DNA from: Chelativorans xinjiangensis
GTDB lineage: Bacteria > Pseudomonadota > Alphaproteobacteria > Rhizobiales > Rhizobiaceae
Length of the DNA stretch: 64,000 bases
Assembly: GCF_009812055.1 (NCBI RefSeq)
Contig: NZ_WQNH01000001.1
Coordinates: forward strand, 186,001-250,000
Reading direction: 5' to 3'
A program made the position numbers and the translations under genes. Positions 1 to 64,000 of the stretch are shown one piece after another. Below the pieces are notes generated by a model. The model did not search any database, had not been told where the DNA came from, and worked only from the letters and a program-made list of their open reading frames with translations. Each line of letters starts with the position of its first letter. Position 1 is the first letter of the stretch.

Positions 1-82
1 GGAGATGGGCCCGCGCTACCAGGAGACCGATCACGTCAAGGCCTTCTACCGTGTGAACGGCTACGAGACGCTGGAGAAGTGA
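1..82 (+). CDS. Formate dehydrogenase region TAT-target small protein (3' end only)
   Basis: Only the last 26 codons are in the window, reading in frame from base 2 to a TGA at 80-82. The visible tail contains YQETDHVKAFYRVNGY, which resembles the conserved C-terminus of the small 'formate dehydrogenase region TAT target' proteins encoded just upstream of formate dehydrogenase large subunits. These are about 60-70 residues long with an N-terminal twin-arginine motif, which would lie outside the window. Its stop is 7 bases before the start of the large subunit, so the two are surely cotranscribed. The family's role is not settled; a part in maturation or export of the enzyme is an inference from context. 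Assignment rests on the tail and the position only. Confidence 0.6.
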   Translation, partial: EMGPRYQETDHVKAFYRVNGYETLEK

Positions 83-89
83 GGGTGCC

Positions 90-3002
90 ATGCTGACGAA
101 ACGGAAGAATGGCCAAGCGGGCCACACGAGGCTTCAGTCGCTCATCGGTGCGGCCGGCGCGGCTCCCATCGACCGGCGAACCTTCCTTCGGCGCTCCGGT
201 CTTACCGTCGGCGGAATGGCCGCAATCGGCTCATTCCAGCTCGGCACCGTCAGGAAGGCCGAGGCGATCAGCCCGCCACAGCCTGGCGTTCCCATCGAGC
301 TCAGGAAGAGCATCTGCACCCATTGCGCTGTCGGGTGCACCGTTACGGCGGAAGTCCAGAACGGCGTCTGGACCGGTCAGGAGCCGTCATGGGACAGCCC
401 CATCAACCGCGGCTCCCATTGCGCCAAGGGCGCAAGCGTGCGCGAACTCGTACACAGCGACCGCCGGCTCAAATATCCGATCAAGCTGGTCGACGGCCAG
501 TGGACCCGCGTCTCCTGGGACGAAGCGATCGGCGAGATCGGCGACAAGATGATGGAGATTCGCGAGGCCTCGGGGCCGGATTCCGTCTACTGGATGGGCT
601 CTGCCAAGTTCTCCAACGAAGGCACCTACCTGTTCCGCAAGCTCGCCGCCTTCTGGGGAACCAACAACCAGGACCACCAGGCGCGCATCTGCCATTCGAC
701 GACCGTCGCCGGCGTGGCCAATACCTGGGGCTATGGCGCGATGACGAACTCCTTCAACGACATCCGCAACTCCAAGACGCTTATCATCATGGGCGGCAAT
801 CCGGCGGAGGCGCATCCCATCTCCCTGCAGCACCTCCTGGAGGGCAAGGAGCTCAACCACGCCAACTTCGTCGTTATCGATCCGCGCTTCACCCGCACCG
901 CCGCGCATGCCACGGAATATATGCGCCTCAGGTCCGGCACCGATATCGCGGTGCTGTGGGGCATGCTCTGGCACATCTTCCAGAACGGCTGGGAGGACAA
1001 GGAGTTCATCGCCCAGCGCGTCTACGGCATGGACGAGATCCGCAAGGTGGTGGAGCAATATCCGCCGGAGGAAGTCGAACGGATCTCCGGTGTGCCCGGC
1101 GAGCAATTGAAGCGCGTTGCCGAGCTGTTCGCCACGCAGAAGCCGGCCACGCTGATCTGGTGCATGGGCCAGACGCAGCACACGGTGGGCACCGCCAATG
1201 TGCGCGCAAGCTGCATCCTGTGCCTGGCCACCGGCAATGTCGGCAAGCCCGGCACCGGCGCCAACATCTTCCGCGGCCACGACAATGTGCAGGGCGCAAC
1301 CGATATCGGGCTCGATGTGGTCACCCTGCCCTTCTATTACGGCCTGACGGAAAAAGCGTGGAACCATTGGGCGCGCGTCTGGGAGGTCGACTACGAGGAC
1401 CTGCTGTCCCGGTTCGAGTCCAAGGAGATGATGGAAGCGTCGGGCATCCCGCTGACGCGGTGGTTCGACGCGACATTGCTGCCGAAGGACGAGATCGGGC
1501 AGAGGGACAATCTGCGGGCCATGTTCGTGCAGGGCCACGCAAGCAACAGTATCACGCGTATTCCCGAGTCGATAAAGGGACTGGCAAAGCTCGACCTTCT
1601 GGTCGTGGCCGACCCGCATCCGACCACCTGGGCCTCGCTCGCCGTTCAGGCGGGACGCACGGAGAACACCTATCTCCTGCCGGTGTGCACGCAGTTCGAG
1701 ACTTCGGGCTCGCGTGTCGCCTCCAACCGCTCGATCCAATGGGGCGAGCAGATCGTCGCGCCCTCCTTCGAGCAGAAGGACGACTATCAGGTTATCTATC
1801 GCCTGGCGCAGAAGCTCGGGCATGCCGAGCAGATGTTCAAGAACATCGCCGTCGAGGGCGACCGGCCGGTGCCCGAGGACGTGCTGCGCGAAATGAATCG
1901 CGGCGGCTGGTCGACCGGTTATTGCGGTCAGTCGCCCGAGCGTCTCAAGGCGCATATGAAGAACCAGCACAAGTTCGACCTGGTGACGTTGCGCGCGCCG
2001 AAGGACGATCCCGAAGTCGGCGGCGACTATTACGGCCTGCCGTGGCCATGCTGGGGCAAGCCGGAACTGCGCCATCCGGGCACCCCGAACCTTTATAATC
2101 CGGACCTGCACGTCATGGATGGCGGCAGCCCGTTCCGCGCGCGCTTCGGCGTGGAACGGAATGGCGAGACCCTCCTTGCCGAGGGTTCCTACACGAAAGG
2201 TTCGGAGCTTACCGACGGCTATCCCGAATTCACCATGGCCGTCCTGAAGAAGCTCGGCTGGGACGCCGATCTGACGGCGGAGGAACTCAGCGTCATCGAG
2301 GGGATCGGCAGCGACATCGACGCGGTTTCCTGGTCGACCGATCTTTCGGGCGGCATCCAGCGGGTCGTGCTGAGCCATGGCTGCCATCCTTATGGAAACG
2401 GTAAGGCACGCGCGGTGGCGTGGAACCTGCCCGATCCCATTCCGGTCCACCGGGAGCCGATCTATACGCCCCGGGTCGATCTGGTCGAGAAATATCCGAC
2501 CCTCCCCGATGCCGTGCAGTTCCGCGTGCCGAACATCGGCTTCACCGTGCAACAGGCGGCCATCGAAAAGGGCGTCGCCAGGGATTTCCCGTTGATCCTC
2601 ACCTCGGGCCGGCTCGTTGAATACGAGGGCGGCGGCGAGGAAACGCGGTCGAACAGGTGGCTGGCCGAGTTGCAGCAGGAGATGTTCCTGGAGATCAACC
2701 CGGCGGACGCCGCCGAGCGCGGCATCTCCGACGGCGGCTGGGTATGGGTGACTGGCGCCGAGAACAATTCGCGCGCCCGGGTGAAGGCCCTGGTGACGGA
2801 GCGTGTCGGCAAGGGCGTGGCGTTCATGCCATTCCACTTCGGCGGCTGGTTCCAGGGCGAGGATCTGCGGGGCAACTATCCCGAGGGCACCGATCCTTAC
2901 GTTCTCGGTGAAAGCGCCAACACCATCACCACCTACGGATACGATCCCGTGACGAACATGCAGGAGCCGAAGGTCACGCTCTGCCAGGTCCAGGCGGCGT
3001 GA
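90..3002 (+). CDS. fdhA: Formate dehydrogenase major (molybdopterin) subunit, Cys type, TAT-exported
   Basis: This 970-residue protein is the catalytic subunit that oxidises formate to CO2 at a molybdenum or tungsten bis-MGD centre. A twin-arginine signal (RRTFLRR, residues 29-35) precedes a hydrophobic stretch, so the folded enzyme should be exported to the periplasm. A [4Fe-4S] site follows, with Cys76, Cys79, Cys83 and Cys111. The metal-ligand position, in ARICHSTTVAG, is Cys201 encoded by TGC at 690-692, so this is a cysteine and not a selenocysteine enzyme. The C-terminal molybdopterin dinucleotide-binding domain is intact. The ATG at 90 follows a GAGGG ribosome site. It heads the operon with the iron-sulfur and cytochrome subunits. 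Physiologically it would feed formate electrons to the quinone pool. Confidence 0.93.
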   Translation: MLTKRKNGQAGHTRLQSLIGAAGAAPIDRRTFLRRSGLTVGGMAAIGSFQLGTVRKAEAISPPQPGVPIELRKSICTHCAVGCTVTAEVQNGVWTGQEPSWDSPINRGSHCAKGASVRELVHSDRRLKYPIKLVDGQWTRVSWDEAIGEIGDKMMEIREASGPDSVYWMGSAKFSNEGTYLFRKLAAFWGTNNQDHQARICHSTTVAGVANTWGYGAMTNSFNDIRNSKTLIIMGGNPAEAHPISLQHLLEGKELNHANFVVIDPRFTRTAAHATEYMRLRSGTDIAVLWGMLWHIFQNGWEDKEFIAQRVYGMDEIRKVVEQYPPEEVERISGVPGEQLKRVAELFATQKPATLIWCMGQTQHTVGTANVRASCILCLATGNVGKPGTGANIFRGHDNVQGATDIGLDVVTLPFYYGLTEKAWNHWARVWEVDYEDLLSRFESKEMMEASGIPLTRWFDATLLPKDEIGQRDNLRAMFVQGHASNSITRIPESIKGLAKLDLLVVADPHPTTWASLAVQAGRTENTYLLPVCTQFETSGSRVASNRSIQWGEQIVAPSFEQKDDYQVIYRLAQKLGHAEQMFKNIAVEGDRPVPEDVLREMNRGGWSTGYCGQSPERLKAHMKNQHKFDLVTLRAPKDDPEVGGDYYGLPWPCWGKPELRHPGTPNLYNPDLHVMDGGSPFRARFGVERNGETLLAEGSYTKGSELTDGYPEFTMAVLKKLGWDADLTAEELSVIEGIGSDIDAVSWSTDLSGGIQRVVLSHGCHPYGNGKARAVAWNLPDPIPVHREPIYTPRVDLVEKYPTLPDAVQFRVPNIGFTVQQAAIEKGVARDFPLILTSGRLVEYEGGGEETRSNRWLAELQQEMFLEINPADAAERGISDGGWVWVTGAENNSRARVKALVTERVGKGVAFMPFHFGGWFQGEDLRGNYPEGTDPYVLGESANTITTYGYDPVTNMQEPKVTLCQVQAA

Positions 3003-3015
3003 GTGGGAGGAAAAA

Positions 3016-3612
3016 ATGGCCAGGATGAAATTCCTTTGTGACGCCGACCGCTGCATCGAATGCAACGCCTGCGTCACCGCCTGCAAGAACGAGCACGACG
3101 TGCCGTGGGGCATCAACCGCCGCCGTGTGGTGACCATCAACGACGGCAAGCCGGGCGAGCGCTCGGTCTCGATGGCTTGCATGCACTGCACCGATGCGCC
3201 CTGCGCGGCGGTGTGCCCGGTCAACTGCTTCTATACGACCGCCGACGCGGTGGTGCTGCATTCGAAGGATTTGTGCATCGGGTGCGGCTATTGCTTCTAC
3301 GCCTGCCCCTTCGGCGCGCCACAATATCCGCGTACCAGCAATTTCGGCTCCCGCGGCAAGATGGACAAATGCACATTCTGTGCCGGCGGCCCCGAGGCGG
3401 ATTCCACCGAGGTCGAATATGCGAAGTACGGCGCCAACCGGCTGGCGGAAGGCAAGCTGCCGCTTTGCGCCGAAATGTGCTCGACCAAGTCGCTCCTCGC
3501 CGGCGACGGCGAGATCATCGCGGCGATCTACAAGGAACGGGTGACGCAGCGCGGCTACGGCTCCGGTGCATGGGGCTGGCAGACGGCCTACCGCGAAACG
3601 ATCACGGTCTGA
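3016..3612 (+). CDS. fdhB: Formate dehydrogenase iron-sulfur (beta) subunit
   Basis: A 198-residue electron-transfer subunit starting 13 bases after the large subunit behind a strong GGAGG site. It has several ferredoxin-type cysteine groups, including CIECNACVTACKNEHDVPWG near residue 13, CMHCTDAPCAAVCPVNC near 60, and CIGCGYCFYACPFG near 85. A further split group (CTFC and a later CAEMC) follows, consistent with four [4Fe-4S] clusters. No signal peptide is present, as expected if it is exported by riding with the TAT-tagged large subunit. It lacks the long C-terminal membrane anchor of E. coli FdnH, so docking to the membrane would depend on the cytochrome subunit encoded next. Confidence 0.93.
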   Translation: MARMKFLCDADRCIECNACVTACKNEHDVPWGINRRRVVTINDGKPGERSVSMACMHCTDAPCAAVCPVNCFYTTADAVVLHSKDLCIGCGYCFYACPFGAPQYPRTSNFGSRGKMDKCTFCAGGPEADSTEVEYAKYGANRLAEGKLPLCAEMCSTKSLLAGDGEIIAAIYKERVTQRGYGSGAWGWQTAYRETITV

Positions 3613-3654
3613 CGAAGGGCCGACTCCTCAAAGCGCCACGGGAGGGTTGAGAAA

Positions 3655-4677
3655 ATGCAGGTCTTGAAGCGCGTTCGGCCAATCGGGCCGGTTCTCGCCG
3701 CCGTCGTTCTGGCTTTCGGTCTCATCGTCGCTCCGGCGGGAGCGCAGGAGGGCCCATCCGGGAGCAACCCCACCGCGCAGTCGGTGAACGAACAGCAGCT
3801 CCTCCAGGAACTGAACAAGATCCAGGGCCGCATCACCATACCGGACGCGAAGGCCGCCACGTTGGAACAGCCGCGCGGCCAAGACTTCCGCAGCTTCCAC
3901 GAAGGCGCCCTGCCGTGGATCGGCGGGGTCGCCGTGCTCGGAATGCTCCTCGTGCTCGCGCTGTTCTATTTCATCAGGGGCCGCATCCGCACGCGGTCCC
4001 AGGAAGCGGGCGTCAAGGTCGTGCGTTTCAATGCTCTCGAGCGCCTGACGCACTGGGTGACGGCCACCGCCTTCATCGTGCTGGCGATCACCGGCTTGAA
4101 CTTCGTTTTCGGCAAGCGCCTGCTGATGCCGCTCATCGGGCCCGATGCCTTCTCGGCATGGTCGCAATGGGCGAAGTATGCCCACGACTTCTTCTCCTGG
4201 GCGTTCATGCTCGGCATTCTGGTCATGGCTGTCCTGTGGGTCTGGGACAATCTTCCCGACCGCTATGACGGCCACTGGCTCAGGGTCGGCGGCGGTTTTT
4301 TCGACACGTCGAACAGGACGCACCCTCCGGCTGCCCGGTTCAATGCAGGCCAGAAGCTCATCTTCTGGTCGGTGATCATCGGCGGAATCGCCCTTTCTGT
4401 ATCGGGGCTCTTCATGCTGTTCCCGTTCGCCTACGCCGATGTGAACGGCATGCAGTTGGCCCAGACGATCCACGCCGTTGTCGGCGTGCTGATGGTGGCC
4501 GTCATCATCGCCCACATCTATATCGGCACCTTCGGCATGGAAGGCGCCTACCAGGCGATGGGCTCGGGCACCGTCGATCTCAACTGGGCCAAGGAGCACC
4601 ACAGCGTCTGGGTGGAGAAGCAGGGCGCCAAGACAGAACCGTCTCAGCCGGCGGCTCCGCCCACACCGGCCGAATAG
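3655..4677 (+). CDS. fdhC: Formate dehydrogenase cytochrome b (gamma) subunit
   Basis: A 340-residue membrane subunit that takes electrons from the iron-sulfur subunit to quinone through haem b. An N-terminal signal-like segment (about residues 8-31, ending APAGAQ) is followed by a roughly 50-residue soluble stretch and then about five hydrophobic helices. Histidines that fit haem ligands lie in LERLTHWVTA, KYAHDFFSW and in the HAVVGVLMVAVIIAHIYIG helix. The longer N-terminus compared with E. coli FdnI is typical of the alpha- and epsilonproteobacterial gamma-subunit type. The start ATG follows GGAGGG. It is the last gene of the operon within this strand; the usual maturation factors (FdhD, FdhE) are not in the window and may lie upstream. 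Confidence 0.9.
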   Translation: MQVLKRVRPIGPVLAAVVLAFGLIVAPAGAQEGPSGSNPTAQSVNEQQLLQELNKIQGRITIPDAKAATLEQPRGQDFRSFHEGALPWIGGVAVLGMLLVLALFYFIRGRIRTRSQEAGVKVVRFNALERLTHWVTATAFIVLAITGLNFVFGKRLLMPLIGPDAFSAWSQWAKYAHDFFSWAFMLGILVMAVLWVWDNLPDRYDGHWLRVGGGFFDTSNRTHPPAARFNAGQKLIFWSVIIGGIALSVSGLFMLFPFAYADVNGMQLAQTIHAVVGVLMVAVIIAHIYIGTFGMEGAYQAMGSGTVDLNWAKEHHSVWVEKQGAKTEPSQPAAPPTPAE

Positions 4678-4690
4678 CAGTTCGCCTACA

Positions 4691-4780
4691 GCATCAGCCC
4701 GAAAACCGGAATCGGTTTTCGGAAAGCACGATGCGTAGATTCAAAGACTTGGAGCGTCCGAACGGACGCACGGCGCTCTA
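4691..4780. repeat. Rhizobial-type intergenic palindromic repeat
   Basis: The short gap after fdhC holds two adjacent stem-loops. The first is formed by CCGAAAACCGG and its complement around 4699-4722. The second is GCGTCCGAACGGACGC around 4754-4769. The unit closely resembles a highly repeated intergenic sequence I recall from Mesorhizobium-like genomes, but no second copy was found in this window. It separates two convergent transcripts, so it may also act as a bidirectional terminator or mRNA stabiliser. Confidence 0.55.
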
Positions 4781-4787
4781 ACGCCGC

Positions 4788-5003
4788 TCACGAGGACGGT
4801 TCCTCCGGCTCGGTTGCGGCGGTCGTGCCGCTTCCGGGGTCACCCGTCCAGGCCGAACCCACGAGATTGTGGCCGGGGTCCCCCACCCGCGTGCTTTGCG
4901 TGCTGTAGGCTTCCCAGGACGGCCTCTGCTCCGCGCTCATGAAATAGCCAGCGCCGATCGCGATGGCGATGGCGACGACGATTCCCGTCAATACAATACC
5001 CAT
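4788..5003 (-). CDS. Small single-pass membrane protein of unknown function
   Basis: A 71-residue protein with one N-terminal hydrophobic helix (about residues 2-22, rich in Val, Ile, Ala) followed by a short polar tail. The tail contains the segment RVGDPGHNLVGSAWTGDP. The ATG at 5003 is preceded by a clear GGGAGAAG ribosome site. I recognise no domain with a known function. The length, orientation and signal-anchor topology make it a plausible real gene and not a shadow. It is transcribed in the same direction as the next exported protein and converges on the formate dehydrogenase operon, so a link to that enzyme cannot be claimed. Confidence 0.6.
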   Translation of the reverse strand: MGIVLTGIVVAIAIAIGAGYFMSAEQRPSWEAYSTQSTRVGDPGHNLVGSAWTGDPGSGTTAATEPEEPSS

Positions 5004-5061
5004 CCCGCTTCTCCCTTCTTCTGTTATTCGAAGCGCCCGCCCGCGCCGGGACCGCCAGCAA

Positions 5062-5496
5062 TCACTGTTGCGGTTGCGTTTGCTGCGCCGGAGATTCCGC
5101 GTCGTTCGCCTGCGTTTGATATTGCAGATCGAGCGCCGTCAGCGCGAGCAATGGCGACGGCATGGGGGCGCCGGCAAGCCTGAGCTTCCTGGCTTCTTCC
5201 TGGCACGCCGCGATGTCGTTGGCGTCGGCGAGTTGCTCGGCCCTTTCCAGGCTCAGCGGAATCTTTACCTCCGCTTCCGTCGCGGCGGCGGATTGTCCGG
5301 CGGATGCGTCCGCCTCGGGCGGATTCCGAACGAAGGCGAGAAGCTCCTGGCAGAGATTGGCCGGTCGCCCGGCCTCGGTCTGTTGAGTGGCCGCCGAATC
5401 GGCTGGCGGCGTTGCCGGGGCAGGCGCCGTGTCTGTCTGCGCAAGCGAAGTCGACGCTGCCAAGGCGAAGATTCCCGCGAGAAATATTTTTCTCAT
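5062..5496 (-). CDS. Small exported protein of unknown function
   Basis: A 144-residue protein that begins MRKIFLAGIFALAASTSLAQ, a good Sec signal peptide with cleavage near residue 20. The start at 5496 is chosen over an in-frame upstream codon at 5664 because AAGGAG lies 9 bases before it and the signal peptide would otherwise be internal. The mature part is rich in Ala, Pro and Gln at both ends. It contains two widely spaced cysteines (in ANLCQELL and IAACQEEA), which could form a disulfide in the periplasm. No family was recognised. A 127-bp palindromic element lies upstream, starting about 130 bases before the start codon. Confidence 0.6.
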   Translation of the reverse strand: MRKIFLAGIFALAASTSLAQTDTAPAPATPPADSAATQQTEAGRPANLCQELLAFVRNPPEADASAGQSAAATEAEVKIPLSLERAEQLADANDIAACQEEARKLRLAGAPMPSPLLALTALDLQYQTQANDAESPAQQTQPQQ

Positions 5497-5629
5497 CGCA
5501 TTGATCTCCTTCCTAAAAAAATCTCCGGTTCCGCCGCCGAACGACAGTAGCCGAAAGTGCGGCCAAACGATATAGATCAGCAAAACGAAAGGTGCGCCCG
5601 TCCCACCGCCATTCGAGGAGTCATCGCCC

Positions 5630-5756
5630 CCTCCAGTGGTACGATCCTGACAGATGGTACCCATCTGTCAGGGCAAATCGGCCCACCAGATCAATAGCTT
5701 GTGGGCTGACTTCTCCAAACGGATGGGTACCATCTGTTTGGACAGACCACTAGAGG
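5630..5756. repeat. 127-bp MITE-like imperfect palindrome
   Basis: The element has near-matching ends: CCTCCAGTGGT at 5630-5640 and the complement of CCTCTAGTGGT at 5746-5756 (10 of 11 match). Inside are two strong hairpins. One has perfect 12-bp arms CCTGACAGATGG (5646-5657 and 5661-5672). The other has 12-bp arms with one mismatch (5715-5726 and 5730-5741). The 15-mer CAGATGGTACCCATC at 5651-5665 recurs inverted at 5722-5736. A central GCCCAC/GTGGGC pair (5681-5686, 5701-5706) completes the symmetry. The right end contains the stop codon of panC. No clear target-site duplication is visible. A regulator-binding array is the alternative. Confidence 0.6.
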
Positions 5757-6625
5757 CGATTTCGGCTCCCGTGCCGTACCGGCATGACTTTCACGTTGTC
5801 GATGAGCCTTGTTTCTCCCAGCCAGGCGGCCGCAAGCAAGCGCCCCTGCCTATCGGTGGCGCCAAGTGGCTTGAGATCGTCGTCGCCCCGCAATTCGAGA
5901 TATTCGACCTTGCGGTAGCCCGCGCGGACGATTGCTTCTCTTGCGGTTGCAAGCGCATCATCGACAGGGGCGCCCTCTGTCAGTCGGCCGGACGTGTCGA
6001 AAAGGATTTCGGCAAGCATTGGCGCGATCTCGCGCTCCGAAGCCGACAGCCGGACATTGCGGGACGACATGGCGAGACCGTCCGGTTCGCGCACAGTCGG
6101 GCAGCCGACGATCTCAATCGGAATGTCGAGATCGCGGGCGAGCCGCCGCACGACGTGGAGTTGCTGGAAATCCTTCTCGCCGAAAAAAGCGAGATCGGCG
6201 CCGGACTGGAGGAAGAGCTTCGCGACAACGGTGGCGACGCCGTCGAAGTGGCCCGGCCGGAACGCGCCGCACAGGCCTTCGCTGACGCCGCTTACCGACA
6301 CCGTGGTGGCGAAGCCTTGCGGATACATCTCGTCCGCATCCGGGGCATAGAGGATATGCGCTCCCAGCGAAGCCAGCTTGGCGGCATCCTCATCCTCAGT
6401 GCGGGGATAGGCGGCAAGATCGCTCGAATTGTTGAACTGCGTCGGATTGACGAAAAGCGTCACGATCACCCGATCAGCCTGGCCTAAGGCCGCGCGTACC
6501 AGGCTCAAATGGCCTTCGTGCAGGGCGCCCATGGTCGGGACGACGGCAACGCGATGGTTGTCCTGACGCCACGCCGCGACGGCTGTGCGCAACTCGGCGA
6601 CAGTCCGGACGATGGGTATGCTCAT
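5750..6625 (-). CDS. panC: Pantothenate synthetase (pantoate--beta-alanine ligase)
   Basis: A 291-residue enzyme that joins pantoate and beta-alanine using ATP to make pantothenate, the precursor of coenzyme A. The family's nucleotide-binding start is seen in [18 protein letters not shown] (about residues 29-46). It is followed by the [15 protein letters not shown] and [16 protein letters not shown] segments, all characteristic. It overlaps the end of panB by four bases (ATGA), so the pair is translationally coupled. The last Leu codon and the TAG stop lie within the right end of the palindromic element at 5630-5756, so that element may define the present C-terminus. Confidence 0.95.
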
Positions 6626-7467
6626 GCCGCATCTCCCCCGGGAACAGCTTCCGCTTCATCCTTGAAGACATGCTCGGGCGCCGGGAACCGCCGCTCGCGC
6701 ACTTCCCGGGCATAGGCGGCGATGGCCGCTTCGGCCATCTGCCCCAATTCCGCATAGCGTTTGACGAATTTCGGCTGGAAGGCGGTGAAGAGGCCCAGCA
6801 TGTCATCCACCACCAGGATCTGGCCATCGCAGGCAGGCGAAGCTCCGATACCAATGGTGGGAATTGCGACCTCTTCGGTGATCCGGCGGGCAAGCGCCTC
6901 GGGTATCTTCTCCACCACCACGGAAAATGCGCCCGCCTGCGCAACGGCTTGGGCATCGTCGATGACACGCTCCGCATCCTCGCCTTTGCCCTGGACACGA
7001 TAGCCACCAAGGGCGTTGACCGCCTGCGGCGTCAGGCCGATATGGGCCATGACCGGAATGCCGCGGTCAGTCAGGAAGCCGATCGTTTCGGCCATACTCT
7101 CGCCGCCTTCCAGCTTGACCGCCGCGCAGCCGGTCTCGGCCATCACACGGGCGGCATTGCGGAAGGCTTGTTCGGGGCTTCCTTCATAGGAGCCGAACGG
7201 CATGTCCACGACCATCAGTGCCCGCTCCAGGCCGCGCCGCACCGCCTTGCCATGCATGATCATCATGTCGAGGGTGACGCCAAGTGTCGAAGGCAGGCCG
7301 TGCAGCACCATGCCGACGCTGTCACCCACAAGCACGATGTCGCAATGCGGGTCGACGAGCCTTGCGACCGGCGTCGTGTAGGCGGTCAGGCAGACAAGCG
7401 GAGCCTGGCTCTTCCTGACTGCAATATCCGGCGGAGTGAGGGCGGTGTTTCCTCCCGTAGCGCTCAT
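6622..7467 (-). CDS. panB: 3-methyl-2-oxobutanoate hydroxymethyltransferase
   Basis: A 281-residue enzyme that transfers a hydroxymethyl group from methylene-tetrahydrofolate to 2-oxoisovalerate, giving ketopantoate. Typical segments include [24 protein letters not shown] near the N-terminus (metal and substrate site), [26 protein letters not shown] and [13 protein letters not shown]. The start at 7467 is preferred over the longer frame to 7692 because AAGGAGG sits four bases upstream of it, and the extra N-terminal residues do not resemble the family. It is the first gene of the panBC pair and is divergent from the Nudix-type regulator. Confidence 0.95.
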
Positions 7468-7519
7468 TACGCCTCCTTCCTTGACGTCAGCGGATGACGC
7501 GGCTGTTTCGCATATCCTT

Positions 7520-7546
7520 GTGCGATTGCGAAGGAGAGAATCGCAC
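7520..7546. promoter_or_regulatory. Hairpin or operator in the panB / regulator divergent region
   Basis: Within the 206-base divergent gap, GTGCGATT (7520-7527) and AATCGCAC (7539-7546) form a perfect 8-bp inverted repeat with an 11-base spacer. On the panB side this lies about 53-79 bases upstream of the start codon. It could be a dimeric regulator site or an mRNA leader hairpin. No regulator is known to me for this sequence. Confidence 0.3.
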
Positions 7547-7673
7547 TGCACAATGCCGCTTGTTCGCAAATTGCGTTGTAGAGCCGATCGCCGGTGGTGT
7601 TTCGCCGGATATCTTCGCCTGATAATCCTCTTTAGGGAGAAACTTCCGTGGCAACAGGGCACGACAACGCAAA

Positions 7674-8615
7674 ATGAATGCCAGCGACACACAACAGCGT
7701 CACGAACTGAAGGTGGATCTGGTTGCTGTCGTGGCCGCCGTGATCGACGGTGATCCGCGGGCGCTCACCATCAGGCGGGGCAGCGCCCTGCCCGCCGGTC
7801 CTTTCGAACTAGGGCACCGTTCACTGCAAGCGGGGCTCCGCGACTGGGTGGAGCAGCAGACCGGGCACCCGCTCGGCTATATCGAGCAGCTCTACACCTT
7901 CGCCGACCGAGACCGCATCGCCGAGGAGCACGCTCGGCGGGCGATATCGATCAGCTATCTTGGCCTCACGCGCGACGAATGGAGCGCGAGCCAGCCTCCC
8001 CGCGACTGGCAAAGCTGGTATGGCTATTTCCCGTGGGAAGACCACCGCGCAGGCGCACCCTCGATCATCGCCGACGCCATCCTGCCGCACCTGAAGGCAT
8101 GGACGGAAGAGGCGGGCGGAACGGCGCGCGAGGAGCGGCGGCAGCGTATCGCCATCGCCTTCGGCGTCGACGACCGGCCGTGGAACGAGGAACTCGTGCT
8201 GCAGCGCTACGAGTTGCTCTACGAGGCGGCCCTGGTGGAGGAGGCGCTTCGGGGCCGGGGAGAAGAACACACGCCGCCCGTTCCGGGACGGCCTATGATT
8301 GCGGATCACCGCCGCATCCTGGCGACGGGGATCGCGCGGCTGCGCACAAAGATCAAGTACCGCCCGGTGGTGTTCGAACTGATGCCGCCGGTCTTCACGC
8401 TGCTGCAACTGCAGCGGGCCGTGGAGGCGCTTGCCGGCAGGCTGGTCCACAAGCAGAACTTCCGCCGCCTTATCGAGCAGCAGGAGCTTGTCGAGGAAAC
8501 CGGCGAAACCACCTTTGAGACCGGCGGGCGTCCTGCCAAACTGTTCCGCTTCCGCCCGGCCGTGCTGATGGAGCGAACGGCCGCAGGCACGAAATTATCC
8601 GTCACACGGGCTTGA
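7674..8615 (+). CDS. Nudix-related transcriptional regulator of NAD synthesis (NrtR/NadQ type)
   Basis: A 313-residue protein. The N-terminal part (about 1-150) resembles a degenerate Nudix domain ([15 protein letters not shown], then [18 protein letters not shown] where a Nudix box would be). The canonical catalytic GX5EX7REUXEEXGU pattern is not intact. The C-terminal third (from about 220) looks like a winged helix-turn-helix, with [31 protein letters not shown] and [11 protein letters not shown]. Nudix-derived repressors of this layout control NAD genes in many bacteria. Its position directly before nadABC supports that role. Loss of the catalytic box suggests it senses an NAD-related metabolite and does not hydrolyse one. 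The ATG at 7674 lacks an obvious ribosome site. Confidence 0.75.
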
Positions 8616-8667
8616 CTCCTTATGCTCAAGGTAAGCATATGCTCAACTTATACTCAGTCGTAGCATA
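8612..8667 (+). promoter_or_regulatory. nadA promoter region with repeated TATGCTCA-type operator motifs
   Basis: The 63-base gap before nadA holds overlapping inverted repeats: TATGCT (8621-8626) with AGCATA (8634-8639), and a second TATGCT (8638-8643) with AGCATA (8661-8666). A TATACT hexamer at 8650-8655 could be a -10 element. TTGACT at 8612-8617 overlaps the stop of the regulator gene and could be a -35 for a weaker -10 further upstream. The layout fits a repressor site for the adjacent Nudix-type regulator. Exact promoter positions are uncertain. Confidence 0.5.
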
Positions 8668-8678
8668 AGGAGATGGCC

Positions 8679-9653
8679 ATGCTCGACGTCCCGAACCGAA
8701 CAGACGAACTTTACGAGCGAGTGAAGCGGGTGATCCCGCCGGTCGAGTGGCCGGCATTCGTGGAAGACATCGAGGCCATCCTCGAACTGAAGCGCCGGCG
8801 CAACGCCGTCATCCTGGCGCACAACTACCAGACGCCGGAGATATTCCACTGTGTGGCCGACATCGTGGGCGACAGCCTGGCGCTTGCCCGCAAGGCCATG
8901 GAAACCGAGGCCGATGTCATCGTGCTCGCCGGCGTCCATTTCATGGCCGAAACCGCGAAGCTGCTCAACCCGGACAAGACGGTGCTCACTCCGGACATGG
9001 AGGCGGGGTGCTCGCTTGCAGAGTCCATCACGGCCGAGGATGTGCGCCTGATGCGCCGGCGGTTCCCGGGGGTTCCTGTCGTCACCTATGTCAACACGTC
9101 GGCTGTGGTGAAGGCGGAGTCCGACATCTGCTGCACCTCCGGCAATGCGCGGGCAGTGGTGGAATCCCTCGGCCGCCCGCGCGTCATCATGCTCCCCGAC
9201 GAATATCTGGCGAAGAACATCGCCGCGGAGACGGATGTCGAGATCATCGCCTGGAAGGGCCGTTGCGAGGTGCACGAGCGCTTCACCGCCGAAGACATCC
9301 GCGACTTGCGGGAGGCTCATCCTGGCGTGTTGGTGCTCGCACATCCCGAGTGCCCGCCGGAGGTGGTTGCGGAGGCGGATTTCTCCGGCTCCACTGCCGC
9401 CATGTCGGATTATGTGGGGCGCGAGAAGCCGCAGCGCGTGGTGCTGATGACGGAATGCTCCATGAGCGACAACGTGGCCGTGGCGCATCCGCAGATCGAG
9501 TTCGTCCGCCCATGCAATCTCTGCCCGCACATGAAGCGCATCACGCTTGCCAATATCCGCACAGCTCTTGAGGAAAACCAGCACGAGGTGACTGTCGCGC
9601 CCAAGGTGGCGGAGCGCGCCCGGCGCGCGGTCGAGCGGATGCTGGCCATATGA
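8679..9653 (+). CDS. nadA: Quinolinate synthase (iron-sulfur)
   Basis: A protein of about 324 residues that condenses iminoaspartate with dihydroxyacetone phosphate to quinolinate using a [4Fe-4S] cluster. Family landmarks are [56 protein letters not shown] and [10 protein letters not shown]. The cysteines in the last three groups are the likely cluster ligands. Two in-frame ATGs exist, at 8673 and 8679. AAGGAG directly abuts the first and lies 6 bases before the second, so 8679 is chosen. The gene overlaps nadB by four bases and belongs to nadABC. Confidence 0.95.
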
Positions 9654-11206
9654 GGCAGAGCATCGATGTCCACGATCTCGGCGGGCGGCCGCTGATCGTC
9701 GGCGCGGGTATCGCCGGGCTGATGACGGCGCTGCATCTGGCGCCGGAGCCCGTCCTGATCCTGTCCAAGGCACGGCTCGGAGAGGAAGCGTCGAGTGCCT
9801 GGGCGCAGGGCGGTCTTGCCGCGAGCCTCGGGCCCGACGACAGCTCCGACCTTCACCTGGCCGACACGCTCGCCGCCGGCGATGGGCTTTGCGATGCACA
9901 GATCGCGGAGAAGGTGGTCCGCGCGGCACCGGCGGCCGTCGAAGCGTTGGCAGGCTTCGGCGTGCGCTTCGACAAAGCGGCGGACGGCACGCTGCTGTTC
10001 GGCCTGGAGGCAGCCCATCGCCGCCGCCGCATCGTCCATGCCGGAGGGGACGCCACCGGCCGCGAGATCATGCGGACGCTCATCTCTGCCGTCCGCCGAA
10101 CGCCATCGATCACCGTGCTCGAAGGCATCGAGGTACGGCGGCTATTGGTGGACGATGGCGCCGTGTCCGGCGTTCTTGGTGTCGGCTCTTCCGGTCCGGT
10201 GCTGTTCACCACCGGCCGCGTGGTGATCGCCACGGGCGGCATCGGCGGCCTCTTTCACGACACCACAAACCCTTCCGGCTCCTTCGGCCAGGGCCTGGCG
10301 CTGGCGGCACGCGCCGGCGCGGAATTCGCCGATCTGGAGTTCGTCCAGTTCCATCCGACCGCCCTCGATGGACATGACAGGCCGATGCGGCTCGTCAGCG
10401 AGGCCGTACGCGGAGAAGGCGCGATCCTGATCGATGAAACTGGCCGCCGCTTCCTTGAGGCGGTACCGGGTGCGGAGCTTGCCTCGCGCGACGTCGTGGC
10501 GCGCGCGGTGGCCGCGCATCTTGCCAAAGGCCATCGCGTTTTTCTGGACGCGCGGGAGAAGCCCGGCGCCGCCTTTGCCGCGCGCTTTCCCGCAATCGCC
10601 GCGGCGTGCCATGCGCGCGGCATCGACCCGTCGCGGGAGCCGATCCCGGTCCGACCCGCCGCGCATTATCACATGGGCGGGATCGCCGTGGACATAAACG
10701 GGCAAAGCTCGGTTCCTGGCCTTTGGGCCTGCGGCGAGGTGGCCTGCACCGGCCTTCACGGCGCCAATCGGCTCGCCAGCAACTCGCTCACCGAAGCCGC
10801 CGTTTTTTCCCGCTGGGTCGCGGAAAGCGTAGGCGGTGCGACGATGCGATCAAGCCTCCAGCCGGTCTCCGTCCCCGTACCCTGCGCGGCAGATCCCGCG
10901 ACGCTGCGTTGCGTCGTCTCCCGCGTCCTCGGCGCCGTCCGCGACGGGGAAGCCTTACTGGATGCCATCCCTCTTCTTCTTTCCCTGGCCGACCGCCAGG
11001 GCCCCGCTTCCGATCCCGCTGCAATCGCGCTGATGATCGCCGTTTCCGCCCTCATGCGGAAAGAAAGCCGAGGTGCTCACTTCCGCTCCGATTATCCATG
11101 CCGGAGCGAGCGCGCCCGGCACGCGCGCCTCACCCTCGATCAGGCGTTCGAGGCCGGACGCGGTCTGATCCCCGAACCCGCCCTCGCATCGGCCCGGAGT
11201 GCATGA
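9650..11206 (+). CDS. nadB: L-aspartate oxidase
   Basis: A 518-residue flavoprotein that oxidises L-aspartate to iminoaspartate, the first step of de novo NAD synthesis. An FAD-binding segment ([18 protein letters not shown]) starts near residue 15. The fumarate-reductase-like features [59 protein letters not shown] and the [19 protein letters not shown] substrate loop are all present. The ATGA overlap with nadA and the 3-base gap to nadC show tight operon structure. The C-terminal helical domain is somewhat diverged but the length is normal. Confidence 0.95.
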
Positions 11207-11209
11207 TCC

Positions 11210-12067
11210 ATGGCTATCCCTCCCCTTCCCTCGATCCTGTTCGAGCCCCTGGTCCACTCCGCGCTAGCGGAGGATCTCGGCCGCGCCGGGGATCTTACTG
11301 GCGATGCAGTCGTCCCCGCCGGCCTCCACGCCGAAATGACGTTCGTCGCCCGTCAGCCCGGCGTCATCGCCGGGTTCGATCTGGCCGCGCTCGCCTTCCG
11401 CCTCATGGACCCGGCGATCGCGCTGCGGATCGCGCGGCCGGACGGCAGCGCAGTCGACGCGGGCGAGGCGATCGCCATTGTGAGCGGGCCCGCGCGCGGC
11501 CTTCTTTCCGCCGAGCGCACCGCGCTCAACTTCCTTTGCCATTTGAGCGGCATCGCCACGGCAACCGCGGTGATGGTCGAGGCCGTGAAAGGGCACAAGG
11601 CGAAGATCGTCTGCACGCGCAAGACGACGCCGGGACTGCGCGCGGTGGAAAAATACGCTGTGCGCGCCGGCGGCGGTTCGAACCACCGCTTCGGCCTCGA
11701 CGATGCGATCCTCATCAAGGATAATCACATCGCCATCGCCGGCGGTGTCCACTCCGCGGTCGAGCGGGCGCGCGCGCATGCCGGCCACATGGTCAAGATC
11801 GAGGTGGAGGTCGATACGCTCGACCAGCTCGAAGAGGCACTCTCGCTCCGTGTCGATGCGGTGCTCCTGGACAATATGACACCGGACGAGTTGGCACACG
11901 CGGTGCGCCTGGTCGGCGGGCGCGCGGTCACGGAGGCCTCCGGCCGCATCACGCCGGAAACGGCCTCGGCAATAGCCGCATCCGGCGTGGACCTCATCTC
12001 CGTCGGCTGGATCACCCACAGCGCGCCGGTACTGGACATCGGGCTGGACGTTTTGGCGAAGGGATAG
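11210..12067 (+). CDS. nadC: Nicotinate-nucleotide pyrophosphorylase (quinolinate phosphoribosyltransferase)
   Basis: A 285-residue enzyme that converts quinolinate and PRPP to nicotinate mononucleotide with loss of CO2. Recognisable segments are AEDLGRAGDLTGDAVVP near the N-terminus and ERTALNFLCHLSGIATAT. Also present are the phosphoribosyl site CTRKTTPGLRAVEKYAVRAGG, then HRFGLDDAILIKDNHI and EVEVDTLDQLEEAL. It is the last gene of the nadABC operon; a 320-base gap with the thiamine riboswitch follows. Confidence 0.96.
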   Translation: MAIPPLPSILFEPLVHSALAEDLGRAGDLTGDAVVPAGLHAEMTFVARQPGVIAGFDLAALAFRLMDPAIALRIARPDGSAVDAGEAIAIVSGPARGLLSAERTALNFLCHLSGIATATAVMVEAVKGHKAKIVCTRKTTPGLRAVEKYAVRAGGGSNHRFGLDDAILIKDNHIAIAGGVHSAVERARAHAGHMVKIEVEVDTLDQLEEALSLRVDAVLLDNMTPDELAHAVRLVGGRAVTEASGRITPETASAIAASGVDLISVGWITHSAPVLDIGLDVLAKG

Positions 12068-12127
12068 CCGGAAGCCACGGACGCGGCATTTGCACTCCGA
12101 CCAAGCGAACCGCCCGGGCCAAACCGC

Positions 12128-12158
12128 TTGACAAGCGGGGGAGTATTTCTTCTACACT
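12128..12158 (+). promoter_or_regulatory. Candidate promoter of the thiamine operon
   Basis: A consensus -35 hexamer TTGACA lies at 12128-12133, about 35 bases before the riboswitch. The best -10 candidates are weak: TCTACA at 12151-12156 (17-base spacer) or TACACT at 12153-12158 (19-base spacer). Transcription would begin just upstream of the aptamer, as expected. Confidence 0.5.
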
Positions 12159-12165
12159 GAAACGA

Positions 12166-14250
<2,085 letters not shown>

Positions 14251-14253
14251 GCC

Positions 14254-15255
14254 GTGCGTGTCCTGGTGAAGGGAGCGGGGGTGGCAGGCCTTACCGTTGC
14301 CCATGAGCTTGCCCGGCGCAAAGCTGCCGTCACCGTCACCGAGATCCGCGCCGGCATCGGCGGTAATGCCTCGTGGCTTGCAGGCGGCATGCTCGCCCCA
14401 TGGTGCGAACGCGAGAGCGCCGAGGAGGCGGTGGTCACGCTCGGGCGCGACGCCGCCGACTGGTGGAGCGCGGCCCTGCCCGGCCATGTAAAGCGGGCGG
14501 GAACGCTCGTCGTGGCGCATCCCCGCGAGGCCTCGGAGCTGAAGCGCTTCTCGCAGCGGACGGAGAACCACCGCTGGCTGGCGGAAGACGCGATCGCCGA
14601 ACTCGAGCCCGACCTTGCCGACCGCTTCCGACAAGGTCTCTTCTTTGCCGAGGAAGCGCATCTCGATCCTCGGCGGGCGATGGAGGCGCTCGTCGAAAAG
14701 CTCTCCGCGATGGGCGTCACCTTCCTCTTCGGCGTCGGGCAGCCTGCCCTTTCCGGCTTCGACCGCGTGATCGACTGCACCGGAATAGCGGCCCAGGACC
14801 TCGACCTGCGCGGCGTGCGCGGCGAAATGCTGGTTCTGCGCACATGCGACGTCGGTCTTGCGCGGCCGGTGCGGCTCCTCCACCCGCGCCATCCGATCTA
14901 TGTCGTTCCGCGCGCCGATCACCACTTCATGGTCGGGGCGACCATGATCGAAAGCGACAATGACGGCCCGATCACCGCCCGCTCGGCCATGGAGTTTCTC
15001 AACGCGGCCTACGCGCTCCACCCCGCCTTCGGCGAGGCCGAGATCACCGAGACGGGCGCGGCACTGCGGCCGGCCTATCGCGATAATCTCCCGCGCGTCC
15101 GCCTCCGCGAGGGGACCGTCACCGTCAACGGTTTCCACCGGCACGGCTTCCTGCTCGCCCCGGCAATGGCAAAGCAGGCGGCCGAACTTGTCTTCGCATC
15201 CGCAAGCAACACGGAGTCCGAACATGAAGCTGATCGTCAACGGCGAAGCGCTTGA
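14254..15255 (+). CDS. thiO: Glycine oxidase-like FAD enzyme ThiO
   Basis: A 333-residue FAD-dependent amine oxidase that turns glycine into the iminoacetate used to build the thiazole of thiamine. The dinucleotide-binding motif [16 protein letters not shown] lies at about residues 7-22. The C-terminal [12 protein letters not shown] and [17 protein letters not shown] segments are typical of the glycine oxidase family. Translation starts with GTG at 14254, three bases after the thiC stop. Its end overlaps the start of thiS by 32 bases. Use of ThiO and not the anaerobic ThiH fits an aerobic lifestyle. Confidence 0.92.
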
Positions 15256-15421
15256 GGCCTCGGCGGCGACACTCGCCGAGCTTCTCGCCGAACTCGACTA
15301 CGAGGGAGCCTGGCTCGCTACGGCCGTCAACGGCGAACTCGTGCAGGCGGGAGAGCGGCAGGTTTGCCGGCTGCGCGACGAGGACCGCATCGAGATCCTC
15401 TCGCCGATGCAGGGGGGATGA
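15224..15421 (+). CDS. thiS: Sulfur carrier protein ThiS
   Basis: A 65-residue ubiquitin-like protein ending in Gly-Gly (SPMQGG), the C-terminus that is adenylated and converted to a thiocarboxylate to donate sulfur to the thiazole synthase. It starts with ATG at 15224 inside the 3' end of thiO and ends 4 bases before thiG. The length and the sequence [11 protein letters not shown] fit the family well. No thiF is present in the operon, so activation must use a ThiF/MoeB-like enzyme encoded elsewhere. Confidence 0.95.
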
Positions 15422-15425
15422 CCCG

Positions 15426-16199
15426 ATGCTGACATGCTACGGTGTGGAGCTCGCCTCGCGCCTCTTCCTCGGTACCGCGCAATATCCCTCGCCTGCCATC
15501 CTCGCCGAGGCCGTGCGGGCCTCGGGCACGGAGGTCGTCACCGTATCGCTGCGCCGCGAGGCGGCGGGCGGCGTCTCGGGCGGGCGCTTCTGGGAGTTGA
15601 TCCGCGCGTTCGGCGTGCGCGTCCTGCCCAACACGGCCGGCTGCCATTCGGTCAAGGAAGCGGTCACCACGGCCCGGATGGCGCGGGAGGTCTTCGCCAC
15701 GGACTGGATCAAGCTGGAGGTGATCGGCAACCACGACACCCTGCAGCCGGACGTCTTCGGGCTCGTCGAAGCCGCGCGCATCCTCTCCGGGGAGGGCTTC
15801 TGCGTCTTCCCCTACACGACCGACGATCTCGTGGTCGCCGAGCGGCTGATGGAGGCCGGCTGCAGGGTGCTGATGCCGTGGTGTGCGCCCATCGGCTCTG
15901 CGGCAGGACCGCTCAACGTCCGGGCGCTCGGGTCGCTGCGCGCGCATTTTCCCGACACGCCCCTTATCGTCGATGCCGGCCTTGGCCGCCCCTCCCACGC
16001 TGCCGCCGTCATGGAGCTCGGTTTCGACGCCGTGCTTCTCAACACGGCGGTCGCCAAGGCCGGTGACCCCGCGGCCATGGCGCGCGCCTTCGCCTGCGCC
16101 GTGGAGGCCGGCTTCGATGCCTTCCACGCCGGCATCGTCGAGCCCAGGGAGACGGCCGTACCGTCGACGCCGGTCATCGGCCAGGCGGTGTTCTCGTGA
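15426..16199 (+). CDS. thiG: Thiazole synthase ThiG
   Basis: A 257-residue TIM-barrel enzyme that builds the thiazole phosphate from deoxyxylulose phosphate, iminoacetate and ThiS thiocarboxylate. Family blocks include [69 protein letters not shown] and [17 protein letters not shown]. The Lys in WIKLEVIG is the expected Schiff-base residue. The start ATG at 15426 is four bases after the thiS stop; longer upstream reading is the thiS region in another frame. The stop overlaps the GTG start of thiE. Confidence 0.96.
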
Positions 16200-16801
16200 A
16201 ACTCGATGCATTCTACCTCATCGCCGACAGCGCCGCCTGGGTGGAACGGCTCGTGCCGCTCGGGGTGAAGCTCCTGCAGTTGCGCATCAAGGACATGGAG
16301 GAGTACCGGCTGCGTAAGGAAATACGCACCGCAAAGGCAATCTGCGCTGCCCATGGCTGCACACTTGTGATCAACGACCACTGGCAGCTGGCCATCGAGG
16401 AGGGTTGCGATTGGATCCATCTCGGCCAGGAAGACCTTGCTACCGCCGACAGGGCGGCGATCCGTGCGGCAGGCCTCAGGCTCGGGCTCAGCACCCATGA
16501 CGAAGCGGAGCTTGCCACCGCGCTCGCCGCTTCGCCCGACTATGTCGCGCTCGGGCCCATCTATCCGACCATCCTGAAGAAGATGAAATGGGCGCCGCAG
16601 GGCCTCGACCGCATCACCGAGTGGAAACGCCGCGTCGCGCCGCTGCCGCTTGTCGCCATCGGCGGCCTGACGCCGGAACGCCTTCCGGGGGTCTTCGAGA
16701 AAGGTGCGGATACGGCTGCCGTCGTCACCGACATATTGCTGCACTCCGATCCGGAGGCGCGGACCCGCGCGTGGATCGATGCGACCGCGCCATGGCGATG
16801 A
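16196..16801 (+). CDS. thiE: Thiamine phosphate synthase
   Basis: A 201-residue TIM-barrel enzyme that couples HMP pyrophosphate with thiazole phosphate to give thiamine phosphate. Recognisable parts are [11 protein letters not shown] (diphosphate and Mg site), [49 protein letters not shown] and [27 protein letters not shown]. It begins with GTG at 16196 overlapping the thiG stop. Its own TGA stop overlaps the ATG at 16798 of thiD. Confidence 0.95.
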
Positions 16802-17556
16802 CGGCTCCGCGTGTCCTGGTGGTCGCCGGCTCCGATTCATCGGGCGGCGCCGGTCTGTCGCGCGACATCGAGGCAATCGCCGCTTTCGGCCTGCACACCG
16901 CCCTTGCCGTGACCGCGGTCACGGTGCAGACGCATCGGCAGGTTCTAGCCGTGGAAGCCATGCCGCCTGCCCTCGTCGCCGATCAGATGCGTGCCGCGCT
17001 GGGGGCCAACCCGGTCGGCGCGATCAAGATCGGCATGCTCGCCAGGAAAGGCACCATCGAGGCGGTGGCATCGGTCCTGCGCGCATATCCCCATGTGCCG
17101 GCGGTTCTCGACCCCGTGCTCGCAGCATCCTCCGGCGGAGCACTGCTGGAGCCGGATGCGGTCGCCGCGCTGACGCACGACCTGATGCCGCTTTGCCGAC
17201 TGACCACTCCAAATCTTCAGGAGCTGGCCCTGCTTGCCGGCTCTCTATCGGTTCGGGGTGAAGAGGAGGTGCTATGCCAGGGCAGGAATCTGCTCGACGC
17301 TGGCGCGCCGGCGGTGCTGATCAAGGGCGGACATGGGTCGGGGAAGTGGTCGAGCGATATCCTTCTGCGGCCGGATAGCGAACCGGTTCGGTTCGAGGCG
17401 CTTCGCCTGAACCGCAGACTGCGGGGAACGGGTTGTATGCTTGCAAGCGCAATCGCGGCGCTTCTGGCGCTTGATGCAACGCTGGAAGAAAGCGTGCGGA
17501 GGGCCAAGCAATTTGTCCACGATCATATTGGCCGAGCCGAGGAGACCGCCGGCTGA
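16798..17556 (+). CDS. thiD: Hydroxymethylpyrimidine/phosphomethylpyrimidine kinase
   Basis: A kinase of about 252 residues that phosphorylates HMP and HMP phosphate to the pyrophosphate used by ThiE. The ribokinase-fold opening VLVVAGSDSSGGAGLSRDIEA and the blocks GAIKIGMLARKGTIEA, VLDPVLAASSGGALLEP, TTPNLQELALLAG and VLIKGGHG are present. The active-site anion hole is RGTGCMLASAIAA. ATGs at 16792 and 16798 are both possible; 16798 gives an ATGA overlap with the thiE stop. It closes the thiamine operon. Confidence 0.94.
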   Translation: MTAPRVLVVAGSDSSGGAGLSRDIEAIAAFGLHTALAVTAVTVQTHRQVLAVEAMPPALVADQMRAALGANPVGAIKIGMLARKGTIEAVASVLRAYPHVPAVLDPVLAASSGGALLEPDAVAALTHDLMPLCRLTTPNLQELALLAGSLSVRGEEEVLCQGRNLLDAGAPAVLIKGGHGSGKWSSDILLRPDSEPVRFEALRLNRRLRGTGCMLASAIAALLALDATLEESVRRAKQFVHDHIGRAEETAG

Positions 17557-17815
17557 AGCAGGCCTTCGCGCGCAGGCGATCGTCCAGGAAAATCAGGGTG
17601 CGTATAGAACCTTTGACGCTCACTCATTCGCATCGATCCGACAACCGCATTGAGACGTCCGCGGGTTAGGGAGAAATTCGTTCTCCTGTACGCGGTTTAA
17701 GCAACATGCAATTGTCCGTGGAGAGCCCTTCGCAGGTTCCGGAGCCTTGCCCAAACGCCCGTTAGCCTTAGATTTCCGGACCATTCGGCGCTTGCCGCCA
17801 ACACATGCAACGGGA

Positions 17816-18592
17816 ATGACGACAATGAATTGGCTGAAGACCCTCCTCGCCGCCTTTGCCCTGCAAGCGGCGGCCCTCTCATTCGCCCATGCGGAGCTTG
17901 CAGATGTGAAGGCCGCGGGCGTGCTGCGGATCGGAACAGAAGGAACCTACGCGCCCTTCACCTTCCACGACGGTTCCGGCGACCTGGTCGGCTTCGACGT
18001 CGAACTCGGACGGGAGGTAGCCAAGCGCCTTGGGGTGGAGGCTGAGTTTCTCGAGGGCCGCTGGGACGGTCTCATCGCAGGGCTCGATGCGAACCGCTAC
18101 GACGCCGTCATCAACCAGGTCGGCATCACCGAGGAGCGCAAGGCGAAGTACGATTTCTCCGATCCCTACATCGCCTCCAAGGCGGCGCTCATCGTGCGTG
18201 AGGACAATGACGAGATCGGCAGCTTCGCGGACCTGAACGGCAAGAAGTCCGCCCAGTCGCTGACAAGCAACTATGCGAAGATGGCCGAGCAGGCGGGCGC
18301 CGAACTGGTTGCCACCGAAGGCTTCGATCAGGCGGTCCAGCTTGTCGTCAACCGCCGGGCGGATGCGACGATCAACGACAGCCTGTCCTTCTACGACTTC
18401 AAGAAGCAGCAGCCGAACGCACCGGTGGAGATCGCCGCGACCGAGGACGAGGCGAGCTACTCGGGCATCATCGTCAGGAAGGGCCAGCCGGAACTCGTTG
18501 CCGCAATCAACAATGCGCTCGAGGAGATCAAGGCCGATGGCACGTACCAAAGGCTTTCCGAGAAGTATTTCGGCGTGGACGTTTCCGAATAG
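17816..18592 (+). CDS. tcyA: Cystine-type amino-acid ABC transporter, substrate-binding protein
   Basis: A 258-residue periplasmic binding protein of the polar amino acid family (PBPb). A signal peptide runs to about residue 24 (LLAAFALQAAALSFAHA). The mature protein opens with VLRIGTEGTYAPFTFHD and has FDVELGREVAKRLGV, WDGLIAGLDANRYDAVINQVGIT and QSLTSNYAKMAEQAGA. These match cystine or diaminopimelate binders of the TcyA/FliY type best. The start could be 17816 or the ATG at 17825. Permease and ATPase genes follow, separated by a strong hairpin that probably makes the binding protein mRNA more abundant. Substrate specificity is inferred only. Confidence 0.85.
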   Translation: MTTMNWLKTLLAAFALQAAALSFAHAELADVKAAGVLRIGTEGTYAPFTFHDGSGDLVGFDVELGREVAKRLGVEAEFLEGRWDGLIAGLDANRYDAVINQVGITEERKAKYDFSDPYIASKAALIVREDNDEIGSFADLNGKKSAQSLTSNYAKMAEQAGAELVATEGFDQAVQLVVNRRADATINDSLSFYDFKKQQPNAPVEIAATEDEASYSGIIVRKGQPELVAAINNALEEIKADGTYQRLSEKYFGVDVSE

Positions 18593-18610
18593 GCGGATAG
18601 TCTCGACACG

Positions 18611-18655
18611 AGCGAGCGGGGCGGATTTTCAAGGTCCGCGCCCCGCTTGCCTTTT
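18611..18655 (+). terminator. Hairpin between binding-protein and permease genes
   Basis: AGCGGGGCGGA (18615-18625) pairs with TCCGCGCCCCGCT (18635-18647) with a single bulge, followed by TTTT at 18652-18655. Such hairpins after a binding-protein gene usually act as partial terminators or 3' stabilisers, giving excess binding protein over membrane components. Confidence 0.6.
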
Positions 18656-18668
18656 GAAGGAGGTTCCC

Positions 18669-19349
18669 GTGCCGCATTGGCTCGACCTGATGCTGTCCTC
18701 GCTTGGCCCGCTGCTTCTGGCCGGCTTGCGCTTCACCGTGCCGTTGACGCTGCTGTCGTTCGCTCTCGGCCTGATGCTCGGGCTGGTCGTGGCAGTGGTG
18801 CGGCTGTTCGCGCCGGCACCCTTTGCCGCGGCTGTGCGCTTTTACGTCTGGATCTTCCGCGGGACACCGCTTCTGGTGCAGCTCTTCCTCATCTTCTATG
18901 GGTTGCCCAGCGCCGGCATCGTGCTTGATGCCTTTCCGGCAGCGCTCATCGGATTTACGCTGAACATTGGCGCTTATACGTCGGAGACGATCCGCGCGAC
19001 CATCTCCTCCGTGCCGAAAGGTCAGTGGGAGGCAGCGTACTCGATCGGCATGAGTTGGAGCCAGGTGATGCGCCGCACGATCCTGCCGCAAGCCGCGCGC
19101 GTGGCCGTGCCGCCACTGTCGAACACCTTCATTTCGCTGGTGAAGGACACCTCGCTGGCAGCCGCCATTACTGTACCGGAGCTGTTCCAGGCCGCGCAGC
19201 GCATCGTGGCGACGACGTACGAACCGCTGATCCTCTATATCGAGGCGGCACTGATCTATCTCCTGTTGAGTTCGGTGCTGTCGCAGCTCCAGGTGCGTCT
19301 GGAACAGCGTCTCGGCCGCTATGGTGGTTTTCTGGAGGCGCGGGCATGA
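18669..19349 (+). CDS. tcyB: Cystine-type amino-acid ABC transporter, permease
   Basis: A 226-residue inner-membrane permease of the His/Glu/Gln family (HisM type). It has about five hydrophobic helices and the EAA-type cytoplasmic loop in WEAAYSIGMSWSQVMRRTILPQAARVAVPP near residues 120-150. Its N-terminus carries the usual RGTPLLVQLF segment. Translation starts with GTG at 18669, with AAGGAGG six bases upstream, and the next gene starts in an ATGA overlap. It would form the homodimeric pore for the tcyA binding protein. Confidence 0.9.
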   Translation: MPHWLDLMLSSLGPLLLAGLRFTVPLTLLSFALGLMLGLVVAVVRLFAPAPFAAAVRFYVWIFRGTPLLVQLFLIFYGLPSAGIVLDAFPAALIGFTLNIGAYTSETIRATISSVPKGQWEAAYSIGMSWSQVMRRTILPQAARVAVPPLSNTFISLVKDTSLAAAITVPELFQAAQRIVATTYEPLILYIEAALIYLLLSSVLSQLQVRLEQRLGRYGGFLEARA

Positions 19350-20104
19350 TCGAGCTCACCGATATCGAAAAGCGCTTCGGCGACAATCTCGTTCTGAAGG
19401 GCGTCAGCCTGCGGATTCCCGAAGGCTCCGTCACCGCCCTGATCGGCCCCTCGGGCGGCGGGAAAAGCACGCTGCTTCGCTGCATCAACCTTCTCGAGAT
19501 TCCGACCTCCGGAAAAGTTCGCGTCGGCGAGGAGGCGCTTGAATTCCACCCCGGCATGAAGCTTGGCTGGAAGGATATAAGACGGCTGCGCAGCCAGACC
19601 GGTATGGTCTTCCAGAATTTCCAACTGTTCCCGCATCGCACCGCGATCGAGAACGTGATGGAAGGGCTGGTCACCGTGCTCAAATGGCCGAAGGCGAAGG
19701 CGCGGGAGCGCGGCATGGCACTGCTTGAGAAGGTCGGCCTCGCTCAGAAGGCCGACGCATGGCCGGCGACGCTCTCGGGCGGCCAGCAGCAGCGCGTCGC
19801 GATCGCCCGTGCGCTCGCCCTTTCGCCGCGGGTGCTTTTGTGCGACGAGCCGACCTCGGCGCTCGATCCGGAACTTGCCGGCGAGGTCGTGGAGGTCCTG
19901 ACCCAGCTTGCGCGCGAGGGAACGACCATGGTGATCGCCACCCATGACCTGCGTCTTGCCTCGCGCATTGCCCAGCAGGCCGCCTTCCTCGATGCCGGCT
20001 CCATTGTCGAGATCGGTTCCGCGCAGCACATCTTCGCCAATCCCGAACGCGAGCGTACCAAACGCTTCGTGGCGACGTTGCTGCAAGATGCGAACGGGCA
20101 GTAG
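19346..20104 (+). CDS. tcyC: Cystine-type amino-acid ABC transporter, ATP-binding protein
   Basis: A 252-residue ATPase that energises the preceding permease. Walker A is GPSGGGKST (about residues 33-41), the signature is LSGGQQQRVAIARAL, Walker B is VLLCDEPTSALDPEL, and the switch His is in IATHDLRLA. This is the polar amino acid subfamily (GlnQ/HisP). The start overlaps the permease stop (ATGA). The C-terminus has the usual IFANPERERTKRF tail. It completes a three-gene uptake system with no regulator nearby. Confidence 0.93.
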   Translation: MIELTDIEKRFGDNLVLKGVSLRIPEGSVTALIGPSGGGKSTLLRCINLLEIPTSGKVRVGEEALEFHPGMKLGWKDIRRLRSQTGMVFQNFQLFPHRTAIENVMEGLVTVLKWPKAKARERGMALLEKVGLAQKADAWPATLSGGQQQRVAIARALALSPRVLLCDEPTSALDPELAGEVVEVLTQLAREGTTMVIATHDLRLASRIAQQAAFLDAGSIVEIGSAQHIFANPERERTKRFVATLLQDANGQ

Positions 20105-20225
20105 CTAACAGTCGGCGCTCGGCTTGCCGGCGCTGCGTCGCGCCCAATTCCAAGTCTCTGATCCCCGCCCGAACCGCGATGGAGTTGATGCGGACGTCAG
20201 GCAATGCCACCTGACAGCAAAAGCC

Positions 20226-22508
20226 TTAGACTTCTTCGAGCGACCCCTGGCTTTCGTCGGCAGGTCCGTCTTGGGCGACCCTGGATTTGCGTTGGCGCTT
20301 ATGCGCCGGCCCGTCGGCGTTACGCTTGCGGCTTTTCTCTCCGGTGCGCGATGCGCCCACCACTGGTGTCGCCTGTGCCGGAGGCGAGGTCTTGCCCTCC
20401 GGCAGGTGGAGCGTGACCTGCGGAAAGGGTATCTCGATGCCGCGCTCGTCGAACACCTCCTTGAGGATTTCATTATAGGCGCGCCCCAGCGTCCACTGCT
20501 GGCCGGCCGTTGTCTTGATACGGGCACGAACGACCACGGCGGAATCGGCGAACTCGGTCACTCCGTGCATTTCCAGATCGTCGATGATATGCTCGCCGAA
20601 CTCCGTCTCCTTCAGCCGCTCGAAGGCGTCCCGCATCGCCTGCTTCACATTGGAAATATTTGCTCCGTAGCTCACGCCGATGGCGGCCACGTGATAACTG
20701 AAGTTTCTCATGAAGTTGGCCACGGATTCGACGGATGAGAATGGGATCAGGTGATAGGCGCCGTCGACCGTACGCAGCGATACCGACCGGATCGTCAGCC
20801 GCTCGACAACCCCGGTGATTCCCCCCACGGTGACCATGTCGCCTTCATTCATCGCGTTCTCGAATTGGATGAAGGCGCCGTTGATGACGTCCTGCACCAG
20901 CTTCTGCGAGCCGAAGCCCACCGCCAGGCCAATGATGCCGGCGCCGGCAAGCAGCGGTCCGACGTTGACGCCGAGCTGGGTCAGCACCAAGAGCAGGATG
21001 ACGATGCTGAATACGATCGTGAATGCGTTGCGGAACAACCCCAGAAGGGTCCGCTCGCGCGGGCTCGGCATGCGGCCGTAGGTTGGGTTTAGCCGGTATT
21101 CCACCCAGGACTGGACGGCAAGATGCACAAGGCCACCGGCTAAGAGGATAAGGAACGCGGCGATCACCGAAGTCACAACCCTCTGGCCGAACTCGCTTGA
21201 CAGCCAGCCGATGAAGTCGGCCAGCCGCCAGATCTGTGCGATAGCGAGCACGACGGTGACCATGACGAGGCCACGGATGACCCGCAGGACGTTCGGTACA
21301 AACGCGTTGAGCCGCTGCTCAAGCAGCGGCAGCCGCGCCTTGATGTCGGCCGGCAGATGCATGCCGCCAGTGGCGACCCGCACCACGACCACGCTTAGCG
21401 CAACACCGATGGCCATCGCGACAAGCGATTGAACGGTTGCCAGCAGAACGAACGGGAGGGCCGCCTCCCGGTTGGCAAGCCACAGCACGAAGATGAGCGT
21501 GAGATAGCCGATCGCCACGATGTGCCAGAAAGTGGCGACGCCGGACAGGATCCGCACGAGAGGTTCCGCCTCCCCGCGCTCGGCATAACGGCCCAGCCGG
21601 GCGCGCACGGCGTCGCGGTTCTGCAGGATGATGACCCATGCCATTGCAAGGGCACAGAACAGCACGAAAACACGGACCGCCTCGGCCGCGCTGCTTGACA
21701 CGTTCGTTGCAAGAAGCGGCGCGACGAAAAGGAAAGTATAGCCGATAGCGCTGACGAGGCGGCTCAGCCAGAAGTACCAGTAGGCTGCCGTTGTATCGTC
21801 GATGCGCCCGAGGCGCAGCGCCGGCCACCGCGGCGCGAGCAGGATGCGAGCGGCCACCTTGGCAAGCTCTATGAACAGGAAGGCGTTGAGAAAAAGCGTC
21901 CGGCTGTTCCCCGCCTGGATGCCAGTATAGAAGGCCGGCAGGTATCCCATCACCCAAGCGCCGAGGACGGTGAGAAGGTCCGCCCCCGCGGACAATCCAA
22001 TGATCCCGGTGTGCCGGATAATGCCCGCGCCTTCCGCTGCGCCAGCAAGCACACGTTGAAAGCGCCTGAAGGCAAGCCGCAGCATGAAATAGGCGGCAAA
22101 AGTGATCGTAACGACCAGAAGGACGCTACGCACCGAATTCCAGAGGCCGCTCACGCTGATGGTGGCGGCACCCGAAACGACCGCACCCAGGTGATCTGCG
22201 AGCCGGATGATGGTGCCGATTAGCTCCGCACTGCCTTCCACCGCGCTGCCGGTATAGGCGGTGATCCGGTCCAGGATGGTCATTTCGGGCGCAGTCTGCG
22301 GCGATGACTCATCCCCTTGCGCCTCCGGGATTCCGGCACGCATCCTTTCGATCAACTGCCCGCGGGCTTCATCGTTCTCAAGGACCCGGATAAGCGCTTC
22401 GACATCAGCACCCACTTGAGTGGTCTGAGCGGCGCTCTGTCCATTAGCCGGCTGTGCCACAGCCGGGGTCGAGGCGACCAGTAGCAAGAGAAGGGCGAGC
22501 AGCCGCAT
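20226..22508 (-). CDS. MscS-family mechanosensitive channel with long N-terminal region
   Basis: A 760-residue membrane protein. A signal peptide (MRLLALLLLLVASTPAVAQ) is followed by a periplasmic stretch of about 80 residues and several predicted helices. The C-terminal third is the MscS core. The pore helix and following region read LLAGAGIIGLAVGFGSQKLVQDVINGAFI, and the beta domain has EGDMVTVGGITGVVERLTIRSVSLRTVDG. Such channels open under membrane tension to release solutes during hypo-osmotic shock. The length is more than twice that of E. coli MscS, as in other large rhizobial MscS paralogues. Its C-terminal tail after about residue 715 is charged and low in complexity. Tandem palindromes lie about 100 bases upstream of the start. 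Confidence 0.9.
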   Translation of the reverse strand: MRLLALLLLLVASTPAVAQPANGQSAAQTTQVGADVEALIRVLENDEARGQLIERMRAGIPEAQGDESSPQTAPEMTILDRITAYTGSAVEGSAELIGTIIRLADHLGAVVSGAATISVSGLWNSVRSVLLVVTITFAAYFMLRLAFRRFQRVLAGAAEGAGIIRHTGIIGLSAGADLLTVLGAWVMGYLPAFYTGIQAGNSRTLFLNAFLFIELAKVAARILLAPRWPALRLGRIDDTTAAYWYFWLSRLVSAIGYTFLFVAPLLATNVSSSAAEAVRVFVLFCALAMAWVIILQNRDAVRARLGRYAERGEAEPLVRILSGVATFWHIVAIGYLTLIFVLWLANREAALPFVLLATVQSLVAMAIGVALSVVVVRVATGGMHLPADIKARLPLLEQRLNAFVPNVLRVIRGLVMVTVVLAIAQIWRLADFIGWLSSEFGQRVVTSVIAAFLILLAGGLVHLAVQSWVEYRLNPTYGRMPSPRERTLLGLFRNAFTIVFSIVILLLVLTQLGVNVGPLLAGAGIIGLAVGFGSQKLVQDVINGAFIQFENAMNEGDMVTVGGITGVVERLTIRSVSLRTVDGAYHLIPFSSVESVANFMRNFSYHVAAIGVSYGANISNVKQAMRDAFERLKETEFGEHIIDDLEMHGVTEFADSAVVVRARIKTTAGQQWTLGRAYNEILKEVFDERGIEIPFPQVTLHLPEGKTSPPAQATPVVGASRTGEKSRKRNADGPAHKRQRKSRVAQDGPADESQGSLEEV

Positions 22509-22604
22509 ATTTTTACCTCTGGGCAGAGTTTGGGGGGACCAGATTGGTACAGTACGACGCTGAATTATTTCTGATCACTCTGAGTCGAGATGTGTGTCTT
22601 TTTT

Positions 22605-22644
22605 CTTAACCGATGTTAAGACACCTTTCTTAACCGAAGTTAAG
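22605..22644. promoter_or_regulatory. Two tandem palindromes upstream of the MscS-type gene
   Basis: CTTAACCGATGTTAAG (22605-22620) and CTTAACCGAAGTTAAG (22629-22644) are near-identical palindromes spaced exactly 24 bases start to start, each followed by ACACC. They lie 97-136 bases upstream of the MscS start codon. Helical phasing of about two turns and the conserved flank suggest two binding sites for one dimeric regulator. The identity of that regulator is unknown. Confidence 0.5.
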
Positions 22645-22940
22645 ACACCGCGCTCTGATACATTGAGGTCTACGCGAACGGAGCGGCCGACCTGAACGAT
22701 CTCGGCCTGCCGGAGAATCCGGCGTTCATCGAGCTGTTGCCGGTCCTTTTTTCAGCAGGAGTGTGGTTTTTTTTGGCTTTTGTTCTTCAGTTCATGGTTT
22801 CGCGTATTTCCCGCGAGCGATTTCTCCATCCTTACGCGACCGAAGCGGGTTCCGTTCGGAAACCGGAGCGCTATGGTTAACTCCAAGACGCTCCGCGCTC
22901 CCTGGCCGAGGAGATGCGAACCAAAAGCCCTGGGGAGGCC
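22645..22940. other. Non-coding gap, possibly containing a gene relic
   Basis: Between the palindromes and the aldo/keto reductase no convincing gene is seen. One plus-strand frame stays open from 22659 to a TAA at 22879-22881, with a coding-looking stretch (ANGAADLNDLGLPENPAF) and a hydrophobic patch. It lacks a plausible start until an ATG at 22794, so it may be a decayed gene end or chance. Confidence 0.3.
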
Positions 22941-24011
22941 TTATCGCGCCGCGATCTTCACGTCGCCGAACGTGACGTTTCGTGTCATCGGCCGGGCCAG
23001 AAACTCATGCGGGAAGCCAAGGTCGATCGCGCTTACCTCATCCAGACGGGCTCGCTGATCGTCGGTCAAGGTCACGTCAAGGGCGCCAAGGTTGTTCTCG
23101 AGCTGCGCCAAGGTCCGCACGCCCATGATCGGAGACGCGACCGACGGATTTAAAAGCGTCCAGGCGAGCGCCACCTGTGACGGAGATTTGCCGGCTTCGA
23201 TGGCGACCGCCTTGACCACGTCCGCGATTGCCAGGCCCCGCTCGCTGAGCGCGCCATTGGCGGCGGCAACGTTCTTGCGCGTGCCGACGGCGGAAGCACT
23301 GCCGGTGCCGATTTCGAGGTCAGCTTTGCTGTATTTGCCGGTCAAAACACCGCTGGCAAGCGGCGACCACGGGATCACGCCAAGCCCCATCTCGCGCGCC
23401 ATGGGGATAAGATCACGCTCCACGGTTCGCCCGATGAGGCTATATTCGATCTGCAGGGCGACGAGCGGGGCCCAGCCGCGCAGGTCGGCGATCGCCTGCA
23501 TGCGCGAAACCTGCCAGGCCGGTGTGTCGGATATACCGACATAGACAACCTTGCCCGCGCTGACGAGATCGTCCATGGCGCGCAAAATCTCTTCCACCGG
23601 CGTCGTGAAGTCCCACACGTGAAGGTAGAGAAGGTCGATATAATCGGTCTTCAGCCGTTCCAGGCTCGCCTCGACGGAACGCACCATGCTCTTGCGGTGG
23701 TTGCCGCCGGAATTGGGGTCGCCCGGCCGGGAGGACAGGGTATATTTGGTGGCGATCACCAGGCTGTCGCGTTTTTCCCTCGCGAATTCGCCGATGAAGC
23801 GTTCCGACGTGCCGTTCGTGTACTGGTTGGCGGTATCGATGAAATTGCCGCCACGGTCGACATAGGTGTCGAAGATGCGACGCGCTTCGTGCTCGTCGGC
23901 ACCCCAGCCCCAGTCGGTTCCGAAGGTCATCGTACCGAGTGCAAGGGGGGAAATCCGCAGGCCGGAGCGGCCGAGAAGGCGGTAGGTGTCCAAGGAAGGG
24001 GATGTGCTCAT
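22941..24011 (-). CDS. Aldo/keto reductase
   Basis: A 356-residue NAD(P)H-dependent oxidoreductase of the aldo/keto reductase fold. The N-terminus reads YRLLGRSGLRISPLALGTMTFG. The catalytic Asp-Tyr pair is in FIDTANQYTNGTSE. The Lys is in VIATKYT and the His is in LLYLHVWDF, completing the tetrad. The family's cofactor site is near the C-terminus (PIMGVRTLAQLENNLGAL). ATGs at 24017 and 24011 are possible; 24011 is better spaced from the GGAG site. It is divergent from a LysR-type gene 95 bases away, so that regulator probably controls it. The physiological substrate cannot be predicted. Confidence 0.9.
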   Translation of the reverse strand: MSTSPSLDTYRLLGRSGLRISPLALGTMTFGTDWGWGADEHEARRIFDTYVDRGGNFIDTANQYTNGTSERFIGEFAREKRDSLVIATKYTLSSRPGDPNSGGNHRKSMVRSVEASLERLKTDYIDLLYLHVWDFTTPVEEILRAMDDLVSAGKVVYVGISDTPAWQVSRMQAIADLRGWAPLVALQIEYSLIGRTVERDLIPMAREMGLGVIPWSPLASGVLTGKYSKADLEIGTGSASAVGTRKNVAAANGALSERGLAIADVVKAVAIEAGKSPSQVALAWTLLNPSVASPIMGVRTLAQLENNLGALDVTLTDDQRARLDEVSAIDLGFPHEFLARPMTRNVTFGDVKIAAR

Positions 24012-24106
24012 GGTCATCTCCGGTTAATGAGGCCGGCAAGATGCCACATCGCATTCATTTGATAATGTGCTATGATTTTCGTTGGCTATGAAGAAACGGA
24101 TATAGA

Positions 24107-25018
24107 ATGCGTGGCGGCGACTATGCCGAGCTGAGAGCCTTCGCCGCGGTGGTCGAGCATGGCAGTTTCGCTCGCGCAGCCGCCCATCTTGGCATGTCGC
24201 CTTCAGCCTTGAGCCAGGTCATTCGGCGCCTGGAAGAGCGGCTCGGAGTGAGGCTGCTCAACCGGACGACCCGCAGCGTCGCGCCGAGCGAGGCCGGGGA
24301 GCGCTTTCTCGGCCGCCTCCTTCCCGTGTTCGCTGATCTCGACGCAGCCGTTGCGGATGTTCGCAGCCTGCGCGATACGCCTTCGGGTCTGCTGCGGATC
24401 AACACAACCCGCATCGCCGCGATGCATTATCTCGCACCGATGATCGGGCCGTTCCTGAACAATTATCCCGAGATAACGCTCGACATCGTCGTCGACGACA
24501 AGCTGGTCGACATCGTGGCAAGCCGTTTCGACGCCGGTATCCGGCTCGGTGAGAAGGTGGAAAAGGATATGATCGCCGTCAGGATCAGCGGCGAACTCCG
24601 ACAGGTGGCGGTGGCAGCACCTTCCTATCTCGATCGTTTCGGCATGCCTGCAACGCCCCACGATCTGCGGCGCCATCGGTGCATCAACTTCCGCTGGCCG
24701 ACCGACTTCAGTCTCTATCGCTGGGAGTTCGAGCGCGACGGTGAAGAACTCGAGGTGGCTGTAGAGGGGCCCCTAATCGTGAATGAGCCGGAGATGGTGA
24801 CGGCCGCCGTCCTCGATGGCGCCGGCATCGCCTATCTCTTCACGCATCAGATCGAATCCCTGGTCGCAGCCGGAAGGCTGGTGCAGCTTCTGGAGGAGTG
24901 GTCGCCGGCCTTTCCGGGCTTCTATCTGTACCATCCAAGTCGCCGGCAGATGGCTCCGCCGCTGCGCGCTTTTCTGGATTTTGTTCGAAGGAAGTCCGCA
25001 GCCGCGCGCTGGTCATGA
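24107..25018 (+). CDS. LysR-family transcriptional regulator
   Basis: A 303-residue regulator with an N-terminal winged helix-turn-helix (AELRAFAAVVEHGSFARAAAHLGMSPSALSQVIRRLEERLG, given here as residues 7-46 in outline) and a C-terminal periplasmic-binding-like effector domain. The effector domain is of the AaeR/DmlR subgroup (RINTTRIAAMHYLAPMIGPF, then FDAGIRLGE). This subgroup often sits next to a divergently transcribed oxidoreductase that it regulates. Here the partner is the aldo/keto reductase, with an AT-richer 95-base promoter gap between them. The effector is unknown. Confidence 0.92.
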   Translation: MRGGDYAELRAFAAVVEHGSFARAAAHLGMSPSALSQVIRRLEERLGVRLLNRTTRSVAPSEAGERFLGRLLPVFADLDAAVADVRSLRDTPSGLLRINTTRIAAMHYLAPMIGPFLNNYPEITLDIVVDDKLVDIVASRFDAGIRLGEKVEKDMIAVRISGELRQVAVAAPSYLDRFGMPATPHDLRRHRCINFRWPTDFSLYRWEFERDGEELEVAVEGPLIVNEPEMVTAAVLDGAGIAYLFTHQIESLVAAGRLVQLLEEWSPAFPGFYLYHPSRRQMAPPLRAFLDFVRRKSAAARWS

Positions 25019-25342
25019 AAAACGGCAGGCGCCCGTCAAATGCGGTCGAGCATGCCGTTGATCGCTTCCAAGCAGCGCGCGTCCATTTTCCGATAAGCAC
25101 CGGTTGGGTCAGGCTCCACTTGATCAGCCGGTGATCAATAGCCATATTCGACAAGACCGCTCCTTTCATCGCGGGCGGCAGTCTTTTGGTTGAGGTCCTT
25201 TCGGGCCGTTTGTCATCCGACATTTACATTGGCCAAGTCCGCGTACGCTTGTGACCAGGCCGCGCTTGAACGACAGATCACGCTGGTTGGTGCGGTGGGG
25301 GCTTTCCGCCACTGACTTCTGCTTCGGTTTTTCGGAGGGACT
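25019..25342. other. Intergenic gap without a recognisable gene
   Basis: This 324-base stretch after the LysR gene has only short frames. A minus-strand frame covering most of it continues into the LysR gene and has no family resemblance, so it is treated as a shadow. The end of the gap carries a TCGGAGGGA ribosome site for the small gene that follows. Confidence 0.4.
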
Positions 25343-25591
25343 ATGAACGATATTGCCAAAATCCAACTCCCCGAGGCCGTTCTCGAGGCCATGTCTGGAG
25401 GGACGCACATCGTCCGCGCCTACCGTGAATTCCTTGGGTACTCGGTCGAGGAGCTGGCGGTGGCTTGTGGGCTCTCTATCGAAGAAATCGAAAACATCGA
25501 GGCCGGCCGCAGGTACGACAAAGGCTACCGTGAAAGAATTGCCAGATCCCTATCACTGCCTGAGGACACGTTTTCGGTGGAAGTGCCCTGA
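25343..25591 (+). CDS. Small XRE-like helix-turn-helix protein
   Basis: An 82-residue protein. Its centre reads as a lambda-repressor-type helix-turn-helix: AYREFLGYSVEELAVACG is the first helix pair and LSIEEIENIEAGRRYDKG the recognition region. This is followed by RERIARSLSLPEDTF, typical of XRE domains. The ATG follows a strong GGAGGGA site, supporting expression. It stands alone on the plus strand, convergent with the dpp operon. It could be an isolated DNA-binding protein, or an antitoxin-like protein without a visible toxin partner (no small ORF beside it looks like a toxin). Confidence 0.65.
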   Translation: MNDIAKIQLPEAVLEAMSGGTHIVRAYREFLGYSVEELAVACGLSIEEIENIEAGRRYDKGYRERIARSLSLPEDTFSVEVP

Positions 25592-25729
25592 GGGGAATTC
25601 AGGATCAACTGAAGAGCGAGGCCCGCTGATTGCAGGCACAGCATTCGCCGTTGCGCACGGAGTTCAGCGGCTGCAACGTGAGACCCGTTCATCGTTTCAT
25701 GGAATCGAGGAACCGGTCCAACCCGTTGC

Positions 25730-26704
25730 TTATCCCCGCAGATGGCAAGCCACCCAATGGCCGTCGGCAGCGCGTTTCAGCTGTGGCTTTTCCGTACTGC
25801 AGAGCGGCAGCTGGCGTATCGGGCAGCGCGCATGGAAATGGCAACCGGTCGGCGGATTGATCGGGTTTGGCACCTCGCCTTCCAGGCGGATGCGTTGGCG
25901 TTTGGCCCGCGGTGCCGGCACTGGCACCGCCGACAGCAGAGCTTCCGTATAGGGATGAAGCGGCCGCGTATAGAGGTCGCGGGAAGAGGCGATTTCCACC
26001 AGCCGGCCAAGGTACATGACGGCGACCCGCGTGCAGATGTGCTCGACGACCGATAGGTCATGGGCAATAAACAGGTAGGTCAGGCCGAACTCTTTCTGCA
26101 AGTCCTCGAGCAGGTTGATGACCTGCGCCTGGATCGACACGTCAAGTGCTGAGACCGGCTCATCGCAAACGATCAGTTTCGGCGAGACTGCCAGTGCACG
26201 AGCGATACCGATCCGCTGGCGCTGACCGCCCGAAAATTCATGCGGATAGCGCCGCATGTGGTCAGCACCCAGACCGACGGTTTCCAGAAGCTCGACAACG
26301 CGCTCCTCGATGGCGCGGCGGCTTTTGGCGAGTCCATGAATGATCAGGGCTTCGCCGACGATGGCGCCGACTGTCATACGCGGGTTCAACGACGCGTACG
26401 GATCCTGAAAGATGATCTGCATGTCGCGACGGAGTGCACCGAGTTCTTTTGCGTCAAGCTTGACGATGTCCCTGCCCTCAAACCAGATTTCGCCGGCGGT
26501 CGGCTCGATCAGCCGGAGGATACAACGCCCCGTCGTCGATTTGCCGCTCCCGGACTCGCCGACGAGCCCCAGCGTCTCGCCGGCGCTGAGATCGAAGCTG
26601 ACCTGGTCCACGGCGTGCACCTCGTCGACGATACGCCCCAGAATGCCGCCCTTCAGCGCAAAGTTCTTCACCAGATCGTTCACGCGCAGGAGCGGCTGTG
26701 TCAT
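25730..26704 (-). CDS. dppF: Oligo/dipeptide ABC transporter ATP-binding protein DppF
   Basis: A 324-residue ATPase and last gene of a five-gene peptide importer. Walker [10 protein letters not shown] (about residues 50-58), signature [15 protein letters not shown], Walker [15 protein letters not shown] and the H-loop [12 protein letters not shown] are intact. The C-terminal oligopeptide-type extension ([23 protein letters not shown]) has the spaced cysteines that can bind a small Fe-S cluster in this subfamily. It follows dppD by 14 bases. The heterodimer of this protein and DppD powers the DppBC pore. Confidence 0.93.
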
Positions 26705-26718
26705 CGGAACCCTCTCGG

Positions 26719-27711
26719 TCAGTAAAGGATGCAGGCAACCTTGTGCCCAGGCTCGACCTCGCGCAGGTCCGGCGCCGCCTGGGTGCAGGCGGCTGTCGCG
26801 AATTTGCAGCGTGCCGCAAACCGGCAGCCAGGCGGTGGATCGAGAAGGCTTGGCACCGTTCCGCTAATGGCTTCGAGACGTGCCCGCTGGTCCGCCGCCC
26901 GGTCAACCCTCGGAATGGAGCGGATCAGGCCTTGCGTGTACGGATGCAGCGGCCGGTCGAACAGCTCTTCGACGGAGGCTTCTTCCACCACGCGGCCGGC
27001 ATACATGACGACCACGCGCTGGGCGGTCTCGGCCACAACGCCCATATCGTGGGTGATCAGCATGATCGCCATCCCGAACCGCTCCTTCATCTCGCCCAGA
27101 AGGTCGAGAATCTGCGCCTGGATGGTCACGTCGAGCGCCGTGGTCGGTTCATCGGCAATCAGGAGCTTTGGATTGCAGGAGAGCGCCATGGCGATCATCA
27201 CCCGCTGGCGCATGCCGCCGGAGAACTGATGCGGATAGTCGTGGACCCTGCGCTCCGGCGTCGGAATCTGAACGAGCCGCAACATCTCGACCGCCCTGTC
27301 CAAGGCTTCGCGGCGGCTCGCATGCTCGTGCTCCCGGACCACCTCGGCGATCTGCTCCCCGACCGTATAGACCGGATTGAGCGACGTCATCGGCTCCTGG
27401 AAAATGATCGCGATCTCCTTGCTGCGGATCTTGCGCATCTCTTCCAGGTCGAGCGGCACCAGGTCGCGACCCTGCCACAATATGCGGCCGTCGTTGATCT
27501 TGCCGGGCGGCATCTGGATGAGCTTCAGGACCGTATGCGCGGTCACCGACTTGCCGCATCCGGATTCGCCGACGACGCCCAGGACCTCGCCGCGGCCGAT
27601 CGCAAGGTCGACACCATCGACCGCGCGCACAGTGCCATCGTCGGTTTTGAAATACGTCTTGAGACCACTGATCTCGAGAAGCGGCTCCGCCGTGCGCGCA
27701 TCCATGATCAC
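26719..27711 (-). CDS. dppD: Oligo/dipeptide ABC transporter ATP-binding protein DppD
   Basis: A 330-residue ATPase partner of DppF. Walker A is GESGCGKSV, an accepted Ser-to-Val variant at the position after the catalytic Ser/Thr in this family. The signature is [15 protein letters not shown], Walker B is [14 protein letters not shown] and the H-loop is [11 protein letters not shown]. The C-terminus carries the cysteine-bearing peptide-family extension ([19 protein letters not shown]). The start overlaps the dppC stop by four bases. Neighbours on both sides are the other importer subunits. Confidence 0.93.
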
Positions 27712-28661
27712 ATCACCCTGCGCGGGTCGAGCGCATCACGAAGCCCGTCGCCGATATAGTTGATGGAGAGTACGGCGAGGAAGATCGCGCCGCCGGCGAA
27801 CAACGCCCAGTGCGGCGCAACGTCCAGATAATCCTTGGCATCATAAAGGATGCGCCCCCATGTCGGGATGTCGGGCGGGAAGCCCAGACCGAGAAAAGAC
27901 AGCGTCGATTCCGCGATGATGGCCGCCGCGACATCAATTGTGCCGGCAACGATCACTGGACCGAGTGCATTCGGCAGGATGTGGCGCACGACCTGGCGCA
28001 AGGTCGAAGCGCCGAGGGCACGCGCCGCCTCGACGAAATCCCTTTCCCGCAGCGAGAAGAACTGCGCGCGCACCAGCCGGGCGACAGGCATCCAGCGGAA
28101 GCCGCCGATCACCACGACGATCAGCACGAATGTGCCCATCTCGGGTCCCGCCACCTCCTTCAGGCTGTCGCGGAAGAGGTAGATGATCAGAAGCAGAAGT
28201 GGAAGCTGCGGCAGGGAAAGAAACAAGTCCGTCAGCCACATCAGACCTGCATCAACCCTGCCGCGTGAAACCCCGGCAACCGCGCCGACGAGGGTGCCGA
28301 CCACGACCGCCATTGTCATCGCAGCCAGGCCGACCGCGAGCGAAATCCGCCCGCCGTACATCATCCGCGCAAGCAGGTCCTGCCCGAGATCGTCGGTGCC
28401 GAGCGGATGCGCCCAGCTGGGGCTCTCGAGCATAGCCGCGAAGTCTATTTCATTGATCGGCACACGCCAGATCAGGGGCCCGAATACCACCGCCACGATC
28501 ATCGTCATCAGGATCCCGGCGCTCAGCACGGCGAGGCGGTGGCGACGGAAGCGCCGCCAAGCTTCCCTGCCGGGTGTCACATGCCGTCGCGGCGCCGCAA
28601 CGGCGATGGGAACGCCGGTGGCAGGTTCAACGATAGGAGATGCGCGGGTCGAGCCAGCCAT
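27708..28661 (-). CDS. dppC: Dipeptide ABC transporter permease DppC
   Basis: A 317-residue permease with about six helices and the OppC-type N-terminal domain ([18 protein letters not shown]). The transporter signature loop is [26 protein letters not shown] near residue 210. The N-terminal cytoplasmic stretch is Pro- and Ala-rich. An upstream TTG at 28676 would lengthen it by five residues, but the ATG at 28661 is the better start. It overlaps dppB by 35 bases. It pairs with DppB to form the channel. Confidence 0.9.
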
Positions 28662-29586
28662 AGAGGATATCCGCAATCAGGTTGAACAGGATGACCAAGC
28701 AGGCAAAGACGAATGTAACCGCCATGATCACCGGTGTGTCGTTGGCCAGGATTGAGCTGATCAGCAGCGAGCCGATCCCGGGAATCCGGAAGATCTGCTC
28801 GGTGACGATGGCGCCGCCGAAGACGATCGGCATCTGCAGGGCGACCAGCGTAACCACCGGGATCAGCGCGTTGCGCACGATGTGCTTCATGATCACAACA
28901 CGTTCCGCGAGGCCCTTGGCTCGCGCGGTGGTGACGTAGTCGAGGCGAACCACATCCAAAACGGCGGACCTCACGAAGCGCGTCCAGGAGGCACCCTGGA
29001 ACAGCCCGAGGACGGCGACAGGCATTATCGCTTGCTTGATGTGCCCCCAGACAAAGGCGAACCCGGTGGCATCGATCTCCGACCGGTACACGAATGGCAG
29101 CCAGTCGAGGGTGACGCTGAAGATCAGGATGAACACGATGCCGGTGAAGAAGGTCGGCAACGAAAAGCCGACGAAGGCGAGGGTGTTGGCAACCTGGTCG
29201 AAGAGCGAGTACGGACGGGTCGCCGCGTAGGTGCCGACCGGCAGCGCAATCAGCAGAGCCAGGACTTGCGAGGCGCCGATCACGATCAAGGTCGTCGGCA
29301 GGCGCTGCAGGATCAAGACGTCGACGTCGACGCGGCTGACGAACGAAAAGCCCCAGTCACCCTGGGACATCGCCATCAGCCAGCGCAGGTAACGGACATA
29401 AACAGGATCGTTCAGGCCGAACTTCTCGCGCAGCGCGGCACGCACTTCCGGAGGAACTGCAGGATTTGTGGCGAGCTCACCGAACGGGTCGCCGGGAGCA
29501 AGCGCCAATATGGTGAACAGTATAATGCTGATCCCGAGCAGGCTCGGCACCGCAATGAGTAATCGTCTGAGGAGATACTGGCTCAT
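28627..29586 (-). CDS. dppB: Dipeptide ABC transporter permease DppB
   Basis: A 319-residue permease. It opens MSQYLLRRLLIAVPSLLGIS, the standard DppB start. LALAPGDPF follows, and the cytoplasmic loop TTARAKGLAERVVIMKHIVRNALIPVVTL lies about residues 200-230. The ATG at 29586 is chosen because longer upstream reading does not resemble the family. About six helices are visible. It comes 68 bases after the binding protein gene, and the next gene overlaps its end. Confidence 0.92.
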   Translation of the reverse strand: MSQYLLRRLLIAVPSLLGISIILFTILALAPGDPFGELATNPAVPPEVRAALREKFGLNDPVYVRYLRWLMAMSQGDWGFSFVSRVDVDVLILQRLPTTLIVIGASQVLALLIALPVGTYAATRPYSLFDQVANTLAFVGFSLPTFFTGIVFILIFSVTLDWLPFVYRSEIDATGFAFVWGHIKQAIMPVAVLGLFQGASWTRFVRSAVLDVVRLDYVTTARAKGLAERVVIMKHIVRNALIPVVTLVALQMPIVFGGAIVTEQIFRIPGIGSLLISSILANDTPVIMAVTFVFACLVILFNLIADILYGWLDPRISYR

Positions 29587-29654
29587 GGACAACACCTTAC
29601 CCGAAAGCTTGGAGACCGGCCCGCAGGCCGGCCTTCGTTGCGTTCCGGGCGCGG

Positions 29655-31445
29655 CTAGGCGTCGCGATACCAGTCCTTCAAATGCGCGGTGTAGTTGTCC
29701 CAGCCGCTGAGTGGAGCGTGAAGCTTGTTGGAGAGCGCCGCCACGCGGGGACGCGAGACCACGGGAATGACCGCCACCTCCTCGATCACCATCTCGTTCA
29801 TTCGGATGAACAGTGCCGCGCGCTTCACCGGGTCGAGCTCGGCCTCCGCCTCCCGGTACAGCTTGTCGTATTCTGGGTTCGTCCAGCGGGTGATGTTGCG
29901 TCCCTGCCATTTATTGGCCTTGGTCGCGACCTCCCACGAGAGGAACTGATTCATGAACACGCCAGGATCCGGCTGGGTCTGCGTCGTGGTGTACATCTGG
30001 ATATCGCAGTAGAACTTCGTGTACGTGTCCGGATTGGCCTCGTCCGAAGAGAAGAACACCGACGCCGTGATCGATTTCAGCTCGACCTCGATCCCGGCCT
30101 TCTGGCAGGCTTGCTTGACGATCGCCTGGGTCTTCTGGCGCGGCGCGTTGATCGAGGTCTGGTAAACAAACTTCAGCTTCACGCCATCCTTTTCGCGGAT
30201 GCCGTCTGCACCGGGCGTCCAGCCGCCCTCCTCCAGGATCGCGACTGCCTTTTCGACGTCGAACTCATAGGAGGTCTTGGTCGACCGGAACTGTTCCGGA
30301 TTGTTCAGGAAGTTGGCTGTGGCAGGCCCGCCGCGGCCGTAGATATGCTGCTCCACGGACCCCCGGTCGACCAGGAGGTTGAGCGCCTTGCGGACGGCGG
30401 GGTCGGTGAGGAACGGATGCTTCGTCTTGAGGCTCGACCTCTCGCCATCGACCTCCGTCCACGGATCGGTGTTGTTGATCTGGATATGCTCGATGTCGCC
30501 GCCATCCATGATCTCGATGTGGCCCTTGCCGGCCTCTTCAAGGCGCTTCAGGAGCTCATCCTCGACCTGCATGTTCCAGGCAAGGTCATACTCCCCGGTC
30601 TGGAGCACCGCACGCGCCGCGGATACGGCATCGCCGCCGCCCTTCATCTCGATCGAATCGAAATACGGTCTGTTCTCTTCGTGGTAGTTCGGGTTGAGCT
30701 TTCCGGTTACGAGGTCGCCCGGATTGAACTGCTCGAAGAGGTATGGCCCCGTCCCAACGGGAGCAAGATTCGCCGGCGCATCACGCGACGCCGCGCCCTT
30801 GAAATCCTGGAACAGGTGCTTCGGGATCAACATGCCGCGCGTGCCGACGAAGGGATCGGCCCAGAACGGGGTCGGTTCCTCGAATTCCACCCTCACGGTG
30901 TGGTCATCCACCTTGACGACATTCATGCCCTGATAGCTGCCGATGGTGACGGCCGCTGTGTCGGGGTCGGTGGCGTATTCCCAGTTGAACACGCAATCGT
31001 CGGCCGTGAACGGCTCGCCGTCATGCCACGTCACGCCCTGTTTGAGCTTCCAGGTGACGGACATACCGTCCTCCGCGAGCCCGCCATTCTCCAGGCTCGG
31101 GATTTCGGCGGCGAGGATCGGGACCAGATTCCCGTCCGCATCCCACGCAGCCAGCGGTTCATAGAAAAGCCGTGAGCCGTCCTGGTCCTTGGTCCCAACC
31201 GCGAAATGCGGATTGAGCAATGTCGGGCCCTGCCACCAAAGCAGCCGAAGCGGTCCGCCGCCGCCGCGCTGGGTCGGCTTATACTCTGGAAACGGGGCGG
31301 CCATCGCAATGCCGGAGTGCGACAACATCTGCGCCGCGAGCGGTGCGGTGAGACCGACCGCGACCATTCCCCTTACAAACGCGCGACGGGAAAGCTTCCC
31401 GATCCGTACGTCCTCGATCAGTCCACGCAACTCTCGTTCGTTCAT
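29655..31445 (-). CDS. Peptide ABC transporter substrate-binding protein, TAT-type signal
   Basis: A 596-residue extracytoplasmic solute-binding protein of family 5 (DppA/OppA). The N-terminus has a twin-arginine-like signal (SRRAFVRG, residues 19-26) and a hydrophobic stretch ending near ALA-like AMAAPF, so it may be exported folded. The mature protein has LLWWQGPTLLNPHFAVG and the family signature WKLKQGVTWHDGEPFTADDCVF around residue 130. It is longer than typical DppA (about 500). It is first in the operon with dppBCDF. The ribosome site AGGGGAG is good. The ligand is not predictable; the neighbouring M20 amidohydrolase hints at peptide or N-acyl-amino-acid use. Confidence 0.9.
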   Translation of the reverse strand: MNERELRGLIEDVRIGKLSRRAFVRGMVAVGLTAPLAAQMLSHSGIAMAAPFPEYKPTQRGGGGPLRLLWWQGPTLLNPHFAVGTKDQDGSRLFYEPLAAWDADGNLVPILAAEIPSLENGGLAEDGMSVTWKLKQGVTWHDGEPFTADDCVFNWEYATDPDTAAVTIGSYQGMNVVKVDDHTVRVEFEEPTPFWADPFVGTRGMLIPKHLFQDFKGAASRDAPANLAPVGTGPYLFEQFNPGDLVTGKLNPNYHEENRPYFDSIEMKGGGDAVSAARAVLQTGEYDLAWNMQVEDELLKRLEEAGKGHIEIMDGGDIEHIQINNTDPWTEVDGERSSLKTKHPFLTDPAVRKALNLLVDRGSVEQHIYGRGGPATANFLNNPEQFRSTKTSYEFDVEKAVAILEEGGWTPGADGIREKDGVKLKFVYQTSINAPRQKTQAIVKQACQKAGIEVELKSITASVFFSSDEANPDTYTKFYCDIQMYTTTQTQPDPGVFMNQFLSWEVATKANKWQGRNITRWTNPEYDKLYREAEAELDPVKRAALFIRMNEMVIEEVAVIPVVSRPRVAALSNKLHAPLSGWDNYTAHLKDWYRDA

Positions 31446-31855
31446 TGGAACTCCCCTCTTGCAATAGCCCCGCCTAGATTTTTAGTTGAGCACCACGTTA
31501 GGCTACATGCGAAGAGCAAAACGCTATCATGATTTGTATGGATGAACACCCCTTTGTTGGCGGCGTGATTCTTCTGCCCATCGCCGAAAGTCGCGGGGTG
31601 CGGTAACGCTGCCTCTAAAACAGGCTGGGGTGTGCCGTAATTTTCGGCAAATGCGTGCAATTGAGGCAAAGCGACGGCTCATCTCGCACTATATTTCTAG
31701 GATACTATTGCCGGCAGCAGAAAGACCTATTACGCCTTCTCTAAACACGGCTATCATCCCATGCAACGCAAGCCGATACCGGCTGGCGACACGTATTCCC
31801 GGCGGCCCCTCGTGCCTCCCTCTGGGCCGCTTCAGCAAGGAACGGAGCAACGCCT
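31446..31855. promoter_or_regulatory. Divergent promoter gap between the peptide importer and the amidohydrolase
   Basis: The 410-base divergent region has no convincing ORF. It is AT-richer than its surroundings around 31480-31560 and 31670-31740, as expected for promoters in both directions. No operator could be assigned with confidence. Confidence 0.4.
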
Positions 31856-33031
31856 GTGCCCATCCACAACCGCATCGCTGATTTCCATGACGAGCTCACC
31901 ACGTGGCGGCGCGACATCCACGCGCATCCCGAACTTCGCTACGAAGAGCATCGGACGGCGGAACTGGTGGCGAACAGGCTCGAATCCTGGGGTGTCGAGG
32001 TGCATCGCGGCATAGCCGAGACAGGCGTGGTTGGCGTACTCAACGGCCGGGGGACGAGCAGCCGGGCGATCGGACTGCGCGCCGACATGGACGCCTTGCC
32101 GATCCTCGAACAGACCGGCTTGGCCTACCAGTCGACGGTGGAAGGCAAGATGCATGCGTGCGGTCACGACGGCCATACGGTGATGCTGCTCGGTGCTGCG
32201 CGCTACCTCGCCGAAACACGCAACTTCGACGGGACCGTGTATTTCATCTTCCAGCCGGCCGAAGAGGGTGGCGCCGGCGCCAAGATGATGATCGACGAAG
32301 GACTGTTCGACCGCTTTCCGTGCGATACGGTGTGGGGCATGCACAATGCGCCGCATCTGCCGGCCGGCACCATTGCGACGCGACCGGGCCCGACGCTCGC
32401 AGCGGCCGACAAGGCGTTCATCACCATCCGCGGTCGCGGCGCCCATGCCGCCCGGCCGCATGACGGCGTCGACCCGATCGCCGTCGGCCTGCAGCTTTAT
32501 CAAGGCCTGCAGCTGATCGTTGCACGCAATGTCGATCCGCTGCACTCGGCCGTGGTCAGTGTTTGCGAGTTCCATGCCGGAACCGCCTTGAACGTCATCC
32601 CGGAGACGGCGAGCCTGACAATATCGATCCGTACCTTCGATGCCGCGGTGCGCAAGCTCGTGGAGCGGCGGGTAAGAGCGCTGTGCGACGGGGTGGCGGC
32701 AGCGCATGGCTGCACGATCGAGCTCGACTACCAGGAAGGCTATCCGGCGCTGGTCAATGGCGAGCAGGAAACCGAGTTCGCCTCGAAAGTGGCGGAAGAA
32801 GTGGTGGGCGCCGCAGCGATCGACCGCAACGGCTCATCGAGCATGGGCAGCGAGGACTTCGCCTTCATGCTCAATGAGCGCCCGGGTGCCTTTATCTGGA
32901 TCGGCGGCGGCGTGGAAGGCAAGGACTTCGGCCTGCACCACCCAAGCTACGATTTCAACGACGAGATTTTGCCGATCGGGGCAAGCTATTGGGCCCGGCT
33001 GGTGGAGACCAGCTTACCCCGAAAGGGCTGA
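31856..33031 (+). CDS. M20-family amidohydrolase (hippurate hydrolase type)
   Basis: A 391-residue zinc-dependent hydrolase of N-acyl amino acids or related amides. The typical first metal region is RADMDALPILEQTG followed by MHACGHDGHTVMLLGAA (Cys102, His104, Asp105, His107). The second is FQPAEEGGAGAKMMIDEG with the catalytic Glu pair. The dimerisation domain starts at KAFITIRGRGAHAARPHDGVDP, and the last ligand is in MGSEDFAFML. It begins with GTG at 31856. No signal peptide is present, so it acts in the cytoplasm. It is divergent from the peptide importer, which suggests that imported acyl-peptides or acyl-amino acids are its substrates. Confidence 0.9.
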   Translation: MPIHNRIADFHDELTTWRRDIHAHPELRYEEHRTAELVANRLESWGVEVHRGIAETGVVGVLNGRGTSSRAIGLRADMDALPILEQTGLAYQSTVEGKMHACGHDGHTVMLLGAARYLAETRNFDGTVYFIFQPAEEGGAGAKMMIDEGLFDRFPCDTVWGMHNAPHLPAGTIATRPGPTLAAADKAFITIRGRGAHAARPHDGVDPIAVGLQLYQGLQLIVARNVDPLHSAVVSVCEFHAGTALNVIPETASLTISIRTFDAAVRKLVERRVRALCDGVAAAHGCTIELDYQEGYPALVNGEQETEFASKVAEEVVGAAAIDRNGSSSMGSEDFAFMLNERPGAFIWIGGGVEGKDFGLHHPSYDFNDEILPIGASYWARLVETSLPRKG

Positions 33032-33066
33032 GGCGGACGCTTGGTGCCTAAAGTGATATGAGGGAA

Positions 33067-33091
33067 GGGTCGGCCGGTCCCCGGCCGACCC
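33067..33091 (+). terminator. Strong GC hairpin after the amidohydrolase gene
   Basis: GGGTCGGCCGG (33067-33077) and CCGGCCGACCC (33081-33091) form a perfect 11-bp stem with a three-base loop, 36 bases after the stop codon. There is no T-tract, so it is either an imperfect terminator or a 3' stabilising hairpin. It separates the amidohydrolase from the transferase gene. Confidence 0.6.
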
Positions 33092-33124
33092 TCCCAGTCT
33101 ACGGCAGCAAGGGTCTGATGCTCA

Positions 33125-33754
33125 ATGATCGATCTCTACACTTGGACGACACCGAACGGCCGCAAGGTCTCCATCGCACTTGAGGAGATGGGCCTCGATT
33201 ACGCGGTTCATCCGGTCGATATAGGCGACCGCCAGCAGTTCGAGCCCGACTTCCTCAAGATCTCACCCAACAACAAAATCCCCGCCATCGTCGACCGTGA
33301 CAACGGTCTCAGCCTGATGGAATCGGGCGCGATCCTCATCTACCTTGCCGAAAAGACCGGTCTGCTGATGCCGCGCGAGGGGGTGGGCAGGCTCAGGACG
33401 ATCGAGTGGCTGATGTGGCAGATGGGTGGATTCGGGCCGATGCTCGGCCAAGCCCATCAGTATCTGAAGTTCAACCGGGGCAAGGCGCCCTTTGCGGAGG
33501 AGCGATATGCCAAGGAGGCACGCCGGCTATACGGCGTGCTCGATCGGCAACTTGGCAGGGAAGGGTTTGTCGCCGGCGACTATTCGATTGCCGACATCGC
33601 CATCTGGCCCTGGGTGTCCCGCTACGAATGGCAGGATATCGCGCTTGACGAATTCCCAGAGGTGAAGCGCTGGTATGTCGAGATCGCCGCTCGCGAGCCC
33701 GTGGTGAAAGGCTACCACGTTCCCAAGTTCACGCAGGACATCCCGATGCCTTGA
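33125..33754 (+). CDS. Glutathione S-transferase-like protein (YfcG/Nu class)
   Basis: A 209-residue glutathione transferase. The thioredoxin-fold N-terminus reads MIDLYTWTTPNGRKVSIALEEMG. NKIPAIVD is the cis-Pro loop that binds glutathione, and LMESGAILIYLAE the Ser/Glu contacts. The C-terminal helical domain has YSIADIAIWPWVSRYEW, where the N-capping Asp is conserved. The TPNGRK start is typical of the YfcG/Ure2-like group, which often shows disulfide-bond reductase activity and not classic conjugation. It has its own ribosome region and no obvious operon partner. Confidence 0.88.
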   Translation: MIDLYTWTTPNGRKVSIALEEMGLDYAVHPVDIGDRQQFEPDFLKISPNNKIPAIVDRDNGLSLMESGAILIYLAEKTGLLMPREGVGRLRTIEWLMWQMGGFGPMLGQAHQYLKFNRGKAPFAEERYAKEARRLYGVLDRQLGREGFVAGDYSIADIAIWPWVSRYEWQDIALDEFPEVKRWYVEIAAREPVVKGYHVPKFTQDIPMP

Positions 33755-33854
33755 ACGGTCCTTGCGCAGCCAGCGCGAGGCGTTTTTTCCGCAAGCCCAT
33801 TTTACTCAGGTTTGCCGGCCGGCGGCGCAAAGGCATATGCGCCGGCGCGACGCG

Positions 33855-35819
33855 TCATGAATCCGGCAGTTTCCGTGATGGATGCGCGGCCGGAGCCTGG
33901 AAGATGTCCGTCGGGTCGATCGGGGCGGCAATCGGAGCATCGACTGGTCCGAGATGCGGCTTGCCGCCCGCGGGCTTCAGGCGCACCGCTGCCGGCCAGC
34001 GCAGATTGATCAATAGTGCAGCGGCGCCCAGGGCCAGGCCCGAAAGGTCGGTCCAGACTCCGGGCTTGATCAGCGTGAATGCGGCGGCGATGAACAGGAC
34101 CCGCGTCAACACGTTTGCCGGCTTCACGAAAAAGCCGCTCAATCCACCGGCGAGCAATGCGACGCCCGCGGTCGCAGTGACCGCCGTCAGGGCAATCACG
34201 TGCCAGTCGCCGATGAGAAGCAGCGACGGTCCAAACACGAACATGAAGGGAATGATGTACCCGGTCAGTCCAAGCTTCACCGCCGCCCAGCTCGTCGCCC
34301 AGACGGCCGAGCGGCTGATGCCGCACGCTGCATAGACCGCGATCGCCACTGGTGGGGTGATTGCGGACAGGATCGCGAAATAGAAGACGAACATGTGGGC
34401 CGCCTCGACAGGGATGCCCAGGCGCACGAGCGCGGGCACCAGCAGCGCAACCTGGACGATGTATGCGGGGGTCGTGGGCATGCCCATGCCGAGGATGATC
34501 CCCGCCACCATCGTCAGGATGAGCGCCGGCAACAGCAGGTCCTGGGCCGTTGCCCGCACGATGCCGGTGAAGGTGAGGCCGAGGCCGGTCTGGGCAATGA
34601 CGCCGATGACGATACCGGCGGAGGCGCACGAGAGGGCGACGATGACCGAATTGATGGCACCTGATTCAAGCCCGTCGATGACCCTGGCGATGGTGAGTTC
34701 GCCGCGTGTCGTGCTGCGCAAGAGCACCACCGGCACGATCGAGAAGATCCCCATGAGTGCGGAGTACGGCGCCGAGAACCCGGACATCAGCGTGCCGATG
34801 ATGATCGCCAGCGGCAGGAAAAGGTGGCCGCGCTCCCTGAGCACCTGGCCAACGCGCGGCAGGTCGGCCTTGGGCAACCCCTGCAGCCCCTGCTTGCGGG
34901 CCTCGAAATGCACCGCAAGGAAGACGGCGAGATAATAAAGAAGCGCCGGCAACAGCGCGAAAGCGGCCACGTTCAGATAGCTCGTTCCCAAAAACTCGGC
35001 CATCACGAAGGCGGCGGCGCCCATGATCGGCGGCATGATCTGGCCGCCCGTGGAGGCGACTGCCTCGACCGCTCCGGCAAAGGGAGCGGGGTAGCCGATC
35101 CTCTTCATCAGAGGGATCGTGAACGTTCCGGTCGTCATCACATTGGCGACAGCCGAGCCTGACACGGATCCGAACAAGCCCGAGGTAACCACCGCGACCT
35201 TGGCTGGCCCACCGGCCCGGTGCCCCGTCAAGGCCAGCGCGAAATCCATGAAGAGCTTGCCGATACCCAGCCGCTCGGCCAGGGCGCCGAAGATGACGAA
35301 CAGCACGACATAGGTCGCCGAGACCTGCGCGGGAATGCCGAACAGCGCATCGGTTGTCATGTACTGGTATTCGAGGAGACGGACGACGCGGGTGTTGGTG
35401 AAGAAGATCTGGTAGCCAAGGAAAGCGAGCGCCGTAAGCGGCAGGATCGGCCCGATCGCGCGGCGGGTGGCCTCCAGCACGACGATGATCATCAGCACGG
35501 CGAAGGCCTGATCGGTGGTCGAGACCGGCCCGACATAGGCCATGCGGGTGTTGAAGTAGGTCTGTTCGATAATCGGATAGGCCGAGGCGGCCACCGAGAC
35601 GACGAGAAACAGCCAGTCCAGGAGGCCTGGCCCCTTGCCCTGACGGGAACGCAGGACCGGCAGCGAGAGGTAGGCGAGGACCAAGGCGAAGCCGAAATGG
35701 GTCGCGCGCAGGGTGAACGCGTTTGGGGGGCCGAAATATGCCACGTAGAGGTGGAAAAGGCTCATGGTCACGGCCACGACCGTGATCATCCGCTTCAACC
35801 AGAATTCGTAGCGAATCAT
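33855..35819 (-). CDS. TRAP transporter fused small/large membrane subunit, TAXI type
   Basis: A 654-residue membrane protein fusing the small four-helix (DctQ-like) and large (DctM-like) TRAP permease domains. The first part, about residues 1-150, holds four helices. The DctM core begins near LPLTALAFLGYQIF and includes the conserved GSVSGSAVANVMTTGTFTIPLMKR and GGQIMPPIMGAAAFVMAEF segments. The second repeat follows (GIILGMGMPTTPAYIVQVALLVPAL). Such fusions partner with TAXI-type solute receptors, and one is encoded 103 bases upstream. Transport uses a Na+ or H+ gradient. The substrate is unknown, often a dicarboxylate or similar organic acid. Confidence 0.92.
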   Translation of the reverse strand: MIRYEFWLKRMITVVAVTMSLFHLYVAYFGPPNAFTLRATHFGFALVLAYLSLPVLRSRQGKGPGLLDWLFLVVSVAASAYPIIEQTYFNTRMAYVGPVSTTDQAFAVLMIIVVLEATRRAIGPILPLTALAFLGYQIFFTNTRVVRLLEYQYMTTDALFGIPAQVSATYVVLFVIFGALAERLGIGKLFMDFALALTGHRAGGPAKVAVVTSGLFGSVSGSAVANVMTTGTFTIPLMKRIGYPAPFAGAVEAVASTGGQIMPPIMGAAAFVMAEFLGTSYLNVAAFALLPALLYYLAVFLAVHFEARKQGLQGLPKADLPRVGQVLRERGHLFLPLAIIIGTLMSGFSAPYSALMGIFSIVPVVLLRSTTRGELTIARVIDGLESGAINSVIVALSCASAGIVIGVIAQTGLGLTFTGIVRATAQDLLLPALILTMVAGIILGMGMPTTPAYIVQVALLVPALVRLGIPVEAAHMFVFYFAILSAITPPVAIAVYAACGISRSAVWATSWAAVKLGLTGYIIPFMFVFGPSLLLIGDWHVIALTAVTATAGVALLAGGLSGFFVKPANVLTRVLFIAAAFTLIKPGVWTDLSGLALGAAALLINLRWPAAVRLKPAGGKPHLGPVDAPIAAPIDPTDIFQAPAAHPSRKLPDS

Positions 35820-35921
35820 CGCGTGCTCCGATGGGCTAGGCGATCATGCCGGCAGGTGGCAATGAGGCAAGCAAGGAAGGGTTGGGGGAAGCCGCAGCGG
35901 GCTGCCCCCTGACACGCGTTT

Positions 35922-36866
35922 CTACTGCGCGACTCCGTTAGCCGCGTAGAACGCCTTGGCACCTTCGTGCATGGGCACGCCCACATCCTGCGCCATCGTT
36001 TCGAGAGACATATCCTTCACGGCCGAGGCGATGGTGGCGAGGTCGGAGCGATTCTCCCACATCTGGGTGAGCAAGCCCTCGACGATCTGCACCTCGAGGT
36101 CGCAGCGTGCGATGACGTGGGTTGCGTAACCGACCGTAACGACGTCCTCGTCCTGCTTCGGATACGTCCCGGCCGGAATGGTGATCGAGGTGTAGCCGGG
36201 ATTGATCTCCGATCTCATCTTGTCGATGAACTCCTGCTCGAGAGGCACCAGCTTGATGGCGGTGCTGTTCGCCAGGTCCATGATGGCGGAGGACGGGATG
36301 GTCGTACCGAGCGCGAAGACCTCGGAATTGTTGTCTTGCATCAGGGCAACACCATCCGAGTACGACACGAAGTCAACGGCTTTCAGATCCTCATAGGAGA
36401 TGCCAGCCGTCTGCAGCACCGCCCGCGTCACCTGCTCTGCGGTGTTGCCGACGGGCTGGGTGTTCAGCCGCTTGCCGGCGAAATCCTTGACCGACGCGAT
36501 GCCGCTATCCGCTGTTACGACCATCTGGAAATACTGCGGATAAAGGGTGGCCAGATTGCAGACATTGTCGGCTTTGCCCTCGAAGGGCTCGCGCCCCTCG
36601 ATGGCATCCACCGTGGAAATGGAATTGGCAAATCCCAGATCGGCATCGCCGTTCTGCACGCCCTGTACATTCGCGACGCCGCCGCCCGGCAGAACCTGTA
36701 TCGAGACGCCGAGCGCGTCGGACGCCATGCCCTGAATGGCGCCGCCCAGGGGATACCAAGCGCCGCCTTGCGGGCCGGTCATCATACGCAGTTGCTGCGC
36801 TTGTGCCGGCACGGATACCGCCGCTCCGGCTGCGACCAGCGCGAGTGTCAGGATGGTCTTTCGCAT
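35922..36866 (-). CDS. TAXI-family TRAP transporter solute receptor
   Basis: A 314-residue periplasmic receptor. A signal peptide (TILTLALVAAGAAVSVPAQA) is followed by RMMTGPQGGAWYPLGGAIQ, the characteristic TAXI ligand-site start, then VLPGGGVANVQGVQNGDADLGFANS. It lacks the lipobox of lipid-anchored receptors. The gene precedes the fused TRAP permease in the same orientation, so the two form one two-gene uptake system. Upstream lies a gap that holds a relic of an Ldh_2-type dehydrogenase. Confidence 0.93.
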   Translation of the reverse strand: MRKTILTLALVAAGAAVSVPAQAQQLRMMTGPQGGAWYPLGGAIQGMASDALGVSIQVLPGGGVANVQGVQNGDADLGFANSISTVDAIEGREPFEGKADNVCNLATLYPQYFQMVVTADSGIASVKDFAGKRLNTQPVGNTAEQVTRAVLQTAGISYEDLKAVDFVSYSDGVALMQDNNSEVFALGTTIPSSAIMDLANSTAIKLVPLEQEFIDKMRSEINPGYTSITIPAGTYPKQDEDVVTVGYATHVIARCDLEVQIVEGLLTQMWENRSDLATIASAVKDMSLETMAQDVGVPMHEGAKAFYAANGVAQ

Positions 36867-36934
36867 TCCTCATTCCTCCCTTGTCAAATCAGTCTTGCAT
36901 CAAACCCTCATTTACGTCGGTGCGCGCTCCTCCC

Positions 36935-37291
36935 TTAGTAGAAATGCCGCATTCGCCCGCTCGGCGATGCCGCCGGGTCATGCACGAGGCTTATGTTCGG
37001 GGTCGCCGTCGCACCACCGTCCTCAATCTGCTGTCGATAGAGCGGGAGCAGAGCCATCCCATGGGAGTCGATGCCCGTCAGGTCGGCAGCAACAAGCACA
37101 TCTGTAGTGATTTGCGCATGAGCATCGCTCATGCACCAGGCGCGCAGGATCTCCAACATCTGGCGCCGCCAAAGCGCGGCTGCGACGTGGGGGCCGAGTT
37201 CGGGTCGCATGCCGTTTCCTCGGGCGGGTTCTGGCGCGGCTTCATGCCGTTCGGCCGACCGCTCGATCATCAGCGCATCATGAAGGCGCAC
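36935..37291 (-). pseudogene. Truncated N-terminus of an Ldh_2 family (malate/L-lactate) dehydrogenase
   Basis: A 118-codon frame whose middle part (about 36970-37180) matches the N-terminal region of the Ldh_2 malate/lactate/ureidoglycolate dehydrogenase family. Diagnostic is the segment VLVAADLTGIDSHGMALLPLY, whose IDSHG motif is highly conserved, followed by IEDGGATATPNISLV. Full-length members are about 330-350 residues; here the match ends abruptly and the NAD-binding part is absent. The relic lies just upstream of the TRAP receptor, in the same direction, as though a deletion fused its 5' part to the operon's promoter region. It could be a chance frame, but the motif argues against that. 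Confidence 0.6.
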
Positions 37292-37467
37292 AAGTTGTCA
37301 AGCGCGCTGCCGCGGTTTACAGGCGGCGCGCGTTCTGCCAGTCTCGGTCCCTGTGGCAAAAATCTCAGCCAGCCATGATCTGGATCAGATAAGCTAGGTG
37401 CGCTGCGCACGACACCAGTCGCTGTTGCCGGAACCCCTTCCCGTTAAAATGCATTGGGCAATGGACG

Positions 37468-38277
37468 ATGGGTATCTCCTCAGAAACCGGCGGCACGGAA
37501 CGGGAAGCAAATGCGCTAGACCGCCTGCGGCAACGCTTGCGCATTCTTTACCATGGTCATTCACAAAGTGCGTTGCGGTTCCAACTCGCTGTCATGGTCG
37601 TCGATCTTCTGATCATAGCATTCTTCGTCGTGAGCCCGGTGCTGCGCGGGCGGCCATCCTTTCTCTGGATCGACTATTCGATCGCGGCTCTGCTCGCTGC
37701 GGATATCTCGGCTCGCGCCCTTGCCGCGAATGACATTCCGCGCTGGCTGCGGCAGCCCACAAGTCTCGTCGATCTTTTCATCCTGGTAACGTTGCTCGCG
37801 CCGCTCTGGCTGGCCAATCTTGGATTCCTGCGCGTCCTGCGGCTATGGTCGCTCTCGCGCAGCGGCTTTCTATGGCGCCCACTTACGCGGCGGGGTTACG
37901 GGCCCTGGCGCGAGATCATCCATTCGGCTCTCAATCTGGTCACCTTCCTGTTCGTGGTGACCGGCTTCATCTACACGTTCTTCTTCAGGGAAGGCTCAGG
38001 CCTCGCCGGCTATGTCGATGCCCTCTACTTTACGGTCGCGAGCATAACCACCACGGGCTACGGTGACATCCTCCTGCCGGGCACGTGGGGCAAGCTGACC
38101 TCGGTCGCTATCATGATCGCCGGCATCTCGCTTTTCATCCGTCTGGCCCAGGCGATCTTTCGGCCCTACAAAGTCCGGTATCCATGCCCGCAATGCGGGC
38201 TGCAGCGCCACGACCCCGATGCGGTCCACTGCAAGGCTTGCGGCTATCCACTGAAGATTCCCGATCCCGGCGATTGA
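37468..38277 (+). CDS. Potassium channel with C-terminal zinc-ribbon-like tail
   Basis: A 269-residue membrane protein. Helices at about 38-57, 66-86 and 99-118 are followed by an S4-like stretch with spaced arginines (FLRVLRLWSLSRSG, near 120-133). Then comes a two-helix pore unit: helix 155-172, the pore loop with selectivity filter TTTGYGD (194-200), and a final helix 209-230. The last 40 residues hold two CxxC pairs (Cys240/243 and Cys255/258), a zinc-ribbon-like arrangement that is unusual for a bacterial Kv-like channel. The ATG at 37468 lacks a clear ribosome site. Function is inferred as K+ conduction; how the tail gates it is unknown. Confidence 0.88.
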   Translation: MGISSETGGTEREANALDRLRQRLRILYHGHSQSALRFQLAVMVVDLLIIAFFVVSPVLRGRPSFLWIDYSIAALLAADISARALAANDIPRWLRQPTSLVDLFILVTLLAPLWLANLGFLRVLRLWSLSRSGFLWRPLTRRGYGPWREIIHSALNLVTFLFVVTGFIYTFFFREGSGLAGYVDALYFTVASITTTGYGDILLPGTWGKLTSVAIMIAGISLFIRLAQAIFRPYKVRYPCPQCGLQRHDPDAVHCKACGYPLKIPDPGD

Positions 38278-38295
38278 GAAAGAGCGGGCGTGGCC

Positions 38296-39126
38296 CTATT
38301 CCGCGAGGAGACACCGAACGAGGGGGTGGCGCGGATCCGTGAGACCATCGACGACGGTGAAATGGTGGCGGTCTGGCTCCACCACTGCCGAGGTGATCGC
38401 GCCGAGGCCCGCCCATATGTTTGCAAGCAGCTCGTTCTGGCGCAGGAACTCGGCGCGCTCGCTCCCGCCCGCCCAGCAGGTGATGCGCGCGCCTTCCATC
38501 GGGCGCAGCAGTGCCGGACTTTCGGCCACTGCCTCGGCTTCGTCGATAAGGAGTTCCTGGTTCATGGTCGTGCGCATAAGCGGGCGCAGGTCGTGCACCC
38601 CGGAAATCGAGACGATGCGGCGGACGCGTTCCCAGATTTGAGAGGCGAGCGGCGTGGTGGCTGAGGCCATCCTGCTGGCGAGATGGCCGCCGGCCGAATG
38701 GCCTGTCAGCATCAGCGGGCCCTCGACCATGGCCGCCGCCGCTTCGATTGCCGCGGCGACCTCCTCCACGATACCGCCGATGCGGACCTCCGGGCAGAGC
38801 CTGTAGGAAGGGATCGCGACGGCATAGCCGTTTTCAACGGCGCCTGCGGCAAGATGCGACCAGTAGCTCTTGTCGAACCGCAGCCAATAGCCTCCGTGGA
38901 CATAGACGACGAGGCCCTTGGGCCTTCCAGTGGGAAGGAAGAGATCAAGCCGATTGCGCGGCTTCTCGCCATAGGCGAGATCGAGCTTTGCACGGCCTGC
39001 GGCGACAAGGCTCTCGCGAAAGCTTCGCGCCGGCTCCACCCACGCCTCCGGCCAGCGGTCGCCGCCCGGGATGTTCGGGCCGTTGGCGTAAGCATCGTCC
39101 CAGTCGGTTATCAAGCGCTCGAACAT
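38296..39126 (-). CDS. Alpha/beta hydrolase, probable arylformamidase (kynurenine formamidase)
   Basis: A 276-residue alpha/beta hydrolase with the oxyanion motif VHGGYWLRFDKSYWSHLA (HGG near residue 75) and nucleophile elbow GHSAGGHLA (Ser near 145). The HGGYW and following WSHLA segments resemble arylformamidases of the animal and yeast (AFMID/Bna7) type that hydrolyse N-formylkynurenine to kynurenine. They are unlike the metal-dependent bacterial KynB. It starts behind AAGGAGGAGC. It is divergent from the ligase-kynA operon and shares a promoter region holding the candidate operator. Since the cluster has tryptophan dioxygenase and kynureninase but no KynB, this is the obvious candidate for the middle step. 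Confidence 0.75.
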   Translation of the reverse strand: MFERLITDWDDAYANGPNIPGGDRWPEAWVEPARSFRESLVAAGRAKLDLAYGEKPRNRLDLFLPTGRPKGLVVYVHGGYWLRFDKSYWSHLAAGAVENGYAVAIPSYRLCPEVRIGGIVEEVAAAIEAAAAMVEGPLMLTGHSAGGHLASRMASATTPLASQIWERVRRIVSISGVHDLRPLMRTTMNQELLIDEAEAVAESPALLRPMEGARITCWAGGSERAEFLRQNELLANIWAGLGAITSAVVEPDRHHFTVVDGLTDPRHPLVRCLLAE

Positions 39127-39194
39127 GATGCTCCTCCTTGTTCCCGCATAGAAGCAGGAGGGCAGGAGGCAAAGTCAACCTTCCGGCTAGAAAT

Positions 39195-39243
39195 TTTAGG
39201 CTTGAAGTAAATTGCGGCCGGTGCCATCCTTGATAGGCTTCAA
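39195..39243. promoter_or_regulatory. Candidate operator pair in the divergent promoter of the anthranilate cluster
   Basis: TTTAGGCTTGAA at 39195-39206 is an imperfect palindrome (all four mismatches are transitions). The same 12-mer occurs on the opposite strand in front of the monooxygenase gene (55680-55691). A related sequence TTGATAGGCTTCAA (39230-39243) has 4-bp perfect arms and shares the TAGGCTT core. The sites lie between the arylformamidase-like gene and the ligase gene, 69 and about 160 bases from the two starts. The cluster's MarR protein is the likely binder. Confidence 0.5.
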
Positions 39244-39367
39244 CGAGGATGGGAGACCGCAGTGCCCTTTGCCGTTTCCGCGCCAGTGAAGTGCCGTCTG
39301 CGAGCGCATCTAGCGGGATGCCGGCAAGTCGGTCTCACTGTCTCCGCACCATGAGGGAGGCCACCTG

Positions 39368-40993
39368 ATGCTCGGGCCGACGGCGCATACGGACACCTTC
39401 ACACGCGACAATCTTCCACCGGAGGAGGAGTGGCCGGAATTCCTGCTCGAGGGTTTCGAGTATCCCGAATATCTCAATGCCGCCGTCGAACTGACTGACC
39501 GCATGGTGGAGAAAGGTTTCGGGGACCGCACGGCGTTGATCGGCAACGGCCGCCGTCGCACCTATAAGGAGCTTTCCGACTGGACGAACCGGCTCGCCCA
39601 TGCGCTGGTCGAGAATTACGGTATCAAGCCCGGCAACCGGATTCTCATCCGCTCCGCGAACAACCCGGCCATGGTGGCCTGCTGGCTGGCCGCCACCAAG
39701 GCGGGCGCGGTCGTCGTCAACACCATGCCGATGCTGCGCGCAAGCGAACTGGCCAAGATCATCGACAAGGCGGAGATCGTCCTCGCACTTTGCGACACCC
39801 GGCTGATGGACGAGCTCGTCGCCTGCGCCAAGGACAGCCGGTTCCTCAAACAGGTGGTTGGCTTCGACGGTACGGCGAACCACGACGCGGAATTCGACCG
39901 CATCGCGCTCGACAAGTCCGTTGTCTTTGAGGCCGTGAAAACCGGCCGTGATGACGTCGCCCTCCTCGGTTTCACCTCCGGCACCACGGGCGTGCCGAAG
40001 GCGACCATGCATTTCCACCGCGACCTGCTGGTCATCGCCGACGGCTACGCGAAAGAGATCCTGCGGGTAACGCCTGACGATATCTTCGTCGGCTCCCCTC
40101 CCCTCGCCTTCACTTTCGGCCTTGGCGGGCTTGCCATCTTCCCGCTGCGTTTCGGCGCGGCCGCCACTCTCCTGGAGCAGGCGACGCCCGCCAATATGAT
40201 CGATATCATTGAGACCTATCACGCGACCATCTCCTTTACCGCGCCCACCGCCTACCGCGCCATGCTGAAGGCGATGGACGAAGGCGCGGATCTCTCCTCG
40301 CTCCGGGCGGCGGTTTCGGCGGGGGAAACGTTGCCGGGACCCGTCTTCGAGGAATGGATGAGGAAGACCGGCAAGCCGATCCTCGACGGCATCGGCGCCA
40401 CTGAAATGCTGCACATCTTCATCTCCAACCGGTTCGAGGACCTGAAGCCCGGCTCGACCGGTCGCCCGGTCGGTGGCTACGAGGCGCGCATCGTCGGCGA
40501 GGCCATGAACGAGCTTCCACGCGGCACGCCCGGCAGGCTGGCGGTGCGTGGGCCGACCGGCTGCCGTTACCTCGCCGACGCGCGGCAGCGGGACTATGTG
40601 CGCGACGGCTGGAATATTACGGGCGACACGTTTCTGGAGGACGAGGAAGGCTTCTTCCACTTCGTCGCGCGTTCCGACGACATGATCGTCAGCGCCGGCT
40701 ACAACATCGCCGGTCCCGAGGTGGAGGCGGCGTTGCTGTCCCATGCCGATGTCGCCGAGTGCGCGGTGATCGGTGCGCCCGATGCCGAGCGCGGACAGAT
40801 CGTGGAGGCCCATGTCGTTTTGGTTCAGGGCATTGCGCGCGACAACGTGTGCGTGAAGCGCTTGCAAGACCACGTGAAGGCCACCATCGCGCCCTATAAA
40901 TACCCGCGCTCGGTAAGGTTCGTCGACGCCCTGCCCAAGACACAGACGGGCAAGATCCAGCGGTTCCGGCTGAGGACGGAGAAGACGCCTTGA
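39368..40993 (+). CDS. abmG: 2-aminobenzoate--CoA ligase
   Basis: A 541-residue AMP-forming ligase that would activate anthranilate to 2-aminobenzoyl-CoA. The P-loop [10 protein letters not shown] is at 202-211. The adenylation motifs [11 protein letters not shown] and [29 protein letters not shown] (here spanning the hinge) and the terminal catalytic Lys in [10 protein letters not shown] are present. The N-terminal half resembles benzoate- and 2-aminobenzoate-CoA ligases, and the neighbouring anthraniloyl-CoA monooxygenase fixes the substrate. No signal peptide. The stop overlaps the TTG start of kynA, so activation and tryptophan cleavage are co-translated. The operator motif lies about 160 bases upstream. 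Confidence 0.88.
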
Positions 40994-41826
40994 GCAAACC
41001 ATACGACCCCTCCGAAGAAGGAGCCGAGACGTCCTTCCGGGACCGCATGTCCTACAGCGACTATCTGCACCTGGAGCGGGTGCTCGATGCGCAGGAGCCG
41101 CTCTCTACCGCCCATGACGAGATGCTGTTCATCATCCAGCATCAGACCTCCGAACTGTGGATGAAGCTGGCACTGCACGAGCTGGGCTCGGCCATGCGGA
41201 GGATCCGCGCCGACCAGCTCGAGCCTTCCTTCAAGATGCTGACGCGGGTGGCCCGCATCTTCGAACAGCTCAACAGTGCCTGGGATGTGCTGAGGACGAT
41301 GACGCCCAGCGAGTACACCGAGTTCCGCGATGCGCTCGGCCAGTCCTCGGGCTTTCAGTCCTGGCAATACCGCGCCATCGAGTTCATGGCCGGGAACCGC
41401 AACCCGGCGATGCTGCGCCCCCATACGCACGAGCCTGAACGCATCGCGAAACTGGAGGCGATCCTGGCGGAGCCTTCGCTTTACGACGAAGCGATCCTGC
41501 TTCTTTCGCGCAACGGCTTCGACGTCGGCGCGGATGCGGAGCGGATTGACTGGCGCGAGGCGCGGGCCGAAAGCGAAGAGGTGCTGGAGGCCTGGCGGAC
41601 CATCTACCGCGATCCCCTGCGCTATTGGCAACTCTACGAACTTGCCGAAAAGCTGGTCGACTTCGAGGATTATTTCCGCCGCTGGCGCTTTAATCATGTG
41701 ACGACCGTGGAGCGCATTATCGGCATGAAACGGGGCACCGGCGGCACGTCCGGCGTTTCCTATCTCAAGAAGATGCTGGAGGTTGAACTGTTTCCCGAAC
41801 TCTGGAAAGTTCGCACCAGCCTCTGA
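40990..41826 (+). CDS. kynA: Tryptophan 2,3-dioxygenase
   Basis: A 278-residue haem enzyme that opens the indole ring of L-tryptophan to N-formylkynurenine. Family blocks are [32 protein letters not shown] (His for substrate), RILRTM-like [30 protein letters not shown] (shown in parts), and [24 protein letters not shown] with the haem His. It starts at TTG 40990, overlapping the ligase stop (TTGA). The first in-frame ATG at 41048 would remove an ordinary N-terminal stretch, so TTG is preferred. It supplies the upper part of the tryptophan-to-anthranilate route. Confidence 0.95.
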
Positions 41827-41845
41827 ACCACCAGGGGAAAATAAG

Positions 41846-41869
41846 ATGAAGAATGTTGGAGGGGAATAA
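41846..41869 (+). promoter_or_regulatory. Duplicated translation-start region with seven-codon mini-ORF
   Basis: Upstream of the binding-protein start, a near-copy of its ribosome site and first codons occurs. AGGGGAAAATAAGATGAAGA is followed 25 bases later by the real start within GAGGGGAATAAAATGAAGA. The first ATG (41846) opens a frame of seven codons ending in TAA at 41867-41869, one base before the true ATG at 41871. Reinitiation or translational coupling is possible, or it is a short tandem duplication without function. Confidence 0.5.
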
Positions 41870-41870
41870 A

Positions 41871-43010
41871 ATGAAGAACGTTCTTGCAACCGGCCTCATC
41901 GGGCTGTCGCTGCTCGTATCGGGCCATGCCTATGCCGAGCCGGTGAAGATCGGTGTCATCACCACGCTTTCGGGCGGCGGCGCCGGGCTCGGCATCGACA
42001 TGCGCGATGCCTTCACGCTGGCCATCAAGCAATCCGGCAACAAGGACATCGAACTCGTCATCGAGGACGATGCGCAGAAACCCGAGCTTGCCGTTCAGAT
42101 TGCCGAAAAGATGATCCAGAGCGACAAGGTCGACCTCATGACCGGCATCATCTGGTCGAACCTGGCCATGGCCGTGGTGCCCAATGCGGTCGCGCAGGAT
42201 GTTATCTATCTCTCGCCCAATGCCGGCCCTTCGGCGCTCGCAGGCGCCAACTGCCACCCGAACTATTTCAACGTCGCCTATCAGAACGACAATTTCCACG
42301 AGGCGATGGGGCAATACGCCAACCAGGACTACAAGAACACCTTCATCCTCGCCCCCAACTATCCGGCGGGCAAGGACTCGCTTACCGGCTTCAAGCGTTT
42401 CTACAAAGGCGAACTCGCCGGCGAGGTCTACACGCAGGTCGGGCAGACCGATTATGCGGCCGAGATCGCGCAGATCCGCGCCTCGGGCGCCGACTCCGTC
42501 TTTTTCTTCCTGCCGGGCGGCATGGGCATAGCCTTCATGAAGCAATATGCCCAGTCCGGCGTCGACATTCCGGTGATGGGACCCGGCTTCTCCTTCAGTC
42601 AGGATGTTCTGCCTGCCGTCGGCGATGCCGCACTGGGCGTGAAGAACTCGGCCACGTGGGCGAAAGACCTGGACAACGAGGCCAGCAGGGAATTCGTGGA
42701 AGCCTTCCAGAGCGAGTACAACCGCCTGCCCTCGATCTATGCGGCGCAGAGCTGGGACACGGCGAACCTGATCCTTTCGGCGCTCTCCAAGGCGAGCGTG
42801 CAGGACAAGGAGGCGTTCCGGGCGGCACTGAAGGAAGCGGATTTCGATTCGGTTCGCGGGGAGTTCAAATTCAATACCAACAACCACCCTGTGCAGAACG
42901 TCTATATCCGCGAGGTGGTGAAGGAAGACGACGTGCTCACCAACACGATCGTCGGCACCGCCTTCGAGGACCACAAGGACGCCTACGCCGAACAGTGCAA
43001 CATGCAGTAG
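41871..43010 (+). CDS. Branched-chain-type ABC transporter substrate-binding protein
   Basis: A 379-residue periplasmic binding protein of the Leu/Ile/Val (type I fold) family. A signal peptide runs to about residue 22 (LIGLSLLVSGHAYA), then VKIGVITTLSGGGAGLGIDMRDAF opens the mature domain. The ATG at 41871 is chosen over an upstream in-frame TTG because a strong GGAGGGG site precedes it. The gene sits between kynA and the liv-type permeases, inside a tryptophan/anthranilate catabolic cluster. Its ligand is therefore likely tryptophan, kynurenine, anthranilate or another aromatic carboxylate and not branched-chain amino acids. That is an inference. Confidence 0.88.
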   Translation: MKNVLATGLIGLSLLVSGHAYAEPVKIGVITTLSGGGAGLGIDMRDAFTLAIKQSGNKDIELVIEDDAQKPELAVQIAEKMIQSDKVDLMTGIIWSNLAMAVVPNAVAQDVIYLSPNAGPSALAGANCHPNYFNVAYQNDNFHEAMGQYANQDYKNTFILAPNYPAGKDSLTGFKRFYKGELAGEVYTQVGQTDYAAEIAQIRASGADSVFFFLPGGMGIAFMKQYAQSGVDIPVMGPGFSFSQDVLPAVGDAALGVKNSATWAKDLDNEASREFVEAFQSEYNRLPSIYAAQSWDTANLILSALSKASVQDKEAFRAALKEADFDSVRGEFKFNTNNHPVQNVYIREVVKEDDVLTNTIVGTAFEDHKDAYAEQCNMQ

Positions 43011-43121
43011 ACGGCACAGTTGCCTTCATGCCGCGCCGTCGTGAGTGACGGCGCGGCCACTCCGCCAGCTTGACGCTGAGGAAACAGCGATGCGTCAAAT
43101 CGCAGATCCGGATCGCCCTCC

Positions 43122-44042
43122 TTGTCCACCGCACTCCTGATCGAGCAACTGCTGAACGGACTCCAGCTCGGGGTCATGCTGTTCCTGATGGCAGCGGGGC
43201 TGACGCTCATCTTTGGCGTCATGGGCCTGATCAACCTCGCCCACGGATCGTTCTACATGGCCGGCGCCTTCGCTTGCGCGACCGTCGCTGCCGCCACCGG
43301 CTCCTTCTGGATTGGGCTGATTGCGAGTTTGATCACTGCTGCCGCCGCCGGCGCGATCGTCGAGATGGCCGTCATCCGACGGCTTTACGAACGCGACCAT
43401 CTCGACCAGGTGCTTGCCACCTTCGCGCTGATCCTGATTTTCTCGGAAGGCACGCGCTGGCTGTTCGGCTCCTTTCCGCTCTATCTCGATATCCCTCCCC
43501 TGCTCCAGGGCGCGGTCCCGCTGCCGGGAGGCGGGCAATACCAGCTCTACCGGCTCGCCATCATCGGCGTTGGCATCGTCGTGGCGATCGGGCTCTACCT
43601 GCTCATCTCCCGTACGCGGCTCGGCATGCGCATCCGCGCCGGCGAATCCGACCGCGAGATGATCGCCGCACTCGGCGTCGACATCTCGACGCTCTACACG
43701 GTCGTCTTTGCGCTGGGTGCGGCACTTGCCGGGCTTGCGGGGGCGCTGGTCGGCGCGCTGCAATCGGTGCAGGTCGGTATGGGCGAGCCGGTGCTGATCC
43801 TCGCGTTCGTGGTCATCGTCATCGGGGGCATCGGCTCCATCAAGGGCGCGCTGTTCGGCGCCGTCCTCGTTGGCGTGGTCGATACGATGGGGAGGTTCCT
43901 CCTGCCACAGGCACTCATGCTGGTGCTTCCCCCCTCGCAGACCGCACTCATCAGCGGTGCACTGGCGTCCATGTTGATCTACATCGTCATGGCGCTCATC
44001 CTTGCCTTCCGGCCAACCGGCCTCTTCGCCGCACAGCCATGA
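43122..44042 (+). CDS. livH: Branched-chain-type ABC transporter permease LivH
   Basis: A 306-residue permease with about eight helices and the LivH start LLNGLQLGVMLFLMAAGLTLIFGVMGLINLAHGSFYMAGAF in outline. INLAHG is the family's diagnostic segment. Near residue 172 comes RAGESDREMIAALGVD, the cytoplasmic coupling loop. It starts at TTG 43122, since the upstream ATG at 43090 is in another frame. It overlaps LivM by four bases. It forms the pore with LivM for the binding protein just upstream. Confidence 0.9.
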   Translation: MSTALLIEQLLNGLQLGVMLFLMAAGLTLIFGVMGLINLAHGSFYMAGAFACATVAAATGSFWIGLIASLITAAAAGAIVEMAVIRRLYERDHLDQVLATFALILIFSEGTRWLFGSFPLYLDIPPLLQGAVPLPGGGQYQLYRLAIIGVGIVVAIGLYLLISRTRLGMRIRAGESDREMIAALGVDISTLYTVVFALGAALAGLAGALVGALQSVQVGMGEPVLILAFVVIVIGGIGSIKGALFGAVLVGVVDTMGRFLLPQALMLVLPPSQTALISGALASMLIYIVMALILAFRPTGLFAAQP

Positions 44043-45022
44043 GACAGATCGTAACGCGCGAAGCCATCACCAACGCGGGCCTTGCCCTCCTGCTCCTGGT
44101 GGTGCCGCTTGCGGCTTCCGTCATGGATGAACCCTTCTACGTAACGCTCGCCACGCGCATCACCGTTCTGGCGCTCGCGGCAGTCGGGCTCAACATCGCT
44201 CTCGGGCTCGGTGGTCTGGTCTCTTTCGGCCACGCGGCCTTTTTCGGCCTCGGCGGATACGCCGCCGGCATTCTTGCCACCCATGCCTTCAACGCTCAGC
44301 CGCTTTTCCTCGGCATTCAAGCCACCACCTCCATGCCGGCGATCTGGCTGGTGGCCGTCGTCGCCTGCGGTCTCGTGGCGCTTCCTGTCGGTGCGATAAG
44401 TCTGCGTACCTCCGGCGTGTACTTCATCATGATCACGCTCGCTTTCGCGCAGATGATCTACTACTTCGCCATTTCCTGGCCCGCCTATGGCGGCCAGGAC
44501 GGGCTGTCGATCTATGTCCGGAACACCTTTCCGGGCGCCAACACGGCGCAGCCGCTCCCTTTCTTCCTGATTTGCTACGGGCTGCTTCTTTTGGGGCTTG
44601 CGCTCTTTTGGGCGCTCGGCGGCTCGCGCTTCGGCGCCGCGCTTCACACGGCACGGCAGAACGCAACCCGGCTTGCGGCCGTCGGCATCGCGCCCTTCAA
44701 GATCCGGCTCACGGCCTTTGCCATCTCGGCAATGGTCACCGGGCTAGCCGGCGCGCTTTTTGCCGACCTCAACCGGTTTGCAAGCCCGTCCATGCTCTCC
44801 TGGCATATGTCGGGCGAGTTGATCGTGCTCATCATCCTTGGCGGCAAGGGCCGGCTGTTCGGCCCGGTGGCGGGAGCGATGCTCTATGTGCTCTTCGAAT
44901 ACGCTCTCGGCGGCATCACCGAGCGCTGGCAACTCTTCCTCGGCCTTATCCTTCTCGGTGTCGTGCTCTTCGCGCGTGGCGGGCTCATGGGCCTCGTTGC
45001 GGGAAAGGAGCGATATGGCTGA
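44039..45022 (+). CDS. livM: Branched-chain-type ABC transporter permease LivM
   Basis: A 327-residue permease partner of LivH. Characteristic are GLGGLVSFGHAAFFGLGGYAAG near residue 60 and the coupling loop ARQNATRLAAVGIAPFKIRLTAF near 205. There are about nine helices. Its ATG at 44039 overlaps the LivH stop, and its end overlaps the start of LivG by eight bases. Long upstream frames in the same phase belong to antisense-like shadows of livH and were discarded. It belongs to the aromatic catabolism importer. Confidence 0.9.
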   Translation: MRQIVTREAITNAGLALLLLVVPLAASVMDEPFYVTLATRITVLALAAVGLNIALGLGGLVSFGHAAFFGLGGYAAGILATHAFNAQPLFLGIQATTSMPAIWLVAVVACGLVALPVGAISLRTSGVYFIMITLAFAQMIYYFAISWPAYGGQDGLSIYVRNTFPGANTAQPLPFFLICYGLLLLGLALFWALGGSRFGAALHTARQNATRLAAVGIAPFKIRLTAFAISAMVTGLAGALFADLNRFASPSMLSWHMSGELIVLIILGGKGRLFGPVAGAMLYVLFEYALGGITERWQLFLGLILLGVVLFARGGLMGLVAGKERYG

Positions 45023-45760
45023 GCCGGTCCTCGAAATCCGCGATCTGAGGAAGAGCTTCGGTGCGCTGAAGGCAACCGACGGCGTGAGCCTTCATCTCGT
45101 TTCCGGCGAGATCCACGCCCTTATCGGCCCCAACGGTGCCGGCAAGAGCACGCTCATCCACCAGATCTCCGGCTCGCTGACGCCGGACAGCGGGACGATC
45201 CACTTCCTCGGGCAGGACATGGCAGGCCTCGACATGGCAGCGCGGGCGCAGCTGGGGCTGGCGCGCAGCTTCCAGACCTCCTCGCTGGCGCAGGAATTTT
45301 CCGCGCTGCGCAATGTGATGCTCGCGGTGCAGGCAAGGCAGGGGTCGAGCCTGCGCTTCTTCCGCCCGGTGATGCGCGACAGGAGCCTTGCGGAACCGGC
45401 CATGGCCATGCTGGAGCGCGTCGGCCTTGCGGATCGTGCGCATGTGCCCGCGGAGGAGCTGTCGCATGGCGAGCGCCGGCAGCTTGAGATCGCCATTGCG
45501 CTGGCGCTCGGACCGAAGGCGTTCCTGCTGGACGAGCCGATGGCCGGCATGGGACCGGAGGGCTCGAAGAACCTGACGGGATTCCTCGACGCTTTGCGCC
45601 GGGAAGCGCCAATCCTTCTGGTCGAACACGACATGGATGCGGTGTTCGCGCTCGCCGACCGCGTTTCCGTGCTCGTCTATGGCCGCATCATCGCCACGGG
45701 CAAGGTAGACGAGATCCGCAATGATCCCGAAGTCCGCCGGGCCTATCTCGGAGAACCGGC

Positions 45761-45764
<4 letters not shown>
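45015..45764 (+). CDS. livG: Branched-chain-type ABC transporter ATP-binding protein LivG
   Basis: A 249-residue ATPase with Walker A GPNGAGKST (about residues 37-45), the LivG-typical LGLARSFQTSSLAQEFSALRNVMLA segment, and a signature variant LSHGERRQLEIAIAL. Walker B is AFLLDEPMAGMGPE and the switch is LVEHDMDAVFALAD. The signature LSHGE is the usual LivG form. The ATG at 45015 follows AAAGGAG. It overlaps its neighbours on both sides, so the whole livHMGF set is one transcript. Confidence 0.92.
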
Positions 45765-46447
<683 letters not shown>

Positions 46448-46456
46448 GAGCCCACC

Positions 46457-47704
46457 TCACGTTACCGCTGCACGGGCGGCGAAGCGTTCATCCTTCCAGG
46501 CCTGCGTCCGCAGCACCTCCTCAAGCGCCTCGACCGCGCGCCAGACATCCAGATAACGCAGATAGAGCGGCGTGAAGCCGAAACGCATTGTGGCGGGCGC
46601 GCGGAAATCGCCGATCACGCCACGTGCGATCAGCGCCTGCACGATTTCATAAGCGTGGTTATGGGCGAAGGAGACCTGGCTGCCACGCTTTGCGCCCTCA
46701 CGCGGGCTTTCGAGCACGAGGCCGAAAGATCCGCACCTAGTCTCGGCGAGCCGGATGAAGAGGTCCGTGAGTGCGAGACTCTTCTCCCGCACCAACGCCA
46801 TATCGACGGCATCCCAGACGTCGAACGCCGCTTTCAGCGCCCGCAACGAGAGGATAGGCTGCGTGCCGCATTGGAATTTGCGGATGCCCGTATCCGCGTC
46901 GAAGCGCGGTTCGAAAGCGAAGGGTCGCGCGTGACCCCACCAGCCGCTGAGTGGCTGACGCGCCTCGGCCTGATGGCGCTTGGCGACATAGATGAAGGCT
47001 GGCGAGCCGGGGCCTCCGTTCAGGTACTTGTAGGTGCAGCCGACGGCGAAATCGACATTCGCGCCATCGAGGTCGACAGCCAGTGCGCCCGCCGAATGGC
47101 AGAGATCCCAGACGACCAGAGCGCCGGCTTCATGTGCTCTGCGTGTCAGCGCCGCCATATCGCGCAGTTCGCCGGACTTGTAGTTCACGTGGTTGACGAG
47201 GACGACGGCGACGCGGTCGTCTATCAATTCCTCGATCGTCGGCGCATCGACACCTTCGAGGAGCAACCGCGTGCCCGGCCGGGTGGAGACGACGCCTTCC
47301 GCCATATAAAGATCGGTCGGGAAACTGCCCCCTTCAGCGACGATGACCGAGCGGCCAGGCCGCAGGCCCATGGCTGCATGGAGCGCCTTATAGATGTTGA
47401 TCGAGGTCGTGTCGCCGACAACGGTTTGCCCGGGCGCTGCACCAGTCAGCCGGCCGATGCGGTCGCCGAGCTCGATCGGCAGCTCGAACCAGCCGGCGCT
47501 GTTCCAGCTGCCGATCAAGCCTTCGCCCCACTCCTCTCTCGCGGCCTTTTCCAGTTCGCCGAAGACGGAGGGCGATGCCGGCCCGAGAGAGTTGCCGTCG
47601 AGATAGACGACGCCGTCGGGCAGGCTGAACCGGTCGCGCATCGAGCGCAGGGGATCTGCCTCGTCCATGGCTTCGATGGCGGCGAGATCCGGAAGCTGGT
47701 TCAT
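46457..47704 (-). CDS. kynU: Kynureninase
   Basis: A 415-residue PLP enzyme that cleaves kynurenine to anthranilate and alanine. Family blocks include VYLDGNSLGPASP, WGEGLIGSWNSAGWFELP, VVGDTTSINIYKALHAA, VVWDLCHSAGALAVDLDG and the PLP-lysine segment CTYKYLNGGPGSPAF (Lys near 228). It starts in a four-base overlap with the end of the hydratase/dehydrogenase gene. With kynA and the formamidase-like gene it completes tryptophan to anthranilate within this cluster. Confidence 0.95.
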   Translation of the reverse strand: MNQLPDLAAIEAMDEADPLRSMRDRFSLPDGVVYLDGNSLGPASPSVFGELEKAAREEWGEGLIGSWNSAGWFELPIELGDRIGRLTGAAPGQTVVGDTTSINIYKALHAAMGLRPGRSVIVAEGGSFPTDLYMAEGVVSTRPGTRLLLEGVDAPTIEELIDDRVAVVLVNHVNYKSGELRDMAALTRRAHEAGALVVWDLCHSAGALAVDLDGANVDFAVGCTYKYLNGGPGSPAFIYVAKRHQAEARQPLSGWWGHARPFAFEPRFDADTGIRKFQCGTQPILSLRALKAAFDVWDAVDMALVREKSLALTDLFIRLAETRCGSFGLVLESPREGAKRGSQVSFAHNHAYEIVQALIARGVIGDFRAPATMRFGFTPLYLRYLDVWRAVEALEEVLRTQAWKDERFAARAAVT

Positions 47705-49686
47705 GGGCGCAATCCTTCCTTCGCCACATACATCGGCCCGCCCCTATGTGCGGGAAAGCCGTAGCCGTTGATGATGACGAGATCGATATCGCTCGCCCTT
47801 TCGGCAATGCCTTCGGCCAAAAGGGCATCGCCTTCCGCAGCCATGGCCGCAAGCAGGCGTGATACGATCTCGCCGGAAGAAACCTGCCGTGGAGCGATGC
47901 CCTTGGCCTTCCGGCACGCCTCGATCACGGCGGTTACCTCCGGATCGACGGTACGCTTTCCATCCGGATAGGCGTACCAGCCGCGGCCCGTCTTCTGGCC
48001 GAAACGGCCCATCTCGCAGAGCCGGTCTGCGATCTCGACATAGCGCTGCGAAGGGTCGCGGGTGGCCGCCTGGCGCTTGCGCCGGGCCCAGGCGATCTCG
48101 AGGCCTGCCAGATCGAAGACGGCAAACGGGCCCATGGCGAAACCGTAGTCCTCCATCGCCGCGTCGATCTCCTGTGGCCAAGCGCCGTCCTCGACCAGGA
48201 ACTCGGCCTCACGCCGATAGGCGGAGAAGATGCGGTTGCCGATGAAACCTTCGCAGACGCCGCACACGATGGGCAGTTTGCCGAGCCGGCGCGCGACGGC
48301 GATTCCAGTCGCCAGCACCTCCGGGTTCGTCTTGGCGCAGCGCACGACCTCGACCAGCCGCATCACTTGCGCGGGCGAGAAGAAATGGAGGCCGCAGATG
48401 CGCTCCGGCCGCGATGTCGCCGCCGCGATGGCGTCGGGATCGAGATAGCTTGTGTTGGTGGCGAGAATGGCGTCCGGCCGGACGATCTTGTCCAGCTTCT
48501 CGAAAAGCTTCGTCTTGACATCCAGGTCGTCGAAGACCGCTTCGACCACGAGATCGGCAGCGGCAAGGGCTTCCAGATCGCTGCCGACAGAAAGGCGCTG
48601 AAGGCGCTCGGCCCGGCCCGCCGCATCGATGCGCCCTGACTTTATTGCCCGATCCAAGAGCCCGGCGATCCGATCGAAGCCTTTCTCCGCCGCCTCCGCA
48701 TTCTGCTCGACAACGATGACGCGATAACCCGCATTGAGCGCGGAGACGGCGATGCCGGAGCCCATTAGCCCGCTCCCAACCACGCCGATGGTTTGCACCA
48801 TCCGCGGCTCGACGCCTTCGAGGCCGGGCACTTTCGCTGCCGCGCGCTCGGCGAAGAAGACATGGCGCAATGCTTTCGCCTGGTCGGAATCGCGCAACCG
48901 CAGAAACGTCGCGCGTTCATCGGCGAGCCCCTCCGCAAGGGAACGTTCGCCGGCACGTCTCACAAGGCGCACCGCTTCGGCCGGCGCCGCCCTTCCACGC
49001 GCGCGTGATAGAGCCTTGTCGGCCGCTTCATCAATCACTTGCGGGTCTTCCGCCGGCAAGGCCAATTCGCCCGTCCGGCGCAACGGTTGAGATGCGAGAT
49101 CCCGTGCGGCGGCGACCGCGCCAGCGGCGGGATTGCCTGCCACCACCTGGTCTATGATGCCAAGGGAGAGGGCCTCGCCGGCAGCCACGCTGCGCCCGGC
49201 GGCAATCAGTTCCACCGCCTTGGCGACGCCGACGAGGCGGGGGAGGCGCTGGGTGCCGCCCGCCCCTGGCACAATGCCGAGTTTCACTTCGGGTAGGCCG
49301 AGGGTCGCTGTATCGCTGGCGATACGGCGATGGCAGGCAAGCGCGATTTCGAGACCGCTGCCAAGGGCGGGGCCGTTGATGGCTGCCACGACAGGCTTAC
49401 TGCACTTCTCGATCGCGTCGACAACCTCCGGCAGGATAGGCTCGGTTCCCGGCTGGCCGAACTCCTTGATGTCGGCACCGCCGACAAAGGTCTTGCCTGC
49501 GCCGGTGACGACCACCGCGCGGGCGGCATCCTCAGTGCCGGCATGGCGGATCGCCGCCAGGAGGCCGGAACGCATGTCCGCCGAGGCGGCGTTGACCGGC
49601 GGATTGTCGATGGTGACGACCAGAACGCCGTTCTCCAGCCTTGCCGAAACAGTCTCGGAGAAACGGATCGGTGTCACCTCGCCCAT
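47701..49686 (-). CDS. Enoyl-CoA hydratase / 3-hydroxyacyl-CoA dehydrogenase fusion
   Basis: A 661-residue two-function enzyme. The N-terminal crotonase domain (about 8-190) retains both hydratase glutamates, Glu113 in [13 protein letters not shown] and Glu133 in [14 protein letters not shown]. The NAD domain begins at [11 protein letters not shown] (301-311). The C-terminal dehydrogenase domain has [17 protein letters not shown] and GFIGNRI. It is related to FadJ/FadB but slightly shorter. In this cluster it probably performs beta-oxidation-like hydration and dehydrogenation of the opened ring product from anthraniloyl-CoA. A partner thiolase is not encoded in the window. Confidence 0.88.
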
Positions 49687-49693
49687 GGAAACC

Positions 49694-50089
49694 TTACTCC
49701 GGTACGACGGCCGTCGCCTGGATCTCCACCTTGGCGCGATCTTCCATCAGCGCGACCACCTGAACGACGGCCATGGCGGGATAGTACCAGCCCATCACCT
49801 CGCGGTAGACAACGCCGATCTCCTTGAGATTAGTGAGATATTCGGCTTTGTCGGTAAGATACCAGGTCATGGAGGTGATATGCTCTGGCCGCGCGTCAGC
49901 CTCCGCGAGCACGGCTGCCACGTTGAGGAGCGTCTGCCGTACCTGCGCGACAAGGTCGTCGCTCTCGAACGTGCACTTCTCGTTCCAACCGATCTGACCG
50001 CTGACGAAAACGAGCCTGCCGCGGGCGGCGATGCCGTTTGCATAACCTTTGGGTCTTGCCCATCCCTGGGGTTGCAGAACGCTATGCAT
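49694..50089 (-). CDS. Rid-family (YjgF/YER057c) protein, probable enamine/imine handler
   Basis: A 131-residue Rid-fold protein. Recognisable are [47 protein letters not shown] and [26 protein letters not shown]. By eye the position of the archetypal RidA deaminase Arg105 (in ARLPKD) is Leu in ALMEDR, so this may belong to a non-deaminase Rid subgroup. The start at 50089 is chosen because GAGGAG lies close upstream; a TTG four codons earlier is less likely. YjgF-like genes accompany known anthranilate clusters, and release of ammonia from an amino-cyclohexene intermediate is the plausible role. Confidence 0.85.
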
Positions 50090-50133
50090 GAAACTCCTCA
50101 ATTTGCGAAACCATCAAGAATACACGAGTGGCG

Positions 50134-51282
50134 CTATACCGCGCCCAACACCTGCCTGGCGATCACCACCTTCTGGACGTCGGATGCGCCCTCGTAGATG
50201 CGCAACGCCCGGATCTCGCGATAGAGGCTTTCCACGATGTGTCCGCGGCGGACGCCATCGCCGCCGTGAAGCTGGACGGCACGGTCGATCACACCTTGAG
50301 CGCGGTCCGTGGCGAAGAGTTTCGCCATGGCCGCCTCGCGGGTGACACGGGCAGCACCCATGTCCTTCGTCCAGGCGGCGCGGTAGACGAGAAGTGCCGC
50401 AGCGTCGACGTCCAGCGCCATATCCGCCAGGTGCCCCTGCACCATTTGCAACTCGGCCATTGGCGCGCCGAAGAGCTTCCGCTCGGCCGCCCGCTTCACG
50501 CTCTCATCGAGTGCACGGCGGGCGAAGCCGAGAGCGGCCGCACCCACCGTCGAGCGGAACACGTCGAGCACCGACATGGCAATGCGGAAGCCCTCGCCCG
50601 GCTTGCCGATCATCGCGGAGGCTGGAACACGCGCGCCCTCGAAGGAAAGGCGGGCAATGGGATGCGGCGCAATCACCTCCAGCCGCTCGGCGATTTTCAG
50701 CCCCTGCGTATCGGCGGGCACCAGGAACGTGGAAATGCCCTTGGCGCCCGGCGCCTCGCCGGTGCGTGCGAAGACAACGTAGAGATCGGCGATGCCGCCA
50801 TTGGAGATCCAGGTCTTCTCGCCGGTAAGAACGTAGGAACCGCCGTCGCGTGTCGCGCTCATGTCCATGTTCGCCACATCGGAGCCCGAACGTGGCTCGG
50901 AAAGGGCGAAGGCGGAGATCGCCTCGCCGGCACGGGTCTTGCCGAGCCAGCGTTGCTGCTCCGGCGTCCCGAAGAAGCTGATGGCGCCGGTGCCGAGCCC
51001 TTGCATGGCGAATGCGAAGTCGGCGAGCCCGTCATGGCGAGCCAGGGTCTCACGGGTGATGCAGAGCGTGCGCACGTCGAGGGGCGCGGGATCGGCGGGA
51101 TCGACCGCGGTCGGCTTCAGCCAACCGTCGCGCCCGAGCATCCGCACCAGCTCGTGGCATGCGGCGTCCACATCCGCGTGGTCAACTGGCAAGTTCGCCG
51201 CGCACCAGGCTTCAAGCCGCTCCGCGTATTGGCGGTGACGGTCCTCGAAGAAGGGCCAGGTGAGGAAGCTTTTGTCCGCCAT
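50134..51282 (-). CDS. Acyl-CoA dehydrogenase
   Basis: A 382-residue FAD-dependent dehydrogenase of the acyl-CoA dehydrogenase family. Segments typical of the fold are [24 protein letters not shown] (FAD and substrate contacts), [35 protein letters not shown] and the C-terminal [27 protein letters not shown] with the usual Glu in IYEGAS. The start at 51282 is chosen; longer reading lies in the upstream crotonase gene. Start and upstream stop overlap by one base (TGATG). It likely oxidises the CoA thioester that follows ring reduction or opening. Confidence 0.9.
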
Positions 51283-52100
51283 CAATCGCCCTCGAACACC
51301 GGCTTTTGCTTGGCGACGAAGGCGCGGTAGGCGCGTTCGAAGTCGCGGGTCTGCATGCAGATCGCCTGCGCCTGCGCTTCGGCTTCGATCGCCTGGTCGA
51401 GGCTCATCGACCATTCCTGATTGAGCTGCGTCTTGGTGATGCCGTGCGCGAAGGTCGGGCCGGAGACGATGCGCGCGGCCAGATCGAGGGCTTCCGCCTC
51501 CAATTTGTCGGCGGAGACGAGCCGGTTGTAAAAGCCCCAGCGCTCACCCTCCTCCGCGCTCATCGTTCGGCCGGTATAGAGAAGTTCCGCCGCCCGCCCC
51601 TGGCCGATGATGCGTGGCAGGATCGCACAAGCGCCCATGTCGCAACCGGCAAGGCCAACGCGGGTGAAAAGGAAGGCTGACTTGGCCTCGGGCGTTGCGA
51701 GGCGGATGTCGGAGGCCATGGCGAGGATGGCGCCGGCCCCCACCGCGACGCCGTCCACCGCGGCGATGATCGGCTTGCCGCAATTGAGCATCGCCTTAAC
51801 GAGATCGCCCGTCATGCGGGTGAAGGCCAGGAGTTCCTTCATCTCCATGCCGATCAGCGGGCCGATGATGTCGTGCACGTCGCCGCCGGAGCAGAAATTT
51901 CCGCCGTTCGGCAGAAGCACAACGGCATCGACATCCTCGGCATAGACGAGGTTGCGGAAAGTGTCGCGCAGCTCCGCGTAGGAAGCGAAGGTGAGCGGGT
52001 TCTTCCGCTCCGGCCGATCGAGTCTCACGACCGCGACCCGGCCCTCCATCCGCCAGAGGAAGTGCTTGGGCTCAAGGCCCGCCATCTCGATTGGGGTCAA
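51282..52100 (-). CDS. Crotonase-family protein lacking both hydratase glutamates
   Basis: A 272-residue crotonase-fold enzyme. The oxyanion-hole regions are seen in [15 protein letters not shown] (about 66-80) and [18 protein letters not shown] (114-131). At the two positions where enoyl-CoA hydratases keep catalytic glutamates, it appears to have Ile125 and Phe145, by alignment to the FadJ-type hydratase. A simple hydration mechanism is therefore unlikely. In this anthraniloyl-CoA cluster it could be the ring-opening hydrolase, analogous to 2-ketocyclohexanecarboxyl-CoA hydrolase (BadI-like). Its stop overlaps the acyl-CoA dehydrogenase start, and its own start overlaps the MarR gene end. 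Confidence 0.82.
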
Positions 52101-52573
52101 TGCTCGCCCTCCCAGTTGCTGCGGAATGCGTGGAGCATTTCGGAAAGGTGGTGCACCTCGGCTGTGTCTACGCCACCGAGGAGCTCGGCGATCCAGCGTT
52201 CATGGGCGGCCGCCATCTTCTCGAAGGCTTCCACGCCTGCCGGCGTCAGGCGCACCACGGAGGTGCGCTTGTCCCCGTCGCGCTTGGCGCGTGCCACGTA
52301 GCCGTCGGCCACCAGTCGATCGACGATGCCCGTGACGTTGCCGTTGGAGACCAGCAGGAAGCGCGAAAGGTCGCTCATCAGCATGCCTTCGCGCTCACGG
52401 TGGAGCGCCGACATCACGTCGAAGCGTGGGAGAGTGGTATCGAAGCCGCGTTTGAGCCGTTCGCGCAACTCCCCTTCAACGATGCGCGTGGTGCGCAGCA
52501 TCCTGATCCAGAGGCGCAGGCGCTCCTTGTCGCCCGACCGCGCATCGATTACCGACAGCGGCGCGCTCACCAT
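52097..52573 (-). CDS. MarR-family transcriptional regulator of the anthranilate cluster
   Basis: A 158-residue winged-helix regulator. The DNA-binding region reads [46 protein letters not shown] in outline (about 48-93), and the wing has [16 protein letters not shown]. The HQ/E-type dimer helices flank it. MarR proteins in aromatic-CoA pathways usually repress and are released by the CoA thioester or the acid itself. It is embedded in the operon it probably controls, between the SDR and crotonase genes. A shared 12-bp motif in both operon promoters (39195 and 55680) is the candidate site. Confidence 0.9.
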
Positions 52574-53331
52574 GTCTCACCCCCCGAAACCGATATGGCC
52601 TGGCCGGTGATGGAGGCCGCTCCCGGGCTGCAGAGCCAGAGCACCGCCGAGGCCACCTCCTCCGGCTGAATGAACCTGCCCTGCGGATTGGCCGCCATCA
52701 AGCTCGCGCGCGCCTCCTCCTCCGTGCGTCCCGTCTTCTGCGCAATGCGGGCGACGGATCTGATCAACATCTCCGTCTCAACGAAACTCGGGCAGACGGC
52801 GTTCACCGTGATCTCCGTCTTGGCAAACTCCACCGCGAGCGCGCGCATGAGGCCGACCACCCCGTGCTTGGAGGCAACGTAGGGCGCGACATAACCATAG
52901 CCTTTGAGACCCGCGACTGAGGCGACGAAGATGATGCGTCCCTTCTTCCGCGTGGCCATTCCCTCAAGCGCCGGTTGGACGGTGAGGAAGGCGCCGGTGA
53001 GGTTGATGTCGAGCGTCCTCCTCCAATCTTCAAGCGTCGTCTTCGCGGCAGGCGCGCTGGACGCGATGCCGGCATTGGCGATGACGATGTCGATCGGACC
53101 GCGCGCGGCCTCGGCACCCCGGTAGAGCCGGTCCATCGAGGACTGGTCGGTCACATCGCCGATTGTCGCATGGATATGCGGGCGCTCGCCGGCAACAGCC
53201 TGCAGCGGCTCGATACGCCGGCCGCAGATGGTGACCCGTGCGCCGGCATCGGCCAGCGCCAGTGCGATCGCCTTTCCGACGCCCGAGCCGCCGCCGGTCA
53301 CCAGCGCGTGCGTTCCGACGACCGCGGCCAT
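52567..53331 (-). CDS. Short-chain dehydrogenase/reductase
   Basis: A 254-residue SDR. The cofactor motif is ALVTGGGSGVGKAIALALADAG (TGxxxGxG), followed by NAG in VIANAGIAS. The catalytic Ser is in FVASVAG, Tyr and Lys are in YVASKHG, and the adenine-site Asp is in GDVTD. It is closer to the FabG/3-hydroxyacyl-CoA dehydrogenase group. The ATG at 53331 shares a base with the monooxygenase stop. In the anthranilate route it would reduce or oxidise a ring alcohol/ketone intermediate. Its C-terminus overlaps the MarR gene by seven bases. Confidence 0.9.
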   Translation of the reverse strand: MAAVVGTHALVTGGGSGVGKAIALALADAGARVTICGRRIEPLQAVAGERPHIHATIGDVTDQSSMDRLYRGAEAARGPIDIVIANAGIASSAPAAKTTLEDWRRTLDINLTGAFLTVQPALEGMATRKKGRIIFVASVAGLKGYGYVAPYVASKHGVVGLMRALAVEFAKTEITVNAVCPSFVETEMLIRSVARIAQKTGRTEEEARASLMAANPQGRFIQPEEVASAVLWLCSPGAASITGQAISVSGGETW

Positions 53332-55622
53332 CACACCTTCCCCGGCATGATATCCCGCCGTTCCGCGAGCCGGTAGGCCTGCTCGCGGCCGCGCAGGTAG
53401 GGATCAGGCCATCTGACGTGGCGATCGCCGAGCGCAACGGCGGAATGCAGCGTCCAATAGGGATCCGCAAGGTGCGGCCGCGCAAGGCACACGAGGTCGG
53501 CACGGCCCGCCATCAGGATCGAATTCACATGGTCCGGCTCGTAAATGTTGCCGACCGCCATGGTGGCCATGCCGGTCTCGTTGCGGATGCGGTCCGAGAA
53601 CGGGGTCTGGAACATGCGGCCATAGACGGGCTCTGCCCGAAGCGAAGTCTGACCAGCCGAGACGTCGCAGATGTCGACACCCGCCGCCTGCAGCATGCGG
53701 GCGATCTCCACGGCGTCCTCCGGACGGATGCCTTCTTCGCCCACCCAGTCATTCGCCGAGATGCGCACGGAGATCGGCTTTTCATCCGGCCACACCGCGC
53801 GCACCGCGTGGAACACCTCCAGCGGGTAGCGCATGCGGTTTTCCAGGCTGCCGCCATATTCGTCAGTGCGCCGGTTGGTGAGCGGCGTTATGAACGCCGA
53901 CAGGAGATAGCCGTGCGCCATGTGAAGCTCCAGCATGTCGAAGCCGGCACGGGCGGCCATCTCGGCCGCGGCAACGAAGGCCTCGCGCACCTCGTCCATG
54001 TCTTGGCACGTCATCTCCTTTGGGGTCTGATGGAGGTCGCTCCAGGGGACCGTCGAGGGCGCCAGCAGCGGCCAATTGCCGGAAACGAGCGGCGCTTCGG
54101 AATCCTCCCACGGGACCTGGGTCGATCCCTTCGGGCCGGAATGGCCGATCTGGGCGCAGATCTTTGCCTCGGTCTCACGATGGACGAAATCGACGATCCT
54201 CTTCCAGGCAATTTCGTGCTCGTGCTTGTAGAAGCCGGGGCAACCTGGCGTTATCCGCCCTTCGGGCGTCACGCAGGTCATTTCGATATAGACGAGCCCC
54301 GCCCCGCCCTTGGCGCGCTCGGCATAGTGGACGAAATGCCAGTCGGTCGGGCAGCCGTCGACCGCCTTGTACTGGGCCATGGGCGAGACCACGATGCGGT
54401 TGACGAGCCGCATGTCGCGCAGCCGGAAGGGCGCGAACATTGGCGGGCGGGCGCCATTTACATTGCTGCCTGCCCGGTGCTGGAACCAGGCCTCGGCGCT
54501 TCCCAGCCATTCCGGGTCACGCAGGCGCAGGTTTTCGTGGCTGATGCGCTGCGACCGGGTGAGGAGTGAATAGTTGAACTGAACCGGATCGAGGTGGAGG
54601 TAGCGCTCCACGTCCTCGAACCATTCGAGCGAGTTGCGCGCCGCCGACTGCAGCCTCAGCACTTCCGTGCGGCGGGCATCCTCGTATTTCACGAAGGCAG
54701 CCTCAAGCGTCGGCTCTAAGTGGAGATAGTCCGCCATGGCCACCGCACTTTCGAGTGCAAGCTTTGTGCCCGAGCCGATGGAGAAATGCGCGCTCGCCGC
54801 CGCATCGCCCATGAGCGCCAGGTTCCTGTGCGACCAGCGCGCGCAGAGCACACGGGGGAAACTGATCCAGGCAGAGCCGCGGATGTGGCTGGCGTTGGAC
54901 ATGAGCTCGTGGCCATCGAGATGTGCGGCGAAGATCCTCTCGCAGGTGGCGATGGACTCTTCCTTCGACATCTCGCCGAAGCCGAATTTTTCCCACGTCT
55001 TCTGCGAGCACTCGACGATGAACGTGGCCGTGTCGTTATCGAACTGGTAGGCGTGCGCCCAAACCCAGCCGTGTTCCGTCTCTTCGAAGATGAAGGTGAA
55101 GGCGTCGTCGAATTTCTGGTGTGTGCCGAGCCAGACGAACTTGCACCTGCGGACGTCGATGTCAGGCTGGAAAACATCGGCGAAGACCGTACGCGACTTG
55201 GAGTTCAGGCCGTCGGCAGCGATGACGACGTCATGGCTTTCCATGAAGGGGCGTGGATCGTCGATCTCCGCCTGAAAACGCAGATCGACACCAAGCTCGC
55301 GCGCCCGCTCCTGCAGGAGAACGAGCAGCATCTTGCGGCCGATGCCGCAGAAGCCGTGGCCGGTCGAGACCGTCCGCGTGCCGCGGTAGAGGACGGCGAT
55401 ATCGTCCCAATAGGCGAAGTGCTCGCGGATCGCGGCGGCACTCACGGGATCGTTGGCCGTGAGGTTGGTGAGCGTCTCGTCCGACAGCACGACGCCCCAA
55501 CCGAAGGTGTCGTCCGGGCGATTGCGCTCATAGACGGTGACCTCGTGGCCGGCCTCCCGCAGCTTCATCGAGATCGCAAAGTAAAGGCCGGCCGGACCGC
55601 CTCCCAGAACCGCAACCTTCAT
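53331..55622 (-). CDS. abmA: Anthraniloyl-CoA (2-aminobenzoyl-CoA) monooxygenase/reductase
   Basis: A 763-residue flavoenzyme with two fused halves. The N-terminal part (about 1-380) is an FAD-dependent aromatic hydroxylase. The dinucleotide site is [14 protein letters not shown] (7-20), and the later [20 protein letters not shown] segment resembles salicylyl-CoA/2-aminobenzoyl-CoA hydroxylases. The C-terminal part (from about 395) is an Old Yellow Enzyme-like reductase, with [20 protein letters not shown] and [12 protein letters not shown]. This two-domain layout is the known anthraniloyl-CoA monooxygenase/reductase, which dearomatises the ring. A salicylyl-CoA 5-hydroxylase fusion is the alternative. 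It heads the minus-strand operon; a good promoter with the operator motif precedes it. Confidence 0.9.
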
Positions 55623-55679
55623 CCCACATCCTCACTCTCGGCGAAAGCCTGAGGCAGGATCGCACCTGAGGTGAGATAT

Positions 55680-55717
55680 TTCAAGCCTAAAGTATCAGAG
55701 CTAGAAAGTGTTGGCAA
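55680..55717 (-). promoter_or_regulatory. Promoter of the anthraniloyl-CoA operon with overlapping operator motif
   Basis: Reading the minus strand, -35 TTGCCA (55712-55717) is separated by 17 bases from -10 TACTTT (55689-55694). The 12-mer TTTAGGCTTGAA (55680-55691) overlaps the -10 and the expected start site. This is a classical repressor arrangement. The 12-mer is identical to that at 39195-39206, pointing to a single regulator for both arms of the cluster. Confidence 0.55.
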
Positions 55718-55828
55718 AGCCAGTGTACCGCCGTATGGGAGGAACGTTCGATGAGGAGGTGCAGAGTGTGCTTGCAGTGCTGCGGGCCTTCGCCTCTTGG
55801 CTTTCAACCCTCCTCGGAGTGCTGACTG

Positions 55829-56428
55829 ATGGCGCCAATCAACGTTAATCCCGATAAGGTCCGCGAGTTCGAGGATTCGGAGAGTTTTTATCGGTGGCTC
55901 GGCACGCATCACAACAAGGAAGATGAGGTCTGGATCAAGATTCACAAGGTCGGTTCGGGGCTCAGGTCGATCACGCCCAAAGAAGCCATCGACGTGGTGC
56001 TCTGCTGGGGCTGGATCGACGGGGTACGCAAGGGGTTCGACGACAGGAGTTATCTGCAACGCTATACGCCGCGGCGAGGCAGGAGCATATGGAGCCAGAT
56101 CAATGTCGACAATGTCGCCCGGCTGATCGAGGAGGGCCGGATGACCGAGCACGGACTCAAGCAGGTCGATGCGGCGAAGGCCGACGGCCGCTGGGGCCGC
56201 GCTTATGCAAGCGGCAAGGACATGAGGATACCCGATGACCTCCAGTCGGCGATCGATGCCGACCCAAAGGCCCGGGAAACGCTAGAGAAACTGAACGCGC
56301 AGAACCGCTACGCGCTGGCCTTTCGCACCCAGCATATGAAGACCGAGGCAGGCCGGAAGAAGAAGATAGAGGCCTTCGTCGACATGCTGGCGCGCGGCGA
56401 AACGATTTACCCGCAGCACAAGAAATGA
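55829..56428 (+). CDS. YdeI/OmpD-associated family protein
   Basis: A 199-residue protein of the YdeI/OmpD-associated (bacteriocin-protection-like) family. Diagnostic are FYRWLGTHHNKEDEVWIKIHKVG near the N-terminus, the CWGWIDGVRKGFDDRSYLQRYTPRRGRSIWSQIN region (given in outline; CWGWIDG is the signature), and the C-terminal AFRTQHMKTEAGRKKKIEAFVDMLARGE. Members are soluble proteins of unsettled biochemical role, sometimes linked to peptide-antibiotic or stress tolerance. It stands alone between the catabolic cluster and the sulfatase operon. GGAG lies nine bases before the start. Confidence 0.85.
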   Translation: MAPINVNPDKVREFEDSESFYRWLGTHHNKEDEVWIKIHKVGSGLRSITPKEAIDVVLCWGWIDGVRKGFDDRSYLQRYTPRRGRSIWSQINVDNVARLIEEGRMTEHGLKQVDAAKADGRWGRAYASGKDMRIPDDLQSAIDADPKARETLEKLNAQNRYALAFRTQHMKTEAGRKKKIEAFVDMLARGETIYPQHKK

Positions 56429-56505
56429 GCCATGGAGAGATCTTTCCGCCGGCCCATCCGTCACGCGCAGTTTTCCGATACCCAATCGTGGGATAATCGA
56501 TCATC

Positions 56506-58053
56506 TCATTCGTCATTCAACGCGCTGGCACGACTGTCGGTGCCGGGCTCGAGCCCGAGCCACGCATAGCTTTCGGCCGGAGCGTCATGGGCCGCCATGT
56601 AGGCACGGAGGCCCGCATAGAGCCGCGCCTCGACCGCGGGATCACGGATCGGCGTCGTCTGGCCGGGATCCGTGTCAAGGTCGTAGAGCCGGAAGCCCTG
56701 GTCCTCGAACGAGCCGCCGAGATTGGGCGGCCTTGCGGCCTCTCGGGTAGCGGCAATCTTCAAAAGCGGCATTTTCTGCGTGAAGTCGAAAGGTGGGCTC
56801 AGTTCAGCGGTACGGAGCTCGCCCGCGGTGAAGGGACCCACCATGTGCTGCGGCATGAGCGTATACTCATGGAGGCCCTCGCCTAGCACGTCCCGCGGAT
56901 AATGAAACATCACGTATCGTCCGTCCGTGACGCCTACAGGACCGGCGAAAAGGCCGAAGGCGACGATGCGGTCTGTTTCAGCCTCCGGCGTCGGCATGTG
57001 CGAGAGCAGCGACCGGCCGGTGACCTCGACGGGGGCGTCGCATCCGAAGATGTCGAGGATTGTCGGCATGATGTCGGGGGTCTGGGTCAGGGCGTTGCCC
57101 CGCCGGCCACCGGCGCCTGCATGGTCCGGATGATAGACCATGAGGGGGACGTGGACGACCTCCTCGTAGTAGGGCATCCGGCTCTTGCCCCACCAGCCAT
57201 GCTCGCTAAGCAGGAACCCGTGGTCGGTGGAGAGCACGATGGCGGTGTCCTTCCACATGTCATGCTCGTCCATATAATCCAGCAGGTGGCCGAAGTACTC
57301 GTCGCACATCCTGATCAGCGCGGCGTAGTTGGCTCGTATCTCGGAGACTTCCTCCTCCGTCTCCGTCACGCGCTTGTAGTCGGGCCAGTCGAGCACCGCG
57401 CCCTCATAGGCACTGTCGCCTTCCCGCCGAAAGCGCGCCGGCGCGTGGAAGGGCTCATGCGGGTCGAAGAGCTCGAGTTGAAGCATCCAGTTGTCGGCGC
57501 CGCGGTTGGCGTCGAGGAACTCGAAGACCGAGGCATAGCAGCGCGGCATCGGCAGGTCCGCCTCGCCTTTCTCGTACGCGCGGTTGACCAGATGGCGCAG
57601 ACGCCGCCTCTTCTTCACCGGGTCGTAGTGACGCCGGTCGTAGGTCTCGGCGAATTTCTCAAGCGGCGGCTCGGACATAGCCTTCCACGGGTCGTATTCC
57701 TGCCCACGGATGAAATCCCATGTGTCGTACTGGGTGTGGTAGTCCGAGCCGCCCGGTTCGAAATAATGAAAGTGGTCGGTAACAAGATGCGTGTGTACGC
57801 CCTTCCTCCGCAGGCTCTCGCAAAACGACCTGTCGTACGGCTCCATCGGGCCCCAGCTCCGGTGGAAGAAGCCCGCGCGCCCCGTCTGGATGTCCCGTCG
57901 CGCGGGAATGCATGGGAGGCTGCCGACATAGTGGCGATCGAAGGTGACCGCCCGTTCGGCGAAGCGGTCGAAATTCGGCGTTCCGATCGTCCCGCCATAG
58001 GGGCCGAGCGCCAGGCGGTTGAGGGAATCGAAGAGGACGAAGATCAGCCTCAT
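56506..58053 (-). CDS. Sulfatase 1 (formylglycine type), cytoplasmic
   Basis: A 515-residue member of the alkaline phosphatase/sulfatase fold. The activation motif is CIPARRDIQTG, with Cys48 to be converted to formylglycine (CxPxR pattern with Ala for Ser). The metal-binding start is FDSLNR, so the second position is Ser10 where most sulfatases have Asp. STDHGFLLSEHGWWGKS (near 250) is the other metal segment. No signal peptide is present, so it would act inside the cell. The position of a formylglycine-generating enzyme gene directly upstream in the same operon supports the Cys reading. The substrate is unknown; a phosphonate-monoester-hydrolase-like relative is the alternative. Confidence 0.85.
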   Translation of the reverse strand: MRLIFVLFDSLNRLALGPYGGTIGTPNFDRFAERAVTFDRHYVGSLPCIPARRDIQTGRAGFFHRSWGPMEPYDRSFCESLRRKGVHTHLVTDHFHYFEPGGSDYHTQYDTWDFIRGQEYDPWKAMSEPPLEKFAETYDRRHYDPVKKRRRLRHLVNRAYEKGEADLPMPRCYASVFEFLDANRGADNWMLQLELFDPHEPFHAPARFRREGDSAYEGAVLDWPDYKRVTETEEEVSEIRANYAALIRMCDEYFGHLLDYMDEHDMWKDTAIVLSTDHGFLLSEHGWWGKSRMPYYEEVVHVPLMVYHPDHAGAGGRRGNALTQTPDIMPTILDIFGCDAPVEVTGRSLLSHMPTPEAETDRIVAFGLFAGPVGVTDGRYVMFHYPRDVLGEGLHEYTLMPQHMVGPFTAGELRTAELSPPFDFTQKMPLLKIAATREAARPPNLGGSFEDQGFRLYDLDTDPGQTTPIRDPAVEARLYAGLRAYMAAHDAPAESYAWLGLEPGTDSRASALNDE

Positions 58054-58083
58054 GGGAGTTCCGTTGGGTCGATAGGGGCTTGG

Positions 58084-59031
58084 TCAGGCATCGTAGAAGA
58101 CCCTGAGGCCGGAATTGCTGGCCCCGCTGTCGGCCGGAACGCCCGAGCGGGCGGCGATGCGGTAGCGATAACAATAGCTTCGGTGGCACAGGAAGCTGCC
58201 GCCCTTCAGCAGCTTCTGCTTCGTTGCTCGCGCCTCCTCGTTTCTGAGCCGCGCCGCACGGGTCTGCGAGCGCACCATGAAGGGCTCCGACGTCCATTCC
58301 CACACATTGCCGGCCATGTCGTGGAGACCGGCCTCGTTCGGGGCGAAGGCGGTGACGGGGGAAGTGCCCAGCCAGCCGTCGGCGCGGGTGTTTTCGTAGG
58401 GAAAGCGTCCCTGCCAGATGTTGCAGGGCAGGAAATCCCCCTCATCGGGTTCCCGGTCGCCCCAGGGAAAGCGGGGGTCCTCGAGCCCGCCGCGCGCCGC
58501 GTGCTCCCACTCTGCCTCGGTCGGCAGGCGCCCGCCCGCCCAGGCCGCGAATGCCTGCGCATCGGCCCAGGAGATATGTGTGACCGGGTGGTCCGCGCGG
58601 TCGCGGACATGGCTGCCGGGCCCCTCCGGGGCGAACCAGGCCGCGCCGTCGCACACGACCCACCAAGGCGTGGCGGATGCCGAAGGCGGGATCGCCTCGG
58701 GGTCGGGCAAAAGTCTGCGGAAGACAAGCCCCCAGCCGAATGTCTCGGCCTCGGTCACGTATCCGGTCTCGGCCACGAAAGCGGCAAAGCGCGCATTGGT
58801 GACCAGGCAAGCCTCAACCGCAAAGGGACGGACTTTCACCGTGCGCAACAGCCCCTCCCCGTCCTGCGGTATCTCCGGCTGGCGGGTGCCGACATGGCTC
58901 GCTCCGCCTGAGAAATGAACGATCTCGGGCCGGCGGGCATCCGCGATCGCAAGCGCCTCCGAAGCGTCCGTCGGCACGGTTGAAGGTGCCGTCGAACCAA
59001 TCGCCGTACGGGAAGCGCCGCAGCAACTCAT
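58084..59031 (-). CDS. Formylglycine-generating enzyme (sulfatase-modifying factor)
   Basis: A 315-residue SUMF1-type enzyme that oxidises the motif cysteine of sulfatases to formylglycine, using O2 and copper. The catalytic cysteines are the C-x4-C pair in GGSFLCHRSYCYRYR (about residues 282 and 287), exactly as in human and actinobacterial enzymes. Other blocks are WADAQAFAAWAGGRLPTEAEWEHAARGG, NIWQGRFPYENT, GLHDMAGNVWEWTSE and SGASNSGLRVF. The start at 59031 is chosen, one base after the upstream sulfatase stop. Being sandwiched between two sulfatase genes, it presumably activates both. It lacks a signal peptide, so activation happens in the cytoplasm. Confidence 0.94.
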   Translation of the reverse strand: MSCCGASRTAIGSTAPSTVPTDASEALAIADARRPEIVHFSGGASHVGTRQPEIPQDGEGLLRTVKVRPFAVEACLVTNARFAAFVAETGYVTEAETFGWGLVFRRLLPDPEAIPPSASATPWWVVCDGAAWFAPEGPGSHVRDRADHPVTHISWADAQAFAAWAGGRLPTEAEWEHAARGGLEDPRFPWGDREPDEGDFLPCNIWQGRFPYENTRADGWLGTSPVTAFAPNEAGLHDMAGNVWEWTSEPFMVRSQTRAARLRNEEARATKQKLLKGGSFLCHRSYCYRYRIAARSGVPADSGASNSGLRVFYDA

Positions 59032-59032
59032 C

Positions 59033-60586
<1,554 letters not shown>

Positions 60587-60609
60587 CCTCGTCCTCGTAT
60601 GTGCGGAAA

Positions 60610-61719
<1,110 letters not shown>

Positions 61720-61732
61720 TTTCTTCTCCTTG

Positions 61733-62611
61733 TCAGCCCTTCACCGCACCGGCCAGGCCGTCGATGAAGTAGCGCTGAAGAAACAGGAACAGGATGATGA
61801 CGGGCACGATGGTGATGGTCGAACCGGCCGTCATGCCGCCCCAATCGATGAAGTGCTCGCCCCGGAAGGAGTAGATGCCGACCGAGAGCGTGCGCAGCGC
61901 CGGGTTGGCAAGCGTGATGACCAGCGGCAGCAGGAAGTCGTTCCAGGCCTGCAGCGTCTGCATCACGACCACCGTCACGATGATCGGCTTCGACAAGGGC
62001 AGCATCACGTACCAGAAGGTCTTGACCGGGCCGACGCCATCCATGCGCGAGGCTTCCTCGAGTTCCTTCGGCATCTGGCTGAAGTAGCCGGCGAAGAGCA
62101 GCGTGAAGATCACGATGGAATGGCCGCAGGTGGCGAGCATCAGTCCCCACAGGGACTGGCCGAGCCCTAAATTCGACAATAGCTCGAAGACCGGAATGAT
62201 GGTGTAGCCCTGCGGGATGAAGAGCGTGAAGAGCATCAGGCCGAAGAGCGCCGCCCGCCCCGGAAACGGCCGCCGGCCGAGCGCATAGCCCATCAGCGCC
62301 GCCGAGATGGTCGTGATGAGGACCGAGCCGACCGTCACGAAGAGCGTATTGAAGAAATACGCGCCAATGTTGGCTTCATGCCAGGCCCGCACGAAATTCT
62401 CGAAGGTCGGGTTCTCGGGGATCAGCCCGCCACCGGCGAAAATCTCGCTGTTCGACTTGAACGAGGCGGAGACCATCCAGACGAGCGGATAGACCCAGAG
62501 GATGCAGATCGCGGCAAGCACGACCGAGGTGATAAGCCGCCGACGGCGCGGATTGAGGAAAGACTGCCGGCTCGTAATCGCCGAACTGCGGGACAGGGCG
62601 ACATCAGCCAT
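61733..62611 (-). CDS. Carbohydrate-type ABC transporter permease (MalG/UgpE type)
   Basis: A 292-residue permease with about six helices. The first helix is near residue 28-48, and the coupling loop ELEEASRMDGVGPVKTFWYVMLPLSKPIIVTV (EAA loop, in outline) lies about 188-216. LVWMVSASFKSNSEIF near 45-60 is a family hallmark. The start overlaps the end of the partner permease by eight bases. It forms the heterodimeric pore with the next gene product. Confidence 0.92.
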   Translation of the reverse strand: MADVALSRSSAITSRQSFLNPRRRRLITSVVLAAICILWVYPLVWMVSASFKSNSEIFAGGGLIPENPTFENFVRAWHEANIGAYFFNTLFVTVGSVLITTISAALMGYALGRRPFPGRAALFGLMLFTLFIPQGYTIIPVFELLSNLGLGQSLWGLMLATCGHSIVIFTLLFAGYFSQMPKELEEASRMDGVGPVKTFWYVMLPLSKPIIVTVVVMQTLQAWNDFLLPLVITLANPALRTLSVGIYSFRGEHFIDWGGMTAGSTITIVPVIILFLFLQRYFIDGLAGAVKG

Positions 62612-63572
62612 TGGCCGGGTCCTTCCTGCGGGCGCGGCGCACCGCGACGATCTGGAAGATGGTGAGGATCATGACGGCGAGGCCGAACAAGACGCCTGCA
62701 GCGCTTGCATAACCCAGTTGCGGGACCATGCCGCCCGACGGTGCGAAGGCGATGCGGAAGATGAAGACCTCCATCACCTCCGAGGCGAAGAAGGGGCCGC
62801 CCTGCGTCGTCGACTGGATCAGCGGGAAGACGTTGAGCGCGGCAATGGCCGAGATCAGCCCGATCACGACCGCAAAGGGGGCGATGATCGGCAGGACGAC
62901 AAAGACCGTCACTTGCCAGGTCCTCACGCCGTCCAGTTTGGCCGCCTCGTACAATTCGTCCGGCACCGTCTGAAGTGCTGCAAGCCAGTAGATCAGCGTG
63001 ACGCCCGTCCATTTCCACACGAAGACGCCGGCGAGCGTCCAAAGCACGAGTTGCGGACTGCCGAGGAAGTCGACCGCACGTTCGAAAAGCCCGGCATCGA
63101 GCAGGAGGCCGTTGATCGGCCCGTTGAAGGGGCTCAGCATGAGCGCGATGACAATGGCGATAACGGCCACCGGCGTTACCACCGGCAGGAAGATCATCGT
63201 GCGGAAGAGCGTGGAGAGCTTGAGCAGCTTGTTGTTGAGCAGGATCGCAAAGACCAGGCTTATGAACATCTGCAGCGGCACGGTCGCCAGGGTGAAGAGG
63301 AAGGACCGTTTGAAGGCGTTGAGGAAGAACTCATCCTGCAGGAGTTCGCGGTAGTTCTGCAGGCCGACGAATTTCTTGGCCGCGCCGAAGCCCGTCCAGG
63401 TGAGCAGCGAGTAGTATTCGGAGGCAATCAGCGGCCAGACGATGAAGGCGCCGAAGATGAGGAGCCCCGGAACGAGGAACAGATAGTCGATCCGCGACTT
63501 CCAGATGCGGGCCGCAAGGCCCTGTCTCGTTGCAGCCGGCGCGTGCGATATGTGCAACTCTGTGGCGCTCAT
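62604..63572 (-). CDS. Carbohydrate-type ABC transporter permease (MalF/UgpA type)
   Basis: A 322-residue permease partner. After an N-terminal cytoplasmic stretch, helices start near residue 30 (FLVPGLLIFGAFIVWPL). The family coupling loop is ELYEAAKLDGVRTWQVTVFVVLPIIAPF, near 206-233. The C-terminal helix ends in basic residues (RRARRKDPANG). The gene is just downstream of the binding protein gene, separated by a 224-base gap with a palindromic repeat. Confidence 0.92.
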   Translation of the reverse strand: MSATELHISHAPAATRQGLAARIWKSRIDYLFLVPGLLIFGAFIVWPLIASEYYSLLTWTGFGAAKKFVGLQNYRELLQDEFFLNAFKRSFLFTLATVPLQMFISLVFAILLNNKLLKLSTLFRTMIFLPVVTPVAVIAIVIALMLSPFNGPINGLLLDAGLFERAVDFLGSPQLVLWTLAGVFVWKWTGVTLIYWLAALQTVPDELYEAAKLDGVRTWQVTVFVVLPIIAPFAVVIGLISAIAALNVFPLIQSTTQGGPFFASEVMEVFIFRIAFAPSGGMVPQLGYASAAGVLFGLAVMILTIFQIVAVRRARRKDPANG

Positions 63573-63638
63573 CGGATTGTGCTGCCTCGTGTTTCCCGGG
63601 AGCTATCGCCACATGGCCCCTGAACCGGCACATTCCCC

Positions 63639-63760
63639 GTCATCCCGGAAACCGGAGCGAAGTGGAGGTTGTCCGGGACCCACTCCGTGACTCGTCCATA
63701 TTCCGGAATGGATCCCGGACAGCCGCCTTTCGCTTCGCTCAAGCCGACTTCCGGGATGAC
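63639..63760. repeat. Long imperfect palindromic intergenic repeat
   Basis: The ends GTCATCCCGG (63639-63648) and CCGGGATGAC (63751-63760) are perfect complements. Inside, further pairs (GGAGCGAAG with CTTCGCTC, and TGTCCGGGA with TCCCGGACA) make a cruciform-like unit of about 122 bp. Similar GTCATCCCGG-bounded repeats are common in rhizobial intergenic regions. It falls between the solute-binding protein gene and the permease genes and may stabilise the binding-protein mRNA. Confidence 0.6.
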
Positions 63761-63796
63761 GCGCATAGGACTAGCCCAACCAGAATTCATCATGCT

Positions 63797-64000
63797 CTAG
63801 GAAGCGTAGTCGACGCTCGGATCCCAGTCCGAATAGACGAGGTCCTCGCGGCGGACATTCGCCCCTTCCGCATTGGCGTCGGCAATCGCCTTGTCGAGCG
63901 CCGCGTTCATGGCGCCCTTTAGTTTGGAGAGGTTCTCCTTCACGCCGCTGAGCTGGCCGGTGTAGAGGCCCTGTACGACGTTCGCCAGGTTCGGCGTCGG
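63797..64000 (-). CDS. ABC transporter solute-binding protein (C-terminal part only)
   Basis: The last 67 codons plus stop of a protein cut by the window edge. The tail reads NLANVVQGLYTGQLSGVKE, then a helical KAIADANAEGANVRREDL and finally SDWDPSVDYAS. It lies upstream of two carbohydrate-type permease genes in the same direction, which makes it the extracellular solute-binding protein (family 1) of that importer. Sequence alone gives no ligand. Confidence 0.75.
   Translation of the reverse strand, partial: PTPNLANVVQGLYTGQLSGVKENLSKLKGAMNAALDKAIADANAEGANVRREDLVYSDWDPSVDYAS

What the first reader, a model, noticed from the sequence alone, without database searches (positions are those of the whole stretch)
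38296..55622. Self-contained tryptophan-to-anthraniloyl-CoA catabolic island with its own importer
Arylformamidase-like hydrolase, tryptophan dioxygenase and kynureninase are interleaved with anthranilate-CoA ligase, anthraniloyl-CoA monooxygenase/reductase, beta-oxidation-like enzymes, a MarR regulator and a five-gene Liv-type transporter. Kynurenine and anthraniloyl-CoA genes are mixed within the same transcripts (ligase and kynA overlap; kynU overlaps the fusion enzyme), so this looks like one pathway and not two neighbours. Anthraniloyl-CoA gene sets are known from Azoarcus. Their operonic merger with a whole kynurenine branch and an uptake system is less familiar to me.
Basis: partly seen in the sequence, partly recalled or inferred. 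Interest (0 to 1): 0.75.

Follow-up and report, generated by a model that had tools for sequence, protein, structure and literature searches.

The report
Tryptophan-to-anthraniloyl-CoA breakdown gene island
A soil bacterium carries, side by side and behind the same DNA switch, the genes that turn tryptophan into anthranilate and those that break anthranilate down as a CoA compound, and the same coupling appears in many related bacteria; each half was known, the coupling less so.

Summary
The window (a Chelativorans-like genome) carries an intact set: α/β-hydrolase formamidase candidate, aryl-CoA ligase, tryptophan dioxygenase, five Liv-type transporter genes, kynureninase, a hydratase/dehydrogenase fusion, a Rid protein, acyl-CoA dehydrogenase, crotonase, MarR, SDR and the fused flavin monooxygenase/reductase (abmO). 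It is not a local oddity. In 80 related kynureninase loci, ligase and kynA abut in 49, and 79 of 79 searchable genomes behind them have abmO somewhere (78 nearly full length). The strongest new evidence is a palindrome, TTYANGCTTGAA, at the promoters of both operons: upstream of ligase in 52 of 53 relatives and of abmO in 28 of 28. With its adjoining promoter sequence it occurs only twice in the 5.7-Mb genome. So 'one pathway' is well supported, as one regulon even where the genes lie apart. Two corrections: the Liv importer also travels with abmO and ligase where no kyn gene is near, so anthranilate is its likelier cargo; and the pathway is already named in print, its downstream steps being the open part. 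The linked Rid protein has Met where RidA has its catalytic Arg, which makes it a testable candidate for the unassigned deamination step. No activity was measured.

The parts
38296..39126 (-). alpha/beta-hydrolase, candidate N-formylkynurenine formamidase (kynB-like role)
   Evidence: Pfam BD-FAE/Abhydrolase_3; NCBIfam HaHSL over cut-off; PDB 2pbl 3e-77 and kynurenine formamidase 4e11 2e-15, with HGGYW and GHSAG motifs aligned; a homologue in 73 of 80 kynU loci
39195..39230 (+). operator/promoter element TTTAGGCTTGAA-N13-GGTGC-N-ATCCT upstream of the ligase operon, in the region divergent with the hydrolase
   Evidence: palindrome found upstream of ligase in 52 of 53 relatives; one of only two sites in the own genome
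39368..40993 (+). aryl-CoA ligase, most likely anthranilate-CoA ligase
   Evidence: TIGR02262 just below cut-off; best PDB match 4wv3 anthranilate-CoA ligase
40990..41826 (+). kynA, tryptophan 2,3-dioxygenase, TTG start overlapping the ligase stop by 4 nt
   Evidence: TIGR03036 over cut-off; the only gene matching PF03301 in the own genome, in two pieces; junction conserved
41853..43010 (+). Liv-type periplasmic substrate-binding protein
   Evidence: Peripla_BP_6 5e-79; closest solved chain 4evq
43122..44042 (+). livH-type permease (start codon uncertain)
   Evidence: BPD_transp_2 4e-36; homologue annotated branched-chain amino acid ABC permease in L093, L094 and L095
44039..45022 (+). livM-type permease
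   Evidence: BPD_transp_2 2e-30; UrtC/LivM models below cut-off
45015..45764 (+). livG-type ATPase (listed ORF 44838-45764; likelier ATG at 45015)
   Evidence: ABC_tran and BCA_ABC_TP_C; translation
45761..46447 (+). livF-type ATPase
   Evidence: ABC_tran; UrtE/LivF models below cut-off
46457..47704 (-). kynU, kynureninase, last gene of the abm-type operon, overlapping the preceding gene by 4 nt
   Evidence: TIGR01814 over cut-off; KYNU_C
47701..49686 (-). fused enoyl-CoA hydratase/3-hydroxyacyl-CoA dehydrogenase (FadB/FadJ-like)
   Evidence: ECH_1 + 3HCDH_N + 3HCDH; FadJ/FadB models below cut-off
49694..50101 (-). Rid-family protein with Met110 in place of the RidA catalytic Arg
   Evidence: PF01042; Met in all 40 abm-linked tblastn matches that reach this position, 3 further matches end before it
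50134..51282 (-). acyl-CoA dehydrogenase (listed ORF runs to 51414; ATG at 51282 overlaps the crotonase stop)
   Evidence: Acyl-CoA_dh_1/M/N; translation
51282..52100 (-). crotonase-family protein (PRK08258), candidate ring-opening or hydratase step
   Evidence: NF006107 over cut-off; PDB 3g64 3e-65
52097..52573 (-). MarR-family regulator, proposed to bind the shared operator
   Evidence: MarR/MarR_2; MarR and operator both present in 64 of 74 abmO loci
52567..53334 (-). short-chain dehydrogenase/reductase
   Evidence: adh_short 9e-57
53331..55622 (-). fused flavin monooxygenase/old-yellow-enzyme reductase, candidate 2-aminobenzoyl-CoA monooxygenase/reductase (called abmO here)
   Evidence: FAD_binding_3 + Oxidored_FMN; PRK08255 over cut-off; the only full-length match in the genome, seven others cover the reductase half only
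55656..55691 (-). operator/promoter element TTTAGGCTTGAA-N13-GGTGC-N-ATCCT upstream of abmO
   Evidence: palindrome conserved upstream of abmO

Best explanation
A single catabolic regulon for tryptophan through anthraniloyl-CoA. Steps inferred from family membership: KynA opens tryptophan to N-formylkynurenine, the alpha/beta hydrolase removes the formyl group, KynU splits kynurenine into alanine and anthranilate, the ligase makes anthraniloyl-CoA, and the fused flavoenzyme hydroxylates and reduces it to 2-amino-5-oxocyclohex-1-ene-carboxyl-CoA. Weaker inferences: the Rid protein and/or water removes the enamine nitrogen; the SDR, crotonase, acyl-CoA dehydrogenase and hydratase/dehydrogenase fusion open the ring and run beta-oxidation, with a thiolase supplied from elsewhere. 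The Liv system most likely imports anthranilate or a similar aryl acid. The operon's MarR protein most likely represses both operons through the palindrome at each promoter and is released by a pathway CoA thioester (inferred; no binding shown). Shown here: the gene set, the overlaps, the shared element, its conservation and the co-occurrence of the two gene sets.
For: Families over curated cut-offs for kynA, kynU and the fused monooxygenase/reductase. Ligase closest to an anthranilate-CoA ligase of known structure. Ligase-kynA junction in 49 of 80 kynU loci: 34 with a 4-nt overlap, 1 with a longer overlap, 14 with the start within 5 nt of the stop. The element TTTAGGCTTGAA-N13-GGTGC-N-ATCCT occurs at both promoters and nowhere else in the window (2 matches; 0 in 100 shuffles) or in the 5.69-Mb genome at up to 3 mismatches (2 sites; reversed control 0). 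In the kynU loci the palindrome lies upstream of ligase in 52 of 53 (the one miss, L005, has only 170 nt upstream of the gene), upstream of abmO in 28 of 28 (27 exact, one with 1 mismatch), but 0 of 49 upstream of kynA, 0 of 28 upstream of the binding-protein gene and 1 of 80 upstream of kynU; dinucleotide shuffles below 1% in these sets. All 79 searchable genomes behind the 80 kynU loci hold abmO. Drawn genomes: order 37 of 42 kynU genomes have abmO against 61 of 199 overall; class 36 of 51 kynA genomes against 53 of 289; phylum 27 of 51 kynU genomes against 33 of 249. Arthrobacter Rue61a: anthraniloyl-CoA found in anthranilate-grown cells and a C7H8O4-CoA found only there (passages of PMC3534580).
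Against: No activity, expression or binding data exist for this strain in anything I saw. NCBIfam names the hydrolase a lipase and the fused flavoenzyme a salicylyl-CoA 5-hydroxylase. Five of 42 kynU genomes in the order draw lack abmO, and 24 of 51 in the phylum draw; 24 of 61 and 6 of 33 abmO genomes lack kynU. The palindrome is less regular outside the close group: at abmO 10 of 29 class-level genomes exactly and 17 of 29 at up to 1 mismatch; at ligase only 7 of 24 hand-picked regions at up to 1 mismatch (1 exact) and 0 of 5 plasmid records, where the ligase mostly sits inside the abm operon. Most genomes with both gene sets keep them apart (within 12 kb in 6 of 36 class-level and 6 of 37 order-level genomes, my reading of the coordinates; many assemblies are fragmented). 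7 of 74 abmO loci have the operator but no detected MarR, 1 has the MarR but no operator. The Fisher tests ignore shared ancestry. Cupriavidus metallidurans CH34 has abm and kyn genes yet did not grow on anthranilate (passages of PMC8879955).
Confidence: 0.85

Rival explanations
1. Two independent neighbours: an anthranilate or salicylate CoA-catabolism cluster that happens to lie beside kynurenine genes, with no functional link.
For: In most genomes with both sets abmO and kyn genes are far apart or on different contigs. Of 46 examined abmO loci outside the first set, 34 have no kynA or kynU in the stretch read, one of these with the hydrolase; 20 of the 46 were taken from genomes already known to have kynU elsewhere.
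Against: 4-nt gene overlaps mix the two sets in both operons; the ligase-kynA junction is conserved in 49 loci; the same palindrome sits at both promoters; 79 of 79 searchable genomes behind the kynU loci hold abmO; several different merged layouts exist in other lineages.
Confidence: 0.05
2. The CoA part serves salicylate (salicylyl-CoA 5-hydroxylation, gentisate route) and not anthranilate.
For: NCBIfam name of the fused enzyme; in Cupriavidus taiwanensis a 56% homologue stands beside cupin and fumarylacetoacetate-hydrolase family genes, as a gentisate route would.
Against: In the window it is in one operon with kynU, whose product is anthranilate. The best solved relative of the ligase is an anthranilate-CoA ligase. 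The island carries Rid, SDR and beta-oxidation genes and no gentisate dioxygenase or cupin family was among the Pfam matches of its proteins. The C. taiwanensis locus (L096), unlike this one, has no MarR match and no operator upstream of abmO.
Confidence: 0.08
3. The importer brings in tryptophan or kynurenine and not anthranilate.
For: It is co-directional with ligase and kynA in the window; among 80 kynU loci it is present in 28, always together with kynA.
Against: In the Mesorhizobium locus read (L014) kynU has a different ABC transporter next to it. 25 of 80 kynU loci have the ligase without Liv.
Confidence: 0.25
4. The shared element is a general promoter or a site for a global regulator and not a pathway-specific operator.
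For: It overlaps a plausible -35 region (TTGAA, about 17 nt before GATCCT/CATCCT; my reading). Some loci have the site without a detected MarR (7 of 74).
Against: Only two sites for the 22 specified bases at up to 3 mismatches in 5.69 Mb. The 12-nt core is palindromic and kept while flanks change, and is found at abmO in other orders. The core alone was not scanned genome-wide.
Confidence: 0.12

Closest known systems
Aerobic 2-aminobenzoyl-CoA (abm) gene cluster of Azoarcus evansii (Schuhle et al. 2001)
   Same: Ligase, fused monooxygenase/reductase, beta-oxidation enzymes; by my recollection of the abstract also a MarR-like regulator, a substrate-binding protein and a 'translation inhibitor' (Rid) gene. 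The paper itself is not held; a review that cites it was seen in passages (PMC4539516).
   Different: kynA, kynU and a formamidase candidate are built into or beside the operons here, and a full Liv transporter is present.
Kynurenine (anthranilate) branch of tryptophan catabolism (kynA, kynB, kynU)
   Same: kynA and kynU over equivalog cut-offs.
   Different: Formamidase candidate is an alpha/beta hydrolase and not the metal-dependent KynB family at this locus; anthranilate is handed to a CoA ligase in the same gene set.
Anthranilate CoA-thioester pathway of Arthrobacter sp. Rue61a (PMC3534580, passages)
   Same: Anthranilate-CoA ligase plus monooxygenase/reductase homologue; metabolites fit.
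   Different: There anthranilate comes from quinaldine; 'kynuren' and 'tryptophan' do not occur in the held main text.
Thalassospira marina pCSC3H3 and Ruegeria pomeroyi DSS-3 megaplasmid abm clusters (public records)
   Same: kynU-kynA inside, or kynA plus alpha/beta hydrolase beside, the same abm gene order.
   Different: Different positions of the kyn genes; no Liv genes in the 30-kb stretches read.

Membership tests
Aerobic 2-aminobenzoyl-CoA (abm) cluster | Fused flavin monooxygenase/OYE reductase | tested here: met
   Both domains, PRK08255 over cut-off
Aerobic 2-aminobenzoyl-CoA (abm) cluster | Anthranilate-CoA ligase in the gene set | tested here: met
   Ligase present, in the neighbouring operon; closest solved relative is an anthranilate-CoA ligase; substrate not assayed
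Aerobic 2-aminobenzoyl-CoA (abm) cluster | Beta-oxidation-type enzymes, MarR and Rid genes in the operon | tested here: met
Aerobic 2-aminobenzoyl-CoA (abm) cluster | Conversion of anthraniloyl-CoA to 2-amino-5-oxocyclohexene-carboxyl-CoA | not testable with these tools
   needs enzyme assay
Kynurenine pathway to anthranilate | Tryptophan 2,3-dioxygenase and kynureninase | tested here: met
   TIGR03036 and TIGR01814 over cut-off
Kynurenine pathway to anthranilate | N-formylkynurenine formamidase | tested here: inconclusive
   alpha/beta hydrolase related to Drosophila kynurenine formamidase (2e-15), with a homologue in 73 of 80 kynU loci, but NCBIfam calls it a lipase
Metal-dependent KynB formamidase (PF04199) | Cyclase-family domain at the locus | tested here: not met
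   One PF04199 match in the genome, on another contig (C97); its context was not examined
Liv/HAAT ABC importer | Substrate-binding protein, two permeases, two ATPases in one run | tested here: met
   41853-46447
RidA imine deaminase | Catalytic Arg (E. coli Arg105) | tested here: not met
   Met at this place in all 40 abm-linked matches that reach it, 3 more end before it; Tyr20 in 40 of 40 and Glu126 in 39 of 39 ungapped rows of the alignment of matches at 45% identity or more. PMC4433059 passages: subfamilies without Arg presumably have other functions

The most novel reading that the evidence does not exclude
In Alphaproteobacteria the anthraniloyl-CoA route is the usual outlet of the kynurenine pathway, held together as one MarR regulon (idealised palindrome AATTTYAAGCTTRAAATT) even where the genes are scattered. 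Its Arg-less Rid protein (Arg replaced by Met) is the enzyme that hydrolyses the ring enamine of 2-amino-5-oxocyclohexene-carboxyl-CoA to the dione: a substrate without a free carboxylate would not need the Arg. That would give this Rid type a metabolic function and fill the first open step of the pathway.
Probability: 0.25. Interest if true: 0.6.

Novelty: new variant of a known kind. Interest (0 to 1): 0.42.

Why it matters
[quoted passage not shown] This locus and its relatives give a defined gene list, a regulator candidate and an operator that can be used to recognise the route in genomes, where current names (salicylyl-CoA hydroxylase, hormone-sensitive lipase, benzoate-CoA ligase, RidA) hide it. 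It also points to one small linked protein, the Met-type Rid, as a candidate for an unassigned step.

Tried and rejected
Minus-strand reading frames over ligase and kynA (39335-41002, 40894-41889) gave no family match and were dropped. RidA as a canonical imine deaminase: dropped because the Arg is missing. Operator at kynA or the Liv binding-protein gene of the kynU loci: not found (0 of 49, 0 of 28); at kynU 1 of 80. Ligand of the closest solved substrate-binding proteins (4evq, 4evr): I recall benzoate-type ligands, but one paper search gave only an unrelated hit, so this is not used. Crotonase active-site comparison, an own-genome search for anthranilate dioxygenase, a genome-wide scan of the 12-nt core alone and structure prediction were not done.

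Literature searched for the merger: anthraniloyl-CoA + kynureninase + operon (1 paper, listing only); 2-aminobenzoyl-CoA + tryptophan + gene cluster (6 papers; passages of PMC4539516 and PMC8879955 seen, the other four listing only); aminobenzoyl-CoA + kynurenine (1 paper, passages seen); anthraniloyl-CoA monooxygenase + tryptophan (3 papers; one section and passages of PMC9007349 seen, the others listing only); aminobenzoyl-CoA monooxygenase (5 papers; passages of PMC3534580 and PMC4539516 seen, the others listing only); tryptophan dioxygenase + anthranilate + Rhizobiales + MarR (3 papers, listing only); kynA/abmG/ligase/kynureninase (410 papers, 20 listed, swamped by kynurenic acid). Nothing that I saw describes the merged operon or the operator; no paper was read whole, and subscription journals are mostly absent.

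Selection to note: the 80 kynU loci are the best 80 of 265, so they are close relatives. The 40 regions were chosen by hand: the first 20 from genomes of the kynU loci, ten of the second 20 because kyn genes were already known to be near. Hand-copied genome lists were used for the Fisher tests. Identity floors were set by me in the counts.

Full report
What is there. The window lies in a 5.69-Mb genome of 118 contigs whose kynureninase is 94% identical to that of Chelativorans alearense. On the plus strand: ligase, kynA, substrate-binding protein, livH, livM, livG and livF. On the minus strand, read from 55622 downwards: abmO (the fused monooxygenase/reductase), SDR, MarR, crotonase, acyl-CoA dehydrogenase, a Rid protein, an enoyl-CoA hydratase/3-hydroxyacyl-CoA dehydrogenase fusion and kynU. 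A separate minus-strand alpha/beta hydrolase faces the ligase across a 241-nt gap. abmO has one full-length copy in the genome and tryptophan dioxygenase one gene.

Observation against chance. kynA, kynU and abmO exceed their curated family cut-offs; the ligase falls 3.5 bits short of the benzoate-CoA ligase subfamily cut-off and its best solved relative is an anthranilate-CoA ligase. The comparison set is the best 80 of 265 kynureninase loci in named genomes; by their titles nearly all are rhizobial (Hyphomicrobiales) genera, one is titled only 'Bacterium'. Of the 80, 53 carry the ligase and 49 carry ligase and kynA. In those 49 the kynA start overlaps the ligase stop by 4 nt in 34, by more in one, and lies within 5 nt after it in 14. 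The full combination of hydrolase, ligase, kynA, Liv and abmO within 21 kb occurs in 24 of 80; 22 of 80 have only the hydrolase with kynU. The exact Chelativorans arrangement, kynU directly after the hydratase/dehydrogenase fusion of the abm operon, is rarer: L003, L004 and L006.

One regulon. The 36-nt element TTTAGGCTTGAA-N13-GGTGC-N-ATCCT stands upstream of the ligase (39195-39230) and, facing the other way, upstream of abmO (55656-55691). It has two matches in the window with none in 100 shuffles, and the same two are the only matches in the whole genome at up to 3 mismatches; the reversed control gives none. Its core is a near-palindrome; the majority sequence around it is AATTTTAAGCTTGAAAT at abmO (63 sites) and ATTTTAGGCTTGAAA at ligase (53 sites). 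In the kynU loci the core TTYANGCTTGAA lies within 250 nt upstream of ligase in 52 of 53 that have it; the exception, L005, has only 170 nt upstream. It lies upstream of abmO in 28 of 28 (27 exact). It is absent upstream of kynA (0 of 49) and the substrate-binding gene (0 of 28) and nearly so upstream of kynU (1 of 80); shuffled regions give less than 1% in these sets. Away from this group the site at abmO is found, at up to 1 mismatch, in 36 of 40 hand-picked regions, 17 of 29 class-level genomes (10 exactly) and 5 of 6 plasmid records. At ligase it is found there in only 7 of 24 and 0 of 5, where the ligase mostly lies inside the abm operon. In Mesorhizobium, where abmO lies elsewhere in the genome, both the ligase-kynA operon and abmO still carry it (for instance L013 with L129, L014 with L130). 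A MarR gene of this type and the operator are both present in 64 of 74 abmO loci, the operator alone in 7, the MarR alone in 1, neither in 2. That the MarR binds it is inference.

Co-occurrence. Of the 80 genomes behind the kynU loci 79 could be searched and all 79 have abmO with E below 1e-150; in 78 the match covers at least 748 of 763 residues, in one it covers 1-591. This is not because abmO is universal: in a draw of 199 genomes of the order, 61 have abmO and 42 have kynU, 37 both (Fisher p about 1e-18). In 289 genomes of the class 53 have abmO and 51 have a kynA match, 36 both, or 34 of 46 after dropping five weak partial kynA matches. In 249 genomes of the phylum 33 have abmO, 51 kynU, 27 both. 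These tests ignore shared ancestry. In most genomes the two sets lie apart; by the listed coordinates they are within 12 kb in 6 of 36 class-level and 6 of 37 order-level genomes that have both.

Merged differently elsewhere. In Thalassospira marina kynU and kynA sit inside the abm operon after the ligase; in Ruegeria pomeroyi kynA and an alpha/beta hydrolase face abmO. Ten of these regions were chosen because proximity was already known, so they show variety and not frequency. Several different layouts of the same partners argue for repeated selection for linkage.

Mechanism. From established family functions: tryptophan to N-formylkynurenine (KynA), to kynurenine (alpha/beta hydrolase, inferred), to anthranilate plus alanine (KynU), to anthraniloyl-CoA (ligase), to 2-amino-5-oxocyclohex-1-ene-carboxyl-CoA (fused enzyme). 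The last two steps follow from work on Azoarcus and Arthrobacter, seen here only as passages; the Azoarcus paper is not held and what I say of its gene list is recalled. In anthranilate-grown Arthrobacter a CoA ester of C7H8O4, possibly cyclohexanedione-carboxyl-CoA, was found and not in other cultures, which fits deamination right after the fused enzyme. The Rid protein is a candidate: it keeps the Tyr and Glu of RidA but has Met where RidA has its essential Arg, in all 40 abm-linked matches that reach that position (3 more end before it). A Rid-family study places Arg-less members among those that presumably have other functions than imine hydrolysis (passages). Since that Arg holds a substrate carboxylate, a CoA thioester would not need it; this is my inference. 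Ring opening and beta-oxidation by the crotonase, acyl-CoA dehydrogenase, SDR and the hydratase/dehydrogenase fusion are inferred; no thiolase model was matched in the island.

The importer. In the one Mesorhizobium locus read in detail (L014) kynU is next to a different ABC transporter with an ABC_sub_bind-type binding protein, and a GntR-type gene. Against this, Liv genes in the kynU loci are always with kynA (28 of 28). Anthranilate or a related aryl acid is therefore the likelier cargo, against the reading of an importer for the whole tryptophan route.

Names that mislead. NCBIfam calls abmO a salicylyl-CoA 5-hydroxylase and the alpha/beta hydrolase a hormone-sensitive lipase. A salicylate role is possible for some homologues: in Cupriavidus taiwanensis a 56% homologue lies beside cupin and fumarylacetoacetate hydrolase genes, without a MarR match or an operator upstream. 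Genes alone do not prove growth: C. metallidurans with abm and kyn genes did not grow on anthranilate (passages).

Known or new. Each half is known, and the combined route is named in print: GapMind's authors list tryptophan degradation via anthraniloyl-CoA monooxygenase/reductase among pathways left out for lack of knowledge. My searches showed me no description of the merged operons or of the shared operator, within an open-licence library, from listings and passages only. I rate it a new variant of a known kind: real, widespread, well ordered and useful, but not a new type of system.

Noticed in passing
49694-50101; abm-linked homologues in other loci: A Rid-family protein tied to abmO has Met in place of the RidA catalytic Arg in all 40 matches that reach the position, with Tyr and Glu kept.
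   Followed up: partly
L014 6304-9982: In this Mesorhizobium locus kynU is preceded by a different ABC transporter (ABC_sub_bind binding protein, ATPase, BPD_transp_2 permease) with a GntR/FCD regulator on the other strand; the window lacks it at this place.
   Followed up: partly
L129 3504 and 4397, and like positions in L130, L131, L134, L135, L147: Extra palindromes close to the operator core occur about 1-2 kb beyond the Rid gene of Mesorhizobium abm clusters, next to ORFs that were not run against any family library; possible further regulon members.
   Followed up: no
window 53331-55622 versus L007, L015 and similar loci: Two abmO subtypes, about 77-97% and about 53-57% identical to the window copy, have the same palindrome core at their promoters.
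   Followed up: partly
56506-59094: Sulfatase next to a formylglycine-generating (FGE-sulfatase) gene on the same strand.
   Followed up: no
33855-36866: DctM-type TRAP permease (654 aa) beside an NMT1_3-family binding protein, a TAXI-TRAP-like pair.
   Followed up: no
own genome contig C97, 91830-92327: A single metal-dependent cyclase-family (PF04199) match, the family that by recollection includes KynB formamidase, away from the island.
   Followed up: no
37468-38277: Ion-channel protein (Ion_trans_2) with a weak C-terminal zinc-ribbon match, between the TRAP genes and the island.
   Followed up: no
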